A stretch of DNA of 64,000 nucleotides from Methylovulum miyakonense HT12. GTDB lineage: Bacteria; Pseudomonadota; Gammaproteobacteria; Methylococcales; Methylomonadaceae. The first letter of the stretch is position 1; every line of letters begins with the position of its first letter. The stretch covers positions 996,119-1,060,118 of the forward strand of contig NZ_KB913025.1 of the NCBI RefSeq assembly GCF_000384075.1. Reading direction: 5' to 3'. Shown piece by piece: positions 1 to 64,000 of this stretch. The translations under genes were made by a program, and so were the position numbers. The notes beneath the pieces were generated by a model. That model did not search any database. It had not been told where the DNA came from and saw nothing but the letters and a program-made list of their open reading frames with translations.

Positions 1-609
1 ATTGGGTTTTGTAGGCTTCAGTTCAATCAGCGCATATCCTAAGCTATCTAGGCTTTACTTGCACAACCGGCGAGTGAAATGTAGTGAACAAGAAAATTGC
101 AGGATTATTTTATTGTCACTACATTAAGCCATGAATTGGCTGTGACCCAGCCAAAAACACAAAAACATCCAGAGGCTGCACTTCAATCCAGGCCCATGGT
201 TAGTTAGGCAATGGTTTGCCGAAAGCCAGCATGGATTGCCGGAATCCAGCGGTACCGAATGACATGTTTTTACAACCCCGACACTCTCTTGATATAGAAT
301 TTTTACAATGCCTTACAATATCCTCATCAGCACCAAAATAAACATTGCGGTCTCCCTTCCTATTAACGGCATACATGCACCAGCCGCCAATAAGGGCATT
401 CGGTTGACCCGCATGCCGCATAAAACATCGGCATTGATGGCCGAAAATGACTTGATGCAAGCAGCCCGTGGGGGGCGGCGTGATAAATTTTTGGCGGGTT
501 TGGATACCGCACCCGAGGCCGCCCCCATTGGAGAAGATACGTTAACTTAGCGTGTGCCTGCTATTGTTAGCCCACTTACCCTACCCTAAATCATGACAAA
601 AATGACCCT
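1..609. other. Intergenic region upstream of the two-component operon
   Basis: No convincing gene is visible. An 80-codon open frame at 308-550 has no ribosome binding site and no protein-like composition. No strong promoter or terminator stands out; the promoter of the downstream regulator-kinase operon should lie in the last 100 bp or so. Confidence 0.5.
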
Positions 610-1278
610 ATGCGACTTTTGCTAGTAGAAGACGATGAAATCCTCGGTGACGGCCTGGTCGCCGGTTTGACAATGGAAGGCTATGCGGTGGATTGGCTGA
701 CCAATGGCAAACTGGCTGATGAAGCCCTGAAGCTGAACAGTTATGAACTGATCGTGCTGGACTTGAATTTGCCGGACATGGACGGCTTAACCATTTTGCG
801 CAATTTGCGTAGCCGTAAGGACGAAACCCCGGTGATGGTGCTGACCGCCAAGGACACCGTGCCTGACCGTGTGCTGGGGCTGGACAGCGGCGCGGATGAT
901 TTTGTCATCAAGCCGTTTGATTTGGATGAGGTGTGTGCACGCCTTAGGGCTTTGGCCCGGCGCAATGAAGGGCGCAGTGTGCCGACGATTGAATATAAAG
1001 GTGTGGTGTTGGATCCGGCGGCACATCAGGTGACGTACAACGGCGAGAAAGTCGAGCTGTCGCAAAAGGAATTTGAAATCCTGAATTTTTTGATGGGCAA
1101 TATCGGCAAGGTGATTTCCCGCGCCCGCTTGGAGGAAAGCCTGTATTCCTGGAACTCCGACATCGAAAGCAATACGGTGGAGGTGCACATCCACCATTTG
1201 CGCAAAAAGCTGGATTCCGGTTTGATCCGCACGGTGCGCGGGGTGGGTTACATTATTGATAGCGACGACGGGCAATGA
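610..1278 (+). CDS. OmpR/PhoB-family response regulator (QseB/PmrA-like)
   Basis: A 222-residue transcription regulator that should be phosphorylated by the kinase encoded next. The N-terminal receiver domain (about 1-115) shows the acidic pocket (EDDE near residue 8), the phospho-acceptor D51 in VLDLNLP, and K101 in the KPF motif. The C-terminal winged helix (about 128-218) ends in the usual RTVRGVGY signature. Its stop codon overlaps the kinase ATG (ATGA at 1275-1278), so the two are translationally coupled. The family assignment is firm. The target genes and the signal are not visible; the QseB/PmrA likeness comes from overall similarity. Confidence 0.93.
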   Translation: MRLLLVEDDEILGDGLVAGLTMEGYAVDWLTNGKLADEALKLNSYELIVLDLNLPDMDGLTILRNLRSRKDETPVMVLTAKDTVPDRVLGLDSGADDFVIKPFDLDEVCARLRALARRNEGRSVPTIEYKGVVLDPAAHQVTYNGEKVELSQKEFEILNFLMGNIGKVISRARLEESLYSWNSDIESNTVEVHIHHLRKKLDSGLIRTVRGVGYIIDSDDGQ

Positions 1279-2894
1279 ACTACTCCTTACGCCAATTGTT
1301 GCTGGTCAGTTTGCTGTCGGCGGCGATGCTGATTTGGGGCATTGCCGCTTACGTCAGTTACAAACAAACCCGCGATGAAGTCGCCAATTTGTTCGATGCG
1401 GAATTGTCGCAATCAGCCAAAGTCCTGCACGCGTTTGTCGAAAGTTTGCTGCGCGAAGGATCGTTATCGGCTTTTGGGAGCCAGGAGCATCTCGACAAAA
1501 ACCTGCATGATTATGCCTTGAAACATAAGTTCAAACGCAAGAACAGCTTCCAATTGTGGTCGGGCGACAATGATTTTTTCGCCAAACCTGACGACACACC
1601 GAATGTCGCCGTGCATGGTTTCGATAAAAACCATATCGACAGCCAGTTATGGTATGTCTTTGACGATGTGCTGCAAGCCAATGCCTTGGGGCGTGATTAC
1701 GAGCGGAAAATTGCCTTCCAGTTATGGTCGAAAAAAGATGGCTTGCTGTTGCGTTCAGAAAGCGCACCGAAATTTGTCTTTTCGAAAGCGGATGAAGGCT
1801 TCAGTAATGCCAATATTGACGGGCATTTGTGGCATGTGTTCAGCATTTCTGATTCGACAGGCCAGTACGTGGTGCATGTCGGGCAAAAAGAAGAGATACG
1901 CGCCGAACTGACCGATGAAATTTCATCCCATACCGCACTGCAATTGTTATTGGGCTTGCCGTTTTTGGGTTTGGTGATCTGGATTATTGTCGGGCATTGC
2001 CTAAAGCCGCTGGACAGGTTGGAGCGGTCATTATCCAAACGTGAGGCGAGCTATCTAAAACCCTTGTCAACACGCAAGTTACCGAATGAAATCGTGCCCG
2101 TGGTTAACGAAATCAATAACCTGTTCGCCCAACTTGAGCAGGCGTTCGAACATGAGCGCCGGTTCACCTCGGATGCCGCGCATGAATTGCGGACACCGCT
2201 GGCGGGGCTGTTGACCCAGGCGCAAGTGGCGTTGCGCACCAATGACGACGAGGTGCGCAAGCAGGCATTAAAGCGCATCGAGCAGGCGGTCAACCGCATG
2301 ACCTACATGGTGCAGCAATTGCTGACCTTCTCGCGGATTGAATCCAGCTCGGAGTTTTTGACCCAGGAAGCGATCCAGCTAGGGCGCGAAGTGGTGCAAA
2401 TCGTCGCAGAACTGGAACCCGAAGCTTATAAAAAACGCATCTCCATGGAGTTTGTCGAAACCAATCCGGTGCCGGTATTGGTTAACCCGCAATTGATGGC
2501 GATCCTGATCCGCAATATCCTGGACAACGCCATCAAATACACGCCCGCTAAAGGTTCGGTGCTGATTAGCCTGGTTGGCAAAGACAACAAACTGCAATTG
2601 TCGGTGGAAGACTCCGGCCCCGGCATTTCACCTGACCAATACGAAAAATCCCTACAACGCTTCCATCGCTGCACCGAGACAGCGCATACCGCACCAGGCA
2701 CAGGCTTAGGTTTCTCCATCGTGGAACGGATTGCCGCCATCCATAACGCCGATTTGATTTTGGGCGTTTCCCAACTTGGCGGATTGAAGGTGACCATAAG
2801 CTTCCCATTGCCCACCAATGGACAGGAGCAGCCTTGGCAGAAAAAACTTAGTTTTTTTAATAACTTAAGCGACAAGCTAAAAGCACAAGATTAA
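1275..2894 (+). CDS. QseC-like sensor histidine kinase with a duplicated sensor segment
   Basis: A 539-residue inner-membrane kinase, partner of the overlapping response regulator. Membrane segments lie at about 6-28 and 224-245, flanking a periplasmic sensor. A HAMP-like linker, the H-box with H303 (DAAHELRTP), and the ATPase domain with N, G1 (DSGPGI) and G2 (GTGLGFS) boxes follow. The sensor region carries two related blocks, both starting FQLWS and ending in IDxxLWxVF, at about 92-129 and 148-189; QseC-type sensors as I know them have one such block. The last 4 bp overlap the end of the convergent gene on the other strand. Confidence in kinase identity is high; the ligand is unknown. Confidence 0.93.
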   Translation: MNYSLRQLLLVSLLSAAMLIWGIAAYVSYKQTRDEVANLFDAELSQSAKVLHAFVESLLREGSLSAFGSQEHLDKNLHDYALKHKFKRKNSFQLWSGDNDFFAKPDDTPNVAVHGFDKNHIDSQLWYVFDDVLQANALGRDYERKIAFQLWSKKDGLLLRSESAPKFVFSKADEGFSNANIDGHLWHVFSISDSTGQYVVHVGQKEEIRAELTDEISSHTALQLLLGLPFLGLVIWIIVGHCLKPLDRLERSLSKREASYLKPLSTRKLPNEIVPVVNEINNLFAQLEQAFEHERRFTSDAAHELRTPLAGLLTQAQVALRTNDDEVRKQALKRIEQAVNRMTYMVQQLLTFSRIESSSEFLTQEAIQLGREVVQIVAELEPEAYKKRISMEFVETNPVPVLVNPQLMAILIRNILDNAIKYTPAKGSVLISLVGKDNKLQLSVEDSGPGISPDQYEKSLQRFHRCTETAHTAPGTGLGFSIVERIAAIHNADLILGVSQLGGLKVTISFPLPTNGQEQPWQKKLSFFNNLSDKLKAQD

Positions 2895-3763
2895 AAAACC
2901 GCTTCAGGTTCGGCAATCACAGGATTCGACAGGATACCAATACCTTCAATTTCAATGCGCACGGTTTGCCCTGGCCTTAAGTAACCACGCGGCTTCATTT
3001 TAACCCCGACACCGGCGGGTGTGCCGGTGGAAATCACGTCACCGGGCTCTAAAGTCATCGCTTGTGACAAATAAGCAACCATCTCGTAGCAGTTAAATAG
3101 CATTTGTGAGGTGTTGGCATTTTGGCGTAACTCATCGTCCACCCACGTTTTGATGGCCAAGTTATGCGGGTCAGGCAACTCATCGGCGGTCACCAGCCAC
3201 GGGCCTAATGGGCCGCAAGTGTCGAAGGACTTGCCGACCATCATGGTCGGCGCATGCATTTGCCAGTCGCGCACCGACACGTCGTTGGCAATGGTGAATC
3301 CGGCAATGACCTCGCGGGCTTTGTCCATCGGCACATGGCGGCAACGCCGCCCAATAACAAAAGCCAACTCCCCTTCATAATCGAGCTTATCCGATACTTT
3401 CGGGCGCTGGATGGCGGTGCCATGCCCAATCACGCAAGTGCTTTGTTTAGTAAAAAAGCTGGGATACTCAGGGCGTTCCCGGCCGGTTTCGGCGATGTGG
3501 TCGGCATAATTGAGGCTGATTGCCAAATACTTGCCTGGCCTTGGCACGGGGGCTGCTATTGAAACATCAGATAAGGGGATGCGCACCCCAGATCCGCTGG
3601 CCATCAGTTCCCGCATAGCCGCCAACGCACCATTACCCGCCGCCAGAAAATCAATCATTTGTGCAGGAATACTTTTACAGCCAGAACTATCAACGATATA
3701 GCCATCAACAACTGCGCCGATACGGGTTTTATTTTGGTGCGAAAAAGTGATCAATTTCATCAA
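2891..3763 (-). CDS. Fumarylacetoacetate hydrolase family protein
   Basis: A 290-residue soluble enzyme of the FAH superfamily, which cleaves or decarboxylates 2-keto acids using a divalent metal. The short N-terminal lobe (1-70) is followed by the catalytic fold, with the metal-binding acidic cluster DYEGELAFVIG near residues 128-138 and the late STGTPAGVG motif. Family members include fumarylpyruvate hydrolases, acylpyruvases and oxaloacetate decarboxylases, and the sequence alone does not choose among them. It stands alone between the kinase, which it meets tail to tail with a 4-bp overlap, and the divergent rpe gene, so the context gives no pathway. Confidence 0.88.
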   Translation of the reverse strand: MMKLITFSHQNKTRIGAVVDGYIVDSSGCKSIPAQMIDFLAAGNGALAAMRELMASGSGVRIPLSDVSIAAPVPRPGKYLAISLNYADHIAETGRERPEYPSFFTKQSTCVIGHGTAIQRPKVSDKLDYEGELAFVIGRRCRHVPMDKAREVIAGFTIANDVSVRDWQMHAPTMMVGKSFDTCGPLGPWLVTADELPDPHNLAIKTWVDDELRQNANTSQMLFNCYEMVAYLSQAMTLEPGDVISTGTPAGVGVKMKPRGYLRPGQTVRIEIEGIGILSNPVIAEPEAVF

Positions 3764-4006
3764 AAATCCTGATTGGTTTTAAGCCTGGCGGGACAAGGGA
3801 ATTATTAACATTGACGGTATTGTGCGAGCAATGCTATCGTTCGTAAAACTCTTTGTTAGCGGAGAGTGCCGCTCCCTTCGCGGCTTGCAGGCAATAATCT
3901 GCGGGTCAAATGCGGATGGATGCGGGTCAAAAACTACCATAGACTATAACCAAGAATAGCCCGCAAAACAATTGATAAGCTGGCTTTTAATGACGAGGAA
4001 TAAACA

Positions 4007-4678
4007 ATGAACCCAAACTGGATTGCCCCTTCCATCCTATCCGCTAACTTCGCCAAACTGGGTGAAGAAGTCGATAACGTATTGGCAGCCGGTGCCGATG
4101 TTGTGCATTTCGATGTTATGGACAATCACTTTGTCCCCAATTTGACAATTGGGCCATTAGTATGTGAAGCCTTAAGAAAACACGGGGTGACCGCGCCGAT
4201 AGACGTGCATTTGATGATTGAACCCGTAGACCGCATCATCCCTGATTTCGCCAAAGCAGGCGCCAGCATCATCACCTTCCATCCTGAGGCTTCGGTACAT
4301 ATTGACCGCACCCTGCAATTGATCCGCGACAACGGCTGCAAATCCGGCTTGGTATTTAACCCTGGCACGCCGTTGCATTATCTTGAATATGTCATGGACA
4401 AATTGGATATGATCCTGCTGATGTCGGTTAACCCAGGCTTTGGCGGGCAATCTTTCATCCCTTCCGCGTTGGACAAATTACGCCAGGTCAGAAAAATTAT
4501 TGACGACAGCGGCTTGAATATCCGTTTGGAAATTGACGGCGGTGTTAAAACCGACAATATACGCGCCATTAAAGCGGCCGGAGCGGACACTTTTGTGGCC
4601 GGTTCAGCGATATTTGGCCAGCCAGATTATAAGAAAGTCATCGCTGACATGAGAGCGGAACTCGCGTTGGCAGGATAA
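4007..4678 (+). CDS. rpe: Ribulose-phosphate 3-epimerase
   Basis: A 223-residue TIM-barrel enzyme that interconverts ribulose 5-phosphate and xylulose 5-phosphate in the pentose phosphate pathway (and in the ribulose monophosphate cycle, if the host is a methylotroph). The metal-site signatures are all present: HFDVMD near 35, DVHLM near 67, the phosphate-binding VNPGFGGQ segment near 140 and EIDGGV near 176. Length equals the usual family length. The ATG follows a good ribosome site (GAGGA, about 8 bp upstream). In many proteobacteria rpe lies near gph and trpE; here about 18 kb of glycan genes separates rpe from trpE. Confidence 0.97.
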
Positions 4679-4720
4679 AGCGACAAGAGTTAGAACAATC
4701 CGTTTTATACCCCCCCTTCT

Positions 4721-4759
4721 TTCCCCCTCTCCCTGCTTCTGCTTGTGGACGAGGGGGAA
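4721..4759. other. Hairpin downstream of rpe
   Basis: A perfect 9-bp inverted repeat (TTCCCCCTC at 4721-4729 and GAGGGGGAA at 4751-4759, 21-nt loop) lies between rpe and the giant glycosyltransferase gene. No T-run follows, so it is a weak terminator candidate at best. It may also be the boundary of the AT-rich block that begins here. Confidence 0.4.
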
Positions 4760-4822
4760 ATAAATCACATCCCCCATTTTCATTTTGACAATTGTCCTTT
4801 AAAAATTAACGTTGGATAAGCG

Positions 4823-7800
4823 ATGAATAGCAATAGTACAGACCAAAGCGTTACTTCAATTAACGAAGCCCCTATGCAAAACCAAGTAGAAGACAAAGTA
4901 ATTATTGAGCAAGATGAAGTTAAACCGACCGACTTAGATGCCCTAAAAGAATTGATCAAAACCAACAAAGAAATAGAAGCACAAAAACTATTAGAATCGT
5001 TTTTATCTTCACCGGACGTTACAGTCGTCAGCCTTTTTCAGACGGGCGAGCTTTTTATGGAACACCAGGTGCAAGATTTAGCTGAGACAACGTATCGGGC
5101 AATCCTTGAAATTGAAAAAAACAACACTGCCGCTTTAGGCCGCTTGGGTGATCTGGCACAAGAAAAGGGGGACTATCAGGCCGCCATTGGCTTATTCCAA
5201 CAAATTATCGAAAACGAGGCCACACCGGAAAAGTGGGTTTACATTGGGCTCGAAAAGGCTGTAGAAAGCATAGGTGAACAACAAGTAGAAAATATAAAGG
5301 AATTGCTCAATAAGACCCAATTGGTTGAAGCAGAATCATTACTGCGGACATATTTGCTTTCCCAAGAAGTCAGTAGCGTTTCCCTGTTTCGGGCGGCCGA
5401 TTTGTTTAACGAACAGCAAATGTCGGATATAGCCGAAATGACATATCGGGCAATCCTTGACATTGATAAGTCCAATTGCGCCGCATTAGGCCGCCTAGGT
5501 GACCTCGCGCAAAGAAAGGGAAACCATCAAGCGGCAATTAGCTTATTCCATAAAATTATTGAAAATGAGGCCACACCGGACAGCTGGGTTTACATTGGGT
5601 TAGGCAACGCGCTAGAAAGTATTGGGGATTTACAAGAGGCGATAACTTATTTCAGAAAAGCCGTCGACATTATTGACAATAAAGAAGAATTGTTATCACG
5701 GATTGATAGCTTAAGCAAAAAACTCGATGGGCTACAAAGAGGTATCCCCATCCACGTTAAAACCCCCGAAATTGAACTTAGAAAAAACGATAACTTCCAA
5801 TCTGCGATTCCTAGCGGACTAAATGACAATACCCTGAGTTGGAAAATTGGTAAGCCAACAATAAAAGATCTGCAGTTAACTAGGGAGCTAGCACAGCAAA
5901 CACCGGAAAACCCTTTTATTTGGCAGTCTCTAGGAGATATTGCGCACAATCTCAGCCGCTGGAAAGAAGCCAGTGATGCCTACTATGAGCTTGCAAAATT
6001 ACAGAAACTCGATTGTGAAAGCCACTACCGCCTAGGGGAAGCCCTTGAACATCTTTATGAATACGAAAAAGCATATACTGCTTATTTGCAAGGGTTTACC
6101 GCCGATCCCGATGAGAAAATATTAAGCCATTTACTAAAAATCGGTAACGAACAGAATTTATTTGAAACATATTCCGAACTTGTATTATCGCTATTTGATG
6201 TCCTGCTAAAAGAACAGCCAGAACAACTATACCGACTGATTGACTTGATTGACCAGGATATGCTTGTTGAACTGTTTAAAAATACAACACAAAAAAGCTC
6301 ACTAATTTCAATACTGCCCCATTGGCTTGAAAACGCTGAGGCAGCTAAAGATTGGACAATCCCATTAGAGCTGCTTGGGACATTAGACAGATTAAAATTG
6401 CTGGATCCCTTACCTGATTGGATTGCTGTAGAATCTTTGTGGATAGCCGCACAGTTAAAGAAAATATTAGAAATCAGCTTGTTAGAGGATATAAAACTAA
6501 AAGTCAAGACTTTTAAAGATCAATTGAGCAAACTTAGAAAGTTAACTTTCTGGAGAAAGGCGGTTGATTTTGACAGGCAATTTCCCCTACTGAACGTCGC
6601 ACGTCTAAAATATAAGCAAAATTGGGGGAAAATTTCAGAGCCTTATACCCTGAGTGAGTTTTTTGCACATCCTGAAAGCCCTTACGTTTCCCCCCATGTT
6701 TTATTTGATACGATTGGATATATCAACGCGCAGAAATTAAGCCCAAAAGAAAAGCATCCTTTAGTGCATTTTTTCAGACACTCAAATGGTTATTCAAAAA
6801 AAGCCCCTGATCCATCGGCTTATTTTGATTGCCAGTGGTATCGAGAAGAGTACTTGGAAGACAACCAAATAGACAACCCCCTATTACATTATCTGTCCCA
6901 CTTCCATGAGCCAGGTATCCGGCCAAACAGATTTTTTGATAACCATTATGTCCGTGAAACCCAAGGCCTGCTTTGGGATGAAGACCCTTTAACCTATTAC
7001 TTGACGCAAATTGAAAACATAGGCGCAGATTTTTGTTTGAAAGGGTTTTCTCCCAATCCATTTTTTGATCGCAACTTCTACTTGAATCATAATCAAGACA
7101 TTTTGCGTGCCGTACAAAATAAATTGGACCCTTTCCTGCATTACATCAGACATGGTGTCAATGAAAAACGTCAAATCCATGCATGGCAACGTTACAATGA
7201 ATTTGTAAGGCATCAACAATTGCATTTAGAACCATTTAACTGGCATTCACGTTTGGGGATAAACGGTAGTTTGGCCCATATGAAAGGGGAAAAAGCAGAG
7301 GTAGCTTATTTTTTAGGACAACAAGTTTTGGCAAAACAATTGGCCTATCGCCCCCTAGTGAGTATATTAGTGCCCGTTTATCAAGTAAAACCTCTGTTTT
7401 TTGAAAAGATGATTGAGTCCGTCATTGCCCAGACATACGATAATTGGCAGTTATGTTTAGTGGATGATGCGTCAAAACGATATAAGCAAGAAATCCATCA
7501 GATGTTGAAACAATATGCCGCAAAAGATGAGCGTATTGCTTATAGTGTCCGCGAGAAAAATGGCCATATTTGCAACACAACTAACGATTGTCTAGCACTG
7601 GCGCAAGGTGAATATATTGCATTGCTTGATCACGATGACTTGCTAACGCCAGACGCCCTTTATGAAATGGTAGTGGCCATAAATCATAATTCTGATTTGG
7701 ATATCATTTATAGCGATGAAGATAAGGTTGATGAATGGGGCGTGTTTTCCATACCCTATTACAAGCCTGATTGGTCGCCGCATTCCTTATGGTCACGTAT

Positions 7801-8959
7801 GTACACATGTCATTTGACGGTTTACCGCAAATCGTTGATGGATAGTGTCGGGGGATTCAGGGTCGGTTTTGAAGGCTCCCAAGATTATGATTTAATGTTG
7901 CGGTGCAGTGAAAAAACTAAGCATATCCATCATATTCCCAAAGTGCTTTATCATTGGCGCAACCATGCGGAATCAACTGCAAGTGGGGAAGGCGCTAAAG
8001 ATTATTGCTCTGACGCCGGTTATATGGCCGTAACAGACACTTTGGCACGCCGAGGCCTAGAAGCGACTGTCGACTTTGTGGGCAAACAGAGAACTGCTTT
8101 TTGGGTTAAACCTTCGGTCATCGATTCACCTTTAGTCGATATAATTATCCCTAGCCGTAACGGTTCTGATTTCTTGCAAACGTGTTTGCAATCAATTTTT
8201 GAAAAATCAACGTATCAAAATTTTAAGGTCACCGTTATTGACAACAACTCTGACGAAAATAGCTTTTTCGTGTTAGTTGATCATTGGAAAAAACAAGAGC
8301 CATTACGTTTTCAAGTTTCACGTGATGAAAGCCCATTTAACTTTGCAGCCATCAATAACTTGGCTGTCCAAAAAACAGAGGGTGATTATTTGGTTTTTTT
8401 AAATAATGATACTGAAATCATCACCGAAGATTGGTTAGAGGGCCTGCTAGGTTACGCACAATTGCCAGAAGTGGGTGCCGTTGGAACAAAGCTTTATTAT
8501 TCAGATGATACGATACAACATGCGGGGGTTGTAACTGGAATTTCTGGAATTGCCGGACATGCAATGAAACATGCTAAACGCGACGCTCCTGGCTATTTTA
8601 GTAATTTGGAATTCGTCACCAATTATTCGGTAGTCACTGCGGCTTGTTTGATGATTAGCCGCGAAAAATTTAATGCTGCCGGAGGATTTGAAGAACATTT
8701 GCAAGTTGCTTTTAACGATGTCGATTTCTGCCTTAAAGTTCGGCGGCAAGGTCTGTACAATGTCTTTTTACCCTTTGTTGAACTGTATCACTACGAATCA
8801 AAATCAAGGGGTTATGAAGACACACCCAAGAAGCAAGAGCGTTTTGAAAAGGAAATTTTATTTATGAGGCAGCGGTGGGGCAAAAGCTTGGATAATGATC
8901 CATTTTATTCGCCATGGTTGACTATAGAAGACGAAACAATGGGCTATAGGTTTCATTAA
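4823..8959 (+). CDS. Giant TPR / tandem GT2 glycosyltransferase
   Basis: A 1378-residue protein. Residues about 40-290 are TPR-like helices containing two near-identical units of about 112 residues, offset by 117 residues. More TPR-like helices follow to about 450. Residues about 530-790 form a module rich in FDxxWY...NPLLHYL-type repeats, also found in the sulfotransferase gene at the far end of the locus. Two GT-A (GT2) domains complete the protein: about 843-1060 (donor motif DHDD) and about 1105-1378 (motif NNDTE). Two catalytic domains suggest alternating or sequential sugar addition. No signal peptide or membrane helix is evident, so it is probably cytoplasmic. Donor and acceptor are unknown. 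It is the first gene of the glycan block. Confidence 0.9.
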   Translation: MNSNSTDQSVTSINEAPMQNQVEDKVIIEQDEVKPTDLDALKELIKTNKEIEAQKLLESFLSSPDVTVVSLFQTGELFMEHQVQDLAETTYRAILEIEKNNTAALGRLGDLAQEKGDYQAAIGLFQQIIENEATPEKWVYIGLEKAVESIGEQQVENIKELLNKTQLVEAESLLRTYLLSQEVSSVSLFRAADLFNEQQMSDIAEMTYRAILDIDKSNCAALGRLGDLAQRKGNHQAAISLFHKIIENEATPDSWVYIGLGNALESIGDLQEAITYFRKAVDIIDNKEELLSRIDSLSKKLDGLQRGIPIHVKTPEIELRKNDNFQSAIPSGLNDNTLSWKIGKPTIKDLQLTRELAQQTPENPFIWQSLGDIAHNLSRWKEASDAYYELAKLQKLDCESHYRLGEALEHLYEYEKAYTAYLQGFTADPDEKILSHLLKIGNEQNLFETYSELVLSLFDVLLKEQPEQLYRLIDLIDQDMLVELFKNTTQKSSLISILPHWLENAEAAKDWTIPLELLGTLDRLKLLDPLPDWIAVESLWIAAQLKKILEISLLEDIKLKVKTFKDQLSKLRKLTFWRKAVDFDRQFPLLNVARLKYKQNWGKISEPYTLSEFFAHPESPYVSPHVLFDTIGYINAQKLSPKEKHPLVHFFRHSNGYSKKAPDPSAYFDCQWYREEYLEDNQIDNPLLHYLSHFHEPGIRPNRFFDNHYVRETQGLLWDEDPLTYYLTQIENIGADFCLKGFSPNPFFDRNFYLNHNQDILRAVQNKLDPFLHYIRHGVNEKRQIHAWQRYNEFVRHQQLHLEPFNWHSRLGINGSLAHMKGEKAEVAYFLGQQVLAKQLAYRPLVSILVPVYQVKPLFFEKMIESVIAQTYDNWQLCLVDDASKRYKQEIHQMLKQYAAKDERIAYSVREKNGHICNTTNDCLALAQGEYIALLDHDDLLTPDALYEMVVAINHNSDLDIIYSDEDKVDEWGVFSIPYYKPDWSPHSLWSRMYTCHLTVYRKSLMDSVGGFRVGFEGSQDYDLMLRCSEKTKHIHHIPKVLYHWRNHAESTASGEGAKDYCSDAGYMAVTDTLARRGLEATVDFVGKQRTAFWVKPSVIDSPLVDIIIPSRNGSDFLQTCLQSIFEKSTYQNFKVTVIDNNSDENSFFVLVDHWKKQEPLRFQVSRDESPFNFAAINNLAVQKTEGDYLVFLNNDTEIITEDWLEGLLGYAQLPEVGAVGTKLYYSDDTIQHAGVVTGISGIAGHAMKHAKRDAPGYFSNLEFVTNYSVVTAACLMISREKFNAAGGFEEHLQVAFNDVDFCLKVRRQGLYNVFLPFVELYHYESKSRGYEDTPKKQERFEKEILFMRQRWGKSLDNDPFYSPWLTIEDETMGYRFH

Positions 8960-8986
8960 ACTCAAGATCAGTGGTTATAAATTTTT

Positions 8987-10861
8987 ATGGGGAATCGATT
9001 AAGATTAGTTTCTAGGAACACAACCCCTTCGGGCATTGGGGAGCTGTTTGAAGGGGTACTTGATGCGCCTGCGCCAGGATTGGTTTTAGGGTCATCAATA
9101 TTATGTTTTTCTGGTTGGATTAATCCAAAAAATGAAAATAGGAGATATACGTTAAAAATAGTATCTGCTACTGGTATTGAGGTGATAGTAACGCCAAATG
9201 TGCCTAGACCAGACGTTGTTAACAGAAGAAAAGATGTTGCTCCATTAACAGGGGATTCCGATTTTTTTGGATTTAAAGCCGATTTTCCGTTATCCGATAC
9301 AATATCGGTCTATGTTCAAATTGATAATAAGGAAGTGCTTTGGCAAACTATTTCAACTGCTGAAATTGACTTTGATGTTTTTTCTGTGTTACGCCAATTT
9401 TTGAGTAAAGGTCAAGTTTCAAATAGTAAATTAAATAAATTAGAGTTGCTTGGCCCTGAGGTTATGAAAAAAGTAGTTGATATCGAGGCTACAAATACTA
9501 ACGTAATTAACCCCTCCAGAATACCCGCATCATTAGGGGCGACCGAAAAAGATTGGTTTAACAAATTTATAAAATATATTGACTCTGCGGATTTTTTATC
9601 GCGACTGTTATTAAGCCATTCAGCTGAATCAGGCATTGGAATCCCTTCGCCATTTTCATCGGATTTTGCAGTTTTAGTAAGTACGGTATTTATAGTCGAC
9701 GCGAACTTTTTGATATTTAGATACGGTAATACACATTTTTATATCGGCCAATACCTTCATACATTGGATTTTGTGTATTTCCCTGAAAAATCGTTACTTT
9801 TGCGTTTTAATAATTCACATTATGAACAAAGGCACTTAATCGCGCTCATTAGCCACGGCTTAAGAAATCCCAAAGCACTGCTAAAGAAATTGAAAAAATC
9901 TGCTAATACAATCTTGGGTGGACTGATATTGAATGGCATGAGCCCATATCATTTTTTCTATGATTGTATCCCGTCACTTTATGCCGCCAATAAATGTGAT
10001 GCCCTAAAAGGAGTAAACGCTTTCTTCTCCATTAAAGGGGAGTGTTATTATCCCGTAGAAAAATTATTTAATCTTGAAGCAACAAATAAAAAATATACCC
10101 ATATTGAGTTTATCAATTTACAAGCTGAAACAGACCAATTCTTTATTGTTGCCGGGGCATCATATAAACAGCAGGGCGCCCTCCAGGTAACCGAAATGGA
10201 CAGGCAAATTACCTGCCACGCCATAGCAAGCAGTCCTGATGAAATGACCTCTGTCACGAATAGCCTTGAAGGTTGCTATCCGATTTTATGGATTGGAATT
10301 AGTGCCCAAAAACGTTCTTGGATAAACCAAAATGAAGCTCTCATCAAGGCATTGCAATCTATATATGCCATGCACCCTAACATGGCAATCATATTTGATG
10401 GCATGACGAGTAATATTTTTAAAGCCAGTGCGGACGCACAAGATTTTTCCAAAGACCATGAGTTAGTGGAAGCAATTAAAGCAATGCTACCGCCCAAAAT
10501 AACGGCTGTAAGCACTGTAGGCCTAAATAGCCAAGAAAAATTAATATTAGCCAATGCAGCAGATTTTTATATCGCCAATTATTCAACTGGCTCAATGTAT
10601 CCAGCCCGATTTACCCATTTGCCGGGAGTGGCGCATTTAAGTAAAGCGATGATGGCCATTGTTCGCGATATTCATATACATTACAAAACATTTACCGTTC
10701 CTGACGAATTGATTACCGATATTCCTGACCCAGATAATAACAGGCTCGATTTCATTAGTTATTCTATTGATGAAGACGCTTTTTCAAAATATGTTTGTAG
10801 TGTGTTTGAGTCAACTATTGAAGACAAAACCAAGCCAATCGCCACCGAAGGAAATCTGTAA
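8987..10861 (+). CDS. GT61-like (DUF563-type) glycosyltransferase candidate, 624 residues
   Basis: Residues about 30-130 look like a beta-sandwich of the sort that precedes transferases in surface-glycan loci. The C-terminal half (about 300-600) resembles the GT61/DUF563 fold: an HFFYDCIPSL segment near 323, an RSW motif with following helices near 440, and a late NAADFYIANYSTGS segment. The same C-terminal pattern, including RSWI and the IDG/FDG strand, appears in the 656-residue protein at 16290-18212, so the two are probably distant paralogues. Base composition is distinctly AT-rich. No ribosome site is obvious before the ATG. The transferase assignment is inference; no substrate can be named. 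Confidence 0.6.
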   Translation: MGNRLRLVSRNTTPSGIGELFEGVLDAPAPGLVLGSSILCFSGWINPKNENRRYTLKIVSATGIEVIVTPNVPRPDVVNRRKDVAPLTGDSDFFGFKADFPLSDTISVYVQIDNKEVLWQTISTAEIDFDVFSVLRQFLSKGQVSNSKLNKLELLGPEVMKKVVDIEATNTNVINPSRIPASLGATEKDWFNKFIKYIDSADFLSRLLLSHSAESGIGIPSPFSSDFAVLVSTVFIVDANFLIFRYGNTHFYIGQYLHTLDFVYFPEKSLLLRFNNSHYEQRHLIALISHGLRNPKALLKKLKKSANTILGGLILNGMSPYHFFYDCIPSLYAANKCDALKGVNAFFSIKGECYYPVEKLFNLEATNKKYTHIEFINLQAETDQFFIVAGASYKQQGALQVTEMDRQITCHAIASSPDEMTSVTNSLEGCYPILWIGISAQKRSWINQNEALIKALQSIYAMHPNMAIIFDGMTSNIFKASADAQDFSKDHELVEAIKAMLPPKITAVSTVGLNSQEKLILANAADFYIANYSTGSMYPARFTHLPGVAHLSKAMMAIVRDIHIHYKTFTVPDELITDIPDPDNNRLDFISYSIDEDAFSKYVCSVFESTIEDKTKPIATEGNL

Positions 10862-10862
10862 C

Positions 10863-11930
10863 ATGACTAACCCATATGAGAATTTACCAAGTTCAGCTTT
10901 CTGGAAACTGGCCGTTGCCCAGAAAAGCATGTTTGACATAGAGGGGATATGGAACCCTAAATTTAGGATAGAGCCAGACCAGAAAGTAGTGACATTTGGC
11001 TCTTGCTTCGCGCAACACATTGGCAGGGCCTTAAATGACCGCGGGTTCTCTTGGATAAGTACAGAGAATGCACCTGCTGCACTTTCCAAGGCTAATGCCA
11101 CACGGTTTAATTATGATGTTTTTTCATCCAGAACCGGCAATATCTACACTACATCTTTGCTACATCAGTGGACCCAATGGGCCTTGGGTAAGACAGGTTG
11201 CCCTGAAGAAGTATGGGAGCAAGACGGTAGGTTTTATGACCCTTTTAGGCCTGTTATTGAGCCCAACGGTTTCTCGTCAGCAGAGGAAATGAAGTTATCA
11301 CGGGATGTTGCAATCGGGGCATTTAAGAAATGTATAGAAACGGCCGATTATTTTGTGTTCACATTGGGTTTAACCGAAAGCTGGAAAAACAAAGCCGGAT
11401 ATGAATATCCTATGTGTCCAGGAACGGCAGCCGGGGCTTTTAATGCGGCGGAGCATATCTACGAAAATCAAGATTATATTTCTATAATCAATGGCCTGCA
11501 TGCTTCAATTAAGCTTATGCTTGAGCTTAATAATAATATAAAGTTTATATTGACGGTATCGCCTGTACCTTTGACCGCGACCTGTTCGGGAAACCATGTC
11601 GTAGTGGCGACAATGGAATCTAAATCCATTTTACGTGCTGTCGCTGGTCAGGCTGCAAAATCTTTGGATAATGTGGATTATTTTCCATCCTATGAATTGA
11701 TAAACAGCCCTACATCTAAAGGTATATTTTTTGAGCCTAATCAAAGAAGTGTAAACCACTATGGGGTAGACTTCGTCATGGATCAGTTTTTTACTTGTTT
11801 GGCCCAAAAATATGGTGGACTTCCGACAAAAAGTCTAAGCCCCAATATAGCAGAGATAAACGAAAAGAAATCAGACGCTGATGTTGTATGTGAAGAAGAG
11901 CTTCTCAATGCATTTGGTGGAGGCAAATAA
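10863..11930 (+). CDS. GSCFA-domain protein
   Basis: A 355-residue protein carrying the family-defining GSCFA motif in VVTFGSCFAQHIGRAL near residue 40. GSCFA proteins are regarded as relatives of the SGNH/GDSL hydrolases and often accompany polysaccharide loci, which suggests acyl-ester hydrolysis or transfer on a glycan. The exact reaction is not established. I chose the ATG at 10863, two bases after the preceding stop, because it precedes the conserved region directly; a longer frame starting at 10767 would overlap the upstream gene by 95 bp. The next gene, an SGNH-like protein, begins immediately after the stop, so the two are probably co-translated. Confidence 0.8.
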   Translation: MTNPYENLPSSAFWKLAVAQKSMFDIEGIWNPKFRIEPDQKVVTFGSCFAQHIGRALNDRGFSWISTENAPAALSKANATRFNYDVFSSRTGNIYTTSLLHQWTQWALGKTGCPEEVWEQDGRFYDPFRPVIEPNGFSSAEEMKLSRDVAIGAFKKCIETADYFVFTLGLTESWKNKAGYEYPMCPGTAAGAFNAAEHIYENQDYISIINGLHASIKLMLELNNNIKFILTVSPVPLTATCSGNHVVVATMESKSILRAVAGQAAKSLDNVDYFPSYELINSPTSKGIFFEPNQRSVNHYGVDFVMDQFFTCLAQKYGGLPTKSLSPNIAEINEKKSDADVVCEEELLNAFGGGK

Positions 11931-12629
11931 ATGCAAGAAATAACAACCAACCCCGCCAAATCGGTTTGCATTATAGGAAATAGCTATGTCGGCGCGGTAT
12001 ACAAGGCTTATGAAAATCATAAAAGCGAATATCCTGATTTTAAAATTCATTTTTATACAGCAGCCGGGCGAGATTTTCCTCTCCTTGATATTGTCGACAA
12101 CGCAGTTGTTAATGTGAAATTTTCTAATAGAAAAGAATACGACAATATAAACTCATACGATGCTTATTTTATTTATGGGGACATGCTATCCCCACATGGC
12201 GTCATCCAATTGGAACGTGAATTGACACGATCGGCATACTCTAAGCAAGTAATAGGCTGTACTGTTACTGACGACATAAGCTCGTCATGCACCCTTAAAA
12301 TCTATAACAAATTAATAAAAATCACGCAGGCTCCTGTATACCTTATGTCGCATAATATATTGCAGCAGACTAAATTGTACTTGAATAATGAGCAGTATTT
12401 TAAAGCCTTAAACACGCTTGAGAAAATATTGGGTGATAATATCTATCACGCCTTCCCTGAAGAGTTATTTGATAACACCTTTGTACCAAAGGATATTTAT
12501 TATAGTGGTTCGGTTGGGATAGATGGCCGATCCGCTAGCCAAGTTGCAGGACATGATAGATATCACATGAATGAACAGGGCGGGAGATTGATATTGGACA
12601 GCATTTTAAGAAAAGTAATGGCAAATTAG
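11931..12629 (+). CDS. SGNH-hydrolase-like protein, 232 residues
   Basis: No family name is recognised with certainty. The N-terminus has a strand followed by GNSYVGAVY (about 14-22), resembling the GDS/GNS nucleophile block of SGNH hydrolases. The C-terminus has HDRYHMNEQGG (about 205-215), resembling the Asp-x-x-His block V. Together these give a candidate Ser-Asp-His triad. The ATG directly abuts the stop codon of the GSCFA gene, so the pair may act together, for example in adding or removing acyl groups on the glycan. Function is inference from motifs and position. Confidence 0.5.
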   Translation: MQEITTNPAKSVCIIGNSYVGAVYKAYENHKSEYPDFKIHFYTAAGRDFPLLDIVDNAVVNVKFSNRKEYDNINSYDAYFIYGDMLSPHGVIQLERELTRSAYSKQVIGCTVTDDISSSCTLKIYNKLIKITQAPVYLMSHNILQQTKLYLNNEQYFKALNTLEKILGDNIYHAFPEELFDNTFVPKDIYYSGSVGIDGRSASQVAGHDRYHMNEQGGRLILDSILRKVMAN

Positions 12630-12755
12630 TCCCTATCAAAAATTGCCCAACAAAGCTTCCGTGCTTGGGTTCTGTTGGTAAATAACATATGGGAGTTGAC
12701 ACGATGCATCCGTTTTCACTAAGCCTTCCGTAGGCAAATCAACATAAATACACAT

Positions 12756-14372
12756 ATGAAACTGGATTTTAAATTAATAAACATTGATTGCACCTTACGT
12801 GATGGCGGTTATTACAATCAGTGGGATTTTTCGCAAGAGTTAATCCATGCTTATCTTGATGCCATGGAAGCGGCAGGCGTAGATTTTGTTGAATTAGGTT
12901 TCCGTTCGTTTGATAAAAATGGTTTTCGTGGTGCATGCGCATACACCACAGACGATTTTATTAACAGCTTAACTATCCCGCCTAACATAAAAATTGGCGT
13001 GATGATGAACGCATCCGAATTGATTAACCATCCTGATGGCCCTTTAGCGGCCATCAAATTACAGTTTGTTCCAGCAAAAGAATCCCCTGTCACGTTGATC
13101 CGGTTTGCGTGCCATGTCCACGAATTCGAAGCCACATTGCCGATGTGCGCTTGGTTGAAGCAACAAGGCTACCTAGTGGGAATCAATTTAATGCAAGTGG
13201 CTGACCGCAGTGAAACGGAGATAGAACATATTGGTAAAGTTGCAAGCCATTATGACCTTGACGCGCTCTATTTCGCCGACAGCATGGGCAGCTTGGAACC
13301 CCATCAGGCTGCGGCAATTGTTAAAATACTCAAGCGGCATTGGCAGGGAGCCATGGGGATACACACCCATGACAATATGGGGCGGGCGATGGCCAACACC
13401 TTGAGCGCCATTAACGAAGGCGTGACGTGGGTTGATTCCACAGTCACAGGCATGGGGCGAGGGCCGGGTAATGTGCAAACGGAATATGTCCTGATTGAAT
13501 TGGCCAACCTACGAGCAAAACATATTAATTTGTCGCCCTTACTTGAATTGATCCGCAAGCATTTCAAGCCTATGCAAGACCACTATGGATGGGGGGCAAA
13601 CCCATACTATTACTTGGCTGGCAAATACGGCATCCATCCCACTTATATCCAGAAAATGCTCAGCGATTCGCGTTTTGGCGAAGCTGAAATCTTATCGGTG
13701 ATTGACCATCTCAAGGCCGTCGGCGGAAAAAAGTTTAGCACTGAAATCATGGAAGCGGGCCGCCAAGTTTATGGCGGTGAACAAACAGGCTCTTGGGCCC
13801 CAGAAAAGATTATCAATGGCCGGGAAGTATTGATTGTCGCGGCAGGGCCTAGTGTTGGCAATCATCGTCGCGCCATAGAGCAATACATCGTTAAAGCCAG
13901 TCCCTTTGTCATCGGTCTGAACACCCAAAAAACGATTGATGAAAATCTAATTGATGTGCGTGCAGCCTGCCATCCATTCAGGCTACTGGCCGACTGTGAC
14001 CAGTACCCCAATTTAAAACAACCCTTAGTGGTGCCTAGCTCCAGATTGCCAGAGGTGATCAAAGCTTCAATGGAAGGGGTCAACCAATTTGATTTTGGCC
14101 TTTCCGTAGAACCCGCAAGATTTGAATTTCATGATACTTACGCCATTGCCCCAACCTCGTTGGTGGTTGCCTATGCCTTGGCCATAGCAACTAGCGGCAA
14201 AGCCGCGCGAGTCCTGATGGCTGGCTTTGACGGTTTTAGTGCGGATGACCCCAGAACAACCGAAATGGAAGAACTGCTTGCCAACTATCAAAGCGCTAAG
14301 GGTGCCTCGCCTATTTTGGCAGTCACCCCCACCCGCTATAAAATCCCATCAACCTCCATTTATGCTTTATAG
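12756..14372 (+). CDS. HMGL/DmpG-type aldolase fused to a C-terminal GPS-motif domain
   Basis: A 538-residue protein. Residues 1 to about 300 form a pyruvate-type aldolase TIM barrel: DCTLRDGGYYN near 9-19 gives the metal-binding Asp and the Arg-Asp pair, and GIHTHDNMG near 204 gives the His-x-His ligands. Residues about 350-538 form a separate domain with VAAGPSVG near 358 and an MAGFDG strand near 488, reminiscent of DUF115/MptE-like or GT42-like folds. The next genes are a KdsB-like cytidylyltransferase and a HAD phosphatase. The aldolase may therefore make a 2-keto-3-deoxy sugar acid in place of KdsA or NeuB. That role is inference; the fold of the first half is firm. Confidence 0.78.
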   Translation: MKLDFKLINIDCTLRDGGYYNQWDFSQELIHAYLDAMEAAGVDFVELGFRSFDKNGFRGACAYTTDDFINSLTIPPNIKIGVMMNASELINHPDGPLAAIKLQFVPAKESPVTLIRFACHVHEFEATLPMCAWLKQQGYLVGINLMQVADRSETEIEHIGKVASHYDLDALYFADSMGSLEPHQAAAIVKILKRHWQGAMGIHTHDNMGRAMANTLSAINEGVTWVDSTVTGMGRGPGNVQTEYVLIELANLRAKHINLSPLLELIRKHFKPMQDHYGWGANPYYYLAGKYGIHPTYIQKMLSDSRFGEAEILSVIDHLKAVGGKKFSTEIMEAGRQVYGGEQTGSWAPEKIINGREVLIVAAGPSVGNHRRAIEQYIVKASPFVIGLNTQKTIDENLIDVRAACHPFRLLADCDQYPNLKQPLVVPSSRLPEVIKASMEGVNQFDFGLSVEPARFEFHDTYAIAPTSLVVAYALAIATSGKAARVLMAGFDGFSADDPRTTEMEELLANYQSAKGASPILAVTPTRYKIPSTSIYAL

Positions 14373-14380
14373 GGCATCAC

Positions 14381-15112
14381 ATGAAATATGCCATCATCAT
14401 CCCAGCCCGGCACCAGTCCAATAGATTGCCTGGCAAGCCGCTCGTAAATTTATGCGGCATACCCATGATCGTACGGACCTACAGACAGTGTTTGAAAGCG
14501 GTGCCTGCCGAGGCTGTTTTTGTCGCAACCGACGATGACACCATCAAATCAGTTTGCGAACAATATGGCATTAATGTCTTGATGACATCCTCGACTTGCT
14601 TAACCGGAACAGACAGGGTCGCTGAAACCGTAAAATTAGTGGAAGCGGACACTTATATCAATGTCCAAGGCGATGAACCTGTATTTAACCCGGACGATAT
14701 AAAATCACTCATAGCTGAAGCCGGCAAAAATCCGGACTCAGTGATTAATGGTTATTGCCGGATTAAAGATGAAGCACAATTTAGGAGCCCCAACACACCC
14801 AAAGTCGTACTAAGGCCGGATGGGCGCTTGCTTTACATGTCACGAGCCCCCATCCCCACGAATAAAGCCCATGGTTTTGATATCGCCCATAGGCAAGTGT
14901 GTGCCTATGCTTTCCCCAAGGCGGCCTTGCTTGCTTTTACCGCGCAGCATAAAAAAACCCCATTGGAACAGATCGAAGACATTGAGATCTTACGATTTCT
15001 CGAACTCGGTTGGGATGTGAAAATGATATTGATGTCAGAAAACTCTGTTTCGGTTGATCATCCTGAAGATGTCATTAAAGCTGAAGCAGTGATTAAAAGC
15101 TTAGGTTTGTGA
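14381..15112 (+). CDS. KdsB-like 3-deoxy-manno-octulosonate cytidylyltransferase
   Basis: A 243-residue cytidylyltransferase that should activate a 2-keto-3-deoxy sugar acid as its CMP derivative. The nucleotide-binding start IIPARHQSNRLPGKPL, the central NVQGDEP motif near 104-110 and the late VDHPED motif match KdsB in order and spacing, and the length is close to the usual 245-250. It lies 8 bp after the aldolase gene and overlaps the HAD phosphatase. This context suggests a dedicated copy for this glycan, so a substrate other than Kdo is possible. I leave the symbol blank because a housekeeping kdsB may exist elsewhere. Confidence 0.88.
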   Translation: MKYAIIIPARHQSNRLPGKPLVNLCGIPMIVRTYRQCLKAVPAEAVFVATDDDTIKSVCEQYGINVLMTSSTCLTGTDRVAETVKLVEADTYINVQGDEPVFNPDDIKSLIAEAGKNPDSVINGYCRIKDEAQFRSPNTPKVVLRPDGRLLYMSRAPIPTNKAHGFDIAHRQVCAYAFPKAALLAFTAQHKKTPLEQIEDIEILRFLELGWDVKMILMSENSVSVDHPEDVIKAEAVIKSLGL

Positions 15113-15768
15113 TGGCGATCAAAAATATCAAAGCATATAAGACTATTGTTTTTGATTGCGATGGCGTCATCCTTGATTCCAACCGCATCAAAACCGACGC
15201 TTTTTACGAAACAACCCTCCCGTATGGAAAAGATGCCGCTGATGTTTTTGTAGAATATCATCGCCAGCATGGTGGAATTTCCAGATACCGGAAATTTGAA
15301 TATTTTTTTAGTGACATCCTGCGACGAGACCCTAGCGAAGGGGAAACGGATAATCTGCTTGCGGAATATGCAAGGCTTGTCAGAGACGGTTTATTGTCCT
15401 GTCCGGTGACCGAAGGCTTAACAGAACTACGTGCGGCAACACCTGATGCCCGCTGGCTGGTCGTCTCAGGCGGCGACCAGGGTGAATTGCGGCAGGTGTT
15501 TATGGAAAGGAATCTTAGCCAGCTTTTTGACGGCGGAATCTATGGCGCACCAGATAATAAGGATGAAATACTCGCCCGTGAACTTAGCGGTGGAAACATC
15601 CAGAGCCCAGCGGTTTTTGTTGGCGATAGCCGCTATGATTATGAGTCATCAACAAGGGCGGGGCTGGATTTTCTTTTTATTAGCCAATGGACTGAAGTCC
15701 AAGATTGGAAAGGATATTTTTATAACTTGGATGTCACAATTCTAAAAAATATTCTCTACCTGTCATAA
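15109..15768 (+). CDS. HAD-family phosphatase
   Basis: A 219-residue haloacid-dehalogenase phosphatase. Motif I is FDCDGVI near residue 15, motif II the VVSGG strand near 120, motif III the conserved Lys in DNKDE, and motif IV VGDSRYDYE near 180. The insert between motifs I and II is helical, as in phosphoglycolate-phosphatase-like members. Start is GTG at 15109 or ATG at 15112, both overlapping the end of the cytidylyltransferase gene. In the inferred pathway it would remove the phosphate from the aldol product before CMP activation, as KdsC or NeuB-pathway phosphatases do. It is not convincingly gph, although gph often sits near rpe and trpE. Confidence 0.85.
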   Translation: MMAIKNIKAYKTIVFDCDGVILDSNRIKTDAFYETTLPYGKDAADVFVEYHRQHGGISRYRKFEYFFSDILRRDPSEGETDNLLAEYARLVRDGLLSCPVTEGLTELRAATPDARWLVVSGGDQGELRQVFMERNLSQLFDGGIYGAPDNKDEILARELSGGNIQSPAVFVGDSRYDYESSTRAGLDFLFISQWTEVQDWKGYFYNLDVTILKNILYLS

Positions 15769-15794
15769 ATGGCATTCATAAAAAACCCAAACTT

Positions 15795-15887
15795 AACAAC
15801 CACCTACTGAAAGTAGGTGGGTTAGCGCGGGACACAGAGGACTAAAGTCCACCCACATTGTGTCCCGCGCTGTCGAGTTGTTTTTTT
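15795..15887 (+). terminator. Branched structured element ending in a T-run
   Basis: Three nested or adjacent hairpins: a 9-bp stem with GAA loop at 15800-15820, a long 13-bp stem (AGCGCGGGACACA at 15824-15836 with its complement at 15859-15871), and inside that a GGACT/AGTCC hairpin at 15839-15850. An outer AACAAC/GTTGTT pair closes the whole before seven T residues. It could terminate the aldolase operon. The compound fold is more than a simple terminator, and a transposon-end or small-RNA origin is possible. Confidence 0.5.
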
Positions 15888-15900
15888 GAACCTTGATGCT

Positions 15901-15930
15901 AAAGCTAACCGGCTAAAGCCGGTGGTTTTA
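15901..15930 (+). repeat. REP / IS200-IS605-end-like palindrome
   Basis: The hairpin ACCGGCTAAAGCCGGT (15908-15923) followed by GGTTTTA resembles the imperfect palindromes at IS200/IS605-family ends and REP elements. No transposase or TnpB frame is recognisable nearby, so this would be a remnant or a non-autonomous element. Confidence 0.45.
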
Positions 15931-16289
15931 ACCTTAAATATTGAAATAAATGATAACCCCCAAGCTAAAAAGCCACTAGAAACCAGTCGTTTTTCATATT
16001 ACGGACTAACAAGCAAAATGTCTCGATTAGGGGCCTGCCTAAAAAGATCCCGCCGAGGTTCCAGAGCGCCTGCTGCAAGCCTCGCATTGATAACCAGGAC
16101 AAGTGGTTGTGGCTGCCATGCCACTCCGGATCCTGTCGCCATGTGCACAAATGAATTCGTCGGCACAATGTAACTGCCGGATACAGGCGAACGGGACTCT
16201 TCGCTTACTTATTGCTTGACAGTTATGATTGATGTTTCCATTTGTCCATTTTATCAAAAGACCTCAAAACACATATAGAGAACAAAAAT
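15931..16289. other. Intergenic region, no recognised gene
   Basis: About 360 bp between the structured element and the next glycan gene. Short open frames on both strands (for example plus 15886-16173 and minus 15965-16168) overlap each other and lack ribosome sites or recognisable domains. The stretch at 16030-16200 is less AT-rich than its neighbours and could be a decayed fragment of something, but I cannot identify it. Confidence 0.4.
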
Positions 16290-18212
16290 ATGTTAGATGC
16301 CGTCCAACCCGATTTATTCATAAAATCCGGTCTATATCCTACTTACCCATTACAGGACACTGGTTCCGGTTATTTTTTTATAAAACACGATACAGGTTTG
16401 CCTTGTTATTTACAAAACAAGGGGAATAATGTCGCGCCCAATAATGGATGGGAAGCAAAATCAGTTCTAAAGCTAGGTGATGGCACATTGTATATTGTCT
16501 TATGGACGCATATAAATGGCAGTGATGATCTTTGGTTTTTAAATGATCAATTGACATTTTTCGCTAACGGAAATTTACTTAATGATAGCAAATACAACGA
16601 TACACCATACGCTAAGTTATGGTCACTATATCTTAGCGATGTGTTATATAGGGTCTGGTATTCTTTAATTACGCCAAATTTGCTTCAAAACAATCCTGAT
16701 TTTTCGCCATCTGAACTATTCATTTCTAATAATGTTATTCAAAATATAAATCTAATCGTCAATCCGTTTACCTTTCCCTGTCAGTTTATAGATCTTTCAG
16801 CGGCAAACGACCAAACCGATTTATTTAATGACGTTTATCCATCAATTACAAAAAATTATTTGATGGATGCGCTATCATCTTTTTCTTCCTATACTGAAAA
16901 TTGGCAAGACGAAGCCATAATAAACGGCCATGTTGAAATAAAATGCCCGTTTACGGGTAAATTAATTCAAAGTAATGACTCACTTCTTCTATCAACCTCC
17001 ACTGTTATGTACAGATTTCAGGCTGAAAATGAAATCTTTTTTTTAATATGCCATTCTCATTTTAATGTTAAGTATGCTATTTTTTTTCCAAAACAGCATG
17101 TAATTTTTTTTCGGGGGGTAAAACAGGGAATTTATATAAACCAAAAAATTATAGACGCAGGTTTGTTAAAAGTTTTAAAGGATTGGCATTTAATAAAACC
17201 TTATCTCATAAGCGAGTCGGAAAAAACGCCAGTAAGCTTTTGTGAATACAGCCATGTAGGCCACAATCTATGGAACGAATTATCTGCCATAGAAAGGATG
17301 GACAAGCGTCATGCTTTAGATAAACTGGATAAATTTTACATATTTCAAAATAGTGAAATTTATGCTCCTATCGATATTTTATTCCCCGCATTAAAAGGAA
17401 AAAATTATAAAATAGGCTCCAATATGTTAGCCCATCACATTTATAAAGACCTCCATTTATTGGTTAAACCAGGCGATCAATATATAAGTAAAAGCCTTAC
17501 TAAAAAAATTATTGATTATTCAAAACTTGGATATGAAGAATATTCCGATGAATTTAGTTGTTTTTCAAAAAAGCATTTTAGTATTGTCATATTGTTCACA
17601 TTGAGATTCGATAATAGAAGTTGGATAGACCAAGAAAGTGGCATTTGTAAAGTTATCACCAAATTATCCGAAAACCATCATGGCAACATTGCGCTAGTAA
17701 TTGACGGACATAATGTTAATAGCTCAGGTAGCAAAATGAAAAGCCATTCAGAATCTTTGATTAAATCAAGCAAAGGTGTTGACTTATTTGATACTGAATA
17801 TGAAACCGCAGAACGCATTAAAGAAGCACTCACTTCAAATGCCATAACCGTATTCAATACGATAGGTTGTAGTGTCAGAGAAAGTATTAGCTGGTGTTTG
17901 CAAAGTGATTTTTTCGTAGCCCCATGGGGAGCTGGGCTGGCAAAATGCAAATGGGTAGCTAACATGCCAGGGATAGTGTTTTCTAATAGAAAAATGTTAG
18001 CGCATACGGCTGGAGACTTACATATTTATGATGACCCCAAATACCTTGAAGGCGCGATGCCTTGCGAATATATTGACCTAACAGAAATAGAGGATATAGA
18101 CGAGGTTAGCATTATACATGGGCCGCGAGCGAACTTTAACGTATCAATTGATGCGTTATATAAAAAAACCAGTGAAATGACCGAACGGTATGGGCGATTA
18201 AATGGGTTGTAA
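16290..18212 (+). CDS. GT61-like glycosyltransferase candidate, about 640 residues
   Basis: Very AT-rich gene. I prefer the ATG at 16290; a TTG at 16242 would add 16 residues. The N-terminal half has no recognised domain. The C-terminal half (about 330-620) contains GHNLWNELSAIER, an RSWID motif near 446, an LVIDGHN strand near 483 and an SDFFVAPWGAGLAKCKW segment near 545. The last of these is the typical GT61/DUF563 pattern, in which a small-residue loop (here PWGAGL) lies in the nucleotide-sugar site. It shares the RSW/IDG pattern with the 624-residue protein upstream. It probably transfers a sugar to the glycan; donor unknown. Confidence 0.6.
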   Translation: MLDAVQPDLFIKSGLYPTYPLQDTGSGYFFIKHDTGLPCYLQNKGNNVAPNNGWEAKSVLKLGDGTLYIVLWTHINGSDDLWFLNDQLTFFANGNLLNDSKYNDTPYAKLWSLYLSDVLYRVWYSLITPNLLQNNPDFSPSELFISNNVIQNINLIVNPFTFPCQFIDLSAANDQTDLFNDVYPSITKNYLMDALSSFSSYTENWQDEAIINGHVEIKCPFTGKLIQSNDSLLLSTSTVMYRFQAENEIFFLICHSHFNVKYAIFFPKQHVIFFRGVKQGIYINQKIIDAGLLKVLKDWHLIKPYLISESEKTPVSFCEYSHVGHNLWNELSAIERMDKRHALDKLDKFYIFQNSEIYAPIDILFPALKGKNYKIGSNMLAHHIYKDLHLLVKPGDQYISKSLTKKIIDYSKLGYEEYSDEFSCFSKKHFSIVILFTLRFDNRSWIDQESGICKVITKLSENHHGNIALVIDGHNVNSSGSKMKSHSESLIKSSKGVDLFDTEYETAERIKEALTSNAITVFNTIGCSVRESISWCLQSDFFVAPWGAGLAKCKWVANMPGIVFSNRKMLAHTAGDLHIYDDPKYLEGAMPCEYIDLTEIEDIDEVSIIHGPRANFNVSIDALYKKTSEMTERYGRLNGL

Positions 18213-18242
18213 GATTATTCTTCAGATAACAGGGAAAGCATA

Positions 18243-19349
18243 ATGTCATATTCTATAGCTATTATCGGTGCAGGTTGGTACGGCTGTCATCTCGCGTCAT
18301 CACTTGATGCGTTGGGTATGGAGACCAAAGTATTTGAAATGAATGCCAGACCATTACATGAGGCGTCTGGTAATAATCAGTTTCGATTACACTTAGGGTT
18401 TCACTATGCCCGCCATTACAACACCCGAATGCAATCGCGTGACGGTTATATGCGCTTTATGGAACGTTATCCATCACTGAGCGGACAAGTCGTTAATAAC
18501 ATTTATGCCGTCCCTGAGCAGGATTCATTGATGGATTTTCTGACCTATCGGTTAATCATGACGGCTTCGGGGATTGATTTTTCCGAAGCGATTGACATTG
18601 ATTTTAAGATAAACAATATCGAAGGTTATCTTGTCACTGAAGAACGGGTGTTACATACGGAAAGTGCGCGGGTTTATTTTAAGCAACGATTAGGCGATCG
18701 GTTAATCTTCAACCAAAAGATAGAGTCCATTGAAGAAAAGGCGGATAAGGTTTACGTCAATGGTGAATGCTTTGATTACGTCATTGACGCGACCTGGGGG
18801 CATTTCAGAAAGCCGCCCATGGAAGTGTTTTATGAGCCAACTATTTTGTTGTATTACGAATCAAAAGACACTAGGGAAATTTTCCCCGCGCTGACTTTTG
18901 TTGACGGCCCTTTGTGTTCAATCTATCCGACTGAAGAAGCTTCCCTTTACACCCTTTCCAGTGTGCCGCACACGCCAATAGGTCGATTTTCTTCTTCCTC
19001 AGAAGCAAGGGCGGTAAGAAATCAACTGAACCAAGAATTCGTAACTTCGAAAGTCAAACAAATGGAGGCACAAATTGCCCATTATGTGCCTGATTTTAAT
19101 GAACGCTTTAGGTTTGTTGCGCCACAATTTTCCATTAAGACCAAACCTATCGCCAGTTACGATGACCGCTCATGCCATGTGTTTAAGCAAGGCCGGGTTT
19201 TTTCGGTAATGTCTGGAAAAATTGATACCGTATTTTTTGCAACGGAACGTATCTTATCGATGCTTGAATCTTTAGAAAATTTACAATTTGCTAAAGTACC
19301 TAGTATGTTAAGACAAGAAATTGGTTCTGCTGAATATTTTCAAGGGTAA
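18243..19349 (+). CDS. FAD-dependent oxidoreductase (DAO-like)
   Basis: A 368-residue flavoprotein. The N-terminal Rossmann dinucleotide motif is IIGAGWYGCHLAS (about 7-19), followed by an acidic strand end (VFEMNA near 31) as expected for FAD binding. Mid-protein VDYVIDATWG-like and C-terminal VMSGKIDTVF segments fit the D-amino-acid-oxidase/glycine-oxidase fold. A ribosome site (AGGGAAAGC) precedes the ATG. It starts a tight run with an SDR and a TIM-barrel isomerase (spacing 4 bp, then a 4-bp overlap). The context suggests oxidation of a sugar or sugar-acid intermediate of the glycan pathway; the substrate is not deducible. Confidence 0.75.
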   Translation: MSYSIAIIGAGWYGCHLASSLDALGMETKVFEMNARPLHEASGNNQFRLHLGFHYARHYNTRMQSRDGYMRFMERYPSLSGQVVNNIYAVPEQDSLMDFLTYRLIMTASGIDFSEAIDIDFKINNIEGYLVTEERVLHTESARVYFKQRLGDRLIFNQKIESIEEKADKVYVNGECFDYVIDATWGHFRKPPMEVFYEPTILLYYESKDTREIFPALTFVDGPLCSIYPTEEASLYTLSSVPHTPIGRFSSSSEARAVRNQLNQEFVTSKVKQMEAQIAHYVPDFNERFRFVAPQFSIKTKPIASYDDRSCHVFKQGRVFSVMSGKIDTVFFATERILSMLESLENLQFAKVPSMLRQEIGSAEYFQG

Positions 19350-19353
19350 TATA

Positions 19354-20139
19354 ATGACTAATGATTATAAAAGTGCACTTATCGGACACACCGGATTTGT
19401 CGGCTCTAATCTTGCGCAGGCCATGCCGTTCAATGAGCACTACAATTCCAAAAATATTGAAAATATTGCTGGAAAAACTTTTGATAAAGTTGTTTGCGCC
19501 GGGGTGAGTGCCGTCAAATGGTGGGCTAACCAGAACCCGGAACAAGATAAAGCGCAAATAGACCGCTTGCTAGGCTACCTTGAAAGGGTCAAAACTGATG
19601 TGTTTGTACTAATTTCCACGATAGATGTTTATCGTGAAATCAATGGCGTCAACGAAGACACCGATCCCAATCCTGATGGTTTGCATGTTTATGGACGCCA
19701 TCGCTTATATGTAGAAGAATTTGTTAAACAACATTTTCCAAAATATCACATTATCCGGTTACCTGCGCTATTTGGCTCGGGACTTAAGAAAAATGTCATT
19801 TATGATTTCATGAATGCCAATGGGCTTGACGTTATTAATCCAAAATCGTCTTTTCAGTGGTATCCATTGCGACGTTTGCCTGATGACATGGCTATTATTG
19901 AAAAAGCCGATGTCCCTTTGATAAACCTGGCCGCCGAACCGATAGCAACAGGAACGATTAAAGATAATTATTTCCCCTCGATTGAAATCGGCGGCAACCC
20001 GGCTCCGGAAATGCATTACGATATGCATACAAAATACGGGCATTTATTTGGCCGCAACTCACCTTATGTGGTTGGGCATGATGAAATCCTATTTGAGTTA
20101 TTTCGTTTTATTGAAAGCGCAAGGAGTCATGGCGAATGA
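19354..20139 (+). CDS. NAD-dependent epimerase/dehydratase-like SDR
   Basis: A 261-residue extended-SDR-like protein. The cofactor loop is GHTGFVGSN (about 9-17), matching GxxGxxG. The active-site region reads LISTIDVY...HVYGRHRLYVEEF: the Tyr is present, but Arg replaces the usual Lys of YxxxK. The start at 19354 follows the previous stop by 4 bp; the longer frame from 19321 would overlap the FAD gene. Its stop overlaps the TIM-barrel gene (ATGA). It may oxidise or epimerise a nucleotide-sugar or sugar acid, or be a catalytically altered member. The short C-terminal domain leaves the substrate open. Confidence 0.75.
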   Translation: MTNDYKSALIGHTGFVGSNLAQAMPFNEHYNSKNIENIAGKTFDKVVCAGVSAVKWWANQNPEQDKAQIDRLLGYLERVKTDVFVLISTIDVYREINGVNEDTDPNPDGLHVYGRHRLYVEEFVKQHFPKYHIIRLPALFGSGLKKNVIYDFMNANGLDVINPKSSFQWYPLRRLPDDMAIIEKADVPLINLAAEPIATGTIKDNYFPSIEIGGNPAPEMHYDMHTKYGHLFGRNSPYVVGHDEILFELFRFIESARSHGE

Positions 20140-20942
20140 AACTGGCAATATCTAATCTTGCCTGGGGGCAAGCAGAACAGGATGAAATATTTTCAATGTT
20201 GCCTGCCTTAGGTGTTTCGGGTGTGGAGGTTGCTCCGACCAAAATTGGTAGCTGGGATTCAATAACCCAACCCATGCTTGCCGATTTCCGAAAAAAACTT
20301 AATGGCATCGGTTTGTCTGTTAGCTCATTGCAAGCCATTTTCTTTGGCAACCCAGCTGCGCAATTATTAGGTAATGCCAGCGGCTTTGACATCATGTGCG
20401 CACATGTTGACAAACTTGCTGATATCGCCGCCGAGTTGGGTGCCGAAGTGGCGGTGTTTGGAGCCCCCAAAAATCGTCAGCGGGGTGAAATAGAAATGGA
20501 GGTTGCCTTGCAAATGGCCGCTGAGCGGTTCGCAAAATTAGGGGACATTTGCCAGGGGCGGATGAAAATAGGCATTGAGCCAGTCCCTCCCTTTTATGGT
20601 TCGGATTTCATTCTAACCGCCCGTGAGGATTTGGAACTCGTCAAGGCCATTAACCATCCCGCTATCGGTTTGCATTTAGATACCGGTTGTGTATTTCTTG
20701 GTGGAGACGCCATTGATGATGCAATCCGTGAGGGTGCCGTACATTTGATACATTTTCATATTGCAGAGCCTGAATTGGCAGATTTTTCATCACCCAAAGC
20801 AGCCCATACTTCTGCGGCAAGCGCTTTAAATAATGTTGGTTATGATCGTTGGTTATCCATAGAAATGAAGGAAAGCTCTGATCCCATTAAATCCGTAACT
20901 GAAGCAATCCGGTTTGTTCGCAATACATACAACGACCAGTAG
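20136..20942 (+). CDS. Sugar phosphate isomerase/epimerase (AP endonuclease 2-like TIM barrel)
   Basis: A 268-residue xylose-isomerase-like TIM-barrel protein. Expected metal ligands are visible: the Glu in GIEPVP near 150, the Asp in LHLDTG near 184, the His pair in LIHFHIAE near 208, and the late Glu in LSIEMK near 246. Such proteins isomerise or epimerise sugars or hydroxy-acids. It overlaps the SDR gene by 4 bp, so it probably acts on the same intermediate. Which sugar is not visible. Confidence 0.8.
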   Translation: MKLAISNLAWGQAEQDEIFSMLPALGVSGVEVAPTKIGSWDSITQPMLADFRKKLNGIGLSVSSLQAIFFGNPAAQLLGNASGFDIMCAHVDKLADIAAELGAEVAVFGAPKNRQRGEIEMEVALQMAAERFAKLGDICQGRMKIGIEPVPPFYGSDFILTAREDLELVKAINHPAIGLHLDTGCVFLGGDAIDDAIREGAVHLIHFHIAEPELADFSSPKAAHTSAASALNNVGYDRWLSIEMKESSDPIKSVTEAIRFVRNTYNDQ

Positions 20943-20956
20943 AAATATGTCTGTAT

Positions 20957-22888
20957 ATGGAACGAGATAACAGTAAAGAACGGTTAATAATGGTAGAGTT
21001 GACGGCAATTTTTGATACTGCGGAAATGATTGAAAATTGGTCTGAGCCATTAGAAAAATTAGAATTAATGGCAATATCAGGGGATATTAATCCTCTGCCG
21101 GATTGGCTGGCAGTAGAAATTATCTGGATGAAAGTTCAGTTTGAACAACAGTTGTGCCATTCCGAACTGCCCGCACAACAAAAGGATGCCATTGAAGAAT
21201 CCTTTGCCGCCTTGAAAAAACTGGCCTGTTGGCAGTTGGTTGTTGATTTCGACCAGCACTTTCCTTTATTGGACTGTCAGTATTTGCACGAACAGGGCAT
21301 TAAAATTGAGATAAGTAGCTTAAGTCAATTTTTGGCGCATCCTAATAGCAAAAAAATATCCCCACACCGTCTATTTAATGCTACCCGTTATAAAAATATC
21401 GAAAAGCTTGATCTGCATCCGCACCATCCCTTAGTGCATTTTTTCAGGCATTCCAACGGTTACCGTGACAAATCACCGACCCCAAACTATTTATTTGATT
21501 GTGATTGGTATCGGAAAAATTATCTCCAAGACCAGCCCTTCAAAAATCCGCTACTACATTATCTGGCACATTTTCATGAGGAAAATATCCAGCCTATTGA
21601 ACATTTTAGCAATGAGCATGTGCGTCAATCCCAAAGCCTACCCGCAGATATAGATCCGTTAGCTTATTATCTTACACAATTACAACGCCAAGGCGTTGAG
21701 TTCCGGCGCCATGGTTTTTCACCGTGCCCCTATTTCGATAGGGCATTTTATTTGGCAAATTACCAGGATATAAAAATTGCCAACGAGACGGACGGCCTCG
21801 ACCCATTTCATCATTTTTCCGTTACAGGAAATAAAGAGGGCAGAAAAGGCCATCCTTGGTTGTGCCAAAATATGGCATCCCCGTCCATGGTCGAACAATT
21901 TTCGGCTAACAGAAAGCTGGCGGTATTAATTTTAGGTATGCACCGTAGCGGGACTTCGGCGGTAACCCGGATGACAAATCTATTGGGTTTAGACGTGACA
22001 ACTGACTTGATGCCCCCTACACCCGCTAATCCGACAGGTTATTGGGAATCTGTCGAGTTAAGGGAATTACATGATGAAATACTTTCTGCATTGGGTTCTA
22101 GCTGGGATGATATATTGCCAATCAATGCCGATATTTTTCAAACGCCTGAAATTGACCGTTATAAATTCCTTTTAACCGATTATATTGTTAGAACTTTTAG
22201 CGGCTCACAGCGGTTTGTCATCAAAGACCCGCGAATGTGCAATCTAATGCCTTTATGGCTTGGAGTATTGGAAGGCTTAAATGTGGAGCTAAGGGTCATC
22301 ATGCCTTATAGGCACCCTCTTGAAGTTGCAAAATCCTTACAAAATAGGGAAGGGTTTACGCTAGAAAAATCATTTTTATTATGGTTACGGCACATCTTAA
22401 ATGCCGAGCGGCATACCCGCGGGATCAAACGGTGCTTTGTCAGTTATTCCCAAGCATTAACAAACCCTGAAAAAGTGATCCAAACCATCACCGGGCAATG
22501 CGAAATAGACGCACCTAATATTCAAGAAAGTGAAAAACAAGTTAAAGGGTTTCTTGACGGGCAACATTATCATCAGCGGATAACTGACACGGACTTAAGC
22601 GAAGCGGATTTCCCAGGTTGGGTATCGCAGGTTTTTGAGATTCTGGATAAATGGTCCGCGCATAAAGATGACGGGCAACAACTCCAAGGGCAATTTAATC
22701 GTATTTCGGATGAAATGGCACGGGCAGACAGCCTGTACGGCAGCATAATTAGGGACAAAAATAACGACTTAAAGCAAGTGTCATTTATGCAACAGCAGAC
22801 TGAAAAGCAGGGAAGGCAACTGACCGCACAGATCAATAAATTGTTTGAGCAAGAAGAGATTCAGCAAATTATCAGAAAAACGGCTTAA
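20957..22888 (+). CDS. Repeat-module sulfotransferase
   Basis: Up to 643 residues; an ATG at 20990 (removing 11 residues) is equally possible and neither start has a strong ribosome site. Residues about 48-300 are homologous to residues 530-790 of the giant glycosyltransferase at the start of the locus (LPDWxAVE, HPLVHFFRHSNGY, NPLLHYL and PYFDR/PFFDR blocks are shared). Residues about 319-540 form a sulfotransferase fold: the PAPS 5-prime-phosphosulfate loop GMHRSGTS, and the 3-prime-phosphate site RHPLEVAKSL. A short coiled-coil-like tail follows. It probably sulfates the glycan, or is guided to it by the shared module. It is the last gene of the block. Confidence 0.82.
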   Translation: MERDNSKERLIMVELTAIFDTAEMIENWSEPLEKLELMAISGDINPLPDWLAVEIIWMKVQFEQQLCHSELPAQQKDAIEESFAALKKLACWQLVVDFDQHFPLLDCQYLHEQGIKIEISSLSQFLAHPNSKKISPHRLFNATRYKNIEKLDLHPHHPLVHFFRHSNGYRDKSPTPNYLFDCDWYRKNYLQDQPFKNPLLHYLAHFHEENIQPIEHFSNEHVRQSQSLPADIDPLAYYLTQLQRQGVEFRRHGFSPCPYFDRAFYLANYQDIKIANETDGLDPFHHFSVTGNKEGRKGHPWLCQNMASPSMVEQFSANRKLAVLILGMHRSGTSAVTRMTNLLGLDVTTDLMPPTPANPTGYWESVELRELHDEILSALGSSWDDILPINADIFQTPEIDRYKFLLTDYIVRTFSGSQRFVIKDPRMCNLMPLWLGVLEGLNVELRVIMPYRHPLEVAKSLQNREGFTLEKSFLLWLRHILNAERHTRGIKRCFVSYSQALTNPEKVIQTITGQCEIDAPNIQESEKQVKGFLDGQHYHQRITDTDLSEADFPGWVSQVFEILDKWSAHKDDGQQLQGQFNRISDEMARADSLYGSIIRDKNNDLKQVSFMQQQTEKQGRQLTAQINKLFEQEEIQQIIRKTA

Positions 22889-23078
22889 CCCCATATTAAT
22901 GGCGCCTTATTGATAATAATATTTCCCCCATTAATTCCGGCAATACCCCCCCAAAATTTTAGTTTGATGGTTTCATACATTTGCACAGGCTAAATGGAAT
23001 GGCTTTCGGTTATAATCCAACGCTTAACCACACCTTGCTATGCTTGGGTTCCAGCAATAACAGCCTGTGCCAACAACC

Positions 23079-24551
23079 ATGACCCCAGAACAATTCGCTA
23101 TTTACGCCCGACAAGGCTATAACCGCATCCCGGTTAGCCGTGAAGTCCTCGCCGATTTGGATACGCCATTAAGCGCTTACCTTAAATTGGCGGATGGTGC
23201 TTATTCCTACCTCTTTGAATCCGTCCATGGTGGTGAGCAATGGGGGCGTTATTCAATTATCGGCTTGCCTTGCCAAACCGTCGTCAAGATCACTGGCAAA
23301 GACATCCGTGTGGAACAAAACGGCATGTTGTCAGAAAGCGTAAGCCATGATAATCCGCTGGTGTGGATCGAACAGTTTAAATCGAATTATAAAGTCCCCG
23401 ATGTTGAAGGGCTGCCCCGTTTCTATGGCGGCCTAGTCGGTTATTTCGGTTATGAGACCATTGCTTACATTGAACCCAGGGTTTGTAAAGCCACCAAGCC
23501 AGACCCGATCAATTGCCCTGATATTGTCCTGATGGTGTCGGAGGATATGCTGGTGTTTGATAATTTGTCCGGCAAAATGCTGCTCCTGACCCATGCCAAC
23601 CCAGAAGCAAGCGACGCTTATGGGCAAGCGGCCACGAGGCTGGATGACCTGGCCGTAAGGCTCCGCACTTTGCAAATCAAAACCGCTCCGTCCCATCAGC
23701 CAAAAACGGTTGATGAGGCCGATTTTGTCTCGGGTTTTACCCAGCAAGGTTATGAGGATGCCGTACGCAAAGCCAAAGAATACATCACCGATGGCGACAT
23801 CATGCAAGTGGTCTTATCACAGCGCATGTCCATACCGTATACCGCAACCCCGCTGAACCTCTACCGTGCCTTACGCTGCCTGAACCCTTCGCCGTATATG
23901 TTCTATTTGAACCTGGACGATTTCCATATCGTGGGTTCGTCGCCGGAAATTTTGGTGAGGCTGGAAGACAACACCGTGACCGTGCGCCCGATTGCCGGAA
24001 CCCGCCGCCGTGGGACAACGCCTGAACAAGATTTGGCTTTGGAAAAAGATTTGTTGGCCGACCCGAAAGAAATTGCCGAGCATTTGATGCTGATTGATTT
24101 GGGCCGCAACGACACCGGACGGGTGGCGGAAATCGGCAGCGTGCAATTGACCGAAAAAATGATCGTCGAACGTTATTCGCATGTCATGCACATCGTCTCC
24201 AATGTGACCGGAACCCTCAAGGCCGGGCAATCCGCTTTTGATGTCTTGGCGGCGACCTTCCCGGCAGGCACGGTAAGCGGCGCCCCCAAAATTAGGGCAA
24301 TGGAAATCATTGATGAATTGGAGCCCGTCAAGCGTGGCGTCTATTCCGGTGCGGTCGGATACATTTCCTGGTCGGGCAACTTGGACACGGCGATTGCCAT
24401 CAGGACGGCGGTGATTAAGGGCAATACCCTGTATATACAAGCCGGTGCGGGCATCGTCTACGATTCGGTGCCGGCTAGCGAATGGGAAGAAACCATGAAT
24501 AAGGGACGCGCTATTTTCCGTGCGGCCACGATGGCGGAAGCCGGATTATAA
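23079..24551 (+). CDS. trpE: Anthranilate synthase component I
   Basis: A 490-residue chorismate-utilising enzyme; with TrpG it makes anthranilate, the first step of tryptophan synthesis. The N-terminal regulatory part has an LLES-like element ([19 protein letters not shown], about 42-60) where tryptophan would bind. The catalytic part carries PSPYMFYL, the GTRRRG motif, [12 protein letters not shown] and the late AGAGIVYDS motif. I start at ATG 23079 (MTPEQF), typical of TrpE; a GTG at 23067 would add four residues. trpG follows 9 bp later. No leader peptide rich in Trp codons is obvious upstream. trpD and trpC are not next to trpG. Confidence 0.96.
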
Positions 24552-24560
24552 GGAGACGTT

Positions 24561-25151
24561 ATGCAAGCAATAAAAGTCGTCATGATCGATAATTACGATT
24601 CCTTCACCTACAATTTGGTGCAGTATTTTGGCGAACTAGGGGCCGATGTCACCGTCGTGCGTAACGACCAAGTGACCGTTGATGAAATCCAACGGTTATG
24701 CCCTGACAAAATCGTCATTTCGCCCGGCCCCTGTTCACCTAAAGAAGCGGGCGTATCGGTTGAGGCCATCCTTAAGTTCGCGGGGCGTATCCCTGTGCTG
24801 GGCGTTTGCTTAGGGCATCAAAGCATTGGCTATGCGTTTGGAGGCCAGATCATCCATGCCAAACGCATCATGCATGGCAAAACCTCCCTGGTCTATCATC
24901 ATGATGTGGGCGTATTCAAAGGCCTGAGCAACCCATTCACCGCCACACGCTACCACTCCTTGGTGATCGGACAAGATAGCCTACCTGAATGTCTGGAAAT
25001 TACGGCATGGACTCAAGACGAAGGGGGCAATATTGATGAGATTATGGGCGTGCGCCATAAGACCTTGGATGTAGAAGGGGTGCAGTTCCATCCTGAGTCG
25101 ATCTTGACCGAGCATGGCCATGACTTGTTGGATAACTTCCTGAAACGCTAG
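24561..25151 (+). CDS. trpG: Anthranilate / aminodeoxychorismate synthase component II (glutamine amidotransferase)
   Basis: A 196-residue class I glutamine amidotransferase that supplies ammonia to TrpE and, in many bacteria, also to PabB. The nucleophile Cys lies in GVCLGHQ near residue 80, and the His-Glu pair in VQFHPES near 170. It has a strong ribosome site (AAGGAG) just after the trpE stop. The usual partners trpD and trpC do not follow; a receiver-LuxR regulator does, so the operon probably ends here. Confidence 0.95.
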
Positions 25152-25216
25152 ATACCCTTAAATCATCAGCCTGTAGTTGGTTTCAAGCTTGCCAATCCAT
25201 TTGCCAGTCACATGTC

Positions 25217-26134
25217 ATGGACACAACCACCTCATCTAACGGCACCATCATGATTGTCGACGACACGCCAGGCAATCTGGCGTTGTTGTCTGACACGCTG
25301 TCGGAAGCCGGATACCGGGTGTTGGTTGCAACCGATGGCCTGGCGGCCATAGAACAAATCGGCTATTTAAAACCCGACATTATCCTCATGGATGTGGTCA
25401 TGCCCGGTATAGATGGTTTTGAAACCTGCCGCCGCCTTAAATCCGACCTCACCACAACAAGCATCCCGGTATTGTTCATGACCGGCCTGAGCGAACTGGA
25501 TAATTTATTGCGCGGTTTTGATGAGGGTGGTTTGGATTATATTGTCAAACCCATACGCCCGCCTGAAGTGTTGGCCCGCATAGAAGTGCACTTGGCGCTG
25601 GCGAGGGATAGGCAGCGGGCGGAAAACGCCTTGAACCAAAGCCCCTTTTGCGCACTTGCAGTGGACCATGACGGTTCAATTACTTGGCTGACACCGGCGG
25701 CGCGGGCCATGCTTGCAGATTTTATACAGAACGCCCCCATAAACGTAGGTGGCCATTTGCCGAAACCCTTGCTCGAATGGTTTAAAAATGGCCGCCAAAA
25801 TGCCGACGGGCTAGCCGATGAGTACCGCACCCATACCGGTTTTAGCATCAGAATGGCCGCTTGCCAGAATGTAGGCGAATATTTGCTGTTGCTAAAAAAA
25901 TGCTCTGGCGAATGGAATCTGGAATCGTTAAAAGATGCGTTGGGGCTGACGTTCCGTGAAGCAGAAATATTAATGTGGATCTCACGCGGAAAAACCAACA
26001 AAGAAGTCGGCTTGATCCTGGAAAGCAGTCACCGGACTGTCAATAAACATTTAGAACATATTTATGAAAAGCTCGGTGTCACCACCCGTGCCGCCGCCGT
26101 CGCCATGGTGCTACAACGTACCGGTGCATATTGA
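25217..26134 (+). CDS. Receiver-LuxR response regulator with a central linker domain
   Basis: A 305-residue regulator. Receiver domain 1-125: VDDT near 14, phospho-acceptor D59 in IILMDVVMP, and the Lys in VKPIRPP near 113. The middle (about 140-230) looks like a small PAS-type fold. The C-terminal LuxR helix-turn-helix (about 237-300) has LTFREAEIL, SRGKTNKEV and HLEHIYEKLGV. No kinase gene is adjacent, so it is an orphan here. It lies downstream of trpG by 65 bp, but nothing links it to tryptophan synthesis. The next gene is convergent. Confidence 0.9.
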   Translation: MDTTTSSNGTIMIVDDTPGNLALLSDTLSEAGYRVLVATDGLAAIEQIGYLKPDIILMDVVMPGIDGFETCRRLKSDLTTTSIPVLFMTGLSELDNLLRGFDEGGLDYIVKPIRPPEVLARIEVHLALARDRQRAENALNQSPFCALAVDHDGSITWLTPAARAMLADFIQNAPINVGGHLPKPLLEWFKNGRQNADGLADEYRTHTGFSIRMAACQNVGEYLLLLKKCSGEWNLESLKDALGLTFREAEILMWISRGKTNKEVGLILESSHRTVNKHLEHIYEKLGVTTRAAAVAMVLQRTGAY

Positions 26135-26143
26135 CGCCAATGG

Positions 26144-26515
26144 TCACTGGCCAGGCGGGGTTTTCTTGTCCTCGGCCTGTTTCTTAAATTCGGCGGCTTG
26201 CCCGTTGAGGTATTCAACCATGTCGTCATGCTCCTTCTTCTGGGCATTGACCGAATCGGTTATTTTTTTCATATCCGCATTGGCGTCTTTTGTCAGGCAT
26301 TCAAAGTAGGTTGCCGCCTCTTCCCGCTGCCAAGCGTTAAACGCGGCAATGCTATCGTTAAATTCGGCAATGGAATCGAAATTCAAGTCAGGTGTTTCTG
26401 GCTTATCCCCACAACTGCTGGAAGTCCAGCCATCTTTTTTAAGCGTACCGGCGTTGGCGCTTAAAGTTGCCACACACAAGCCAGCAAGAATAGCCAAACG
26501 GTTTTTTGTCAGCAT
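26144..26515 (-). CDS. Small secreted hypothetical protein
   Basis: 123 residues beginning with a classical signal peptide (charged start, hydrophobic 7-20, ANA cleavage-like site near 22). The mature part is polar and helical, with two Cys (about 35 and 73) that could form a disulfide, and a Lys/Glu-rich coiled-coil-like C-terminus ending in KKTPPGQ. No domain is recognised. It is likely periplasmic. It is convergent with the upstream regulator, with 9 bp between the stops. Confidence 0.7.
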   Translation of the reverse strand: MLTKNRLAILAGLCVATLSANAGTLKKDGWTSSSCGDKPETPDLNFDSIAEFNDSIAAFNAWQREEAATYFECLTKDANADMKKITDSVNAQKKEHDDMVEYLNGQAAEFKKQAEDKKTPPGQ

Positions 26516-27185
26516 CTGATTGGTTCCTGATTAATAAGTTGTTGGATAAAATTTTGTGCGGGTGACGGATTATACGTCATGGCACTTTTAACAGGGCGCC
26601 ATAGACCCCCTCTTCCGGCCTGCGGTTTTCTGGAAATATCCGGGCGTTTTTTGAGCCAGCCATTCCCCATCGGGCTAACCCATTAGCATTGATTTAGGCT
26701 AATAACCAAAATCACGCATCCGACAAAAGCCCCATTTCCCCACGGGATTTTAGATTTTCAGAAATCGAGCCCCGTACCTTTATTTGCTTTTATAAGCCAC
26801 ATCCATCGTCCCTATGGGTCTGAGCGATGAAGTATAGTCGTTTTTTTTGTAACAATGGGCATTTTCATGCCAAACCACCAGCAAGCCATAATCTGGCCAT
26901 AGCTGTTAACGATAAAACAGTAGCGGTGCAAGCTGTTTCTTGCCGTACACAGGAGCTTGGCTTCCAAATTAGCGAACCCATAAATTTCCAATGCAATAAC
27001 GCTTGTCCCCGCTGCTTACGGCAGGTATAGTCAAGAAGATAAGTAAATTTCCTAACATAGATTAAGCGCCGCTTTATTAAAGCCCCTATCTCCGATTGGT
27101 ATAAACCGCGTAGATTAAAAACGCCGGCCTGATCACTTATCAACTCATGATTGTTTCTTCAAACTAATGCGAGAGGACAAGTTCT
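26516..27185. other. Intergenic region upstream of ftsH
   Basis: About 670 bp with no supported gene. Open frames at plus 26827-27030 and minus 26865-27143 overlap and have no recognisable domain or ribosome site. The divergent promoters for the small secreted protein and for ftsH should lie here; I could not single out a convincing sigma-70 or sigma-32 match. Confidence 0.45.
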
Positions 27186-29108
27186 ATGGATAAAAACAAT
27201 AGCGTTGATTTCATTACCACTTTATTGGGTAATGTTTACCGCACCCTAAAAAATTGGCTAAACGTGCTGTTTGGGCCATCTTCCAAACCCGTAGCTAACC
27301 CATCAACCAGCAATCCACCTTCCAACCCATGGCGGATACCTGCTTTCGTATTGCTGTTTTTCGTCATCCTGTCGATATTCAACACCTTCAACGCAATGGA
27401 TGGCGATGAAATCTCCTACAGCCAGTTCCTAAATGATGTTAAATCAGCAAAAATCGACAAGGCAGTTGTCACCGAGCATTACATTTCCGGCACCATCAAA
27501 CCCGACAAAGCCGATCAAAATCCGCGGCCATTTTTAACCATACCACTGTGGCAAAACGACCTGGCAAAATTGCTGCAAGAAAATAACGTGGAATATGTCG
27601 TCAGGAGCGGCGAAAACTGGCTGGGCAACTTCTTTTTGAATTGGGTTATGCCGATTTTGCTCCTGATCGCGCTCTGGTCTTGGATGATGCGCCGCACCAC
27701 CGGTATGCAAAAAGGCTTTTTAAATTTAGGCAATAAAGCCAGTATCCAAGCGGATAACTTGCCCAAAGTGACGTTTGAGGACGTGGCGGGCGCCGATAGC
27801 GCCAAGCAAGAGCTTAAAGAATCCATCAAATTTTTAAAATCGCCCGAAAAAATCCAAAAACTAGGCGGGCACATGACCAAAGGCGTGTTGCTGGTCGGCC
27901 CGCCAGGAACGGGGAAAACCTTGTTGGCCCGCGCCATGGCGGGCGAAGCGGGCGTGCCCTTTTTCAACATCAGCGGTTCCGAATTTATCGAGCTGTTTGT
28001 CGGCGTCGGCGCGGCGCGGGTGCGCGAGCTGTTTGAACAAGCCCGCAGTAAAGCCCCGTGCATTATTTTCATAGACGAACTCGACGCGATAGGCCGTTCG
28101 CGTAGCGGGCCAACGGCAATAGGCAGCCATGACGAACGCGAACAAACCCTTAACCAGTTATTGACTGAAATGGACGGTTTTGACACCTCTTCAGGCGTGA
28201 TCGTCATGGCGGCGACCAACCGCCCGGAAATCCTCGACAAAGCCCTATTGCGCGCCGGACGCTTTGACCGCCAAATCATCGTCGACAAACCGGATTTGCA
28301 AGACCGCATCGAAATCCTCAAACTGCATATCAAAGGCATGACCTTGGCAAAAGACATTGACGTGACGGTCATCGCCAAACGCACACCGGGCTTGGTCGGC
28401 GCAGATTTGGCCAATATCGCCAATGAAGCAGCGATTATCGCCACCCGTTTGGATCATCAACAAATCGAAATGGCGGATTTTGAAGCGGCGATAGACCGCA
28501 TTTTGGCCGGGCCCGAAAAGAAAAACCGCGCCTTGAACACCGAAGAAAAACGCCGCGTCGCCTATCACGAAGCCGGACACGCGCTAGTCGCCGAACGTGT
28601 CCCCACGGGCCAACCCGTCCACAAAATCTCCATCATCCCGCGTGGCGTTTCAGCCTTAGGTTTTACTTTGCAATTGCCGATCGAGGAAAAGTTTTTGCTG
28701 ACGGAAAACGAGCTGAAAGACCAACTCGCCATCCTCCTGGCCGGACGTATCGCCGAGCGGATTGCCCTAGGCAACGTGTCAACGGGCGCGCAAAATGACC
28801 TGGAAAAAGCCAGTGACATCGCCCGCAGCATGGTGTGCAGCCTAGGCATGAGCAAACGCATGGGCGCGGTGACCTACGGCAAACGCCAACAAATGCAATT
28901 TTTGGACAACGAAGTTTCCGAATACCGCAATTACAGCGACGAAACCGCCCGTATGCTGGACAATGAAACCCTGGAGTTCATAACAGAAGGCGAACAACGC
29001 GCCACTGAAATCATCAACAACAACCGTAGCGTGTTGGATGCCTTGGCGAACTTGTTGCAGGAAAAGGAAGTGGTGCAGCGGGAAGAGTTTATGTCTTTGT
29101 TAGGTTAG
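27186..29108 (+). CDS. ftsH: ATP-dependent zinc metalloprotease FtsH
   Basis: A 640-residue inner-membrane AAA+ protease that degrades unstable membrane and cytosolic proteins. Order: a first membrane helix near 50-67, a periplasmic segment, a second helix near 150-168, the AAA domain with Walker A GPPGTGKT near 238, Walker B FIDELDA near 294 and the second region of homology (ATNRPEILDKALLRAGR), then the zinc protease site HEAGH near 460. Length is normal. The N-terminal cytosolic part has a Pro/Ser-rich insert before the first helix, unlike short E. coli FtsH. The ribosome site is GAGAGG. It is not paired with rlmE (ftsJ) here, so it may be a second copy. Confidence 0.96.
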   Translation: MDKNNSVDFITTLLGNVYRTLKNWLNVLFGPSSKPVANPSTSNPPSNPWRIPAFVLLFFVILSIFNTFNAMDGDEISYSQFLNDVKSAKIDKAVVTEHYISGTIKPDKADQNPRPFLTIPLWQNDLAKLLQENNVEYVVRSGENWLGNFFLNWVMPILLLIALWSWMMRRTTGMQKGFLNLGNKASIQADNLPKVTFEDVAGADSAKQELKESIKFLKSPEKIQKLGGHMTKGVLLVGPPGTGKTLLARAMAGEAGVPFFNISGSEFIELFVGVGAARVRELFEQARSKAPCIIFIDELDAIGRSRSGPTAIGSHDEREQTLNQLLTEMDGFDTSSGVIVMAATNRPEILDKALLRAGRFDRQIIVDKPDLQDRIEILKLHIKGMTLAKDIDVTVIAKRTPGLVGADLANIANEAAIIATRLDHQQIEMADFEAAIDRILAGPEKKNRALNTEEKRRVAYHEAGHALVAERVPTGQPVHKISIIPRGVSALGFTLQLPIEEKFLLTENELKDQLAILLAGRIAERIALGNVSTGAQNDLEKASDIARSMVCSLGMSKRMGAVTYGKRQQMQFLDNEVSEYRNYSDETARMLDNETLEFITEGEQRATEIINNNRSVLDALANLLQEKEVVQREEFMSLLG

Positions 29109-29110
29109 CA

Positions 29111-29617
29111 ATGATCATCGGCCACGCCCCTTCAGGATACATCATGGCGTCGCTGCTGGGTGGCAAGTTTTCAGCGCGGGGCATTTCGGCCAAGTTATCC
29201 ATTGTGGGCGTGGCCGGCGCGTTAGCCCCCGACTTGGATATGCTTTATTTCCATCTCGCAGACCATCGCCAACACCACCATCACACCTACCCAAGCCATT
29301 TCCCTATCGTTTGGTTAAGCCTGTTAATCGCATCAAGCGCTTATTTACGCCTTAACAAAACTAGCAAAGCCGCCGCACTGGCTTTCATGTTTTGTCTTGG
29401 CGGATCCTTGCATATCGTCCTGGATAGCATCGTCGGCGACATCTGGTGGTTCGCCCCCTTCCTTGACCGCCCGTTCACGCTCTTCACCGTACCTGCGCTA
29501 TACCAGCCGTGGTGGCTAAATTTCATCCTGCATTGGTCATTTGCGCTGGAGTTGGCGTTGTGGGTTTGGGCTTTATTGATTTATCGAAAACAATCTTACC
29601 AATTGCTCAGAACTTAG
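29111..29617 (+). CDS. YdjM/DUF457-like membrane-bound metal-dependent hydrolase
   Basis: A 168-residue integral membrane protein with about four hydrophobic helices. The family's metal-site residues are present: an early His in GHAPSGY, the acidic APDLDM near 38-43, a His-rich loop HRQHHHH near 52, and a late Asp/His segment LHIVLDS near 98. It starts 2 bp after ftsH and is probably co-transcribed with it. Substrate unknown. Its last 11 bp overlap the end of the convergent PIN gene. Confidence 0.78.
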   Translation: MIIGHAPSGYIMASLLGGKFSARGISAKLSIVGVAGALAPDLDMLYFHLADHRQHHHHTYPSHFPIVWLSLLIASSAYLRLNKTSKAAALAFMFCLGGSLHIVLDSIVGDIWWFAPFLDRPFTLFTVPALYQPWWLNFILHWSFALELALWVWALLIYRKQSYQLLRT

Positions 29618-30144
29618 ACGTTTCACTCACAGGATTGAAAACAGCGATATTTTCAATTTCACAGATTGCTATCATCGCCTCATCAGACGTGACTAATGTC
29701 ACAGGCTGTCGGTTTTTATCAGATAACTCGCACACTAACGCCAAATGAACCGCATCAAGGGAATCAATTTTTTGTTTTTGAATGCCGTATTTATAAGTAA
29801 GCTTTTGGGCGACGACTAATACATGGGCGGTTAGTGGCGTTGTTTCCAAGTGCAACCCAGAATCTTTTAGAGCTCTTCTGAGTTTCTTCAAAATCAACTC
29901 GATATTGCGTTGCTGGTCTGCCAATGTCTCCCCAAAAATTTTACATTTTTGGTTATCGCGGTATTTTTTCAACAGCGTGTGCCAGCAAAGCAAAATTGGA
30001 ACAATAAAAAATCCCCTCCCCGCTTTGTATCAATGACCTTACCATTTCCACACCATCTTCTTGCTGGGAATGCCTTGCCAGATATTCCTGATAAAACGAA
30101 TACTTGATGATGGCGTTGGCATCCAGATAATACAGTTTCGGCAT
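29607..30144 (-). pseudogene. PIN-domain protein with a one-base frameshift
   Basis: Two frames together encode a PIN nuclease of about 180 residues. The N-terminal part (from ATG 30144) has YYLDANAIIKY with the first catalytic Asp. The C-terminal part has DSLDAVHLAL and VTSDEAM with the later acidic residues. They are separated by one base at an A6 run on the coding strand (T6 at 29964-29969 on the plus strand). Removing one A rejoins them without a gap. The gene follows the receiver gene by 2 bp, so it belongs to the kinase-receiver operon. The break may be real decay, a slippage site or a sequencing error. Confidence 0.75.
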
Positions 30145-30146
30145 GG

Positions 30147-30581
30147 TTATGCCGCCGTTTCAAACATCGAGAAAAAATCGTCCAATTTGTCGTCTGGAAT
30201 CACTTGCGCCAACCTTTTAACACGTTGGTAAAGCTCATCCATACCATATTTACCTTTGGCAAACCACGCATGGACGATGCCGCCCATATTCAGCGCGGCA
30301 ATGGCTTCCTTCTCGCCACCGTGACCCGTCAAAATGGCAATGTTGACAGGAATTAGCTCGGCATTGATGGTTTCAATCACTTCAAGCCCGCTCATCGTTG
30401 GCATACATAAATCAATCAACGCAACATCAAAGGCTTGATGGCGCAATTTCTCCAAACCTTCCTCACCACTTAAAGCCGTTGTGACCGTGAAATCGCGTTT
30501 TTCAAAATAACTTTTGATTTCATCCATAATCGGCTGTTCATCGTCAATCACTAGCAAATTATATTTCTGGGCCATCGTCAT
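30147..30581 (-). CDS. Receiver-domain response regulator
   Basis: A 144-residue protein that is essentially a lone receiver domain. The acidic pair is in VIDDE near 11-15, the phospho-acceptor Asp in ALIDLCMP near 57, the switch Thr in ILTGHG near 84, and Lys near 109. After the receiver comes a short helical tail ending FFSMFETAA. No DNA-binding domain is present, so it probably signals by protein contact. The ATG overlaps the kinase stop (ATGA, 30578-30581), and the PIN gene follows 2 bp after its stop. Confidence 0.9.
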   Translation of the reverse strand: MTMAQKYNLLVIDDEQPIMDEIKSYFEKRDFTVTTALSGEEGLEKLRHQAFDVALIDLCMPTMSGLEVIETINAELIPVNIAILTGHGGEKEAIAALNMGGIVHAWFAKGKYGMDELYQRVKRLAQVIPDDKLDDFFSMFETAA

Positions 30582-31404
30582 TCCTGCTGTGCGGGTAAAG
30601 TAATTTTGAAACCTGCACCGCCTAACGGTGAAGGGTAATAGTCAATACTGCCACCTAAATCATGGGTGATTTGCCGGCAAAAATACAGCCCCAAACCCAT
30701 GCCTTCTTCTTTGGAACTTAAAAATGGTGTGAATAGTTTTGGCAAATTTTCTGCGGCAATACCATCGCCACTGTCTTCAATACAAAAGCCGACTTGCTGG
30801 TCTTGTTGCCAAGTTTTTATTGCGACTTGTTTCTGGGCTTTATCCTTGACCACCGCCCTGGCGTTGCTTAATAAGCTAATCAACATTTCCTGCAAAGCCC
30901 ATTCATTGGCATAGGCAATCGGCGATGCGCTGAATTCTTTTTGCAAGTCGATTTGTTCCAATTGGTATTGGGCGACAAACAGCAATTGATAAATAGCTTC
31001 GATGACATCGTTCAAATTGACCGCTGATAAAACCGTCCGGTCACCACGGGCAAAATGCCTAAAATTGCCCATCATGTCACTTAAACGTTCAGTCTGGGCG
31101 AGCAATTTTTCCAGCAGGGGTTTGAGTTCAGTTTCAGAATTGAATAAGTTTTCGTTAACATCGCTCAACGCGCCAGACGCCGCCATACGCAGTACGGCTA
31201 TCGGTTGGTTGATATTATGCGCCATTAGGGTTGCCATTTGGCCTAGGTATTCGAGTTTTTTACTTTGGTAGAGGGCTGCTTGGATTTCTCGGTTTTCTAA
31301 ATCTAGGCGTTCTATTTTTTTTTGTAGAACTTGATTATTATGAGTAACTATTTCAACAATATCCTTCTTAATTTCAAAAGGGGATATTTCGACAGAATTA
31401 TTTG

Positions 31405-31423
31405 CTAGGTTCTGTTGACGTTT
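31405..31423 (+). repeat. Left target duplication and terminal inverted repeat of the IS
   Basis: CTAG target copy at 31405-31408, then the inverted repeat GTTCTGTTGACGTTT from 31409. The transposase stop codon (31423-31425) falls at the inner edge of the repeat. Confidence 0.9.
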
Positions 31424-32228
31424 CATCGTAGCCATAAGAGCACGGAGGCAAATGACAACATCCCCCTGTAATTAATGGCTTTTTTCTCATATCTGGTGGC
31501 AATCCTGCGGTAGTGCTTGAGCTTGCCGAACATACATTCGATGACGTGCCGCTCCTTATAATGGCAATAATCGCAGTCAATTTCTTCTTTCCTGTTCGAT
31601 TTGGGCGGGATGACGGCTTTTATCCCCCGTATTTCCAACCACTCCCGTAAGGCATTGGTGTCGTAGGCCTTGTCCGCCAAAACGGCGCGGGCACTGAGGT
31701 TTTCCAACAAGGGGATAGCCTGCCTGCACTCCGCCCCTTGGCTGCCCGTCAGGATGAATCTGACCGGTAGCCCCAAGGCATCACAGACCGCATGGATCTT
31801 GCAGCCAAAGCCACCTTTGGAACGCCCCCAACGCCTCTTCCTTGGCGGAGCTGTTTGCCGCCCCCGCCGCACAGGCATGTGCCCTGATTACCGACCCATC
31901 CATGGAAACATCCTGTAAATCAGCGGCTTCGGAAAAATATCCGAGGAGTTTCTCCCAAGCCCCATTCGCGCACCAGCGCGAGAAACGTTTGAAGATGGTG
32001 TTCCATTTGCCGTACGTTGGCGGCAAAACCCGCCACTGCGCCCCCGAACGTAATATCCACAGGCAAGCCCCAACGAACCGCTTGCATTGCTCGGGACAGC
32101 CGACATGGATGCACGGCAATTGTTTTAAGAACGCCAATAAGCGGCCCCACTCGTCATCACTCAGCTCTATTCGGTTCATGCCATCCAAATCGGATAATCT
32201 TAACCTATTCGACAAACGTCAACAGAAC
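31409..32228 (-). mobile_element. IS5-family insertion sequence (IS427-group-like), 820 bp
   Basis: Near-perfect terminal inverted repeats (GTTCTGTTGACGTTT at the left end, its complement at the right) are flanked by a CTAG direct repeat at 31405-31408 and 32229-32232. CTAG fits the YTAR-type target of the IS5 family. Inside is one transposase region in two overlapping frames. Size and structure fit the IS427 group. It lies inside the TPR-kinase gene. Confidence 0.93.
31423..32179 (-). CDS. IS5-family DDE transposase in two frames (orfA/orfB)
   Basis: orfA starts at ATG 32179 (MNRIELSDDEW) and holds the helix-turn-helix region and the first catalytic Asp (DVSMDGSVIRAH). orfB holds the second Asp (VLADKAYD) and the Glu with its signature (ERHVIECMFGKLKHYRRIATRYEK). 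The two frames meet near a G5 run on the coding strand, close to 31828; losing one G or a +1 shift there would join them. IS427-group elements are often expressed by frameshifting, so the element may still be active, but a homopolymer error is also possible. Confidence 0.85.
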
Positions 32229-32232
32229 CTAG
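32214..32232 (-). repeat. Right terminal inverted repeat and target duplication of the IS
   Basis: AAACGTCAACAGAAC at 32214-32228 is the complement of the left end, followed by the second CTAG copy at 32229-32232. After the joined target the host reading frame continues. Confidence 0.9.
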
Positions 32233-32753
32233 TTCATAATATTTTTTTGCCTTATCAAATTCTCCTTTTTCACCATAAAGACTTCCCAAATTGTTATAAG
32301 CTCCAACTATATCAGGATGGTTTTCTTCTAGTGCATTTAATCTAATTTCTAAAACCCGCTGGTAATATTCCTCTGCTATATCGAATTCTCTTTTTTCAGA
32401 AAAAACAACACCCAGACTACTTAAAGTTTTAGCAGTATCTAAGTTATCTTTCCCTAGTTTTTTTTCTCTAATTGCTAAGGCTCGTTTTAAACACTTCTCT
32501 GCCTGTATATATTTTTTGGCTTCGGTATACACAAGCCCTGCATCATTGAAACAAACGGCAACTAATTCTGGATGCTCTTTTTCTGAAAATAACTTAGCAG
32601 CTTCCAAATAGGCCAATGCGGCACCTTCAAAAAAACCCTTATCATTGCGCTCTTCTGCTTTTTTGACAGCCTTATTAAAAAGCCGCTCTTTTTTATGTAA
32701 ATTGTCAGGCTTCATAAGACTTCATACGTTTTTTTAATCCATGTCCAACTAAT

Positions 32754-32881
32754 TCAGATTTTTTGAGGTAATACTTGAATACCATATTGCTGCCGTAATT
32801 TTTGCACTCTCTCAACAACCTCTGCGCTGGCAGGTTTGTAACCTTCTATCGCTTGGGTAGTTTGGATGATTTTTTATTCAT
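32754..32881 (-). pseudogene. Small frameshifted ORF coupled to the PIN toxin gene
   Basis: The ATG overlaps the PIN stop (ATGA at 32878-32881). Read as is, it stops after 11 codons. Adding one A to the A6 run at 32870-32875 gives a 42-residue basic protein with the segments AIEGYKPASAEVVERVQKL and YGIQVLPQKI, the look of a small antitoxin-like protein. Either it is decayed, or the A6 run allows -1 slippage. The next gene, the TPR-kinase, starts 38 bp downstream. Confidence 0.45.
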
Positions 32882-33294
32882 GTTGGATTTCCTGATTTAA
32901 ACGGATTGACCACGGTAAGAGTGCCTTCAAATATCTGCCCATGTTGCATGTCTTCGGAATAAAGCGTTGCACAATCGGCAAGTAAAGCAGCGGCGACAAT
33001 CAAACTATCCCAATGCGATAATGAATATTGTTTTGCCAAAGTAATGGCTTTACGGATAGTTTGTGCATCAACGGCAACCACTTCGCACAAATCCAATAAA
33101 CTTTCAGCAATTTCATGGGCTTCGGATAAGGAAAACGCGTATTTCTTAGTCAGTACACTTACCGTTTCATTGATGACTTGCGTGCTAATAACGGGTGAAT
33201 TTTCAATTATTGCCAACGCCTTCATTGCTTTGACAGGGTCTTGCGCTTCCGCGTAAACAAACAAATTGGTATCAGCAAACACTTTAACGATCAT
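32878..33294 (-). CDS. PIN-domain ribonuclease (VapC-like toxin)
   Basis: 138 residues from ATG 33294. Acidic PIN residues are visible: FADTNLFVY near 6-14, the Glu in VINETVSV near 44, HWDSLIVAAA near 97, and LYSEDMQHG near 117. This is the usual order and length for VapC. The start lies inside the last codons of the upstream antitoxin-like gene (11-bp overlap), the typical toxin-antitoxin layout. Predicted to cleave RNA when freed from its antitoxin; the target is unknown. Confidence 0.88.
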   Translation of the reverse strand: MIVKVFADTNLFVYAEAQDPVKAMKALAIIENSPVISTQVINETVSVLTKKYAFSLSEAHEIAESLLDLCEVVAVDAQTIRKAITLAKQYSLSHWDSLIVAAALLADCATLYSEDMQHGQIFEGTLTVVNPFKSGNPT

Positions 33295-33490
33295 AACAAT
33301 CTTCACGTTTAAACGGCTCGGCCTTAAAACGGCCTTGGTATTTCGCCAATGTAGCCAAAGCGGCCTTTCTGCGGGCAACCTGATCTTCCATCTGTTTGGC
33401 TTGTAGGCTTTCGGCGAAGCTCAACACTTCACAAGCAGTATCTTCTGGCAATGTTTTTACTGTTTCGTAAATGCGTTCAGCAATATTCAT
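33284..33490 (-). CDS. VapB-like antitoxin (DUF2281-type)
   Basis: 68 residues from ATG 33490, which has a ribosome site (AGAGGA). A longer frame from 33517 is less likely. Residues 1-30 (IYETVKTLPEDTACEVLSFAE) match the small DUF2281-type antitoxin pattern. The charged C-terminus (KAEPFKREDCYDR) would bind the PIN toxin. It overlaps the toxin gene by 11 bp. Confidence 0.75.
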   Translation of the reverse strand: MNIAERIYETVKTLPEDTACEVLSFAESLQAKQMEDQVARRKAALATLAKYQGRFKAEPFKREDCYDR

Positions 33491-33616
33491 GGGATCATCC
33501 TCTTTGAGCAAATTCATTTTTGTGAATGGCTTAATCTGTTTCCAGATTTTAGTGCCTTGTGAGCTAATACGGAAAATATTTTAAGATTTTAAAAAGATTC
33601 GCAATTTAGCTGCTAC

Positions 33617-33652
33617 AAAAAAAGCCGGAAAGGTTGCCCTATCCGGCTTTTT
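33617..33652 (-). terminator. Intrinsic terminator after the Fe-S/FAD oxidoreductase
   Basis: Stem AAAAAGCCGGA / TCCGGCTTTTT with a 12-nt loop, flanked by A- and T-runs, so it can work in both directions. It ends the oxidoreductase transcript (stop at 33674). Confidence 0.85.
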
Positions 33653-33673
33653 ATTATTCAGCTAGTGACAGCC

Positions 33674-36600
33674 TTATTGCTTAGTCAACAAATAATCCAA
33701 CCAAAGGTTAGACAATTTCTCCTGCACGGTATTTTGCCGCAACCGTGCATTCAAATGCGGGAAGTCCACTTTGTCCAAATCTTGGTCTTGGTTGTAGCAG
33801 GAATAAACAAAATATTCTTTGCCGCTGTCCGCATCAACGTGTTTGCATAAGCATTGGGCGCAGATGCCTTTCATCATGCACTGCATCGGCGAGTTGATGG
33901 AGCCGATGGCGTGGTGGGCTTTGGTCAGGTAGGGTTTCAGCACGTCGAAACGGGCGGATTTGACGGCTGCCATCATACGGTCGGAACCGATGACGATCAG
34001 GTGATCCACGTCCGCCAATGAGATGGGTTGTTCGCCCAATTCGCCTTTCGCGTAAGCGATCATACATTCCAAGATATTGCCGACGAAGGATTTGTCTTGT
34101 GGGCGGTTGGTGCTGAATGGCTGAACGCCTTCGGCTTTATCCACTGACCAGACCACAACATCAGCGGCGGCTTCCACGTCTTCGACTTTAAAACGGTCTT
34201 GCGGGAATTTGTAACCAGCGAAATAAATCACGCGGTTGCCTGCGGCGCGTAAGGCTTTACCAATCGAGAACAACACCGCGTTGCCCAAGCCACCCCCTAA
34301 CAATAGCACCGTTTGTCCGCTTGGAATTTCGGTGGGAGTTCCGGTTACGCCCATCAACACCACAGGGTCGCCGACATTCCAGTTGGCGCATAATCTTGAT
34401 GATGAACCCATTTCCAAGGCAATCAACGACACTGTGCCGTTTTCCTTATCAACTTCCGCACCCGTCAACGCCAATCCTTCCGCCGCCAACACCGTGCCTT
34501 CAACCACAGGCGCGAAGGCTTCGTAGTTTTGGACGCGGTAGAACTGGCCGGGTTCGAACTTTTCTGCCGCCAATGGCGCTTTAACGACCACTTCGATAAT
34601 CGTTGGGGTCAGGCGGTTGATGGCGACAATCGTAGCTTTAAAAGACTCATCCAAACGGGCGAACAAATCTTTCAAGGCAGCATCACGCGCAGGTTGCTGT
34701 GCGGGGTCTAGGGTTGCCAGTTCTTTCTCGAACAATTTGGCAACATACGGGTAGCCATTTTTTGCGCTCGCCATCGCCTTAACGACGTTGCCCGCAAACA
34801 CCGGATGGTTGTCACCGTAGAAGCTGATGTATTTGCCGTCTTTTTGGTACGACGTCAGCGGTGCCGGTTTGCCCAGTTTAGGTTTGGCTTCGTCGTGCAT
34901 TTCCACCAATTCGACTGCGCCGTCTTCCATCCATTGCGGCTCATAACGTTGGAAGAACCATTTGTCCATAACAAACGTGTCGGGAAATTCACTTTGGTAA
35001 ATCGTGTTCGGCGATGTGCCAGCCGCGATGTACAAATTGCGTAAGGGTACGGTGATTTTTGCGCTGGATTTCCAGCGGCCTTCTTCCAACACCAGTTTGT
35101 CGAATTCAACAGCGTTCAAATGCCCGAATTCATCCGCTTGCGCCGCGATAGGGCTCATGCCTTCGGCTAAGGCAATGCCTTCTTCCAAGGCTTCGGAAAT
35201 TTCTTCGTGGTTTTGGCGATAGGCAGGCGCGTCTTTGATACCTTTGCGGTAGAACAAAGTCACGCCGCCCCAGCTTTCGACTAACGGTTGGAAATTAGGC
35301 AACTCACCTTCAGCTTCGGCGCGGGCGCGTTCGGCTTTGATGGCTTTACCGTGTGCCAAAAACTCATCCAAAATGATGGTTTCTTCGGTATCGTAACGGC
35401 GGCGTACTGTTTCTTCACCATAGGTTTGCACCAAGGTTTCGTAGCGGTGCAAGATTTTTTCCACTTGCACAGGGTAATACGCCGTCAATTCCGTGGTGGT
35501 GTCTATCGCCGTCAAACCGCCACCGATCACGCCTGCTGGCAAACGCACTTGCAGGTTAGCCAAGGATGAGGATTTTGCCGCGCCCGTCAATTGCAAGGCC
35601 ATTAGAAAATCTGAAGCCTTGCGAATACCTCGCATCAAGTTGTTTTTCAAATCAATAATGGTCGGCTGACCTGCGCCGGATGCCAAACAGATATGATCAA
35701 AGCCCAACTGCCAAGCATCTTCAATGGTCAAGGTGCCACCGAAACGCACGCCGCCGTAGCTGCGGAATGCGGCGCGGCGTTGCAATGTCAAGTAAATGAC
35801 TTTTAAGAAGTTTTTATCCCAACGCACAGTGATGCCGTACTCGGCAACGCCACCGAAACCTGCCAGGATACGTTTGTCCAAATCTTCGTAAAGCTCTTTG
35901 AAATCGACAATCGGCGTAGGTAAGGTGTTGGCATCGCCTGTCAATGCTACGGGCAATGGCTCCAGTTTCAAACCATCAATCCCTGCGACCGCAAAACCTT
36001 CGTTGAGCAAATAATGGCTCATGGTGTAACCCGCCGGCCCCAAACCCACAACCAGCGCATTTTTACCGTTATAAGGCAACATGTGCGGGCGTTTGATGTT
36101 TAACGGGTTCCAACGTGTCAAAAAACTATAAATTTCAAAGCCATAAGGCATGAACAACACATCCGTCAGCACGTTGGTTTCGATTTGCGGGATGTTGACC
36201 GGATCGGTTTTTTGGTAGATACAGCCTTTCATACACTCGTTGCAAATCCGGTGGCCGGTACCTGGACACATCGGATTGTCGACGATGATGATCGCCAACG
36301 CGCCGATGTTGTCGCCGCCGCGTTTGACTAAATGCATTTCGGAGATTTTTTCATCCAACGGGCAACCCGTGGTGACTTCGCCCAACGGGTCGGTTTTGAA
36401 GGTGTTGTTTTTCTTGTTACGCATCCCTTTTGAGCAAGAATCGGTATCGCGCTCGTGGCAGTAGATGCAGTGGTTGACTTCGGACAAGACTTGGCGCTCG
36501 TTATAGCGCGGATCGGTCAATTTGAAACCATCACGACGGCGGCGATGTTCCAACTCGCCCATCCAAACGCTGAATTCACCTTTATCAATGGTGTCGTGTT

Positions 36601-37366
36601 CGACCAAATGCTCAAAATCACGTTTGCCAGGGAATTTAAAGCTCAACCAATCCGCCACGACATCATTGTCTTGTTGGGCAATCCAGCTCCAGCGTTGCAC
36701 GATGTCCATCAGGCCAGCGACAAATTCCGTGGTGTCGGCAATCGCCAATAAGTCTTTGAAGGTTTCAGACGCTTCTTCATGCGCGGCGAGTTTGCTACGG
36801 ATAGAGGCAACTTGCTCGTCCGCATTGGCGTAATCGCTGGGCTTGCCTTTAGCGAGGTTTTTGTAATGGCTGGACAACAATCCAATCACCGCACCCGCCC
36901 GCGCTACACGGCGTTCGGCATCTTCGTCCTGATGCGCATCGGGGAAAGCGGCGGCAATCAACAAATCGAAGTTGTTCAACACCTCAGGGATATTCCAGTC
37001 ATCGGTGTTCTGTCCTTTGAAATACACGCCCAGCTTGTCCACCACTTCATTTTTATAGGTGAAAATGGTGTCGATTTCCTGCTTGATGTAATTCGCTTGC
37101 GCGTCGCGTTGGGCACTGACATTGAACAACTTTGCGACAAATTGCCCGACATACGGGGCCATATCGACCAGCAATTGGGAAATGGCTTCCGGCGTGAAAC
37201 CTTCGCCTTGGTTTTGGCGGTAAGCGGCAAACTGCCCGAACAATTCAGGGTCGTGGCGCCCTACCGATTCGTCAAACACCACCGCCAAATCTTGCAAGCG
37301 GTTGGCATCGTACAAGTCTGCGTAAGTAAATCCAGGAATTCCAGGGGTAAATGTGTTGTGTTCCAT
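33674..37366 (-). CDS. Multidomain Fe-S/FAD oxidoreductase (GltD-like core, PyrK/FNR-like C-terminus)
   Basis: About 1230 residues from ATG 37366 (MEHNTFTPG); the longer frame to 37417 adds 17 unlikely residues. The first 290 residues are helical and unrecognised. A Cys-rich segment follows near 299-370 (HCIYCHERDTDSC, then GHRICNECMKGCIYQK), resembling the iron-sulfur region in front of GltD-like enzymes. An FAD/NAD core begins with VVGLGPAGY near 438. From about 925 comes a ferredoxin-reductase domain (EPGQFYRVQ, LLLGGGLGNA), ending in a PyrK-like [2Fe-2S] motif (GICAQCLC near 1166). The protein resembles an electron-transfer enzyme linking NAD(P)H to an unknown acceptor. It is a single-gene unit with its own terminator. 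Confidence 0.82.
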   Translation of the reverse strand: MEHNTFTPGIPGFTYADLYDANRLQDLAVVFDESVGRHDPELFGQFAAYRQNQGEGFTPEAISQLLVDMAPYVGQFVAKLFNVSAQRDAQANYIKQEIDTIFTYKNEVVDKLGVYFKGQNTDDWNIPEVLNNFDLLIAAAFPDAHQDEDAERRVARAGAVIGLLSSHYKNLAKGKPSDYANADEQVASIRSKLAAHEEASETFKDLLAIADTTEFVAGLMDIVQRWSWIAQQDNDVVADWLSFKFPGKRDFEHLVEHDTIDKGEFSVWMGELEHRRRRDGFKLTDPRYNERQVLSEVNHCIYCHERDTDSCSKGMRNKKNNTFKTDPLGEVTTGCPLDEKISEMHLVKRGGDNIGALAIIIVDNPMCPGTGHRICNECMKGCIYQKTDPVNIPQIETNVLTDVLFMPYGFEIYSFLTRWNPLNIKRPHMLPYNGKNALVVGLGPAGYTMSHYLLNEGFAVAGIDGLKLEPLPVALTGDANTLPTPIVDFKELYEDLDKRILAGFGGVAEYGITVRWDKNFLKVIYLTLQRRAAFRSYGGVRFGGTLTIEDAWQLGFDHICLASGAGQPTIIDLKNNLMRGIRKASDFLMALQLTGAAKSSSLANLQVRLPAGVIGGGLTAIDTTTELTAYYPVQVEKILHRYETLVQTYGEETVRRRYDTEETIILDEFLAHGKAIKAERARAEAEGELPNFQPLVESWGGVTLFYRKGIKDAPAYRQNHEEISEALEEGIALAEGMSPIAAQADEFGHLNAVEFDKLVLEEGRWKSSAKITVPLRNLYIAAGTSPNTIYQSEFPDTFVMDKWFFQRYEPQWMEDGAVELVEMHDEAKPKLGKPAPLTSYQKDGKYISFYGDNHPVFAGNVVKAMASAKNGYPYVAKLFEKELATLDPAQQPARDAALKDLFARLDESFKATIVAINRLTPTIIEVVVKAPLAAEKFEPGQFYRVQNYEAFAPVVEGTVLAAEGLALTGAEVDKENGTVSLIALEMGSSSRLCANWNVGDPVVLMGVTGTPTEIPSGQTVLLLGGGLGNAVLFSIGKALRAAGNRVIYFAGYKFPQDRFKVEDVEAAADVVVWSVDKAEGVQPFSTNRPQDKSFVGNILECMIAYAKGELGEQPISLADVDHLIVIGSDRMMAAVKSARFDVLKPYLTKAHHAIGSINSPMQCMMKGICAQCLCKHVDADSGKEYFVYSCYNQDQDLDKVDFPHLNARLRQNTVQEKLSNLWLDYLLTKQ

Positions 37367-37616
37367 AAGCCTTGAGTTTGAATCGCCCATGCGGGGACAC
37401 GGATGTCCTTCGGGCAAGAGCTGAAAGGGAGGGGAAAAGGGGGCTATTGTAAGGAAAAACAGTGACTTTTGCCACCGCTAATGGCTTGTGGGATTGGAAG
37501 ATGGCTGAAAACGGCATGCAGAAAAACATTCATCGCCCGCCTTATAGCTAATGGATTTTGATTTGGACGGCTTGATTTTTGAATCTAAAAACACGTTTTG
37601 GGATTTCGTTAGCTTT

Positions 37617-38180
37617 TTAACCCCACAAATCCGCCAAAGAAAACGCGACCGCATCAAACGGCGGCACGGCAACCTGGTCATCATCTTTGAGCGTGGCGAT
37701 CAACATCCAGCGGCCTTCTTGCAATTCAAACGCTTCCAAGGTTTGCGCCAAAGGATCGACTATCCACACATGCTGCACACCATAACGGGCATAAATCGGC
37801 AATTTCACTACGCGGCCTTTCTTCGCGGTGGAAGGCGATAGAATTTCACACACCCAATCGGGAACCACTTCAAACCGATGGTCATCAGGTATGTTAGGCA
37901 TACGCTCGCGTCGCCAGCCCGCCAAATCAGGTACTGCCACTTCCACATCACGGATGAAATGCACTTCGGGTTCGGCAACAATACGCCAACCACCTGGGCC
38001 TCCATCTCGCCCATAAGAAAATGGCGCCCCTAAATCAATGTTCAAAGCACTGGCAGCCCAACCATGTTTTCCAGATGGGCGTGGCATAGCATACAGCTCC
38101 CCATTCAAAATCTCTCCGGTGACATGCTCCGGCAAGCCTATCAATTGCTCGTAAAGCGTTGGTTTCAAAATGGCGTTCAT
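37617..38180 (-). CDS. Uma2-family (DUF820) PD-(D/E)XK nuclease-like protein, copy 1
   Basis: 187 residues of the Uma2 family, a restriction-endonuclease-like fold of unsettled function. Motifs include the early ILNGELYAMPRPSGKHG, the acidic VAVPDLAGW, VVPDWVCEILSPSTAKK, and the late Asp/Lys region. It is very similar over its full length to the next gene upstream (38330-38890), with small differences concentrated around residues 50-70. The pair is a tandem duplication. Target and role are unknown. Confidence 0.85.
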   Translation of the reverse strand: MNAILKPTLYEQLIGLPEHVTGEILNGELYAMPRPSGKHGWAASALNIDLGAPFSYGRDGGPGGWRIVAEPEVHFIRDVEVAVPDLAGWRRERMPNIPDDHRFEVVPDWVCEILSPSTAKKGRVVKLPIYARYGVQHVWIVDPLAQTLEAFELQEGRWMLIATLKDDDQVAVPPFDAVAFSLADLWG

Positions 38181-38329
38181 GAGGCTTTCCTATTGTCCAA
38201 GACAGCAATAATTAATGTCGGTAGTTTGGAGTCCGAAAATAGGTTTTTAGACTCCGTCGACTCATCCAAGCAATTGTTTTTAATGTAGCAGTGAAGGACG
38301 GGCACTTAAAGATTTGCCTTTGCCTTAAC

Positions 38330-38890
38330 CTAAGCCCACAAATCCGCCAAAGAAAACGCCACGGCATCAAACGGCGGCACGGCAACCTGGTCATCATCTT
38401 TGAGCGTGGCGATCAACATCCAGCGGCCTTCTTGCAATTCAAACGCTTCTAAAGTTTGCGCCAAGGGATCGACTATCCACACATGCTGCACACCGTAACG
38501 GGCATAAATCGGCAATTTCACTACGCGGTCTTTCTTCGCGGTGGACGGCGATAGAATTTCACACACCCAATCGGGAACCACTTCAAAACGATGGTCATCA
38601 GGTACGTTAGGCATACGCTCGCGTCGCCATCCTGCCAAATCCGGTACGGCGACTTCCATGTCCCGGATGAAATGCACTTCGGGTTCGGTAATTATCCACC
38701 AGCCACCGGGGCCGCCGCGTCCGAAATCAAATGGCCCGGACAAATTGAACCCCAATCCGCGTCCTACCAAACCATGCCGTCCAGATGGGCGCGGCATAGC
38801 CTGTAGCTCACCATTCAAAATCTCTCCGGTGACATGCTCCGGCAAATCCATCAATTGCTCGTAAAGTGTTGGTTTCAAAATGGCATTCAT
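38330..38890 (-). CDS. Uma2-family (DUF820) PD-(D/E)XK nuclease-like protein, copy 2
   Basis: 186 residues; same domain and motifs as the downstream copy (DLAGW, VVPDWVCEILSPSTAKK, YARYGVQHVWIVDP). The two differ mainly in the stretch after RHG (LVGRGLGFNLSGPFDFG here). It lies about 150 bp from copy 1, and the duplicated unit seems to be the gene plus a little flank. The upstream small membrane protein gene is in the same direction. Confidence 0.85.
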   Translation of the reverse strand: MNAILKPTLYEQLMDLPEHVTGEILNGELQAMPRPSGRHGLVGRGLGFNLSGPFDFGRGGPGGWWIITEPEVHFIRDMEVAVPDLAGWRRERMPNVPDDHRFEVVPDWVCEILSPSTAKKDRVVKLPIYARYGVQHVWIVDPLAQTLEAFELQEGRWMLIATLKDDDQVAVPPFDAVAFSLADLWA

Positions 38891-38961
38891 GAGATTTTCC
38901 TTGTGGACTAATGGCTAAGCAACGCGATTACCGTAAGCGCAACCACCATCCTACATGGTGA

Positions 38962-39099
38962 TTATTTATTCTTACGGTAAAAATAATAGGCAATCCCCGT
39001 AACTGCAAGCACTAAACCTACCATTAACAAAGGTTGTTCATAAAACGTTTCGAAAAATACGCCAGTTGTGTGTGATGTGCCTCTGGAATAGGGCCCCAT
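38962..39099 (-). CDS. Small single-pass membrane protein, 45 residues
   Basis: Starts at ATG 39099, with a strong ribosome site (CGAGGAG, about 8 bp upstream). A polar N-terminus (MGPYSRGTSHTTG) is followed by FFETFYEQP and one hydrophobic helix (about 24-40, LLMVGLVLAVTGIAYYF), then a basic end (YRKNK), which predicts a cytoplasmic C-terminus. No family is recognised. The Uma2 gene starts 71 bp after its stop. It is real enough by ribosome site, composition and topology to be worth annotating. Confidence 0.65.
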   Translation of the reverse strand: MGPYSRGTSHTTGVFFETFYEQPLLMVGLVLAVTGIAYYFYRKNK

Positions 39100-39775
39100 A
39101 GTTTTATCTCCTCGTAGTTAATTGTTTTTATTGGCGTTCGATAAAGCGTACAACGATAAATTTTACTGCAGATACCCAAAAACCTACTGGTTTTAAATCC
39201 CTAATAAAAGCATAAAAATGCCACATATTTTAACTGGTTATCGGTGTAACTGGGGCAACTGGCTTAACAAAGCCACTAATTCTGGCTGTATGGAAGTCCC
39301 GGTTTTTCTGAAGCCTATTGCCCTACGGAACGCGTCTTACGCGTACCACCGCCATACCCTAATGGCGGGTCGTAAACCATCCTTTTATATTTTTTTAGTT
39401 TCTATAATTATGGGGTCACCTTGTAATTAATTCACGAATATTCCGGTTAATAACGCATAACGTTTTATGTCAAAAACAACCTATATTGCATCCCGCTTCA
39501 AAACGGAAAGTTTATGAATGGAATGAAAAAGAGATGGACGGATAATCGTTACACGTCGGTGCGTAACTTTTACCTCTATTCCGTTTTGGCAATCTATATT
39601 CTAAACGGTCAAGTTTTCGGTTTTTTGGGCGCGCTCCGATTGGCCGGCGGCTTGGCGAATTTGCCCTCCCTTTAATAAAAGCCGAAAACTTGACCGTTTA
39701 AAGTCTATGCGTAATTGCTGGAGCTTTCCTTTACGCGAAACCTCATGAAAATATTAAACTTAAGGAATCAATACG
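39100..39775. other. Intergenic region upstream of the RTX gene
   Basis: About 675 bp with no supported gene; an open frame at 39218-39430 looks accidental. It carries the large inverted repeat at 39602-39700 and, closer to 39776, the ribosome site of the RTX gene. The promoter for the small membrane protein must lie near 39100-39200 on the minus strand; I see no clear consensus. Confidence 0.45.
39602..39700. repeat. Large inverted repeat, 19-bp arms
   Basis: The left arm (TAAACGGTCAAGTTTTCGG, 39602-39620) is perfectly complementary to 39682-39700, enclosing a 61-nt GC-rich core. It could be a small non-autonomous element (MITE), a long-stem RNA structure or a terminator-like block upstream of the RTX gene. 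No T-run follows in either direction. Confidence 0.6.
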
Positions 39776-42700
39776 ATGGCTAATTTTACCCAAACTACTG
39801 GAGATGTTGTTGGAACTGCAGACTTTGACAGATTATTCGCTGATTACAGCCAGCTCACCGCCTTATACCCCAAGGGAATTCATTTGGGTTATCAAGGTTC
39901 ACAGGATATTAGGAGCCGGTTGACTGGCGAGCCAATCCTGACTTTTTCAAGCATTGAGGCCTTCTCCATTGGAGGGACACAAAGCAATGATGTCATGGAA
40001 GGCGGCTCTTCCGATGATCATTTTGCCGGAAATGACGGTGATGATACGTTATTCGGCAACGGAGGCAATGATGAGTTGCAGGGTGGCAATGGCGATGATT
40101 ATTTAGAAGGCGGGGCTGGCGCAGATTATTTAGCGGGTGGAATGGGTAGCGATACGATAGTGGGAGGTGTTGGCGACACTATTATTGATCAAAACAATTC
40201 GGGTATTGGCGTGGGTGCTGATACGTTTATCGTCACGGAAGCGGCGTTAGTGACAGGAGATTCTTCTGATCTGCTAATGGCAGACTATAGCCAAGGCAAC
40301 TATAGCAGTGGCATCCATTTTGGCGTGAAAACACCGGACACTAAATTAAGCGTCACCGGTGCAAACAACGCCATGCTGATGAAGTTTAATGCCTCCATTG
40401 GCCACTATGACATTACCGGCACTCAGTTTGACGATGAGTTTACTGTTTATTATGACCATAAAGCGCGGTTCAATGGTGGGGCGGGAAATGATAAATTGAA
40501 TGGTGGCAGTGATGACGATGTTCTTATTGGCGGCGAGGGCAACGACAATATAACTGATGGCAAGGGCAACGATGTGCTATCGGGAGGGACCGGCGATGAC
40601 CAACTGCAAGTCACTACCGGCTCTGACACGGTCTATGCCGGCGATGGCAATGATGTCATCAATGCCATCGCCGACATTAACGGTGCCGCCAAACAGCTTT
40701 ATGGCGGAGCGGGTGACGACCATTTTATCCTGGATGTCTCAGGCGATATCACGTTTGGTTTTAGTTTTGACACCAAAACCTTAGGTGACTTTGTCAACGC
40801 CGTCACCATAAACCCCAATACCAGCATTGATTTTCAAAGGCTAGGGGCTGATATTGCCTTTGAAGCCGTCGGCACTTATGTCGGTACCGCGCCCGGCGTC
40901 GGGCCATGGTTAAAGTTCTTGACCACCGTCGGTAAACTAGGCTACCAGGCCGCCGATAACCAACACAAGCTTGAAGCCAACATTGCCGCCCAGAAAGATC
41001 GGGCCGTGCTTGCCGCCGACAAATACAACAATAGCCATTGGGGCGATATTTCCTTACAAGGGGAGCGGGATAAACTCTACATCAACGATTTTTTAATTGG
41101 CAAAGACACCATCTTGCTGCCCAAATTATCCGACCCCAACTATACCTTCACCACCCGATTTGAAAACAATCCCACGACCCACCAATATGGTGTGACGATC
41201 TCAATCCATCAGGCAGGGCCAGAAGCCTTCAAAGACGTTGCCTTTATTGCCAACACTTACGGTGATCTGGCTGGCCTAACCGATGCAAAATTTAAAGAAA
41301 CCATTGAAGAACTTATGAATGGTAACCAGATTGGCAAATTCACCCGGACTGACATCTTGGGCACCACTGCCGGCGACATAATGGGGCTTGGTAATTACCA
41401 TATATCGTTTGCCAACGATAGGATTTATGCTGACGGCGGGATTTTTAACAATCAGGGGGATTTCGTTGGCGATAACCCAAAAGGCGGTAACGACACCGTC
41501 TTTGGTTACTATGGCGATGACATCATTATGGGCGATGGCGGGAACGACAAGCTGTATGGCGGCTCCAACGGGCTATTTGTCAGTAAATTTGAGCAGATGT
41601 ATGTCAATGATGGTAATGACATTTTGGTCGGCGGCAATGGCGATGACAAGCTGTATGGCGAATCCGGCAACGACACCCTGATTGGTGATTTTGAAAAAAC
41701 CGACGGCACCTTTAAATACGCCGGCAATGACACACTGTATGGTGGTACGGGGGATGATATTCTAAAAGGCGGTTATGGTAAGGATAAGCTTTATGGTCAA
41801 GATGGCAATGATATTTTAGATGGCGGGGCCGGCGATGATGACTTATCTGGAGGCTTAGGTAACGATAACCTCAGTGGAGGCGATGGCAATGACAAGCTTT
41901 ATGGAGATTCCGGCGATGATTTTCTGAGTGGTGGTGCTGGCAATGATGTTCTTTTCGGTGGTTCAGGGTACGACGGGTTAAATGGCGGTTTAGGGAACGA
42001 CCTGTTGATTGATACCGAAGGCAAGGTTTCCGGTGACGCGGGCATCGATACCCTCCAAGCCGACTACAACAGCCTATTGGATTATAAAGGAAGTGGTGTT
42101 CATCTGGGTAGCTTGAATGGGATAACGGCTATTTTTGAACGCTCCCAGGGTACTGCCATTTTAAATTTCGATGGCATTGAAAAATTTATTGTGACAGGCA
42201 CTCAGTTTGATGACCATCTTGAGGGCGGCGCAGATGTTGATAAACTTAGCGGTGGAGCAGGCAGCGACGAGCTATACGGTAATGCGGGCAATGATGTATT
42301 GACGGGCGGTGCTGGCTACGACATTTTGTATGGTGGCGATGGCAATGACGTTTTGAATGGCGGTGCCGTAGGTGACAATGTAGGGGATGACCTTTACGGT
42401 GGTGCCGGTAATGATGTCATAAATGGTGGTATTGGAGACGACTTGTTGTTCGGCGGTGACGGCAACGACGTATTAAATAGCGGAGCCGGTTTAGATTGGA
42501 TGAACGGCGGCTTGGGTAACGACACCTATACTACCGATAACTTCATCGAAGGCATCATCGAAGCAGACGGCGGCGGTATCGACACCGTCAATGCGTCAAT
42601 CAGCTACACCTTGGGAGACTTTGTTGAAAACGTGACGTTGACTGGCGCGAAGGCAATAGATGGCGTCGGCAACAACCTCAACAACACCCTGAACGGCAAC

Positions 42701-43123
42701 GACAAAACCAATGCCCTATCCGGTTTGACAGGTAATGACACCCTCAATGGTCATGGCGGCAACGATATACTGGATGGCGGCTTGGGTAACGATAAGTTAA
42801 TTGGCGGTGGCGGCCTTGACAAATTTTTGTTTGACACACTGCTGGGAGCGGGCAACAAAGACAGCATTCTGGATTTCAACATTGCTGATGACACTATCGT
42901 CCTGGAAAATGCCATTTTCACAAAGTTTGCCACACCCGGCGCGATTGCCGCTGATAATTTTGTGATTGGCGCTGCTGCCGATGCCAACGATTTTCTGATC
43001 TACAACAGCACATCGGGCGCATTATCTTATGATGCCGACGGAAGCGGAGCTGGGGCTGCAATCCAATTTGCCACCATCGTCGGTGTCCCAACCTTGACAG
43101 CCGCGGATTTTTTAATCGCCTAA
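39776..43123 (+). CDS. RTX (hemolysin-type calcium-binding) protein
   Basis: A 1115-residue secreted-type protein. Three blocks of GGxGxDxLx nonapeptides (around 75-135, 235-310 and 590-760, then 825-915 and 985-1020) should fold into calcium-bound beta rolls. A related unit of about 75 residues (ADYS...GIHLG...GTQFDD) precedes RTX blocks three times, near 20, 167 and 758. Residues about 330-560 form a non-repeat domain without recognised motifs. The C-terminus ([10 protein letters not shown]...TAADFLIA) is the usual uncleaved type I secretion signal. No type I secretion genes are in the window. Ribosome site AAGGA. Function after export (adhesin, enzyme or S-layer part) is open. Confidence 0.88.
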
Positions 43124-43471
43124 CGACCATATAAAAAACAGCGCGTTGGGGTGACGTGAGGGCCCCAACACATCAGCGTTGTAAATGTTGGGGTTCACAC
43201 ACTAACCCCAACCTGCGCTACGCCCACAAAAACGTTAAGGTTACCAATTTACCAATGGGTATTCGGCAGCAAGCCCATTTTATCGGGGGAAGGTCAAAAC
43301 CTGAACGGGACGGGGTGTTTCGCAATTCCGTCCTTAACGTTTCAATTTATCCATGAGTATCCAAAACGTTACGGAACGGGTCGCTTAAGGCGCCTACTGT
43401 TGGAATAAACCCGTTCCGGCAATGGGCCAAAAACCTGTTTTTTGGCTCCTAAAGCCCTTTCCAACACGCAT
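43124..43471. other. Intergenic region between RTX gene and ftsZ terminator
   Basis: About 350 bp with no supported gene. It holds palindromic repeats: a GTTGGGG...CCCCAAC hairpin near 43145-43169 and a tighter one at 43187-43212. The rest is anonymous. Confidence 0.5.
43187..43212. repeat. GTTGGGGTT palindrome
   Basis: A perfect 9-bp inverted repeat (GTTGGGGTT / AACCCCAAC, 8-nt loop), next to a similar GTTGGGG hairpin about 40 bp upstream. The form suggests a dispersed chromosomal repeat family; it may also end the RTX transcript. Confidence 0.55.
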
Positions 43472-43501
43472 AAAAAAGGCCGGAGTGCGCCCCGGCCTTT
43501 T
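43472..43501 (-). terminator. Intrinsic terminator of the dcw cluster
   Basis: Stem AAAAGGCCGG / CCGGCCTTTT with an 8-nt loop and flanking A/T runs, 24 bp beyond the ftsZ stop on the minus strand. It closes the dcw cluster at ftsZ; lpxC, which often follows, is absent here. Confidence 0.88.
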
Positions 43502-43524
43502 CATCCTGCCCATTACGGACAACG

Positions 43525-44691
43525 TCAGTCAGCTTGCCGTCTCAAAAACGCCGGGATGTCCAGGTAATCCAGGTCGGTTTCTTTTTTGGCGGGTTGGGCG
43601 CCGAAGCGGGTTTCGCGGCCTTCGGATTTGCCGTCACCTTTGTTGCGCATGACGGTGGGTTTGTCCAGCTCATCGTAAGGGTTGGCACTTTTATGCAGTG
43701 GCTTGACATTGGATTTGCCTGCCGCCATGGCGGCGGTTTGGCCCATGCCAGTGGCGACCACGGTCACTTTCAGTTCGTCGCCCAATGACGGGTCAACCGC
43801 CATACCGATTTTGATGATGGCATCTTCGGAAGCAAATTCGTGGACAATGTTGCCGACTTCGTCGAATTCGGCGATGCCCATGTCGGATGCGGAGATGTTG
43901 ACCAAAATGCCACGCGCACCTTGCAAATTGATGTCTTCCAGCAACGGGCAAGCGATGGCTTTTTCCGCCGCTTCCCGCGCACGGTGTTCGCCGGAGGCGC
44001 TGCCGCTACCCATGATCGCCGCGCCCATGCCGGACATGACGGTACGCACGTCGGCAAAGTCGACGTTGATCATGCCAGGGTGGACGATCAGTTCAGTGAT
44101 GCCTTGCACGGCATCCAGCAACACATCATTCGCGGCTTTGAACGCGGTCATCAAGGACACGTTGTTGCCTAAGACAGGCAGCAGTTTTTGGTTAGGGATC
44201 GTGATTAAGGAATCGACGTATTTTTCCAGTTCCAAAATGCCTTGTTCGGCAACGGCTTGTTTCTTTTTGCCTTCAAACAAAAACGGTTTGGTGACCACGG
44301 CGATGGTCAAAATCCCCATGTCGCGGGCGATTTCGGCGATGACCGGAATCGCGCCGGTGCCTGTGCCGCCGCCCATGCCGGCAGTCAAGAACACCATGTC
44401 CGCACCTTGCAGCACTTCTTTGATGCGGTCTTTGTTTTCTTGCGCGGCATTTTTACCAATTTCTGGATTAGTGCCTGCGCCTAAACCTTTGGTCAGTTCG
44501 ACACCCAATTGGATAATCGTATTGACGTTTAATTTTCTCAGTGCTTGTGCATCGGTGTTCGCACAAATAAATTCCACGCCTTCAATGTGGCAACCCACCA
44601 TGTGATTGACCGCATTGCCGCCCCCACCGCCTACACCAATAACTTTGATGACGGCAGTCTCATTATACATATCGACTAATTCATATTTCAC
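43525..44691 (-). CDS. ftsZ: Cell division protein FtsZ
   Basis: A 388-residue tubulin-like GTPase that forms the division ring. GTP-binding GGGGGNAVNHM near 21-31 and the tubulin signature GGGTGTG near 107 are present. The C-terminal tail after a Lys-rich linker ends in LDYLDIPAFLRRQAD, the conserved FtsA/ZipA-binding peptide. The start is GTG at 44691, with a ribosome site (AAGGGG); the next ATG at 44670 would remove seven residues. ftsA lies 35 bp upstream. Last gene of the cluster. Confidence 0.97.
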   Translation of the reverse strand: MKYELVDMYNETAVIKVIGVGGGGGNAVNHMVGCHIEGVEFICANTDAQALRKLNVNTIIQLGVELTKGLGAGTNPEIGKNAAQENKDRIKEVLQGADMVFLTAGMGGGTGTGAIPVIAEIARDMGILTIAVVTKPFLFEGKKKQAVAEQGILELEKYVDSLITIPNQKLLPVLGNNVSLMTAFKAANDVLLDAVQGITELIVHPGMINVDFADVRTVMSGMGAAIMGSGSASGEHRAREAAEKAIACPLLEDINLQGARGILVNISASDMGIAEFDEVGNIVHEFASEDAIIKIGMAVDPSLGDELKVTVVATGMGQTAAMAAGKSNVKPLHKSANPYDELDKPTVMRNKGDGKSEGRETRFGAQPAKKETDLDYLDIPAFLRRQAD

Positions 44692-44726
44692 AACACTACC
44701 CCTTAAACAATAAATCTACAAAGTTA

Positions 44727-45953
44727 TTAAAAATTACCCTGAAACCAATTCTTCATTTTAGCAAACCAACCATCCTGTTCAGAGTCATTGCTTCTGACAA
44801 TGTTTTGATGTTCTTTACCATACATAAGCAAGCCCACGCCAGTCGAATAAACCGGATTCTTAACGACTTCCGATAAGCCCGTCACATTTTCCGGCCCCCC
44901 CATACGCACGGGCATGTGAAAAATTTCTTCTGCCAATTCTATCAGGCCCCGGACTTTCGAACTGCCGCCCGTTAGGACAATGCCGGCCGCAATGGACTCT
45001 TCATTGCCGCTACGGCGGATTTCCGCCTGCACCAGCAACATCAGTTCCTCATAACGCGGTTCAATGATTTCCGCCAAGTTTTGCGTGGAAATCTTGCGTG
45101 GCGCCCGGTCACCAATGCTGGGCACTTCAATCACCCCGTCTATGCTTGCCAGCTGTGTTAAGGCACACGCATATTTGCGCTTGATGTCTTCGGCGTTGAC
45201 CGTGGGCGTGCGCAAAGCAACGGCAATATCATTGGTGACTTGGTCGCCCGCAATGGGGATGACCGCCGTATGCTTGATGGCGCCTTCAACAAAAATGGCG
45301 ATGTCGGTCGTACCGCCGCCCATATCGATCAGGCAAACCCCCAGTTCCTTCTCGTCTTCGGTCAGCACCGAATTGCACGATGCCAGTTGCTCCAACACAA
45401 TGTCTTCAACTTCCAAGCCGCATTTGCGGATACATTTGACGATGTTCTGCGAAGCGCTGACGCTACCGGTGACCATGTGGACTTTCGCTTCCAATCTTAT
45501 GCCGGACATGCCGATAGGTTCTTTTATTCCATCCTGTAAGTCTATAACAAATTCTTGCGGCAAAATATGCAATATTTTTTGATCCGCCGGGATGGCTACG
45601 GCACGGGCGGAATCTATCACCCTGTCGATGTCGTATTGGGTGACTTCCTTATCTTTAATGGCAACAATGCCATGGGAGTTTAGGCTTTTAATATGACTAC
45701 CGGCAATACCGGCAAATACTGACTTGATCTGGCATCCCGCCATCAGTTCCGCTTCCTCAATGGCCCGTTGTATGGATTGCACGGTGGACTCCAGATTGAC
45801 CACCACGCCTTTTTTAAGCCCGCGTGAAGGTGTGGTGCCAATACCGATGATCTCGAGACTACCATCACTACTGAGCTCACCTACGATAGCGGCGACTTTG
45901 GACGTGCCAATATCCAACCCGACTATTAAATTACGTTCTGATTTTCTTGCCAT
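44727..45953 (-). CDS. ftsA: Cell division protein FtsA
   Basis: A 408-residue actin-like ATPase that anchors FtsZ to the membrane. The N-terminal phosphate loop is GLDIGTSKVAAIVGE (about 13-27), the second phosphate motif is LIDMGGGTTDIAIF near 207, and the adenosine motif is IVLTGGSSKVRG near 335. The C-terminal amphipathic helix (WFAKMKNWFQGNF) gives the membrane-targeting sequence. Length is normal. It follows ftsQ by 8 bp. Confidence 0.97.
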   Translation of the reverse strand: MARKSERNLIVGLDIGTSKVAAIVGELSSDGSLEIIGIGTTPSRGLKKGVVVNLESTVQSIQRAIEEAELMAGCQIKSVFAGIAGSHIKSLNSHGIVAIKDKEVTQYDIDRVIDSARAVAIPADQKILHILPQEFVIDLQDGIKEPIGMSGIRLEAKVHMVTGSVSASQNIVKCIRKCGLEVEDIVLEQLASCNSVLTEDEKELGVCLIDMGGGTTDIAIFVEGAIKHTAVIPIAGDQVTNDIAVALRTPTVNAEDIKRKYACALTQLASIDGVIEVPSIGDRAPRKISTQNLAEIIEPRYEELMLLVQAEIRRSGNEESIAAGIVLTGGSSKVRGLIELAEEIFHMPVRMGGPENVTGLSEVVKNPVYSTGVGLLMYGKEHQNIVRSNDSEQDGWFAKMKNWFQGNF

Positions 45954-45961
45954 TGTTTACT

Positions 45962-46768
45962 CTATTGCTTTTTAATGTGCCCGTTCATTACATTTTCTTG
46001 GCCAATGCCGCTTCCATCCTCCAGGAAATTAACCGCCCCCCAATCAATCGCCGGGGCTTCGGCTTTCCAAGAAACAGCATAACCATTAGGATAACGTAAA
46101 TCCACTACCGCCATTGAATCAACCTGTTGCTGTCCTAACAGGGGCAATGTTTTTAAGAACCGTTGTAATTTTTTTAATTGTTCATCACGCCCTAATAAAA
46201 TCTTTAATCCGCTGGTCACCTTAATGTCCCACGACCAGCGGTTATTGATGGTAAATTCTGCCAATTGTAACGATTCATCGGCCAAAGCCGTTTTAATGCC
46301 TTTCATAATTTCCAGAACGTCCAGCCTCCGTTGTTCCGGTGCGCTAAGGATGATTAAATGCTGATGTGCGGCAATTGTTTTTGGTGTAAAAATAACGCCC
46401 TGTTCGGTAATGAGGCTATCTTTACCCCAACGGGCATAAGGCTTTTTTTCCGTGACTTTAATGTCGATGGTATCCGGCCAGATCCTTTTGACAGCAACAG
46501 TGCCGACCCAAGGCAACGCCGCAACAGCAAGATGTATCGCCTGCATATCCGCTTCTAAAAAACCAACGGTTACCAAGGGCTCCAAAACCGCCTTGATGTC
46601 CTCTTTGGCCAAATTTTGGAATACGCCCTCAGTCCTTACATATTTGACCGGTAATGAAGCTATTTTAACAGGCCATTTCAATCCTGCGCCTTTATTGCCC
46701 AATAACCAGATGCCGATTGCAAGCAATATCAACGCCAACAGTGATAGTTTTACGCCAACTTTGCCCAT
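45962..46768 (-). CDS. ftsQ: Cell division protein FtsQ
   Basis: A 268-residue bitopic membrane protein of the divisome. One membrane helix lies near 7-24 (LSLLALILLAIGIWLLG), followed by the POTRA domain (VKYVRTEGVFQNL onward) and the beta domain ending in VDLRYPNGYAVSWK. I chose ATG 46768, which overlaps the murB-ddl stop (TAATG); the upstream TTG at 46798 lies inside the ligase gene. Confidence 0.93.
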   Translation of the reverse strand: MGKVGVKLSLLALILLAIGIWLLGNKGAGLKWPVKIASLPVKYVRTEGVFQNLAKEDIKAVLEPLVTVGFLEADMQAIHLAVAALPWVGTVAVKRIWPDTIDIKVTEKKPYARWGKDSLITEQGVIFTPKTIAAHQHLIILSAPEQRRLDVLEIMKGIKTALADESLQLAEFTINNRWSWDIKVTSGLKILLGRDEQLKKLQRFLKTLPLLGQQQVDSMAVVDLRYPNGYAVSWKAEAPAIDWGAVNFLEDGSGIGQENVMNGHIKKQ

Positions 46769-48582
46769 TACGCCAGACTGGTTTCCAACACCTGCCAAAC
46801 CAACTCATCAAACGTTAAGCCCGCCTGCTTAGCCGCCATCGGCACTAGGCTATGGTCGGTCATTCCCGGCACGGTGTTGATTTCTATCAACTGGTATTGC
46901 CCCTGGCTGTCAATGAACACATCGACCCTGGCCCATCCTGTAACGCCGACCACCTTGCTTGCCGTCACCGCAATGTCTTGTAGGGCTGTCTCCTGCGCGT
47001 CATCCAAACCACAAGGGCAATGGTATTGCGTGGTGTTGGCGTAGTATTTGGCTTCGTAATCATAAAAACTGTGCGGTGTTTCCAGGCGGATGACGGGCAG
47101 TGCCGCACCATTTAGGATCGCCACCGTATATTCTTTGCCGGCCACCCATTGTTCGGCATAAACGTCGCAATTAAATTCTGACGCAATTTGCAATGCCTTC
47201 ACCAATTCGTCACGGTTATGGGCTTTGCTCATGCCTAGGCTGGAGCCTTCTTGCGCCGGTTTGACGATGACCGGAAAACCTAATTTTTCAATGCAGCCAT
47301 CAATGTCGGCTTCGCTGTCCAATAGCTGCCAGCGGGGGGTCACCAACCCATAACCTTGCCAACACAATTTGGTGCGCAATTTGTCCATGGATAATGCCGA
47401 AGCCATCACGCCACTGCCCGTGTACGGGATTTTCATGACGCCCAAAACACCTTGCAAAACGCCATCTTCGCCGCCACGGCCATGGATGATGTTAAAAACC
47501 CGCTCAACCTGGACACCCGCCAAGGCGTCTATCGGGCTATCCGTGACATCTATGGCGATGGCGTCCACCCCGGCGCGTTTGAGGGCTTCATAAACCGCCG
47601 CGCCGCTTCTTAACGAGACCGCGCGTTCAGCTGCCGAGCCGCCCATCAAAACTGCAACCCGCCCGAATTTTTCAGGATTATCATAACGATGCGCCGGGAT
47701 GACCGTTGCTGTTTTTTCTTCGCCTACCATGCAAACCTCTGTCTTTAAAAGCACACCGTGTATTTCGTTAACTTTGCGTTGGACTATCGCAATCAATTTT
47801 TCTATATCCGCCGCCGAGGCATTATCGGTGTTGACGATAAAATTGGCGTGTTTTTCAGACACCCGCGCCCCGCCTAGCGTAAAGCCTTTTAAACCCGCCT
47901 GCTCGATCAAACGGGCGGCATAATCGCCGACCGGATTGACAAACACCGAACCGCAACTGGGCTGGTTGGTCGGCTGGGTTTTCGCCCGTTGCTCCAGCAA
48001 GGCCTTGATTTTTTGCTGGCTGGCGGCAGTGTCGCCTTCTTCCAGTTTCAACAGGGCCGATAAAAACCATTCCCCATCAAGGCCTTTGACGCTACGGTAA
48101 GCAATCTTAAATTCCGGTGGTTCCCGAAAACTGACTTGTCCTTGGCGGTTGAGCATTTCCACCTGATGCACTATCGGCCAGGTTTCCCCGCCAAACGCAC
48201 CAGCATTCATCTTTAACGCGCCCCCCATCGTCCCTGGGATACCCGCCAGAAATTCCGCACCAAGAAAGCCGCTTTCCGCACAAAAACGGGCAACCAATGC
48301 ACACGGGACTCCTGCCTCGACATACAACAAGCCTTCCGCAGTGAAGCCCATCTCTTTCAAACGGTTTTTAGTATTGATCACCGTCCCGCGGATGCCGCCA
48401 TCGCGGATCAGCAAATTACTGCCCAAGCCCATCCAAAACAGCGGTTCCGTTGCCGGCAGGCTTTTAACGAATGCGACCAAATCCGCTTTGTCATACGGGA
48501 TGTACAAGCGGTCAGCGATCCCGCCAACCCGCCAACTGGTGTATTTGGCCAGCGGCTCATCAATTAACAAACGTCCCTGCAT
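46768..48582 (-). CDS. murB-ddl: MurB-Ddl fusion: UDP-N-acetylmuramate dehydrogenase / D-alanine-D-alanine ligase
   Basis: One 604-residue frame carries both enzymes. Residues 1 to about 288 are MurB: FAD-binding GLGSNLLIRDGG near 52, IPGTMGGALKMNAGAFGG near 114, catalytic GSVFVNP near 211, and the final Glu in KTEVCMVGE near 282. After a linker of about 15 residues, about 305-604 is Ddl: VAVLMGGSAAER, HGRGGEDGVLQG, the ATP-grasp core, and EINTVPGMTDHSLVP near 570. No stop separates the domains. A Met at 285 (ATG 47730) could also start a separate ligase. In relatives the genes are normally adjacent but separate. The product would act before and after MurC. Confidence 0.94.
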   Translation of the reverse strand: MQGRLLIDEPLAKYTSWRVGGIADRLYIPYDKADLVAFVKSLPATEPLFWMGLGSNLLIRDGGIRGTVINTKNRLKEMGFTAEGLLYVEAGVPCALVARFCAESGFLGAEFLAGIPGTMGGALKMNAGAFGGETWPIVHQVEMLNRQGQVSFREPPEFKIAYRSVKGLDGEWFLSALLKLEEGDTAASQQKIKALLEQRAKTQPTNQPSCGSVFVNPVGDYAARLIEQAGLKGFTLGGARVSEKHANFIVNTDNASAADIEKLIAIVQRKVNEIHGVLLKTEVCMVGEEKTATVIPAHRYDNPEKFGRVAVLMGGSAAERAVSLRSGAAVYEALKRAGVDAIAIDVTDSPIDALAGVQVERVFNIIHGRGGEDGVLQGVLGVMKIPYTGSGVMASALSMDKLRTKLCWQGYGLVTPRWQLLDSEADIDGCIEKLGFPVIVKPAQEGSSLGMSKAHNRDELVKALQIASEFNCDVYAEQWVAGKEYTVAILNGAALPVIRLETPHSFYDYEAKYYANTTQYHCPCGLDDAQETALQDIAVTASKVVGVTGWARVDVFIDSQGQYQLIEINTVPGMTDHSLVPMAAKQAGLTFDELVWQVLETSLA

Positions 48583-48585
48583 GGC

Positions 48586-50022
48586 TTAACCTGCCAAAGC
48601 CGCCGCCAATAATTGCGGAAGCTGTGCCGCAATCGCCCCGACATTCCCTGCGCCCATCGTTAAGACAACATCATCAGCCTTAACGATGCCCGCCAAAATG
48701 GATGGCAATTCTTCCCAATTTTCGACAAACACCGGGTCAACTTGGCCACGCACCCTGATCGCACGGCTTAATGCCCGGCCATCCGCGCCTGGAATTGCCG
48801 TTTCCCCTGCGGCATAAACTTCCATCAAAATCAGCACATCCACCGTTGACAGGACTTGCACAAAATCTTCAAACAAATCACGGGTACGGGTATAACGGTG
48901 GGGCTGGAAGACGACAATCGAACGGCGCGAAGGCCAGGCTTGCCGTAAGGCTTCCAAGGTTGCCGCAATTTCACGCGGATGGTGGCCATAATCATCGACC
49001 AAGGTCAGTTTGCCATTACCCAAGGTGATGTCGCCGTTGATCTGGAAACGTCTGCCCACCCCTTTAAAAGCCCCAAGGCTCCTGATGATCGCCTGGTCAT
49101 CAATGTTCAACTTGGTGGCGACCGCAATTGCCGCCAGGGCATTCAACATATTATGCCAACCCGGCATGTTCAAGGTCACGGCCAATTCGGGATGGCCGCC
49201 GCGCCGTAAGACATTGAAGCGGGTGTGCATCCCTTCCTGTTGGATGTCGATGGCGCGCACATCCGCTTCTTCATCGACCCCATAGGTGACCACAGGCTTA
49301 GATATGTCCGGCAGGATTTCCTTAATGCCATCATCGTCCAAACACAACACCGCCAACCCGTAAAAAGGCAGATGGTGCAAAAATTCGATAAATGTCTCTT
49401 TCAGCCGTTGGTAACTGTTTTGGTAAGTCGCCATGTGGTCTTGGTCAATATTGGTGACTATCGAGATCATCGGCTGCAAATACAAAAAGGACGCGTCACT
49501 TTCATCGGCTTCGGCGACCAGATAATGCCCCAACCCCAGTTTGGCATTGCTGCCCGCGCTATTCAAACGGCCACCAATGACAAACGTCGGATCCAAACCG
49601 CCTTCCGCCAAAATGCTCGCGGTCAGGCTGGTCGTTGTGGTTTTGCCATGGGTTCCGGCAACGGCAATGCCAAAGCGGAAACGCATCAGCTCGGCCAACA
49701 TTTCGGCGCGCGGGATGACCGGGATCCGGTTCAGATAGGCTTCATCGACTTCGGGGTTGCTGCGGTCTATCGCGCTGGACACCACCACCACATCGGTATT
49801 GAGGATATTCTCACGGCTATGGCCAATCAGGATGTTGGCCCCTAAGCCTGCCAAGCGTTGGGTCACGGCACTTTCTTTAATGTCCGAACCGGACACTTGA
49901 TAGCCTAGGTTGAACAAAACCTCGGCGATGCCGCTCATGCCCGTGCCGCCGATGCCAACAAAATGGATACGCTCGATGTTACCGAGCGATTGCACCATGG
50001 CGCGGATATGTGGGAAGCTCAT
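48586..50022 (-). CDS. murC: UDP-N-acetylmuramate-L-alanine ligase
   Basis: A 478-residue Mur ligase that adds L-Ala to UDP-MurNAc in the cytoplasm. Visible are the N-terminal [12 protein letters not shown], the ATP loop [12 protein letters not shown] near 118-129, the central [10 protein letters not shown], and the C-terminal [11 protein letters not shown]. The ATG at 50022 overlaps the murG stop (ATGA), which decides the start over a longer frame from 50043. murB-ddl follows 3 bp after the stop. Confidence 0.96.
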
Positions 50023-51068
50023 ACGCCCGCCTCCGCCATACACGCTTTCGCCACCACTTCAGTGGCGTCCAAGCGGGCGCATTGTTGCGCGGCATAACCC
50101 ATCGCCTGTAGCTGTTGGCTGGCTTGGGTGATTTTTTCCGCCAAATGCCGGGCGGTCAGTTCTTTCTGCATTAACAATAATCCTGCTTGGGCTTCGGTCA
50201 AATAACGGGCATTGGCGGTCTGATGGTCGTCAATCGCACTGGGCAAGGGCACAAAAATGGCCGGAACCCCCATTGCCGACACTTCGCTCACGGTCATGGC
50301 CCCCGCGCGGCAAATCACCATGTCCGCCCATTGGTAAGCGGCGACCATATCGTCAATAAAGGGGCTGACCTCCGCTTCAATCCCTAAGGCCCGATAATGT
50401 TCCGTCACTTGCCCGCACATCACCGCGCCAGTCTGATGCTTAATTTTTATCCCTGGCAACAAGGCAATCGCTTCCGGGACAATTTCATTTAAAATTTGCG
50501 CCCCCAAACTGCCACCGACCACTAAAATATTGATATGGTCGGCGCTTGGATGTTTTTCTGCCGGGACTTGCATAAACTGCTTCCTTAACGGGTTGCCCGT
50601 GCATTGCGCCCGGACTTTTTTATGGAAACTGCCAGGAAACGCTTCCAGCACCCGGCTTGCCAATTTCGCCAACAAGCGGTTGGTTGTGCCCGGAACCCGG
50701 TTTTGTTCATGGATGACCAAGGGGATGCCTAATAACCTCGCCATCAACCCGCCCGGCCCCGCAACAAACCCGCCCATCCCTAAAACCACATCAGGGCTGC
50801 GTTCACGGAGGATGTGTGCGGCTTGCCAACAGGCCTTTAATAACTTGGCCAGGGCTGTGGCCTTTGACAACAAGCCTTTGCCCCTCACGCCCGCCACCGA
50901 CAACCAGTCTATGGCGATGCCATGTTCCGGAACCACACGGCTTTCCAGCCCCTTTTGCGTACCCAACCAGCTGACTTGCCAGCCCTTTTCAATTAATGAC
51001 TCGGCGACCGCCAAGGCCGGGAACACATGGCCTCCTGTCCCGCCCGCCATGATCACAATCCGCTTCAT
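50019..51068 (-). CDS. murG: UDP-GlcNAc:lipid I GlcNAc transferase MurG
   Basis: A 349-residue peripheral membrane GT28 enzyme that makes lipid II. N-terminal [10 protein letters not shown] (about 9-18) is the lipid I-binding loop, [12 protein letters not shown] near 185 is the second glycine loop, and [10 protein letters not shown] near 255 with the following [11 protein letters not shown] binds UDP-GlcNAc. Start ATG 51068 overlaps the ftsW stop by 4 bp. Confidence 0.97.
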
Positions 51069-52258
51069 GCGACTTTGGCCTTCGCTTTGAAACGGGGTTC
51101 AGGCAAGGTGCTGGCGTTGATTTCGGTCACCTCGGTGTGCACCCTAAATAGCAAGGCCACAGCGCAACACATGATCATCATACTGCCGCCACCGTAACTC
51201 ATGAGCGGCAAGGTCAAACCTTTGGTGGGGAGCAAGCCCATATTGACCCCCATATTGACGAAGGCCTGAAAACCAAACCAAATGCCTAGGCCATACGCGA
51301 CAAAAGCCGAAAATTGCTCCCCCGCCTTTTCCGCCGCCACGGCAATCGTAAACGCCCTACAAACCAACAACGCGAACAGGCTAATCACCGCCAAAACGCC
51401 CAACAACCCCAATTCTTCGGCGATCACCGAAAACAGGAAGTCGGTGTGGGCTTCCGGCAGATAAAACAGTTTCTGGAGGCCGCCACCTAAACCCACGCCC
51501 CACAATTCGCCGCGCCCAAAAGCAACCAAGGCCTGGATCAGTTGGAATCCGGTATCACGCGGGTCAGCCCAAGGATTCATGAAACTGGTCACCCGCTTCA
51601 TGCGGTAAGGCTCAAGGTATACCAACAACCCTGCCAACACGGCGACCACAGCAAGCAGCAATGCGAATTGCCGCATTCTGGCACCGGCCAAAAACATCAT
51701 GCCCATGGCAATGATTAAAATGACGACAGCCGAGCCAAAATCCGGCTCCAACAACAATAAGACGCTAGCCACAGAAAACAGCAATAACGGCTTGAGCAAA
51801 CCAAAAGCCGATTCGCGTATGGATTGCTGATGCAGATTGACATACCGCGCCATGTAAACAACGGCGGCAAATTTGACCAACTCGGACACCTGGATCCTGA
51901 TACCGCCCAACGACAGCCAACGGGTACTTCCGTTGACATTGACACCGAAAAACAACACCACGACCAGCAACAACAGCCCGGCTATAAACAGCCATGGGGC
52001 AATTTTTTGCCAGTTCCGCATCGGTATCATGGCAATATACCTTGCCATGACGAGACCCAGGGCAATATGGACAAGCTGCTTGATGGGGTAGCCCCACACA
52101 TTTAAAGCGCTTGCCGCCACCGAGGCTTTGCTGTCCAAATGCAACGAGGAAGAGGTCACCATGACATAACCGATCAGCAGCAAACACACGCACACAGTGA
52201 CGAGCATGGAATCAAAATGAAAGGCTCCGGCCGCTAAGGCCCTGTTTCTTCTGTTCAT
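51065..52258 (-). CDS. ftsW: Peptidoglycan polymerase FtsW
   Basis: A 397-residue SEDS-family membrane enzyme that polymerises septal glycan with FtsI. About ten hydrophobic helices are visible, and the SEDS signatures are present: LLEPDFGSAV near 170, LPEAHTDFLFSVIAEELG near 260, and LPLMSYGGGSM near 340. It overlaps murD upstream and murG downstream by 4 bp each. Length is normal. Confidence 0.96.
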   Translation of the reverse strand: MNRRNRALAAGAFHFDSMLVTVCVCLLLIGYVMVTSSSLHLDSKASVAASALNVWGYPIKQLVHIALGLVMARYIAMIPMRNWQKIAPWLFIAGLLLLVVVLFFGVNVNGSTRWLSLGGIRIQVSELVKFAAVVYMARYVNLHQQSIRESAFGLLKPLLLFSVASVLLLLEPDFGSAVVILIIAMGMMFLAGARMRQFALLLAVVAVLAGLLVYLEPYRMKRVTSFMNPWADPRDTGFQLIQALVAFGRGELWGVGLGGGLQKLFYLPEAHTDFLFSVIAEELGLLGVLAVISLFALLVCRAFTIAVAAEKAGEQFSAFVAYGLGIWFGFQAFVNMGVNMGLLPTKGLTLPLMSYGGGSMMIMCCAVALLFRVHTEVTEINASTLPEPRFKAKAKVA

Positions 52259-53634
52259 GTGGATAACCCCAAGACGGCTTTAGTAAATTTATTGCCCCTG
52301 TCTTGATAATTTTTAAATTGATCAAGACTAGCGCATGCCGGCGACAATAAGACACTGTCGCCACTGGTAGCCAAACCGGCAGCAATTTGCACGGCTTGCG
52401 TCATGTTTTCTGCCGAATACACGGGCACCGACGTGCCTTGTAAGGCTTTTTCTATCAACGGCGCGTCCTTGCCCATCAACACCACGCTTTTGGCTTTTTC
52501 CATGATCGCCGGGACCAGTTCGTTCATATCCGCACCTTTGGCTTGCCCGCCAGCAATGAGGATGACTTTGCGGACATAACCTTGCAAGGCGGCGACACAG
52601 GCCCCGATATTGGTGGCCTTGGAATCATTAATCCAGGTCACGCCGCGTATTTCGGCAACCCGCTGCATCCGATGTTCCAAGCCCTTAAATTTCCGTAATG
52701 CCGCGCACATCGCGGCTTTATCCAATCCCACCGATACGCCCAACGCTAAGGCGGCCAACGCATTGGCGGCATTGTGGCGGCCTTCAAGCGGCAAATCGGC
52801 AAGCGGCATCAAGCGCTCATCCTTGTGCATCAGGTACTCAACGCCATCGGCCTCGGCCAGATAAAAATCAGCTTTGGCATTGATGGAAAAAGTGTAGCTA
52901 ACCCGGCCTTTATCCTGCATGGCCTTGACCATCGGGTCATCAATATTGATCACCATCGCGCCATTGCCCCTAAAGATGCGCTGCTTTTCCTGGGCGTATT
53001 CGGCGATGTCGGCATGGCGGTCAAGATGGTCGGCACTGATGTTCAGCACCGTTCCCGCCGCCGCATTCAATTGGGATGTCCTTTCCAATTGGAAGCTCGA
53101 TAATTCCAAGACATACAGATCCGCAGGGCCGGCCAATAAATCCAATGCCGGAACCCCCAAATTGCCACCCATGGCAACCTGTTTACCGGCTGCTTTTGCC
53201 ATCTCGCCAACCATCGTGGTCACGGTGCTTTTACCATTGGAGCCGGTAATGGCGACTATCGGCGCGGTCACCGAACAGGCGAACAAATCAATGTCACTGA
53301 CGATTTTTGAGCCATTGGCGATCGCTTTCATGATCGCCTTTTCGTTCAACGACAAACCGGGGCTAACCACCAGATGGGTGGCCACCTTAAAGGCGGCATC
53401 GTCAAAGCCACCCGTAAAGACCGGGGTATCAGGCATCTGCTCAATAAATTCATCTATCAATGGCGGCTTGTCGCGGCTATCAATAATGGCGAACTGGTAA
53501 TTCAATTTCTGTAAATAACGCGCCACCGACATGCCGGTGTGGCCAAGCCCTACCACTAAGACTTTGGAGCTTTGCGGATCCAGCGCAAAATGCTTGGTTA
53601 ATAAGCCGGTAATTGTTTGAGTCTGCATTGTCAT
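52255..53634 (-). CDS. murD: UDP-N-acetylmuramoylalanine-D-glutamate ligase
   Basis: A 459-residue cytoplasmic Mur ligase. N-terminal Rossmann start [15 protein letters not shown] near 26-40, ATP loop [13 protein letters not shown] near 129-141, the central SADHLDRH, and the C-terminal [21 protein letters not shown] (partly quoted motif region near 435). It overlaps mraY upstream and ftsW downstream by 4 bp each. Confidence 0.96.
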
Positions 53635-54713
53635 CTCAATTTTAATGTCGCCAAACCGATCAGGACCAGGATTACGGTGATGATCCAGAACCGCACGATA
53701 ACCCGTGGTTCCGGCCAGCCTTTCAGTTCAAAATGATGGTGTATCGGCGCCATCCTGAACACCCGTTTTCCGGTCATTTTGAAAGACGCGACCTGGATGA
53801 TGACCGACAGCGTTTCCATAACAAAAACACCGCCCATAATGACCAACACGATTTCTTGCCTGACCAGCACCGCCAGCACCCCCAATGCACCACCTAACGC
53901 CAAGGCACCGACATCCCCCATGAACACCATGGCGGGATAGGTGTTAAACCATAAAAAGCCTAAACCTGCACCGACAATGGCGGCGCAGAAAACGATCAGC
54001 TCGCCGGAATTGGGCAAGTACGGGATCGCCAGATATTGCGCAAACGTCGCATGGCCTGACAAATAGGCAAACGCGCCCAATCCCGTCGCCACCATCACTG
54101 TCGGCATAATCGCCAAGCCATCCAAGCCATCGGTCAAGTTGACCGCGTTGCTGGTCCCCACAATCACAAAATAGGTGAGGATGACGTACATGGGCCCCAT
54201 GTCCAACATCACGTCTTTAAAAAACGGGATGATAAATTGCGTTTCGGCGGGGACTACGGCGGTTTTATATAAAAAAACGGCGGCGGTCAGGCCTATGACG
54301 GATTGCGCCAAATATTTGGCTTTTGCCGACAAGCCATCGCTGTTACGTTTGACCACCTTGCGGTAATCATCAATAAAGCCAATCACGCCGTAACCCAACG
54401 TCACCAGCAAGATGACCCAGATATAACGGTTGCTCAAATCCGCCCATAATAGGGTGCTGATGGCGATGGCGACCAAAATCAAGGTGCCGCCCATCGTTGG
54501 TGTACCCGCTTTTTCGTAATGCGATTGCGGCCCCAATTCACGGATGCTTTGGCCAATTTTATTGCCACGCAAACGCTCGATCATCCAAGGGCCAATCATG
54601 AGAGAGATCATCAATGAGGTCAGCACGCCCAAAATGGCGCGGAAAGTCAGGTAATGGAACACCCGAAACCCGCCGTCAACGCTCATCAAATAATCCGCCA
54701 GATAAAGTAACAT
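53631..54713 (-). CDS. mraY: Phospho-N-acetylmuramoyl-pentapeptide transferase
   Basis: A 360-residue membrane enzyme that makes lipid I on the inner leaflet. About ten helices; conserved aspartates in GFIDDYRKV near 114, [11 protein letters not shown] near 192, and [15 protein letters not shown] near 264, plus [15 protein letters not shown] near 322, mark the active site. The length equals E. coli MraY. The stop overlaps the murD ATG (ATGA). Confidence 0.97.
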
Positions 54714-54727
54714 AGCTGTTTCCTAGC

Positions 54728-56089
54728 CTAATTTCCGAACTGCCCGACTAAAGCGGCAACGACATATTCCATGTGCTGCGCCCGCGAGCCCTTAATCAAA
54801 ATGGTTTCACCGCCTTGCAGTTCCTGCCGCAAGGCGGTGATCAAATCGGCTTGGGAGGGGAAAAAATCCGCCCCCGCGCCAAATTGCTCAACGGCAAAAC
54901 GGGCGTGGTCGCCAGTCGCCAATAAACGCACCACACCACTGGCTTTAATCATATTGCCGACATCGGCATGTATGGCCACGCTTTCCGGGCCTAGCTCACC
55001 GAACGCGCCTAACACTAGCCAGGGTTCGCCGCCACACTCCCGCAACACGTCTAAGCCGGCTTTCAGCGATGCGGCATTGGCGTTGTAAGTGTCATTAATG
55101 ATCCGGCTGCCCACCGAGCCGACCAATGGTTGCAAACGGCCTTTTACAGGCTGGACAATCGCCAAGCCCTGGACAATTTGCGCCAGGCTTAAGCCTAACG
55201 CCAAACCCGCCGCCGTCGCCGCCAAGGCGTTCATGACATTATGCCGGCCCGCCAAGTTGATGGCGGCTTCAATTTGCCCTTGTGGCGTGGCCAATTGGAA
55301 AACGGTGCGGAAGGCTTGGGCTGAGAATTCGGACTTAATGCCTTTGGCGGTCACATCGGCATTTTCATGGAAACCGAAGGACAATACCTTCTTGTTGCCG
55401 GCGAGGCCTAGCCAATAATCGAAATAACGGTCATCACGGTTGAGGACGGCGATCCCTTCCGGTTTTAGGGTTTCGATAATCTCGCCTTTACTCCGTGCCA
55501 CCCCGTCCAAGCTGCCAAAACCTTCGATATGCGCAGCCCCGGCGTTATTCAAGATAACGGCGTCAGACTGGGCATAGCGGCTGGTATAAGCAATTTCTTG
55601 CGGATGGTTAGCCCCCATTTCAATCACTGCATAACGGTGCGTTTCATTAATCTGCAACAAGGTCAGCGGGACGCCGATATCATTGTTCAAATTGCCTTGG
55701 GTAAACAGCGTTTCGCCCGCGACACCCAAGATGGCGGCGGTCATTTCCTTAACCGTGGTCTTACCGTTGCTGCCGGTAATGCCAACCACTTGGACAGGAG
55801 ACTTACGCCGCCAAGCCCCCGCCAGTTCCGCCAACGCCAAACGGCTATCGCTGACAACGATATGCGGCAAACTAGTCTGGGTTCCGGCATGGACGATTGC
55901 GGCCACCGCCCCGGCTTGCTCGGCGGCCAGCATAAACTCATTGCCATCAAAACGGTCGCCTTTGATCGCGACATAAAGCTGCCCGGTTTTTAGTGTGCGG
56001 GTGTCTATGCCCACCGAGGTGATGGCCACATCATCCCCGATGTGCCGGCCCTTCACGGCCATGGCGATTTCACTGAGCATCATGGGCAT
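54728..56089 (-). CDS. murF: UDP-MurNAc-tripeptide D-alanyl-D-alanine ligase
   Basis: A 453-residue Mur ligase that adds the D-Ala-D-Ala made by the Ddl domain encoded in the same cluster. ATP loop VVGITGSNGKTTVKEM near 102-117, the EMGANHPQEI motif near 155, NNAGAAHIEGFGS near 184, and the late NDTYNANAAS near 334. Start and length are normal. Only 3 bp from murE. Confidence 0.96.
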   Translation of the reverse strand: MPMMLSEIAMAVKGRHIGDDVAITSVGIDTRTLKTGQLYVAIKGDRFDGNEFMLAAEQAGAVAAIVHAGTQTSLPHIVVSDSRLALAELAGAWRRKSPVQVVGITGSNGKTTVKEMTAAILGVAGETLFTQGNLNNDIGVPLTLLQINETHRYAVIEMGANHPQEIAYTSRYAQSDAVILNNAGAAHIEGFGSLDGVARSKGEIIETLKPEGIAVLNRDDRYFDYWLGLAGNKKVLSFGFHENADVTAKGIKSEFSAQAFRTVFQLATPQGQIEAAINLAGRHNVMNALAATAAGLALGLSLAQIVQGLAIVQPVKGRLQPLVGSVGSRIINDTYNANAASLKAGLDVLRECGGEPWLVLGAFGELGPESVAIHADVGNMIKASGVVRLLATGDHARFAVEQFGAGADFFPSQADLITALRQELQGGETILIKGSRAQHMEYVVAALVGQFGN

Positions 56090-56092
56090 GGT

Positions 56093-57568
56093 TCAGGCCC
56101 TCCTTGCCAGTGCTTCAAGCACCACTTGCCGGTCACTAAACGGATATTTCACGCCTTTTACCTCTTGATAGTCCTCATGGCCTTTACCGGCCACGACGAT
56201 GCAATCCTTATGGCCGGCCCTGGCTACCGCCGTGTGTATGGCTTGTTCACGGTCAGGCACCACCTCGGTTTTGCTGCTGTCACAGCCGCTTAAAATGTCC
56301 TTGATAATCGCGGCGCTATCTTCATTGCGCGGGTTGTCATCAGTGACGATCACGCGGTCCGCCCATTGCCCCGCAGCCGCCCCCATGAGCGGGCGCTTGC
56401 CGCTATCCCGGTTGCCACCGCAGCCAAACACCGTCCACAAGGATTGGCGGCAATGGTTACGGGCGCTACTCAGGACTTTGTCCAAGGCATCTGGGGTATG
56501 GGCATAATCAACAAAAACCAATGGCTGCGCATCGCCGCCAAAACATTCCATGCGTCCCGCAACGGGCTTTAATTGCCGCAGTTTTTCTGCCGCCGGCAAA
56601 AATTCCATGCCCATTGCCAGCATGACCGCCAACACCAGCATGACATTTTCGATATTGAAATCACCATACAAAGGGACGCTAATATGCTGTGCAACTAAAC
56701 GGTATTGGACATCAAATTCCAATCCGCCCGCATGGGAACGGCTATTTTTGACTTGTAGCGTCTCACCTTTTGCCACCACCTTGCCTTGCCTGCTCACGCC
56801 CCAAATGCTGGCCGATCCGGGGATTGAGGCAATAACCGCGTCGCTACCTTCGGCATCAAGGTTCACCGCCACAAAAGCGGGCGATGATTTCTTTAATAAC
56901 AGGAGTTTGGCTTCCAGATAAGCGTCCATCGTGCCGTGATAGTCCAGATGATCGCGGGTGATGTTGGTATAAACGGCACCGGTAAACTTGACGCCATTGA
57001 CCCTGCCCAGATCTAAGCCATGCGAAGAGACTTCCATGGCCACCGCTTGTTTGCCATCTTGCCGCAAGCTAGCCAGCATTTGCTGTACAGACAACGCATC
57101 AGGCGTGGTATTGGCGGTCGTTTTTAATTTGCCCCATTCACCCCAACCCAGCGTGCCGATAATCCCGCACGCGTCAAGCATTTGCGCCAAAAACTGGCTG
57201 CATGAGGTTTTGCCATTCGTGCCTGTGATGCCTATCACGGCCATAGCTTGGGACGGGTCACCATAAAATCGTGCGGCCATTTCCCCAAGGGCATCGCTTA
57301 AGCCGTCGATGGCTATCACTGGTACACCCAGAACCTGTTTTGCCAACTCCGCGCCATTACCGGCAGGGTCATAAATGATCACGCCGGCACCCTTGCTGAT
57401 GGCTTGCGCCGCATGGGCCAAACCATGTTGTTGGCTGCCGTTCAAGGCAATGAACGCATCGTTATGCCGGACCAAACGGCTATCCAACGCCAAACCCTCG
57501 ACCGTCAGGCTTTCAAGCCCCTGCTGCGGGTTAGGTGCCAATCCATTTAATAAAGCTTGCAGGTTCAT
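56093..57568 (-). CDS. murE: UDP-MurNAc-dipeptide meso-diaminopimelate ligase
   Basis: A 491-residue Mur ligase. ATP loop IGITGTNGKTSCSQF near 113-127, the catalytic THDHLDYHG-like ITRDHLDYHG near 207, and the C-terminal TDDNPRNED near 407, which carries the DNPR motif that selects meso-diaminopimelate rather than lysine. The product is thus a Gram-negative-type tripeptide. Spacing to ftsI is 8 bp. Confidence 0.96.
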   Translation of the reverse strand: MNLQALLNGLAPNPQQGLESLTVEGLALDSRLVRHNDAFIALNGSQQHGLAHAAQAISKGAGVIIYDPAGNGAELAKQVLGVPVIAIDGLSDALGEMAARFYGDPSQAMAVIGITGTNGKTSCSQFLAQMLDACGIIGTLGWGEWGKLKTTANTTPDALSVQQMLASLRQDGKQAVAMEVSSHGLDLGRVNGVKFTGAVYTNITRDHLDYHGTMDAYLEAKLLLLKKSSPAFVAVNLDAEGSDAVIASIPGSASIWGVSRQGKVVAKGETLQVKNSRSHAGGLEFDVQYRLVAQHISVPLYGDFNIENVMLVLAVMLAMGMEFLPAAEKLRQLKPVAGRMECFGGDAQPLVFVDYAHTPDALDKVLSSARNHCRQSLWTVFGCGGNRDSGKRPLMGAAAGQWADRVIVTDDNPRNEDSAAIIKDILSGCDSSKTEVVPDREQAIHTAVARAGHKDCIVVAGKGHEDYQEVKGVKYPFSDRQVVLEALARRA

Positions 57569-57576
57569 CTGAAAAT

Positions 57577-59424
57577 TTATTGGAATTGCTGGGTTAATAA
57601 AATCGGCATGGTGTCTATCTGGTCAGGCGCCACATCCAGTATCCTCAAAGCGCCCGACATGACCTTAGAGAAGACCGGCGCGGAAACCAAGCCACCGTAA
57701 TATTGTCCCGCCGAAGGTTCATCAATCATAACCACCATCACTAGGCGCGGGTCTTTCGCAGGGGCGATACCGGCAAATACCGAGAAATATTTTTTAGCGA
57801 TGTACCCGCCCCTTCCGCCGGATTTTTTGACCGTGCCGGTTTTGCCCGCCACCGTGTAACCATCGACCCTGGCCTCGTAAGCCGTGCCGTCTTTGGTGAC
57901 AACTTGTTCCATCATGGCCCTGACACTTTTTGCGGTTTTGGCAGAGAACACGCGTTTAGCGTCAATGTCTTCGTCACGCTTTAATAAACTGACTGAATGG
58001 AGGATGCCGTCATCGGCCAAAGCGGTGTAAGCCCTAGCCAATTGCAATGCGGAGGAGCTGACGCCATAGCCGAACGAGAGGGTTGCACGGGCAAAATCAT
58101 TTAAGCGGCGGTGGTCAATTAAGCTGCCCTCGGCTTCGCCCGGAAATCCGGAGGCCGCCGATTCGCCAAAACCAAGGTTGTGATAAACGCCACGGAAATA
58201 TTTGGGCGGCATCCTTAACGCCATTTGGCTAACGGCGATATTGCTGGATTTTTTTATCACCTTGGTCAAATCCATCGTGCCGTAATTATGCACATCCTTA
58301 ACGGTACGGCGGCCTATCGAGTAAGCGCCATTGGTGACAAACATATCATTGGGTTTGACATATCCGCTATCCAAACCCGCGGCGACCACAAACGGCTTGA
58401 CGGTTGAACCGGGTTCAAACACATCGTTGATGGCCCGGTTGCGGTAATTGCTTTTTGCTTTGGTGTTGGGGTTGAAGGAAGGCTGGTTAGTGGCGGCCAG
58501 CAATTCACCCGTTTTGGCATCCAAGATGACCAGCACGCCCGATTTGGCTTTGTGTTCGTTGACCGCCCGTTCCAGTTCACGATAGGCCAAATATTGAATG
58601 CGCCCGTCAATGCTCAGTTCAATATCCTTACCCTTCACCGCTTCTTTGGTGTCGGTTACGGCAACGACATGCCCTTGTCCGTCCCGGATAACCCGTTTAC
58701 TGCCGGAAATGCCTTGCAAGACTTTTTCATATCCGGCCTCGACACCTTCTTGGCCGACATCTTTAGCATCGGTAAACCCAAGCAAATGCGCGGCAACTTC
58801 TTTAGCCGGATAAAAACGTTTGTATTCGGGTTCAATAAAAATACCCGCCAGTTTCAACCCTCTAATCTGCTCCCCAATCGCGGGGTCTATCCGGCGCGCC
58901 AGATAGGCAAATTGCCTTGGTTTTTCCACATCCAACAAAGCCGACACTTTCCCTATTGGCAAATCCAAAAGCCTTTCGATTTGTTGGACTTTATAAGCCT
59001 TCTCTTTTTGATATTCCGCATAGATCTGAAGTTTTTCCGCTTCGGTCAACTTCATCGCTTTATCAAGGTGCAGCTCTTCCTTTTTATGCTTGCGGTAATC
59101 CTTTTCCATTTGTTTGATGCGGGCATCGTCATCTTTTTTGACTTCCCTGGCATTGATGATGATGGAATGGACAGGGGTGCTGACCGCTAGTGGCGCACCG
59201 TTCCTATCTTTTATCATGCCCCGTGACGCCATAATCGGCACCACATCAATATGCTGGTAAGCGTTTTCAAACTTGGGGTCACATTCGTGTATGGCCTGCA
59301 AATAGACTGCGCGGGCCACCAAAGCCACCATACAAAACATCATAAAAGCAACCAGAACCCGCCTTCGGCCAGTAAAGTCAGTCGTGGGTTCGCGTCCTGC
59401 TTTTTTTAATCTAAAATCAATCAT
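57577..59424 (-). CDS. ftsI: Septal peptidoglycan transpeptidase FtsI (PBP3)
   Basis: A 615-residue class B penicillin-binding protein. A membrane anchor lies near 25-43, followed by the pedestal domain and the transpeptidase domain: Ser-x-x-Lys in PGSTVKPF near 340, SSN near 396, and KTGT near 530. The pedestal includes a Lys/Glu-rich stretch near 75-130 (KDDDARIKQMEKDYRKHKK region) that looks longer and more charged than in E. coli. Partner of FtsW. ftsL lies 7 bp upstream. Confidence 0.95.
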   Translation of the reverse strand: MIDFRLKKAGREPTTDFTGRRRVLVAFMMFCMVALVARAVYLQAIHECDPKFENAYQHIDVVPIMASRGMIKDRNGAPLAVSTPVHSIIINAREVKKDDDARIKQMEKDYRKHKKEELHLDKAMKLTEAEKLQIYAEYQKEKAYKVQQIERLLDLPIGKVSALLDVEKPRQFAYLARRIDPAIGEQIRGLKLAGIFIEPEYKRFYPAKEVAAHLLGFTDAKDVGQEGVEAGYEKVLQGISGSKRVIRDGQGHVVAVTDTKEAVKGKDIELSIDGRIQYLAYRELERAVNEHKAKSGVLVILDAKTGELLAATNQPSFNPNTKAKSNYRNRAINDVFEPGSTVKPFVVAAGLDSGYVKPNDMFVTNGAYSIGRRTVKDVHNYGTMDLTKVIKKSSNIAVSQMALRMPPKYFRGVYHNLGFGESAASGFPGEAEGSLIDHRRLNDFARATLSFGYGVSSSALQLARAYTALADDGILHSVSLLKRDEDIDAKRVFSAKTAKSVRAMMEQVVTKDGTAYEARVDGYTVAGKTGTVKKSGGRGGYIAKKYFSVFAGIAPAKDPRLVMVVMIDEPSAGQYYGGLVSAPVFSKVMSGALRILDVAPDQIDTMPILLTQQFQ

Positions 59425-59431
59425 GGGCAGA

Positions 59432-59704
59432 TTAAGGCTTGAGATAAATTATGTCTTCGTGTTTTGGCATGACCAGCTTTAATTGATTGAGCGCCGCGGA
59501 TTCAATATGGTTTTGTTCCAGGAGCATAGTGATCTCCAACTGCGTCTTCCCCCAATCTATCTCGTATTGGTCCAAGGCATTTTGCTGCTGCTGGATTTCA
59601 ATAAAAATTAACCGCGCACGGTATTGGAAATAGACCACCGCAATGGCCGACACCAGTAATGCCATAAACAGCGCACCAATTGCCCAAATACGCAAAGCGG
59701 CCAT
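59432..59704 (-). CDS. ftsL: Cell division protein FtsL
   Basis: A 90-residue bitopic protein. One hydrophobic helix near 7-26 (IGALFMALLVSAIAVVYFQY) is followed by a coiled coil (LIFIEIQQQQNALDQYEID) and a short conserved tail. It would pair with FtsB and FtsQ at the septum. Position between rsmH and ftsI is diagnostic, since FtsL is poorly conserved. Its ATG directly abuts the rsmH stop. Confidence 0.92.
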   Translation of the reverse strand: MAALRIWAIGALFMALLVSAIAVVYFQYRARLIFIEIQQQQNALDQYEIDWGKTQLEITMLLEQNHIESAALNQLKLVMPKHEDIIYLKP

Positions 59705-60631
59705 TTAAACTTTCTCGCTAACGCGCATCATGGCGCTACGCGACCGGGCATTTCGGGCGACTTCTTCCGGCCCCGCTTTCAACGCCTTGCCCATTTTTTT
59801 TAAAACGCCTTTGGTGATATCCGCTTCTTTGATCGGGAATTTGCCCGGATTGTATTTGGCACCGGATTCGTCACGGAAAAACCGCTTAACTATCCTGTCT
59901 TCAAGTGAATGAAAAGAAATCACGACTAGCCGCCCTCCCGGCTTCAATAATTCCAAAGCTTGCGCCAAAACGCTTTTGAGCTCGTCCAGTTCGCTGTTGA
60001 TAGCTATGCGTATGGCTTGGAAAGACCGGGTTGCCGGGTGTTTATGCTTTTCCCTGACCGGAACCGCGTCTTCGATTAATTTTGCCAGCTGCCGGGTTGT
60101 CGTGATCGCCGTTTGCTGGCGATGCCCGACAATAGCGCGGGCGATCCGTCGTGCGAACTTCTCTTCGCCGTAATCAAACAAGACATCCACTAGCTCTTGC
60201 TCATCCACTTTCGCTAGCCATTGTGCCGCAGAGATGCCAACTGAACAGTCCATACGCATATCTAACGGGCCGTCATGCAAAAAACTAAATCCCCGTTCGG
60301 GATTATCCAGTTGTGGTGATGAAACGCCTAAGTCAATTAAGATGCCATCAACTTGGCCTAAGATTTGTTCGGAGGTGGCAATGTCTTTCAAGCCTGAGAA
60401 ACAACTATGTATTAACCTAAACCGTTTGTCGCTTTGTAACTGCCGGGCATATACTGAAGCAATGGCATCCGGATCCCTATCTAATGCCAATAACCGGCCC
60501 GATTCCCCTAATCGCCCCAGAATACCCTGGCTGTGCCCACCTCTCCCGAATGTACAATCCAGATAAAGGCCATTTTCTTTAATTGCCAGTTGCTCCAATG
60601 CTTCTGCCAACATCACGGGCAAATGCTCCAC
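59705..60631 (-). CDS. rsmH: 16S rRNA m4C1402 methyltransferase RsmH
   Basis: A 308-residue SAM-dependent methyltransferase modifying C1402 of 16S rRNA, the same nucleotide that RsmI methylates on the ribose (rsmI is also in this window). SAM-binding YLDCTFGRGGHSQGIL near 23-38, IDLGVSSPQLD near 99, and the C-terminal VVISFHSLEDRIVKRFF near 240. The start is GTG at 60631; an ATG 5 bp upstream is followed at once by a stop. mraZ precedes it by 25 bp. Confidence 0.96.
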   Translation of the reverse strand: MEHLPVMLAEALEQLAIKENGLYLDCTFGRGGHSQGILGRLGESGRLLALDRDPDAIASVYARQLQSDKRFRLIHSCFSGLKDIATSEQILGQVDGILIDLGVSSPQLDNPERGFSFLHDGPLDMRMDCSVGISAAQWLAKVDEQELVDVLFDYGEEKFARRIARAIVGHRQQTAITTTRQLAKLIEDAVPVREKHKHPATRSFQAIRIAINSELDELKSVLAQALELLKPGGRLVVISFHSLEDRIVKRFFRDESGAKYNPGKFPIKEADITKGVLKKMGKALKAGPEEVARNARSRSAMMRVSEKV

Positions 60632-60656
60632 TACATTCCCCCAGTATTAAATTGCC

Positions 60657-61124
60657 TTAAAAAGATAAATTCCCTAATTCTTCGACACCTTCGGTGTCAT
60701 CACTGTCCATCCAATCCTGTTCTTTTGAATTCCAGGCGGCCTCGTTCCATAGCTCAAACTTGTTGAGCTGCCCCACCAGCATGATTTTCTTATCCATGGC
60801 GGCGGACGTCCGAAGTTTTTCGGGTAACAGTAAACGGCCTTGGCTGTCAATTTCACACTCGGACGCATTGCCGATAAGAAACCGTTTCAACTTGCCTGCG
60901 GCTTTATTTAAGGTAGGTAATTTGATAATGGTTTGTTCAAGCTTTTCCCATTCTGGCAGAGGATATAACCACAAACAGCCGCCCTCACCCGTACAGCGCT
61001 CATTGACAGCGACAGTGACGACCATTTGGCGTTGACAACATTGTTGCAGTGTTTCCCGGTAACGCGTAGGGATAGCAATACGGCCTTTGTCATCAAGATT
61101 GATTGTACTTATGCCACGAAACAA
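60657..61124 (-). CDS. mraZ: Transcriptional regulator MraZ
   Basis: A 155-residue AbrB-fold protein with two SpoVT-type halves. The first has GISTINLDDKGRIAIPTRYR and the second ECEIDSQGRLLLPEKLR; both show the DxxGRxxxP pattern. MraZ represses its own operon by binding TGGGN repeats upstream, which are seen here. The start is TTG at 61124, with a good ribosome site (AGGTGG). No other in-frame start fits better. Confidence 0.95.
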   Translation of the reverse strand: MFRGISTINLDDKGRIAIPTRYRETLQQCCQRQMVVTVAVNERCTGEGGCLWLYPLPEWEKLEQTIIKLPTLNKAAGKLKRFLIGNASECEIDSQGRLLLPEKLRTSAAMDKKIMLVGQLNKFELWNEAAWNSKEQDWMDSDDTEGVEELGNLSF

Positions 61125-61127
61125 GAG

Positions 61128-61172
61128 CCACCTAATATCCCAAAAAATCCATTTCTTTACACTTTTAACCCA
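61128..61172 (-). promoter_or_regulatory. Candidate MraZ box (10-bp-periodic TGG/TGGG motifs)
   Basis: Reading the minus strand, TGGG occurs at 61172-61169 and 61142-61139, with weaker GTG/TGG copies at 61162-61160, 61151-61149 and 61130-61128, roughly every 10 bp. This fits the known MraZ operator in the leader between promoter and mraZ. Binding is inference. Confidence 0.6.
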
Positions 61173-61193
61173 CTTTTTTCCACAGTTAGGCGC

Positions 61194-61222
61194 ACTATAG
61201 AATTCAATCAGCCGTTAGTCAA
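61194..61222 (-). promoter_or_regulatory. Sigma-70-like promoter of the dcw cluster
   Basis: On the minus strand TTGACT (61222-61217) and TATAGT (61199-61194) are separated by exactly 17 bp. Transcription would start near 61187, about 60 bp before the mraZ TTG. Confidence 0.8.
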
Positions 61223-61496
61223 GCAGGTTTTTAGATAAAATGTTGCTTTCTCGACAATAACTTACAAAATACCTAAGGATGCCTCAGAGCATGCGGGAGC
61301 CGCATTGATAAATATTATGATTTATCAATAAAGTGGATGGATTTGTTACAGGGGGTCATTAGGGATGAGGCCAGATGGCACGCGGCGCAGGGCTAGCCAC
61401 TGTATTTTGCTGGGGAAATGAAGTGCGTAATAACACTCAAATTTGGCAATAAATCACAAGCCGGGGTATGAAAAAACCAGGATTTTCTAGTAAGAA
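61223..61496. other. Intergenic region between dcw promoter and rnpB
   Basis: About 270 bp. It holds a perfect 10-bp palindrome arm pair (ATTGATAAAT / ATTTATCAAT, 61304-61329, 6-nt loop), which might end rnpB transcripts or bind a regulator. Nothing else is recognised. Confidence 0.45.
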
Positions 61497-61851
61497 GAAA
61501 GAGTCGACCTGTAAGCCGGGTTCTGTCGAGAACAGCCATTCATCTAGGCTGCAAGTCACCTTGCAGCTCAAGCAATCTACCCAGGGACCGCGCGGGCCAC
61601 GCGTCTGTCCCCCTATTTGATCTTGCTCCGGGTGGGGTTTACCATGCCACTCCTGTTACCAGTCGCGCGGTGCGCTCTTACCGCACCTTTTCACCCTTAC
61701 CGGTCTACTGACAGGCGGTTTATTTTCTGCGGCACTTTCCGTAGGTTCACACCTCCCAGGCGTTACCTGGCACCCTGCCCAGTGGAGCCCGGACTTTCCT
61801 CCATTTCATCACAAGGATAAAACAGCGACTGCTCAGTCGACTCTTCCATCC
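61497..61851 (-). ncRNA. rnpB: RNase P RNA (bacterial type A)
   Basis: The catalytic RNA of RNase P, which trims tRNA 5-prime ends. On the minus strand all hallmark blocks occur in order: GAGGAAAGTCCGGGCTCC (P4 strand and J3/4), GGGCAGGGTGCCAGGTAACG, GGTAAGGGTGAAA, GGTAAGAGCGCACCG, the CCACCCGGAGCAAG block, AAATAGGGG, and the final GACAGAACCCGGCTTA (second P4 strand). The 5-prime GGAAGAGTCGAC and 3-prime GTCGACTCTTTC segments pair to form P1, which sets the ends to within a few bases. Confidence 0.96.
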
Positions 61852-61904
61852 GCCAGTGTAACACATTCAAGCGCTTGGCGTTGGACGACTTTCATAAATT
61901 TGCA

Positions 61905-61937
61905 AGACCTGAAAGGTTTTGTAAACCTTTCAGGTCT
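61905..61937. repeat. 33-bp palindrome between rnpB and rsmI
   Basis: Perfect 15-bp arms (AGACCTGAAAGGTTT and complement) around TGT. It lies 13 bp beyond the rsmI stop and is probably its terminator or a dispersed repeat; no long T-run follows. Confidence 0.65.
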
Positions 61938-61949
61938 AATATGGCGATT

Positions 61950-62804
61950 TTATTGCGTTTCCTGCATCGCCAAAGCGGCCTGATATAGCAATTTTTTCCG
62001 TCCCCCGGTAATTTCCACCGCCAAGGCCACCGCCGTTTTCAGCGGGCATCCCTTCAGCAAAATGCCCAAAACCCTTAATTGTTCCGGTGAAACTTCCTGC
62101 TCGGTTTTTTCAAGCACCGCCCCATCGACAATCACCACAAACTCGCCTTTACGCATGTTTTCTTCACGCGCCACCAAGGCCAGCGCGTCCGCCAAATTGG
62201 TTTTGACGATGGTTTCGTGCAATTTGGTCAACTCGCGGGCGATGACAATTTCCCTATCTAATGGCAACACCGCCGCCATATCTTCCAAACACGCCAGAAT
62301 GCGGTGGCTGGATTCATAGATCACCCAGGTCACCGGGCTTAAAACCCGTTCGCTGAAAAATGCCTTACGCGCCGAAGACGTACGCGGCGCGAACCCCTCA
62401 AAGGTGAATTGGCTGACAGGCAAACCCGCCGCCGACAAGGCCGCAATCAAGGCGCAAGCGCCAGGGATTGGCACCACATCCAGCCCCGCGTCTTTCACCA
62501 ACTTGACCAAGGGCATTCCCGGATCGCTTAACAACGGCGTTCCCGCATCCGACACCAGCGCGATAGACAAGCCTTCGCGTAATTTTTCCAATAGCATCAG
62601 CGAGGCTTTATCTTCATTATGCTGATGCAAAGACACTTTTTTATTGCTGATGCCGTAATGGCTTAGCAATAGGCCGACATGGCGCGTGTCTTCCGCCGCA
62701 ATCAAATCCACCTGCTTTAAGGTCTCAATCGCCCGAAAACTAATATCGCCCAAGTTACCTATCGGCGTGGCAACCACGTATAATTTACCGCATTGATTTG
62801 CCAT
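61950..62804 (-). CDS. rsmI: 16S rRNA 2-prime-O-ribose C1402 methyltransferase RsmI
   Basis: A 284-residue tetrapyrrole-methylase-fold enzyme that methylates the ribose of C1402. LYVVATPIGNLGDIS near 7-21, AAEDTRHVGLLL near 37, VSDAGTPLLSDPG near 80, and FEGFAPR near 133 are typical. I start at ATG 62804 (MANQCGK); a longer frame from 62837 adds 11 unlikely residues. Its partner RsmH is 1.3 kb away in the dcw cluster. It is divergent from yraN. Confidence 0.95.
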   Translation of the reverse strand: MANQCGKLYVVATPIGNLGDISFRAIETLKQVDLIAAEDTRHVGLLLSHYGISNKKVSLHQHNEDKASLMLLEKLREGLSIALVSDAGTPLLSDPGMPLVKLVKDAGLDVVPIPGACALIAALSAAGLPVSQFTFEGFAPRTSSARKAFFSERVLSPVTWVIYESSHRILACLEDMAAVLPLDREIVIARELTKLHETIVKTNLADALALVAREENMRKGEFVVIVDGAVLEKTEQEVSPEQLRVLGILLKGCPLKTAVALAVEITGGRKKLLYQAALAMQETQ

Positions 62805-62953
62805 GTATTTTTCTCCACTCACTGTAGGCACGACCATGAGCCGTACTAATCACCTGCCCAAACACCGCAGACCGTCAGGCGATTATAACAGCATCAACCC
62901 CACAGGCTTGGCCCCGTTCCTCAGCCCACGGCTTGCCACAACCGGAAAGCAAC

Positions 62954-63319
62954 ATGCTCTTCGCCAATAACAAAACCAAAGCCGCGCATCTCGCCACGGG
63001 CGAACAAGCCGAACAACACGCAGAAAAACACCTGCTCAAACACGGTTTGAAATTAGTCTGCCGCAATTTCCGTTGCAAACACGGCGAACTGGATTTAATC
63101 ATGACCGACCAGCAAGCTTTGGTCATTATCGAAGTCCGCTACCGCAAAACCGACCGCTTCGGCTCCGCCACCGAAAGCATCACCCCCACCAAACAAGCCC
63201 GCATCATCGCCGCCACCCAAACTTATTTGATGGCAAACAAAATCAATCCGCCACTACGGTTTGACGTGGTTGCGCTATCGGGGGATGGACGGTTGGAATG
63301 GGTGAAGAATGCGTTCTGA
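62954..63319 (+). CDS. yraN: YraN (UPF0102) family protein
   Basis: 121 residues from ATG 62954; an ATG at 62933 would add 7. A nuclease-like UPF0102 fold: GEQAEQHAEKHLLKHG near 15, the central GELDLIMTD near 46 and VIIEVRYRK near 58, giving the PD-(D/E)xK-like acidic and Lys residues. Biochemical role unproven in the family. The position between rsmI and a DiaA-like gene is the common proteobacterial arrangement. Confidence 0.9.
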   Translation: MLFANNKTKAAHLATGEQAEQHAEKHLLKHGLKLVCRNFRCKHGELDLIMTDQQALVIIEVRYRKTDRFGSATESITPTKQARIIAATQTYLMANKINPPLRFDVVALSGDGRLEWVKNAF

Positions 63320-63687
63320 TGCGTATGGCTTAGGCAGGATGGGCTGAACGAAGGGAGGCCAATCATAGTTTAGCGATAGCGTAACCCGACGAATCAGCAC
63401 CCAAATGTCGGGTTACGCTTACGCTAACCCGACCTACGAATCTATTTCGTCGCCCAACATCGCAACGGACCATTCTGTGTTATGCTTTTTATCACGTTAG
63501 CATTTTCAAGCTTCAAGCCAACATAATTAAGCCGGGGCACGCCTATTTGCCAAGCTCCATGGCGATTTCCATAAGGCGGCCAAGCCTTGTATTTCCAGGC
63601 CACCACCCTAAATTACAGCTTTAGCGCATTCCCCATTTATAATCGCTTACTTACCGCTAGATTTCCATCATTTCACCTAACCGCCCC
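63320..63687. other. Intergenic region with a repeat element
   Basis: About 370 bp between yraN and the SIS-domain gene. The only clear structure is the palindromic repeat at 63378-63432. No gene is seen. Confidence 0.5.
63378..63432. repeat. GTCGGGTTACGCT palindromic repeat cluster
   Basis: AGCGTAACCCGAC (63378-63390) and its complement GTCGGGTTACGCT (63407-63419) form a 13-bp stem. The second copy also pairs with a third TAACCCGAC at 63424-63432, so two alternative hairpins exist. The pattern looks like a dispersed intergenic repeat. Confidence 0.7.
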
Positions 63688-64000
63688 ATGAGCTTACAAG
63701 ACCGCATCATCAACCATTTCACCGATAGCATCCAAACCCAACAGGAAACGTTGGGGTTGTTGTGCGAGCTGATCGAATACGCTTCGCAACGGCTGGTTTC
63801 CACGCTATTAAATGATAAAAAAATCTTCACCTGCGGGAATGGGCGTTCCGCCGCCAGTGCGCAACTGCTGGCTTCGGCCTTGTTGAACCAATACGAACGC
63901 GACCGCCCGTCCTTGCCTGTGATTGGCTTGAGCACCGATGTGGTGACGATGACGGGCATTGCCAATGACCACCATTTTGATGAGATTTTTGCCAAGCAAC
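63688..64000 (+). CDS. SIS-domain protein, DiaA/GmhA-like (cut by window edge)
   Basis: The first 104 residues of a phosphosugar-binding SIS protein. After an N-terminal helix pair (DRIINHFTDSIQTQQETL), FTCGNGRSAASAQLLAS near 48-64 forms the sugar-phosphate loop, and DRPSLPVIGLSTD near 72 is typical. Context after rsmI-yraN suggests DiaA, the DnaA initiator-associating protein, rather than the heptose isomerase GmhA. The 3-prime end lies outside the window. Confidence 0.88.
   Translation, partial: MSLQDRIINHFTDSIQTQQETLGLLCELIEYASQRLVSTLLNDKKIFTCGNGRSAASAQLLASALLNQYERDRPSLPVIGLSTDVVTMTGIANDHHFDEIFAKQ

Follow-up and report, generated by a model that had tools for sequence, protein, structure and literature searches.

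The window, a stretch of 64,000 nucleotides from Methylovulum miyakonense HT12, contains an AT-rich block (41.4% GC, versus 50.2% on either side). Three genes in this block, encoding an aldolase fusion, a cytidylyltransferase and an HAD phosphatase, span 12756-15768, with a gap of 8 bp between the first two and an overlap of 4 bp between the second and third. A further run encodes an FAD oxidoreductase, an SDR and a TIM-barrel isomerase. The ORF coordinates and the base composition agreed with the initial annotation on the ORFs, order and spacing of both runs and on the AT-rich character of the block. The names rpe and trpE for the flanks of the block come from that annotation only and are putative. 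The features are as follows.

4823..8959, + strand: TPR protein carrying GT2 glycosyltransferase domains (two PF00535 stretches, E 4.3e-41); local glycan context
8987..10861, + strand: 624-aa protein without a named family; linked context outside the core, with relatives near fusions in some other loci
12756..14372, + strand: aldolase fusion of 538 aa; an HMGL/DmpG-like TIM barrel plus helical part at the N-terminus (about 1-340), followed by a Maf/GT42/MptE-like domain at the C-terminus (about 345-538)
14381..15112, + strand: CTP:sugar-acid cytidylyltransferase of the KdsB type, 243 aa; conserved metal ligands, altered positions in the sugar pocket; NF009905; PDB relative 1gq9
15109..15768, + strand: HAD phosphatase, 219 aa; GTG start; PF00702; HAD motifs
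18243-19349: FAD oxidoreductase
ending at 20139: SDR
20136-20942: TIM-barrel isomerase (AP_endonuc_2, E 4.2e-23), overlapping the SDR gene by 4 bp

The aldolase fusion matched PF00682 (E 4.8e-27), and scored 93.2 bits against TIGR03217, the curated DmpG model, under its cut-off of 286. D18, H200 and H202 of DmpG, which we take to be a divalent metal site, together with R17, which presumably has a functional role, correspond to D16, H203, H205 and R15 of the fusion, and these residues were invariant in an alignment of eight fusions. His21 of DmpG, presumably catalytic, was replaced by Tyr19 in all eight. The domain therefore shares its fold and metal site with the 4-hydroxy-2-oxovalerate aldolases DmpG and BphI but differs from them in its score below the TIGR03217 cut-off, in the tyrosine at His21 and in its sugar-locus setting; in the same comparison, no acylating aldehyde dehydrogenase was found among the window neighbours scanned. 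On the low score, the His-to-Tyr change and the setting we reject a degradative HOA pathway. The closest solved relative of the N-terminal domain is 3dxi (aldolase BVU_2661 of Bacteroides vulgatus, "putative" in its title), which has the CTLRDGGYY signature in common with it and covers the N-terminal domain only. The same genome encodes a second fusion, 27% identical to the first.

Because the structure listing for the whole model spanned residues 1-339 only, the C-terminal domain was modelled alone. Its predicted fold resembled those of the Maf flagellin glycosyltransferases and the GT42 sialyltransferases (CstI, CstII), although no sequence match to either group rose above cut-off and the domain is here fused to an aldolase. 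The MptE-like family PF01973 gave 16.9 bits on this domain, under 34.6, and four of eight members matched it at E <= 1. GT42 transferases have a catalytic His; its equivalent was not identified in the C-terminal domain. The predicted fold suggests that the domain is perhaps a transferase using the CMP-sugar. The competing view, that it serves for binding or oligomerisation without catalysis, or acts as a pyrophosphokinase-like enzyme, and is no transferase, comes only slightly short of an even chance in our judgment. Such a reading is compatible with the explanation of the trio that we prefer below.

The cytidylyltransferase matched PF02348 (E 5.2e-45), and its best PDB relative was 1gq9, a CMP-Kdo synthetase (E 8.6e-39). 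It exceeded the cut-offs of the KdsB subfamilies NF009905 (286 bits over 255) and NF003952 (240 over 193) and fell below those of the KdsB equivalogs TIGR00466 (149.5 versus 155.2) and NF003948 (156.5 versus 281). Residues Q96, D98 and D225 of K-CKS and P8, R10, R15 and K19 of the Aquifex enzyme, described as metal ligands and CTP contacts in PMC2901514 and PMC3149649, were invariant in 11 aligned sequences. Of the Aquifex residues compared (P8, R10, T14, R15 and K19), T14 is Asn in the window enzyme. At the equivalents of E. coli H181 and Q211, which we take to be Kdo-pocket residues, all eight KdsBs of the trio carry Q and I, whereas 13 of 15 other KdsBs, including the second KdsB of the same genome, keep H and Q. 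Since the trio enzymes differ from these others at two sugar-binding positions, the acid that they activate is probably not Kdo. The HAD protein matched PF00702 (E 2.7e-9) and carries the motifs DCDG, VVSGG, DNKD and VGDSRYD; we take it not to be of the KdsC type, and its subfamily is tied to the fusion.

The fusion was found at 20 loci. A cytidylyltransferase gene lay one or two genes downstream in all 19 loci that could be judged, and an HAD gene lay in the same stretch in 16 of the 19, counts that rest on tblastn and include the HADs of L032 and L033 and the PseF-like gene of L026. The trio occurs in surface-sugar clusters of bacteria that are only distantly related to one another, and is a real module. 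Recurrence of the triad elsewhere had been named beforehand as one test of the proposed route, and the triad recurs. Among the matches listed in the open-licence literature, no title or opening of an abstract named the module. In five loci an HpcH aldolase gene lies between the fusion and the cytidylyltransferase; the other 14 stretches read gave no HpcH match. One genome (G162) has KdsB-like and HpcH-like genes with an HAD relative, and no fusion matched there at E <= 1e-40.

In 12 of 19 loci a PseF-like cytidylyltransferase stood close to the fusion. Nine hits fell in a second family, and the loci of six were read. For six enzymes, PseF-like ones from these 12 loci or members of the second family, the best family was PseF, below its cut-off. 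In a tree with long branches and weak forks, KdsB and PseF labels were intermixed. The aldolase stays constant, whereas the activating enzyme is exchangeable and may be a KdsB or a PseF-like protein. Among the other neighbours, the 624-aa protein gave no match in Pfam or NCBIfam at E <= 0.1; it has relatives in five loci (L031, L035, L036, L037 and L039), and those scanned gave nothing above cut-off. A family scan of a 656-aa protein returned no family, and 10 of 30 fusion neighbours scanned were without a Pfam match at E <= 0.01.

None of the FAD, SDR and TIM genes, which the initial annotation had described as a second tight run, was matched at E <= 1e-10 in what was read of the other 19 fusion loci, and at E <= 1e-30 the FAD gene was found only in its own genome among 369. 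On these results the run was rejected as part of the module. A TIM-like match of 67 residues (E 4e-5) occurs in L067, and plasmid matches reached at most 25.8% identity in 9 records. The proposal of a sulfated glycan is likewise not supported, the supposed sulfotransferase matching Sulfotransfer_3 at 20.5 bits, under the cut-off of 27.

The presence of KdsA and NeuB alongside the cytidylyltransferase was judged in the window's own genome. One KdsA was found there, at 4612279, outside the window, as was another KdsB; searching the genome for NeuB gave no match (the same search was positive in 9 of 14 control genomes). The window has no PEP-dependent synthase, as had been claimed. Because the trio recurs in surface-polysaccharide settings and the window has no such synthase, the best reading of the gene content is that the aldolase stands in its place. 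Of the original proposal, these two observations support an aldolase acting where the synthase would; the FAD/SDR/TIM run as part of the route and the sulfated product are not supported.

In the Kdo pathway (KdsA, KdsC, KdsB), keto-acid formation is followed by dephosphorylation and CMP activation. The trio follows the same three-step logic, with an activating enzyme of the KdsB family, but has an HMGL-type aldolase, no PEP-dependent KdsA in the window and changed KdsB sugar-pocket positions. With the nonulosonic acid pathways (NeuB/NeuA, PseI/PseF, LegI/LegF) it has in common the PseF-like cytidylyltransferases and the Maf-like predicted C-terminal fold, but this genome yielded no NeuB-type synthase. 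No amino-sugar precursor gene was constant among the genes compared.

On balance, we think it fairly probable that the product of the trio is a 2-keto-3-deoxy sugar acid, activated with CMP, that goes into a surface polysaccharide and is probably not Kdo. The architecture, the recurrence, the conserved metal sites, the altered KdsB positions and the transferase-like predicted fold are observed, whereas the reaction with its substrates and product, the order of the steps and any transferase activity are inferences. The metal-dependent aldolase domain would add the enolate of pyruvate to an aldose, likeliest an aldose phosphate drawn from central metabolism; the HAD enzyme would then take off the phosphate, the KdsB-type enzyme (elsewhere PseF-like) would couple the acid to CMP, and a transferase, perhaps the aldolase's own Maf/GT42-like domain, would use the CMP-sugar. 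In a bolder form, which we hold possible but rather doubtful, one polypeptide would carry the first and last steps of the pathway: a PEP-free HMGL-type aldolase making a new 2-keto-3-deoxy acid and a fused Maf/GT42-like transferase using its CMP form, around an exchangeable KdsB/PseF-like activator.

The HMGL domain might instead form another bond, with a donor other than pyruvate, and so prepare an acid or aldehyde, the CMP-activated acid coming from an HpcH-type aldolase or from elsewhere in metabolism. The five loci with an intervening HpcH gene, the gene set of G162 and the tyrosine at the catalytic His of DmpG are consistent with this, but most loci pair the fusion with a cytidylyltransferase, mostly with an HAD gene, and lack an HpcH match; we consider it unlikely. 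Less likely still is an extra supply of ordinary Kdo for a capsule, made from pyruvate and arabinose 5-phosphate, as with duplicated Kdo genes of capsule clusters. The KdsB type of the enzyme, its closest solved relative and a phosphatase following it, as Kdo 8-phosphate would need, fit such a supply; however, the pocket changes make plain Kdo duplication unlikely, PseF-like enzymes replace KdsB in other loci, and KdsA and a further KdsB are already encoded in the genome. That the trio is a chance neighbourhood in a cassette-rich polysaccharide locus is scarcely credible: the AT-rich block and the unmatched FAD, SDR and TIM genes would fit it, but recurrence with a cytidylyltransferase in every judged locus, and usually an HAD gene, rules out chance grouping.

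To our knowledge, the biosynthesis of CMP-activated sugar acids (Kdo and the sialic, pseudaminic and legionaminic acids) is assumed to begin with a PEP-dependent synthase, and genome mining looks for that enzyme. If the bolder reading of the trio is true, such acids would have a third root beside those of KdsA and NeuB. The changed KdsB positions also caution against taking a "kdsB" annotation in loci of this kind as a sign of Kdo. If the aldolase module does the job of the synthase, synthase-based mining would miss these glycans, leaving a class of surface sugars uncharted, and the PEP-free chemistry could serve enzymatic synthesis.

The window (bases 996119-1060118 of a 4.69-Mb genome in a single contig) contains a glycan block with a GC content of 41.4%, the value being 50.2% on either flank, between genes that the initial annotation called rpe and trpE. 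The order and spacing of the trio in this block were confirmed: the three ORFs are adjacent, with an 8-bp gap between the aldolase fusion and the cytidylyltransferase gene and a 4-bp overlap between the latter and the HAD phosphatase gene.

12756-14372, aldolase fusion (PF00682)
14381-15112, KdsB-type cytidylyltransferase (PF02348, NF009905)
15109-15768, HAD phosphatase (PF00702)

Elsewhere in the window, a large GT2 protein and a sulfotransferase-like protein have a common internal region with 45% identity (6293-7186 and 20957-22888). Genes for an FAD oxidoreductase, an SDR and a TIM-barrel protein resembling xylose isomerase follow one another at 18243-20942; this run is rare in the class draw, the FAD gene being found in 1 of 369 genomes.

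The comparison covered 20 loci that carry a fusion relative, the window among them: contigs L025-L031, Leisingera plasmids L032 and L033 (a third Leisingera plasmid match was left out), L035-L038, L063/L092, L064/L080, L065-L067, and L089, which starts inside the end of the fusion. L030 stops about 50 bp past the fusion, and downstream counts therefore refer to 19 loci. In all 19, a cytidylyltransferase was the first or second downstream gene, of the KdsB type in 8 and PseF-like in 12, L025 carrying both. The HAD gene lay within the same stretch in 16 of the 19; L036 and L037 showed no HAD in the roughly 20 kb read, and in genome G605 it sits on a separate contig from the fusion. Thiomicrospira, Marinobacter, Paraglaciecola and Leisingera are among the hosts; the evidence for Sulfurimonas and for planctomycetes comes from short contigs of metagenome-assembled genomes.

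The fusion profile matched 12 of 369 class-draw genomes at E <= 1e-40, with a full-length match in 7. The HAD matched 10 at E <= 1e-25, namely those 7 together with G629, G569 and G162 (7/7 versus 3/362, p 6.9e-13, Fisher's test with the own genome counted and G629 as fusion-negative, computed before its fusion remnant was recognised). The G629 contig opens on the final residues of a fusion, after which come a KdsB with 66% identity and then the HAD; the G569 and G162 matches are weak and lie near other cytidylyltransferase genes. Around five unfused HMGL relatives from the class draw (L068-L072), no neighbouring gene matched any of the trio references (cytidylyltransferase, HAD, HpcH) at E <= 1e-4. 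The module is rare in the phylum draw, since the fusion was found at E <= 1e-60 in 2 of 398 genomes, the own genome counted.

Another fusion, followed by a PseF-like gene, is present in the same genome at 4568604 (L039:9575-12077, genome from 4568.6 kb); it is 31% identical to the window fusion over the aldolase part and 27% over the whole. This second family gave nine matches. Of the six loci read, all from the window's genus, 5 carried the PseF-like gene and 3 the HAD, with identities of 38-39%; the L073 sequence stops at the HAD. The coupling therefore extends over two deeply split fusion families, less often for the HAD. On the fusion tree, whose forks are weakly supported, KdsB-linked and PseF-linked rows are intermixed; planctomycete and Leisingera KdsB rows, for example, fall among PseF rows. 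This is most simply explained if one acid, or two similar ones, can be activated by either enzyme type. In the six genes scanned, the label PseF-like means that PseF was the top NCBIfam hit, with scores of 41-76 bits (cut-off 205.7); the remainder were labelled from BLAST likeness to those six.

The fusion loci are a surface-polysaccharide setting. Their neighbours include a single protein that combines a Capsule_synth domain with one of the GT29 sialyltransferase family and lies immediately upstream of the fusion (L028:2379-5108), Wzy_C (L026), group-1 glycosyltransferases (L038, L063), a pyruvyl transferase (L025), Gmd (L028, L038) and, on Leisingera plasmids, glycosyltransferases, Glf and Gmd. 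In L065 the fusion adjoins a GDPD protein whose GT29 match is sub-threshold, and 10 of 30 scanned neighbours had no match. Directly after the HAD in L089 (1692-2456) is a 254-aa protein that carries a CPGPSA motif; it matched nothing in Pfam at E <= 0.01 and may be a stand-alone transferase.

Five loci carry an HpcH/HpaI-type aldolase between the fusion and the PseF-like gene.

L025:11420-12151, HpcH-type aldolase
L026:9635-10363, HpcH-type aldolase
L035:7880-8605, HpcH-type aldolase
L036:8615-9337, HpcH-type aldolase
L065:7396-8121, HpcH-type aldolase

The L025 enzyme, the one scanned, most resembled HpaI, GarL and 2-keto-3-deoxy-L-rhamnonate aldolase, with every score under cut-off. The HpcH-type aldolase could be there for a second acid or could have a share in the work. 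Among the genes seen, none for making a special aldose was a constant member of the module, so the acceptor may be a common metabolite.

Published work gives Q96, D98 and D225 as metal ligands of the KdsB enzyme (PMC2901514) and P8, R10, R15 and K19 as CTP contacts of the Aquifex enzyme (PMC3149649). All seven are kept in 11 of 11 aligned sequences; Aquifex T14 is Asn in the window enzyme; Aquifex L70, P71, R76 and G94 were left out of the comparison. The C-terminal part, described in PMC3149649 as binding Kdo, reads [KR]QVC and IEI[LI]R in all 8 distinct trio KdsBs, and [RKL]H[ILV]G and LEQLR in 13 of 15 others, the exceptions being L091 (KQVC and VDMMR) and the divergent L096. These 15 comprise the own genome's second KdsB, that of L028 (6 kb from its trio), L091, and 12 matches at E <= 1e-35 from a 210-genome draw, whose retrieved stretches of 3.1-3.7 kb gave no fusion match; one of the 12, L100, belongs to a genome in which a PseF-like gene is the cytidylyltransferase of the trio. 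Counted on the 1vh1 alignment, the two changed positions are E. coli H181 and Q211, which we take to touch Kdo.

L091:2632-6710 holds the KQVC KdsB-like gene, an HpcH-like aldolase, two genes that look by eye like dehydrogenases and a HAD relative, with no fusion, and is perhaps a parallel aldolase-based route.

The core of the initial annotation, an aldolase-based route to a CMP-activated sugar acid, is supported, with the acid corrected to one that is probably other than Kdo; sulfation of the glycan and a part for the FAD/SDR/TIM-barrel run are not supported. Beyond that reading, the aldolase is fused to a domain predicted to be transferase-like.
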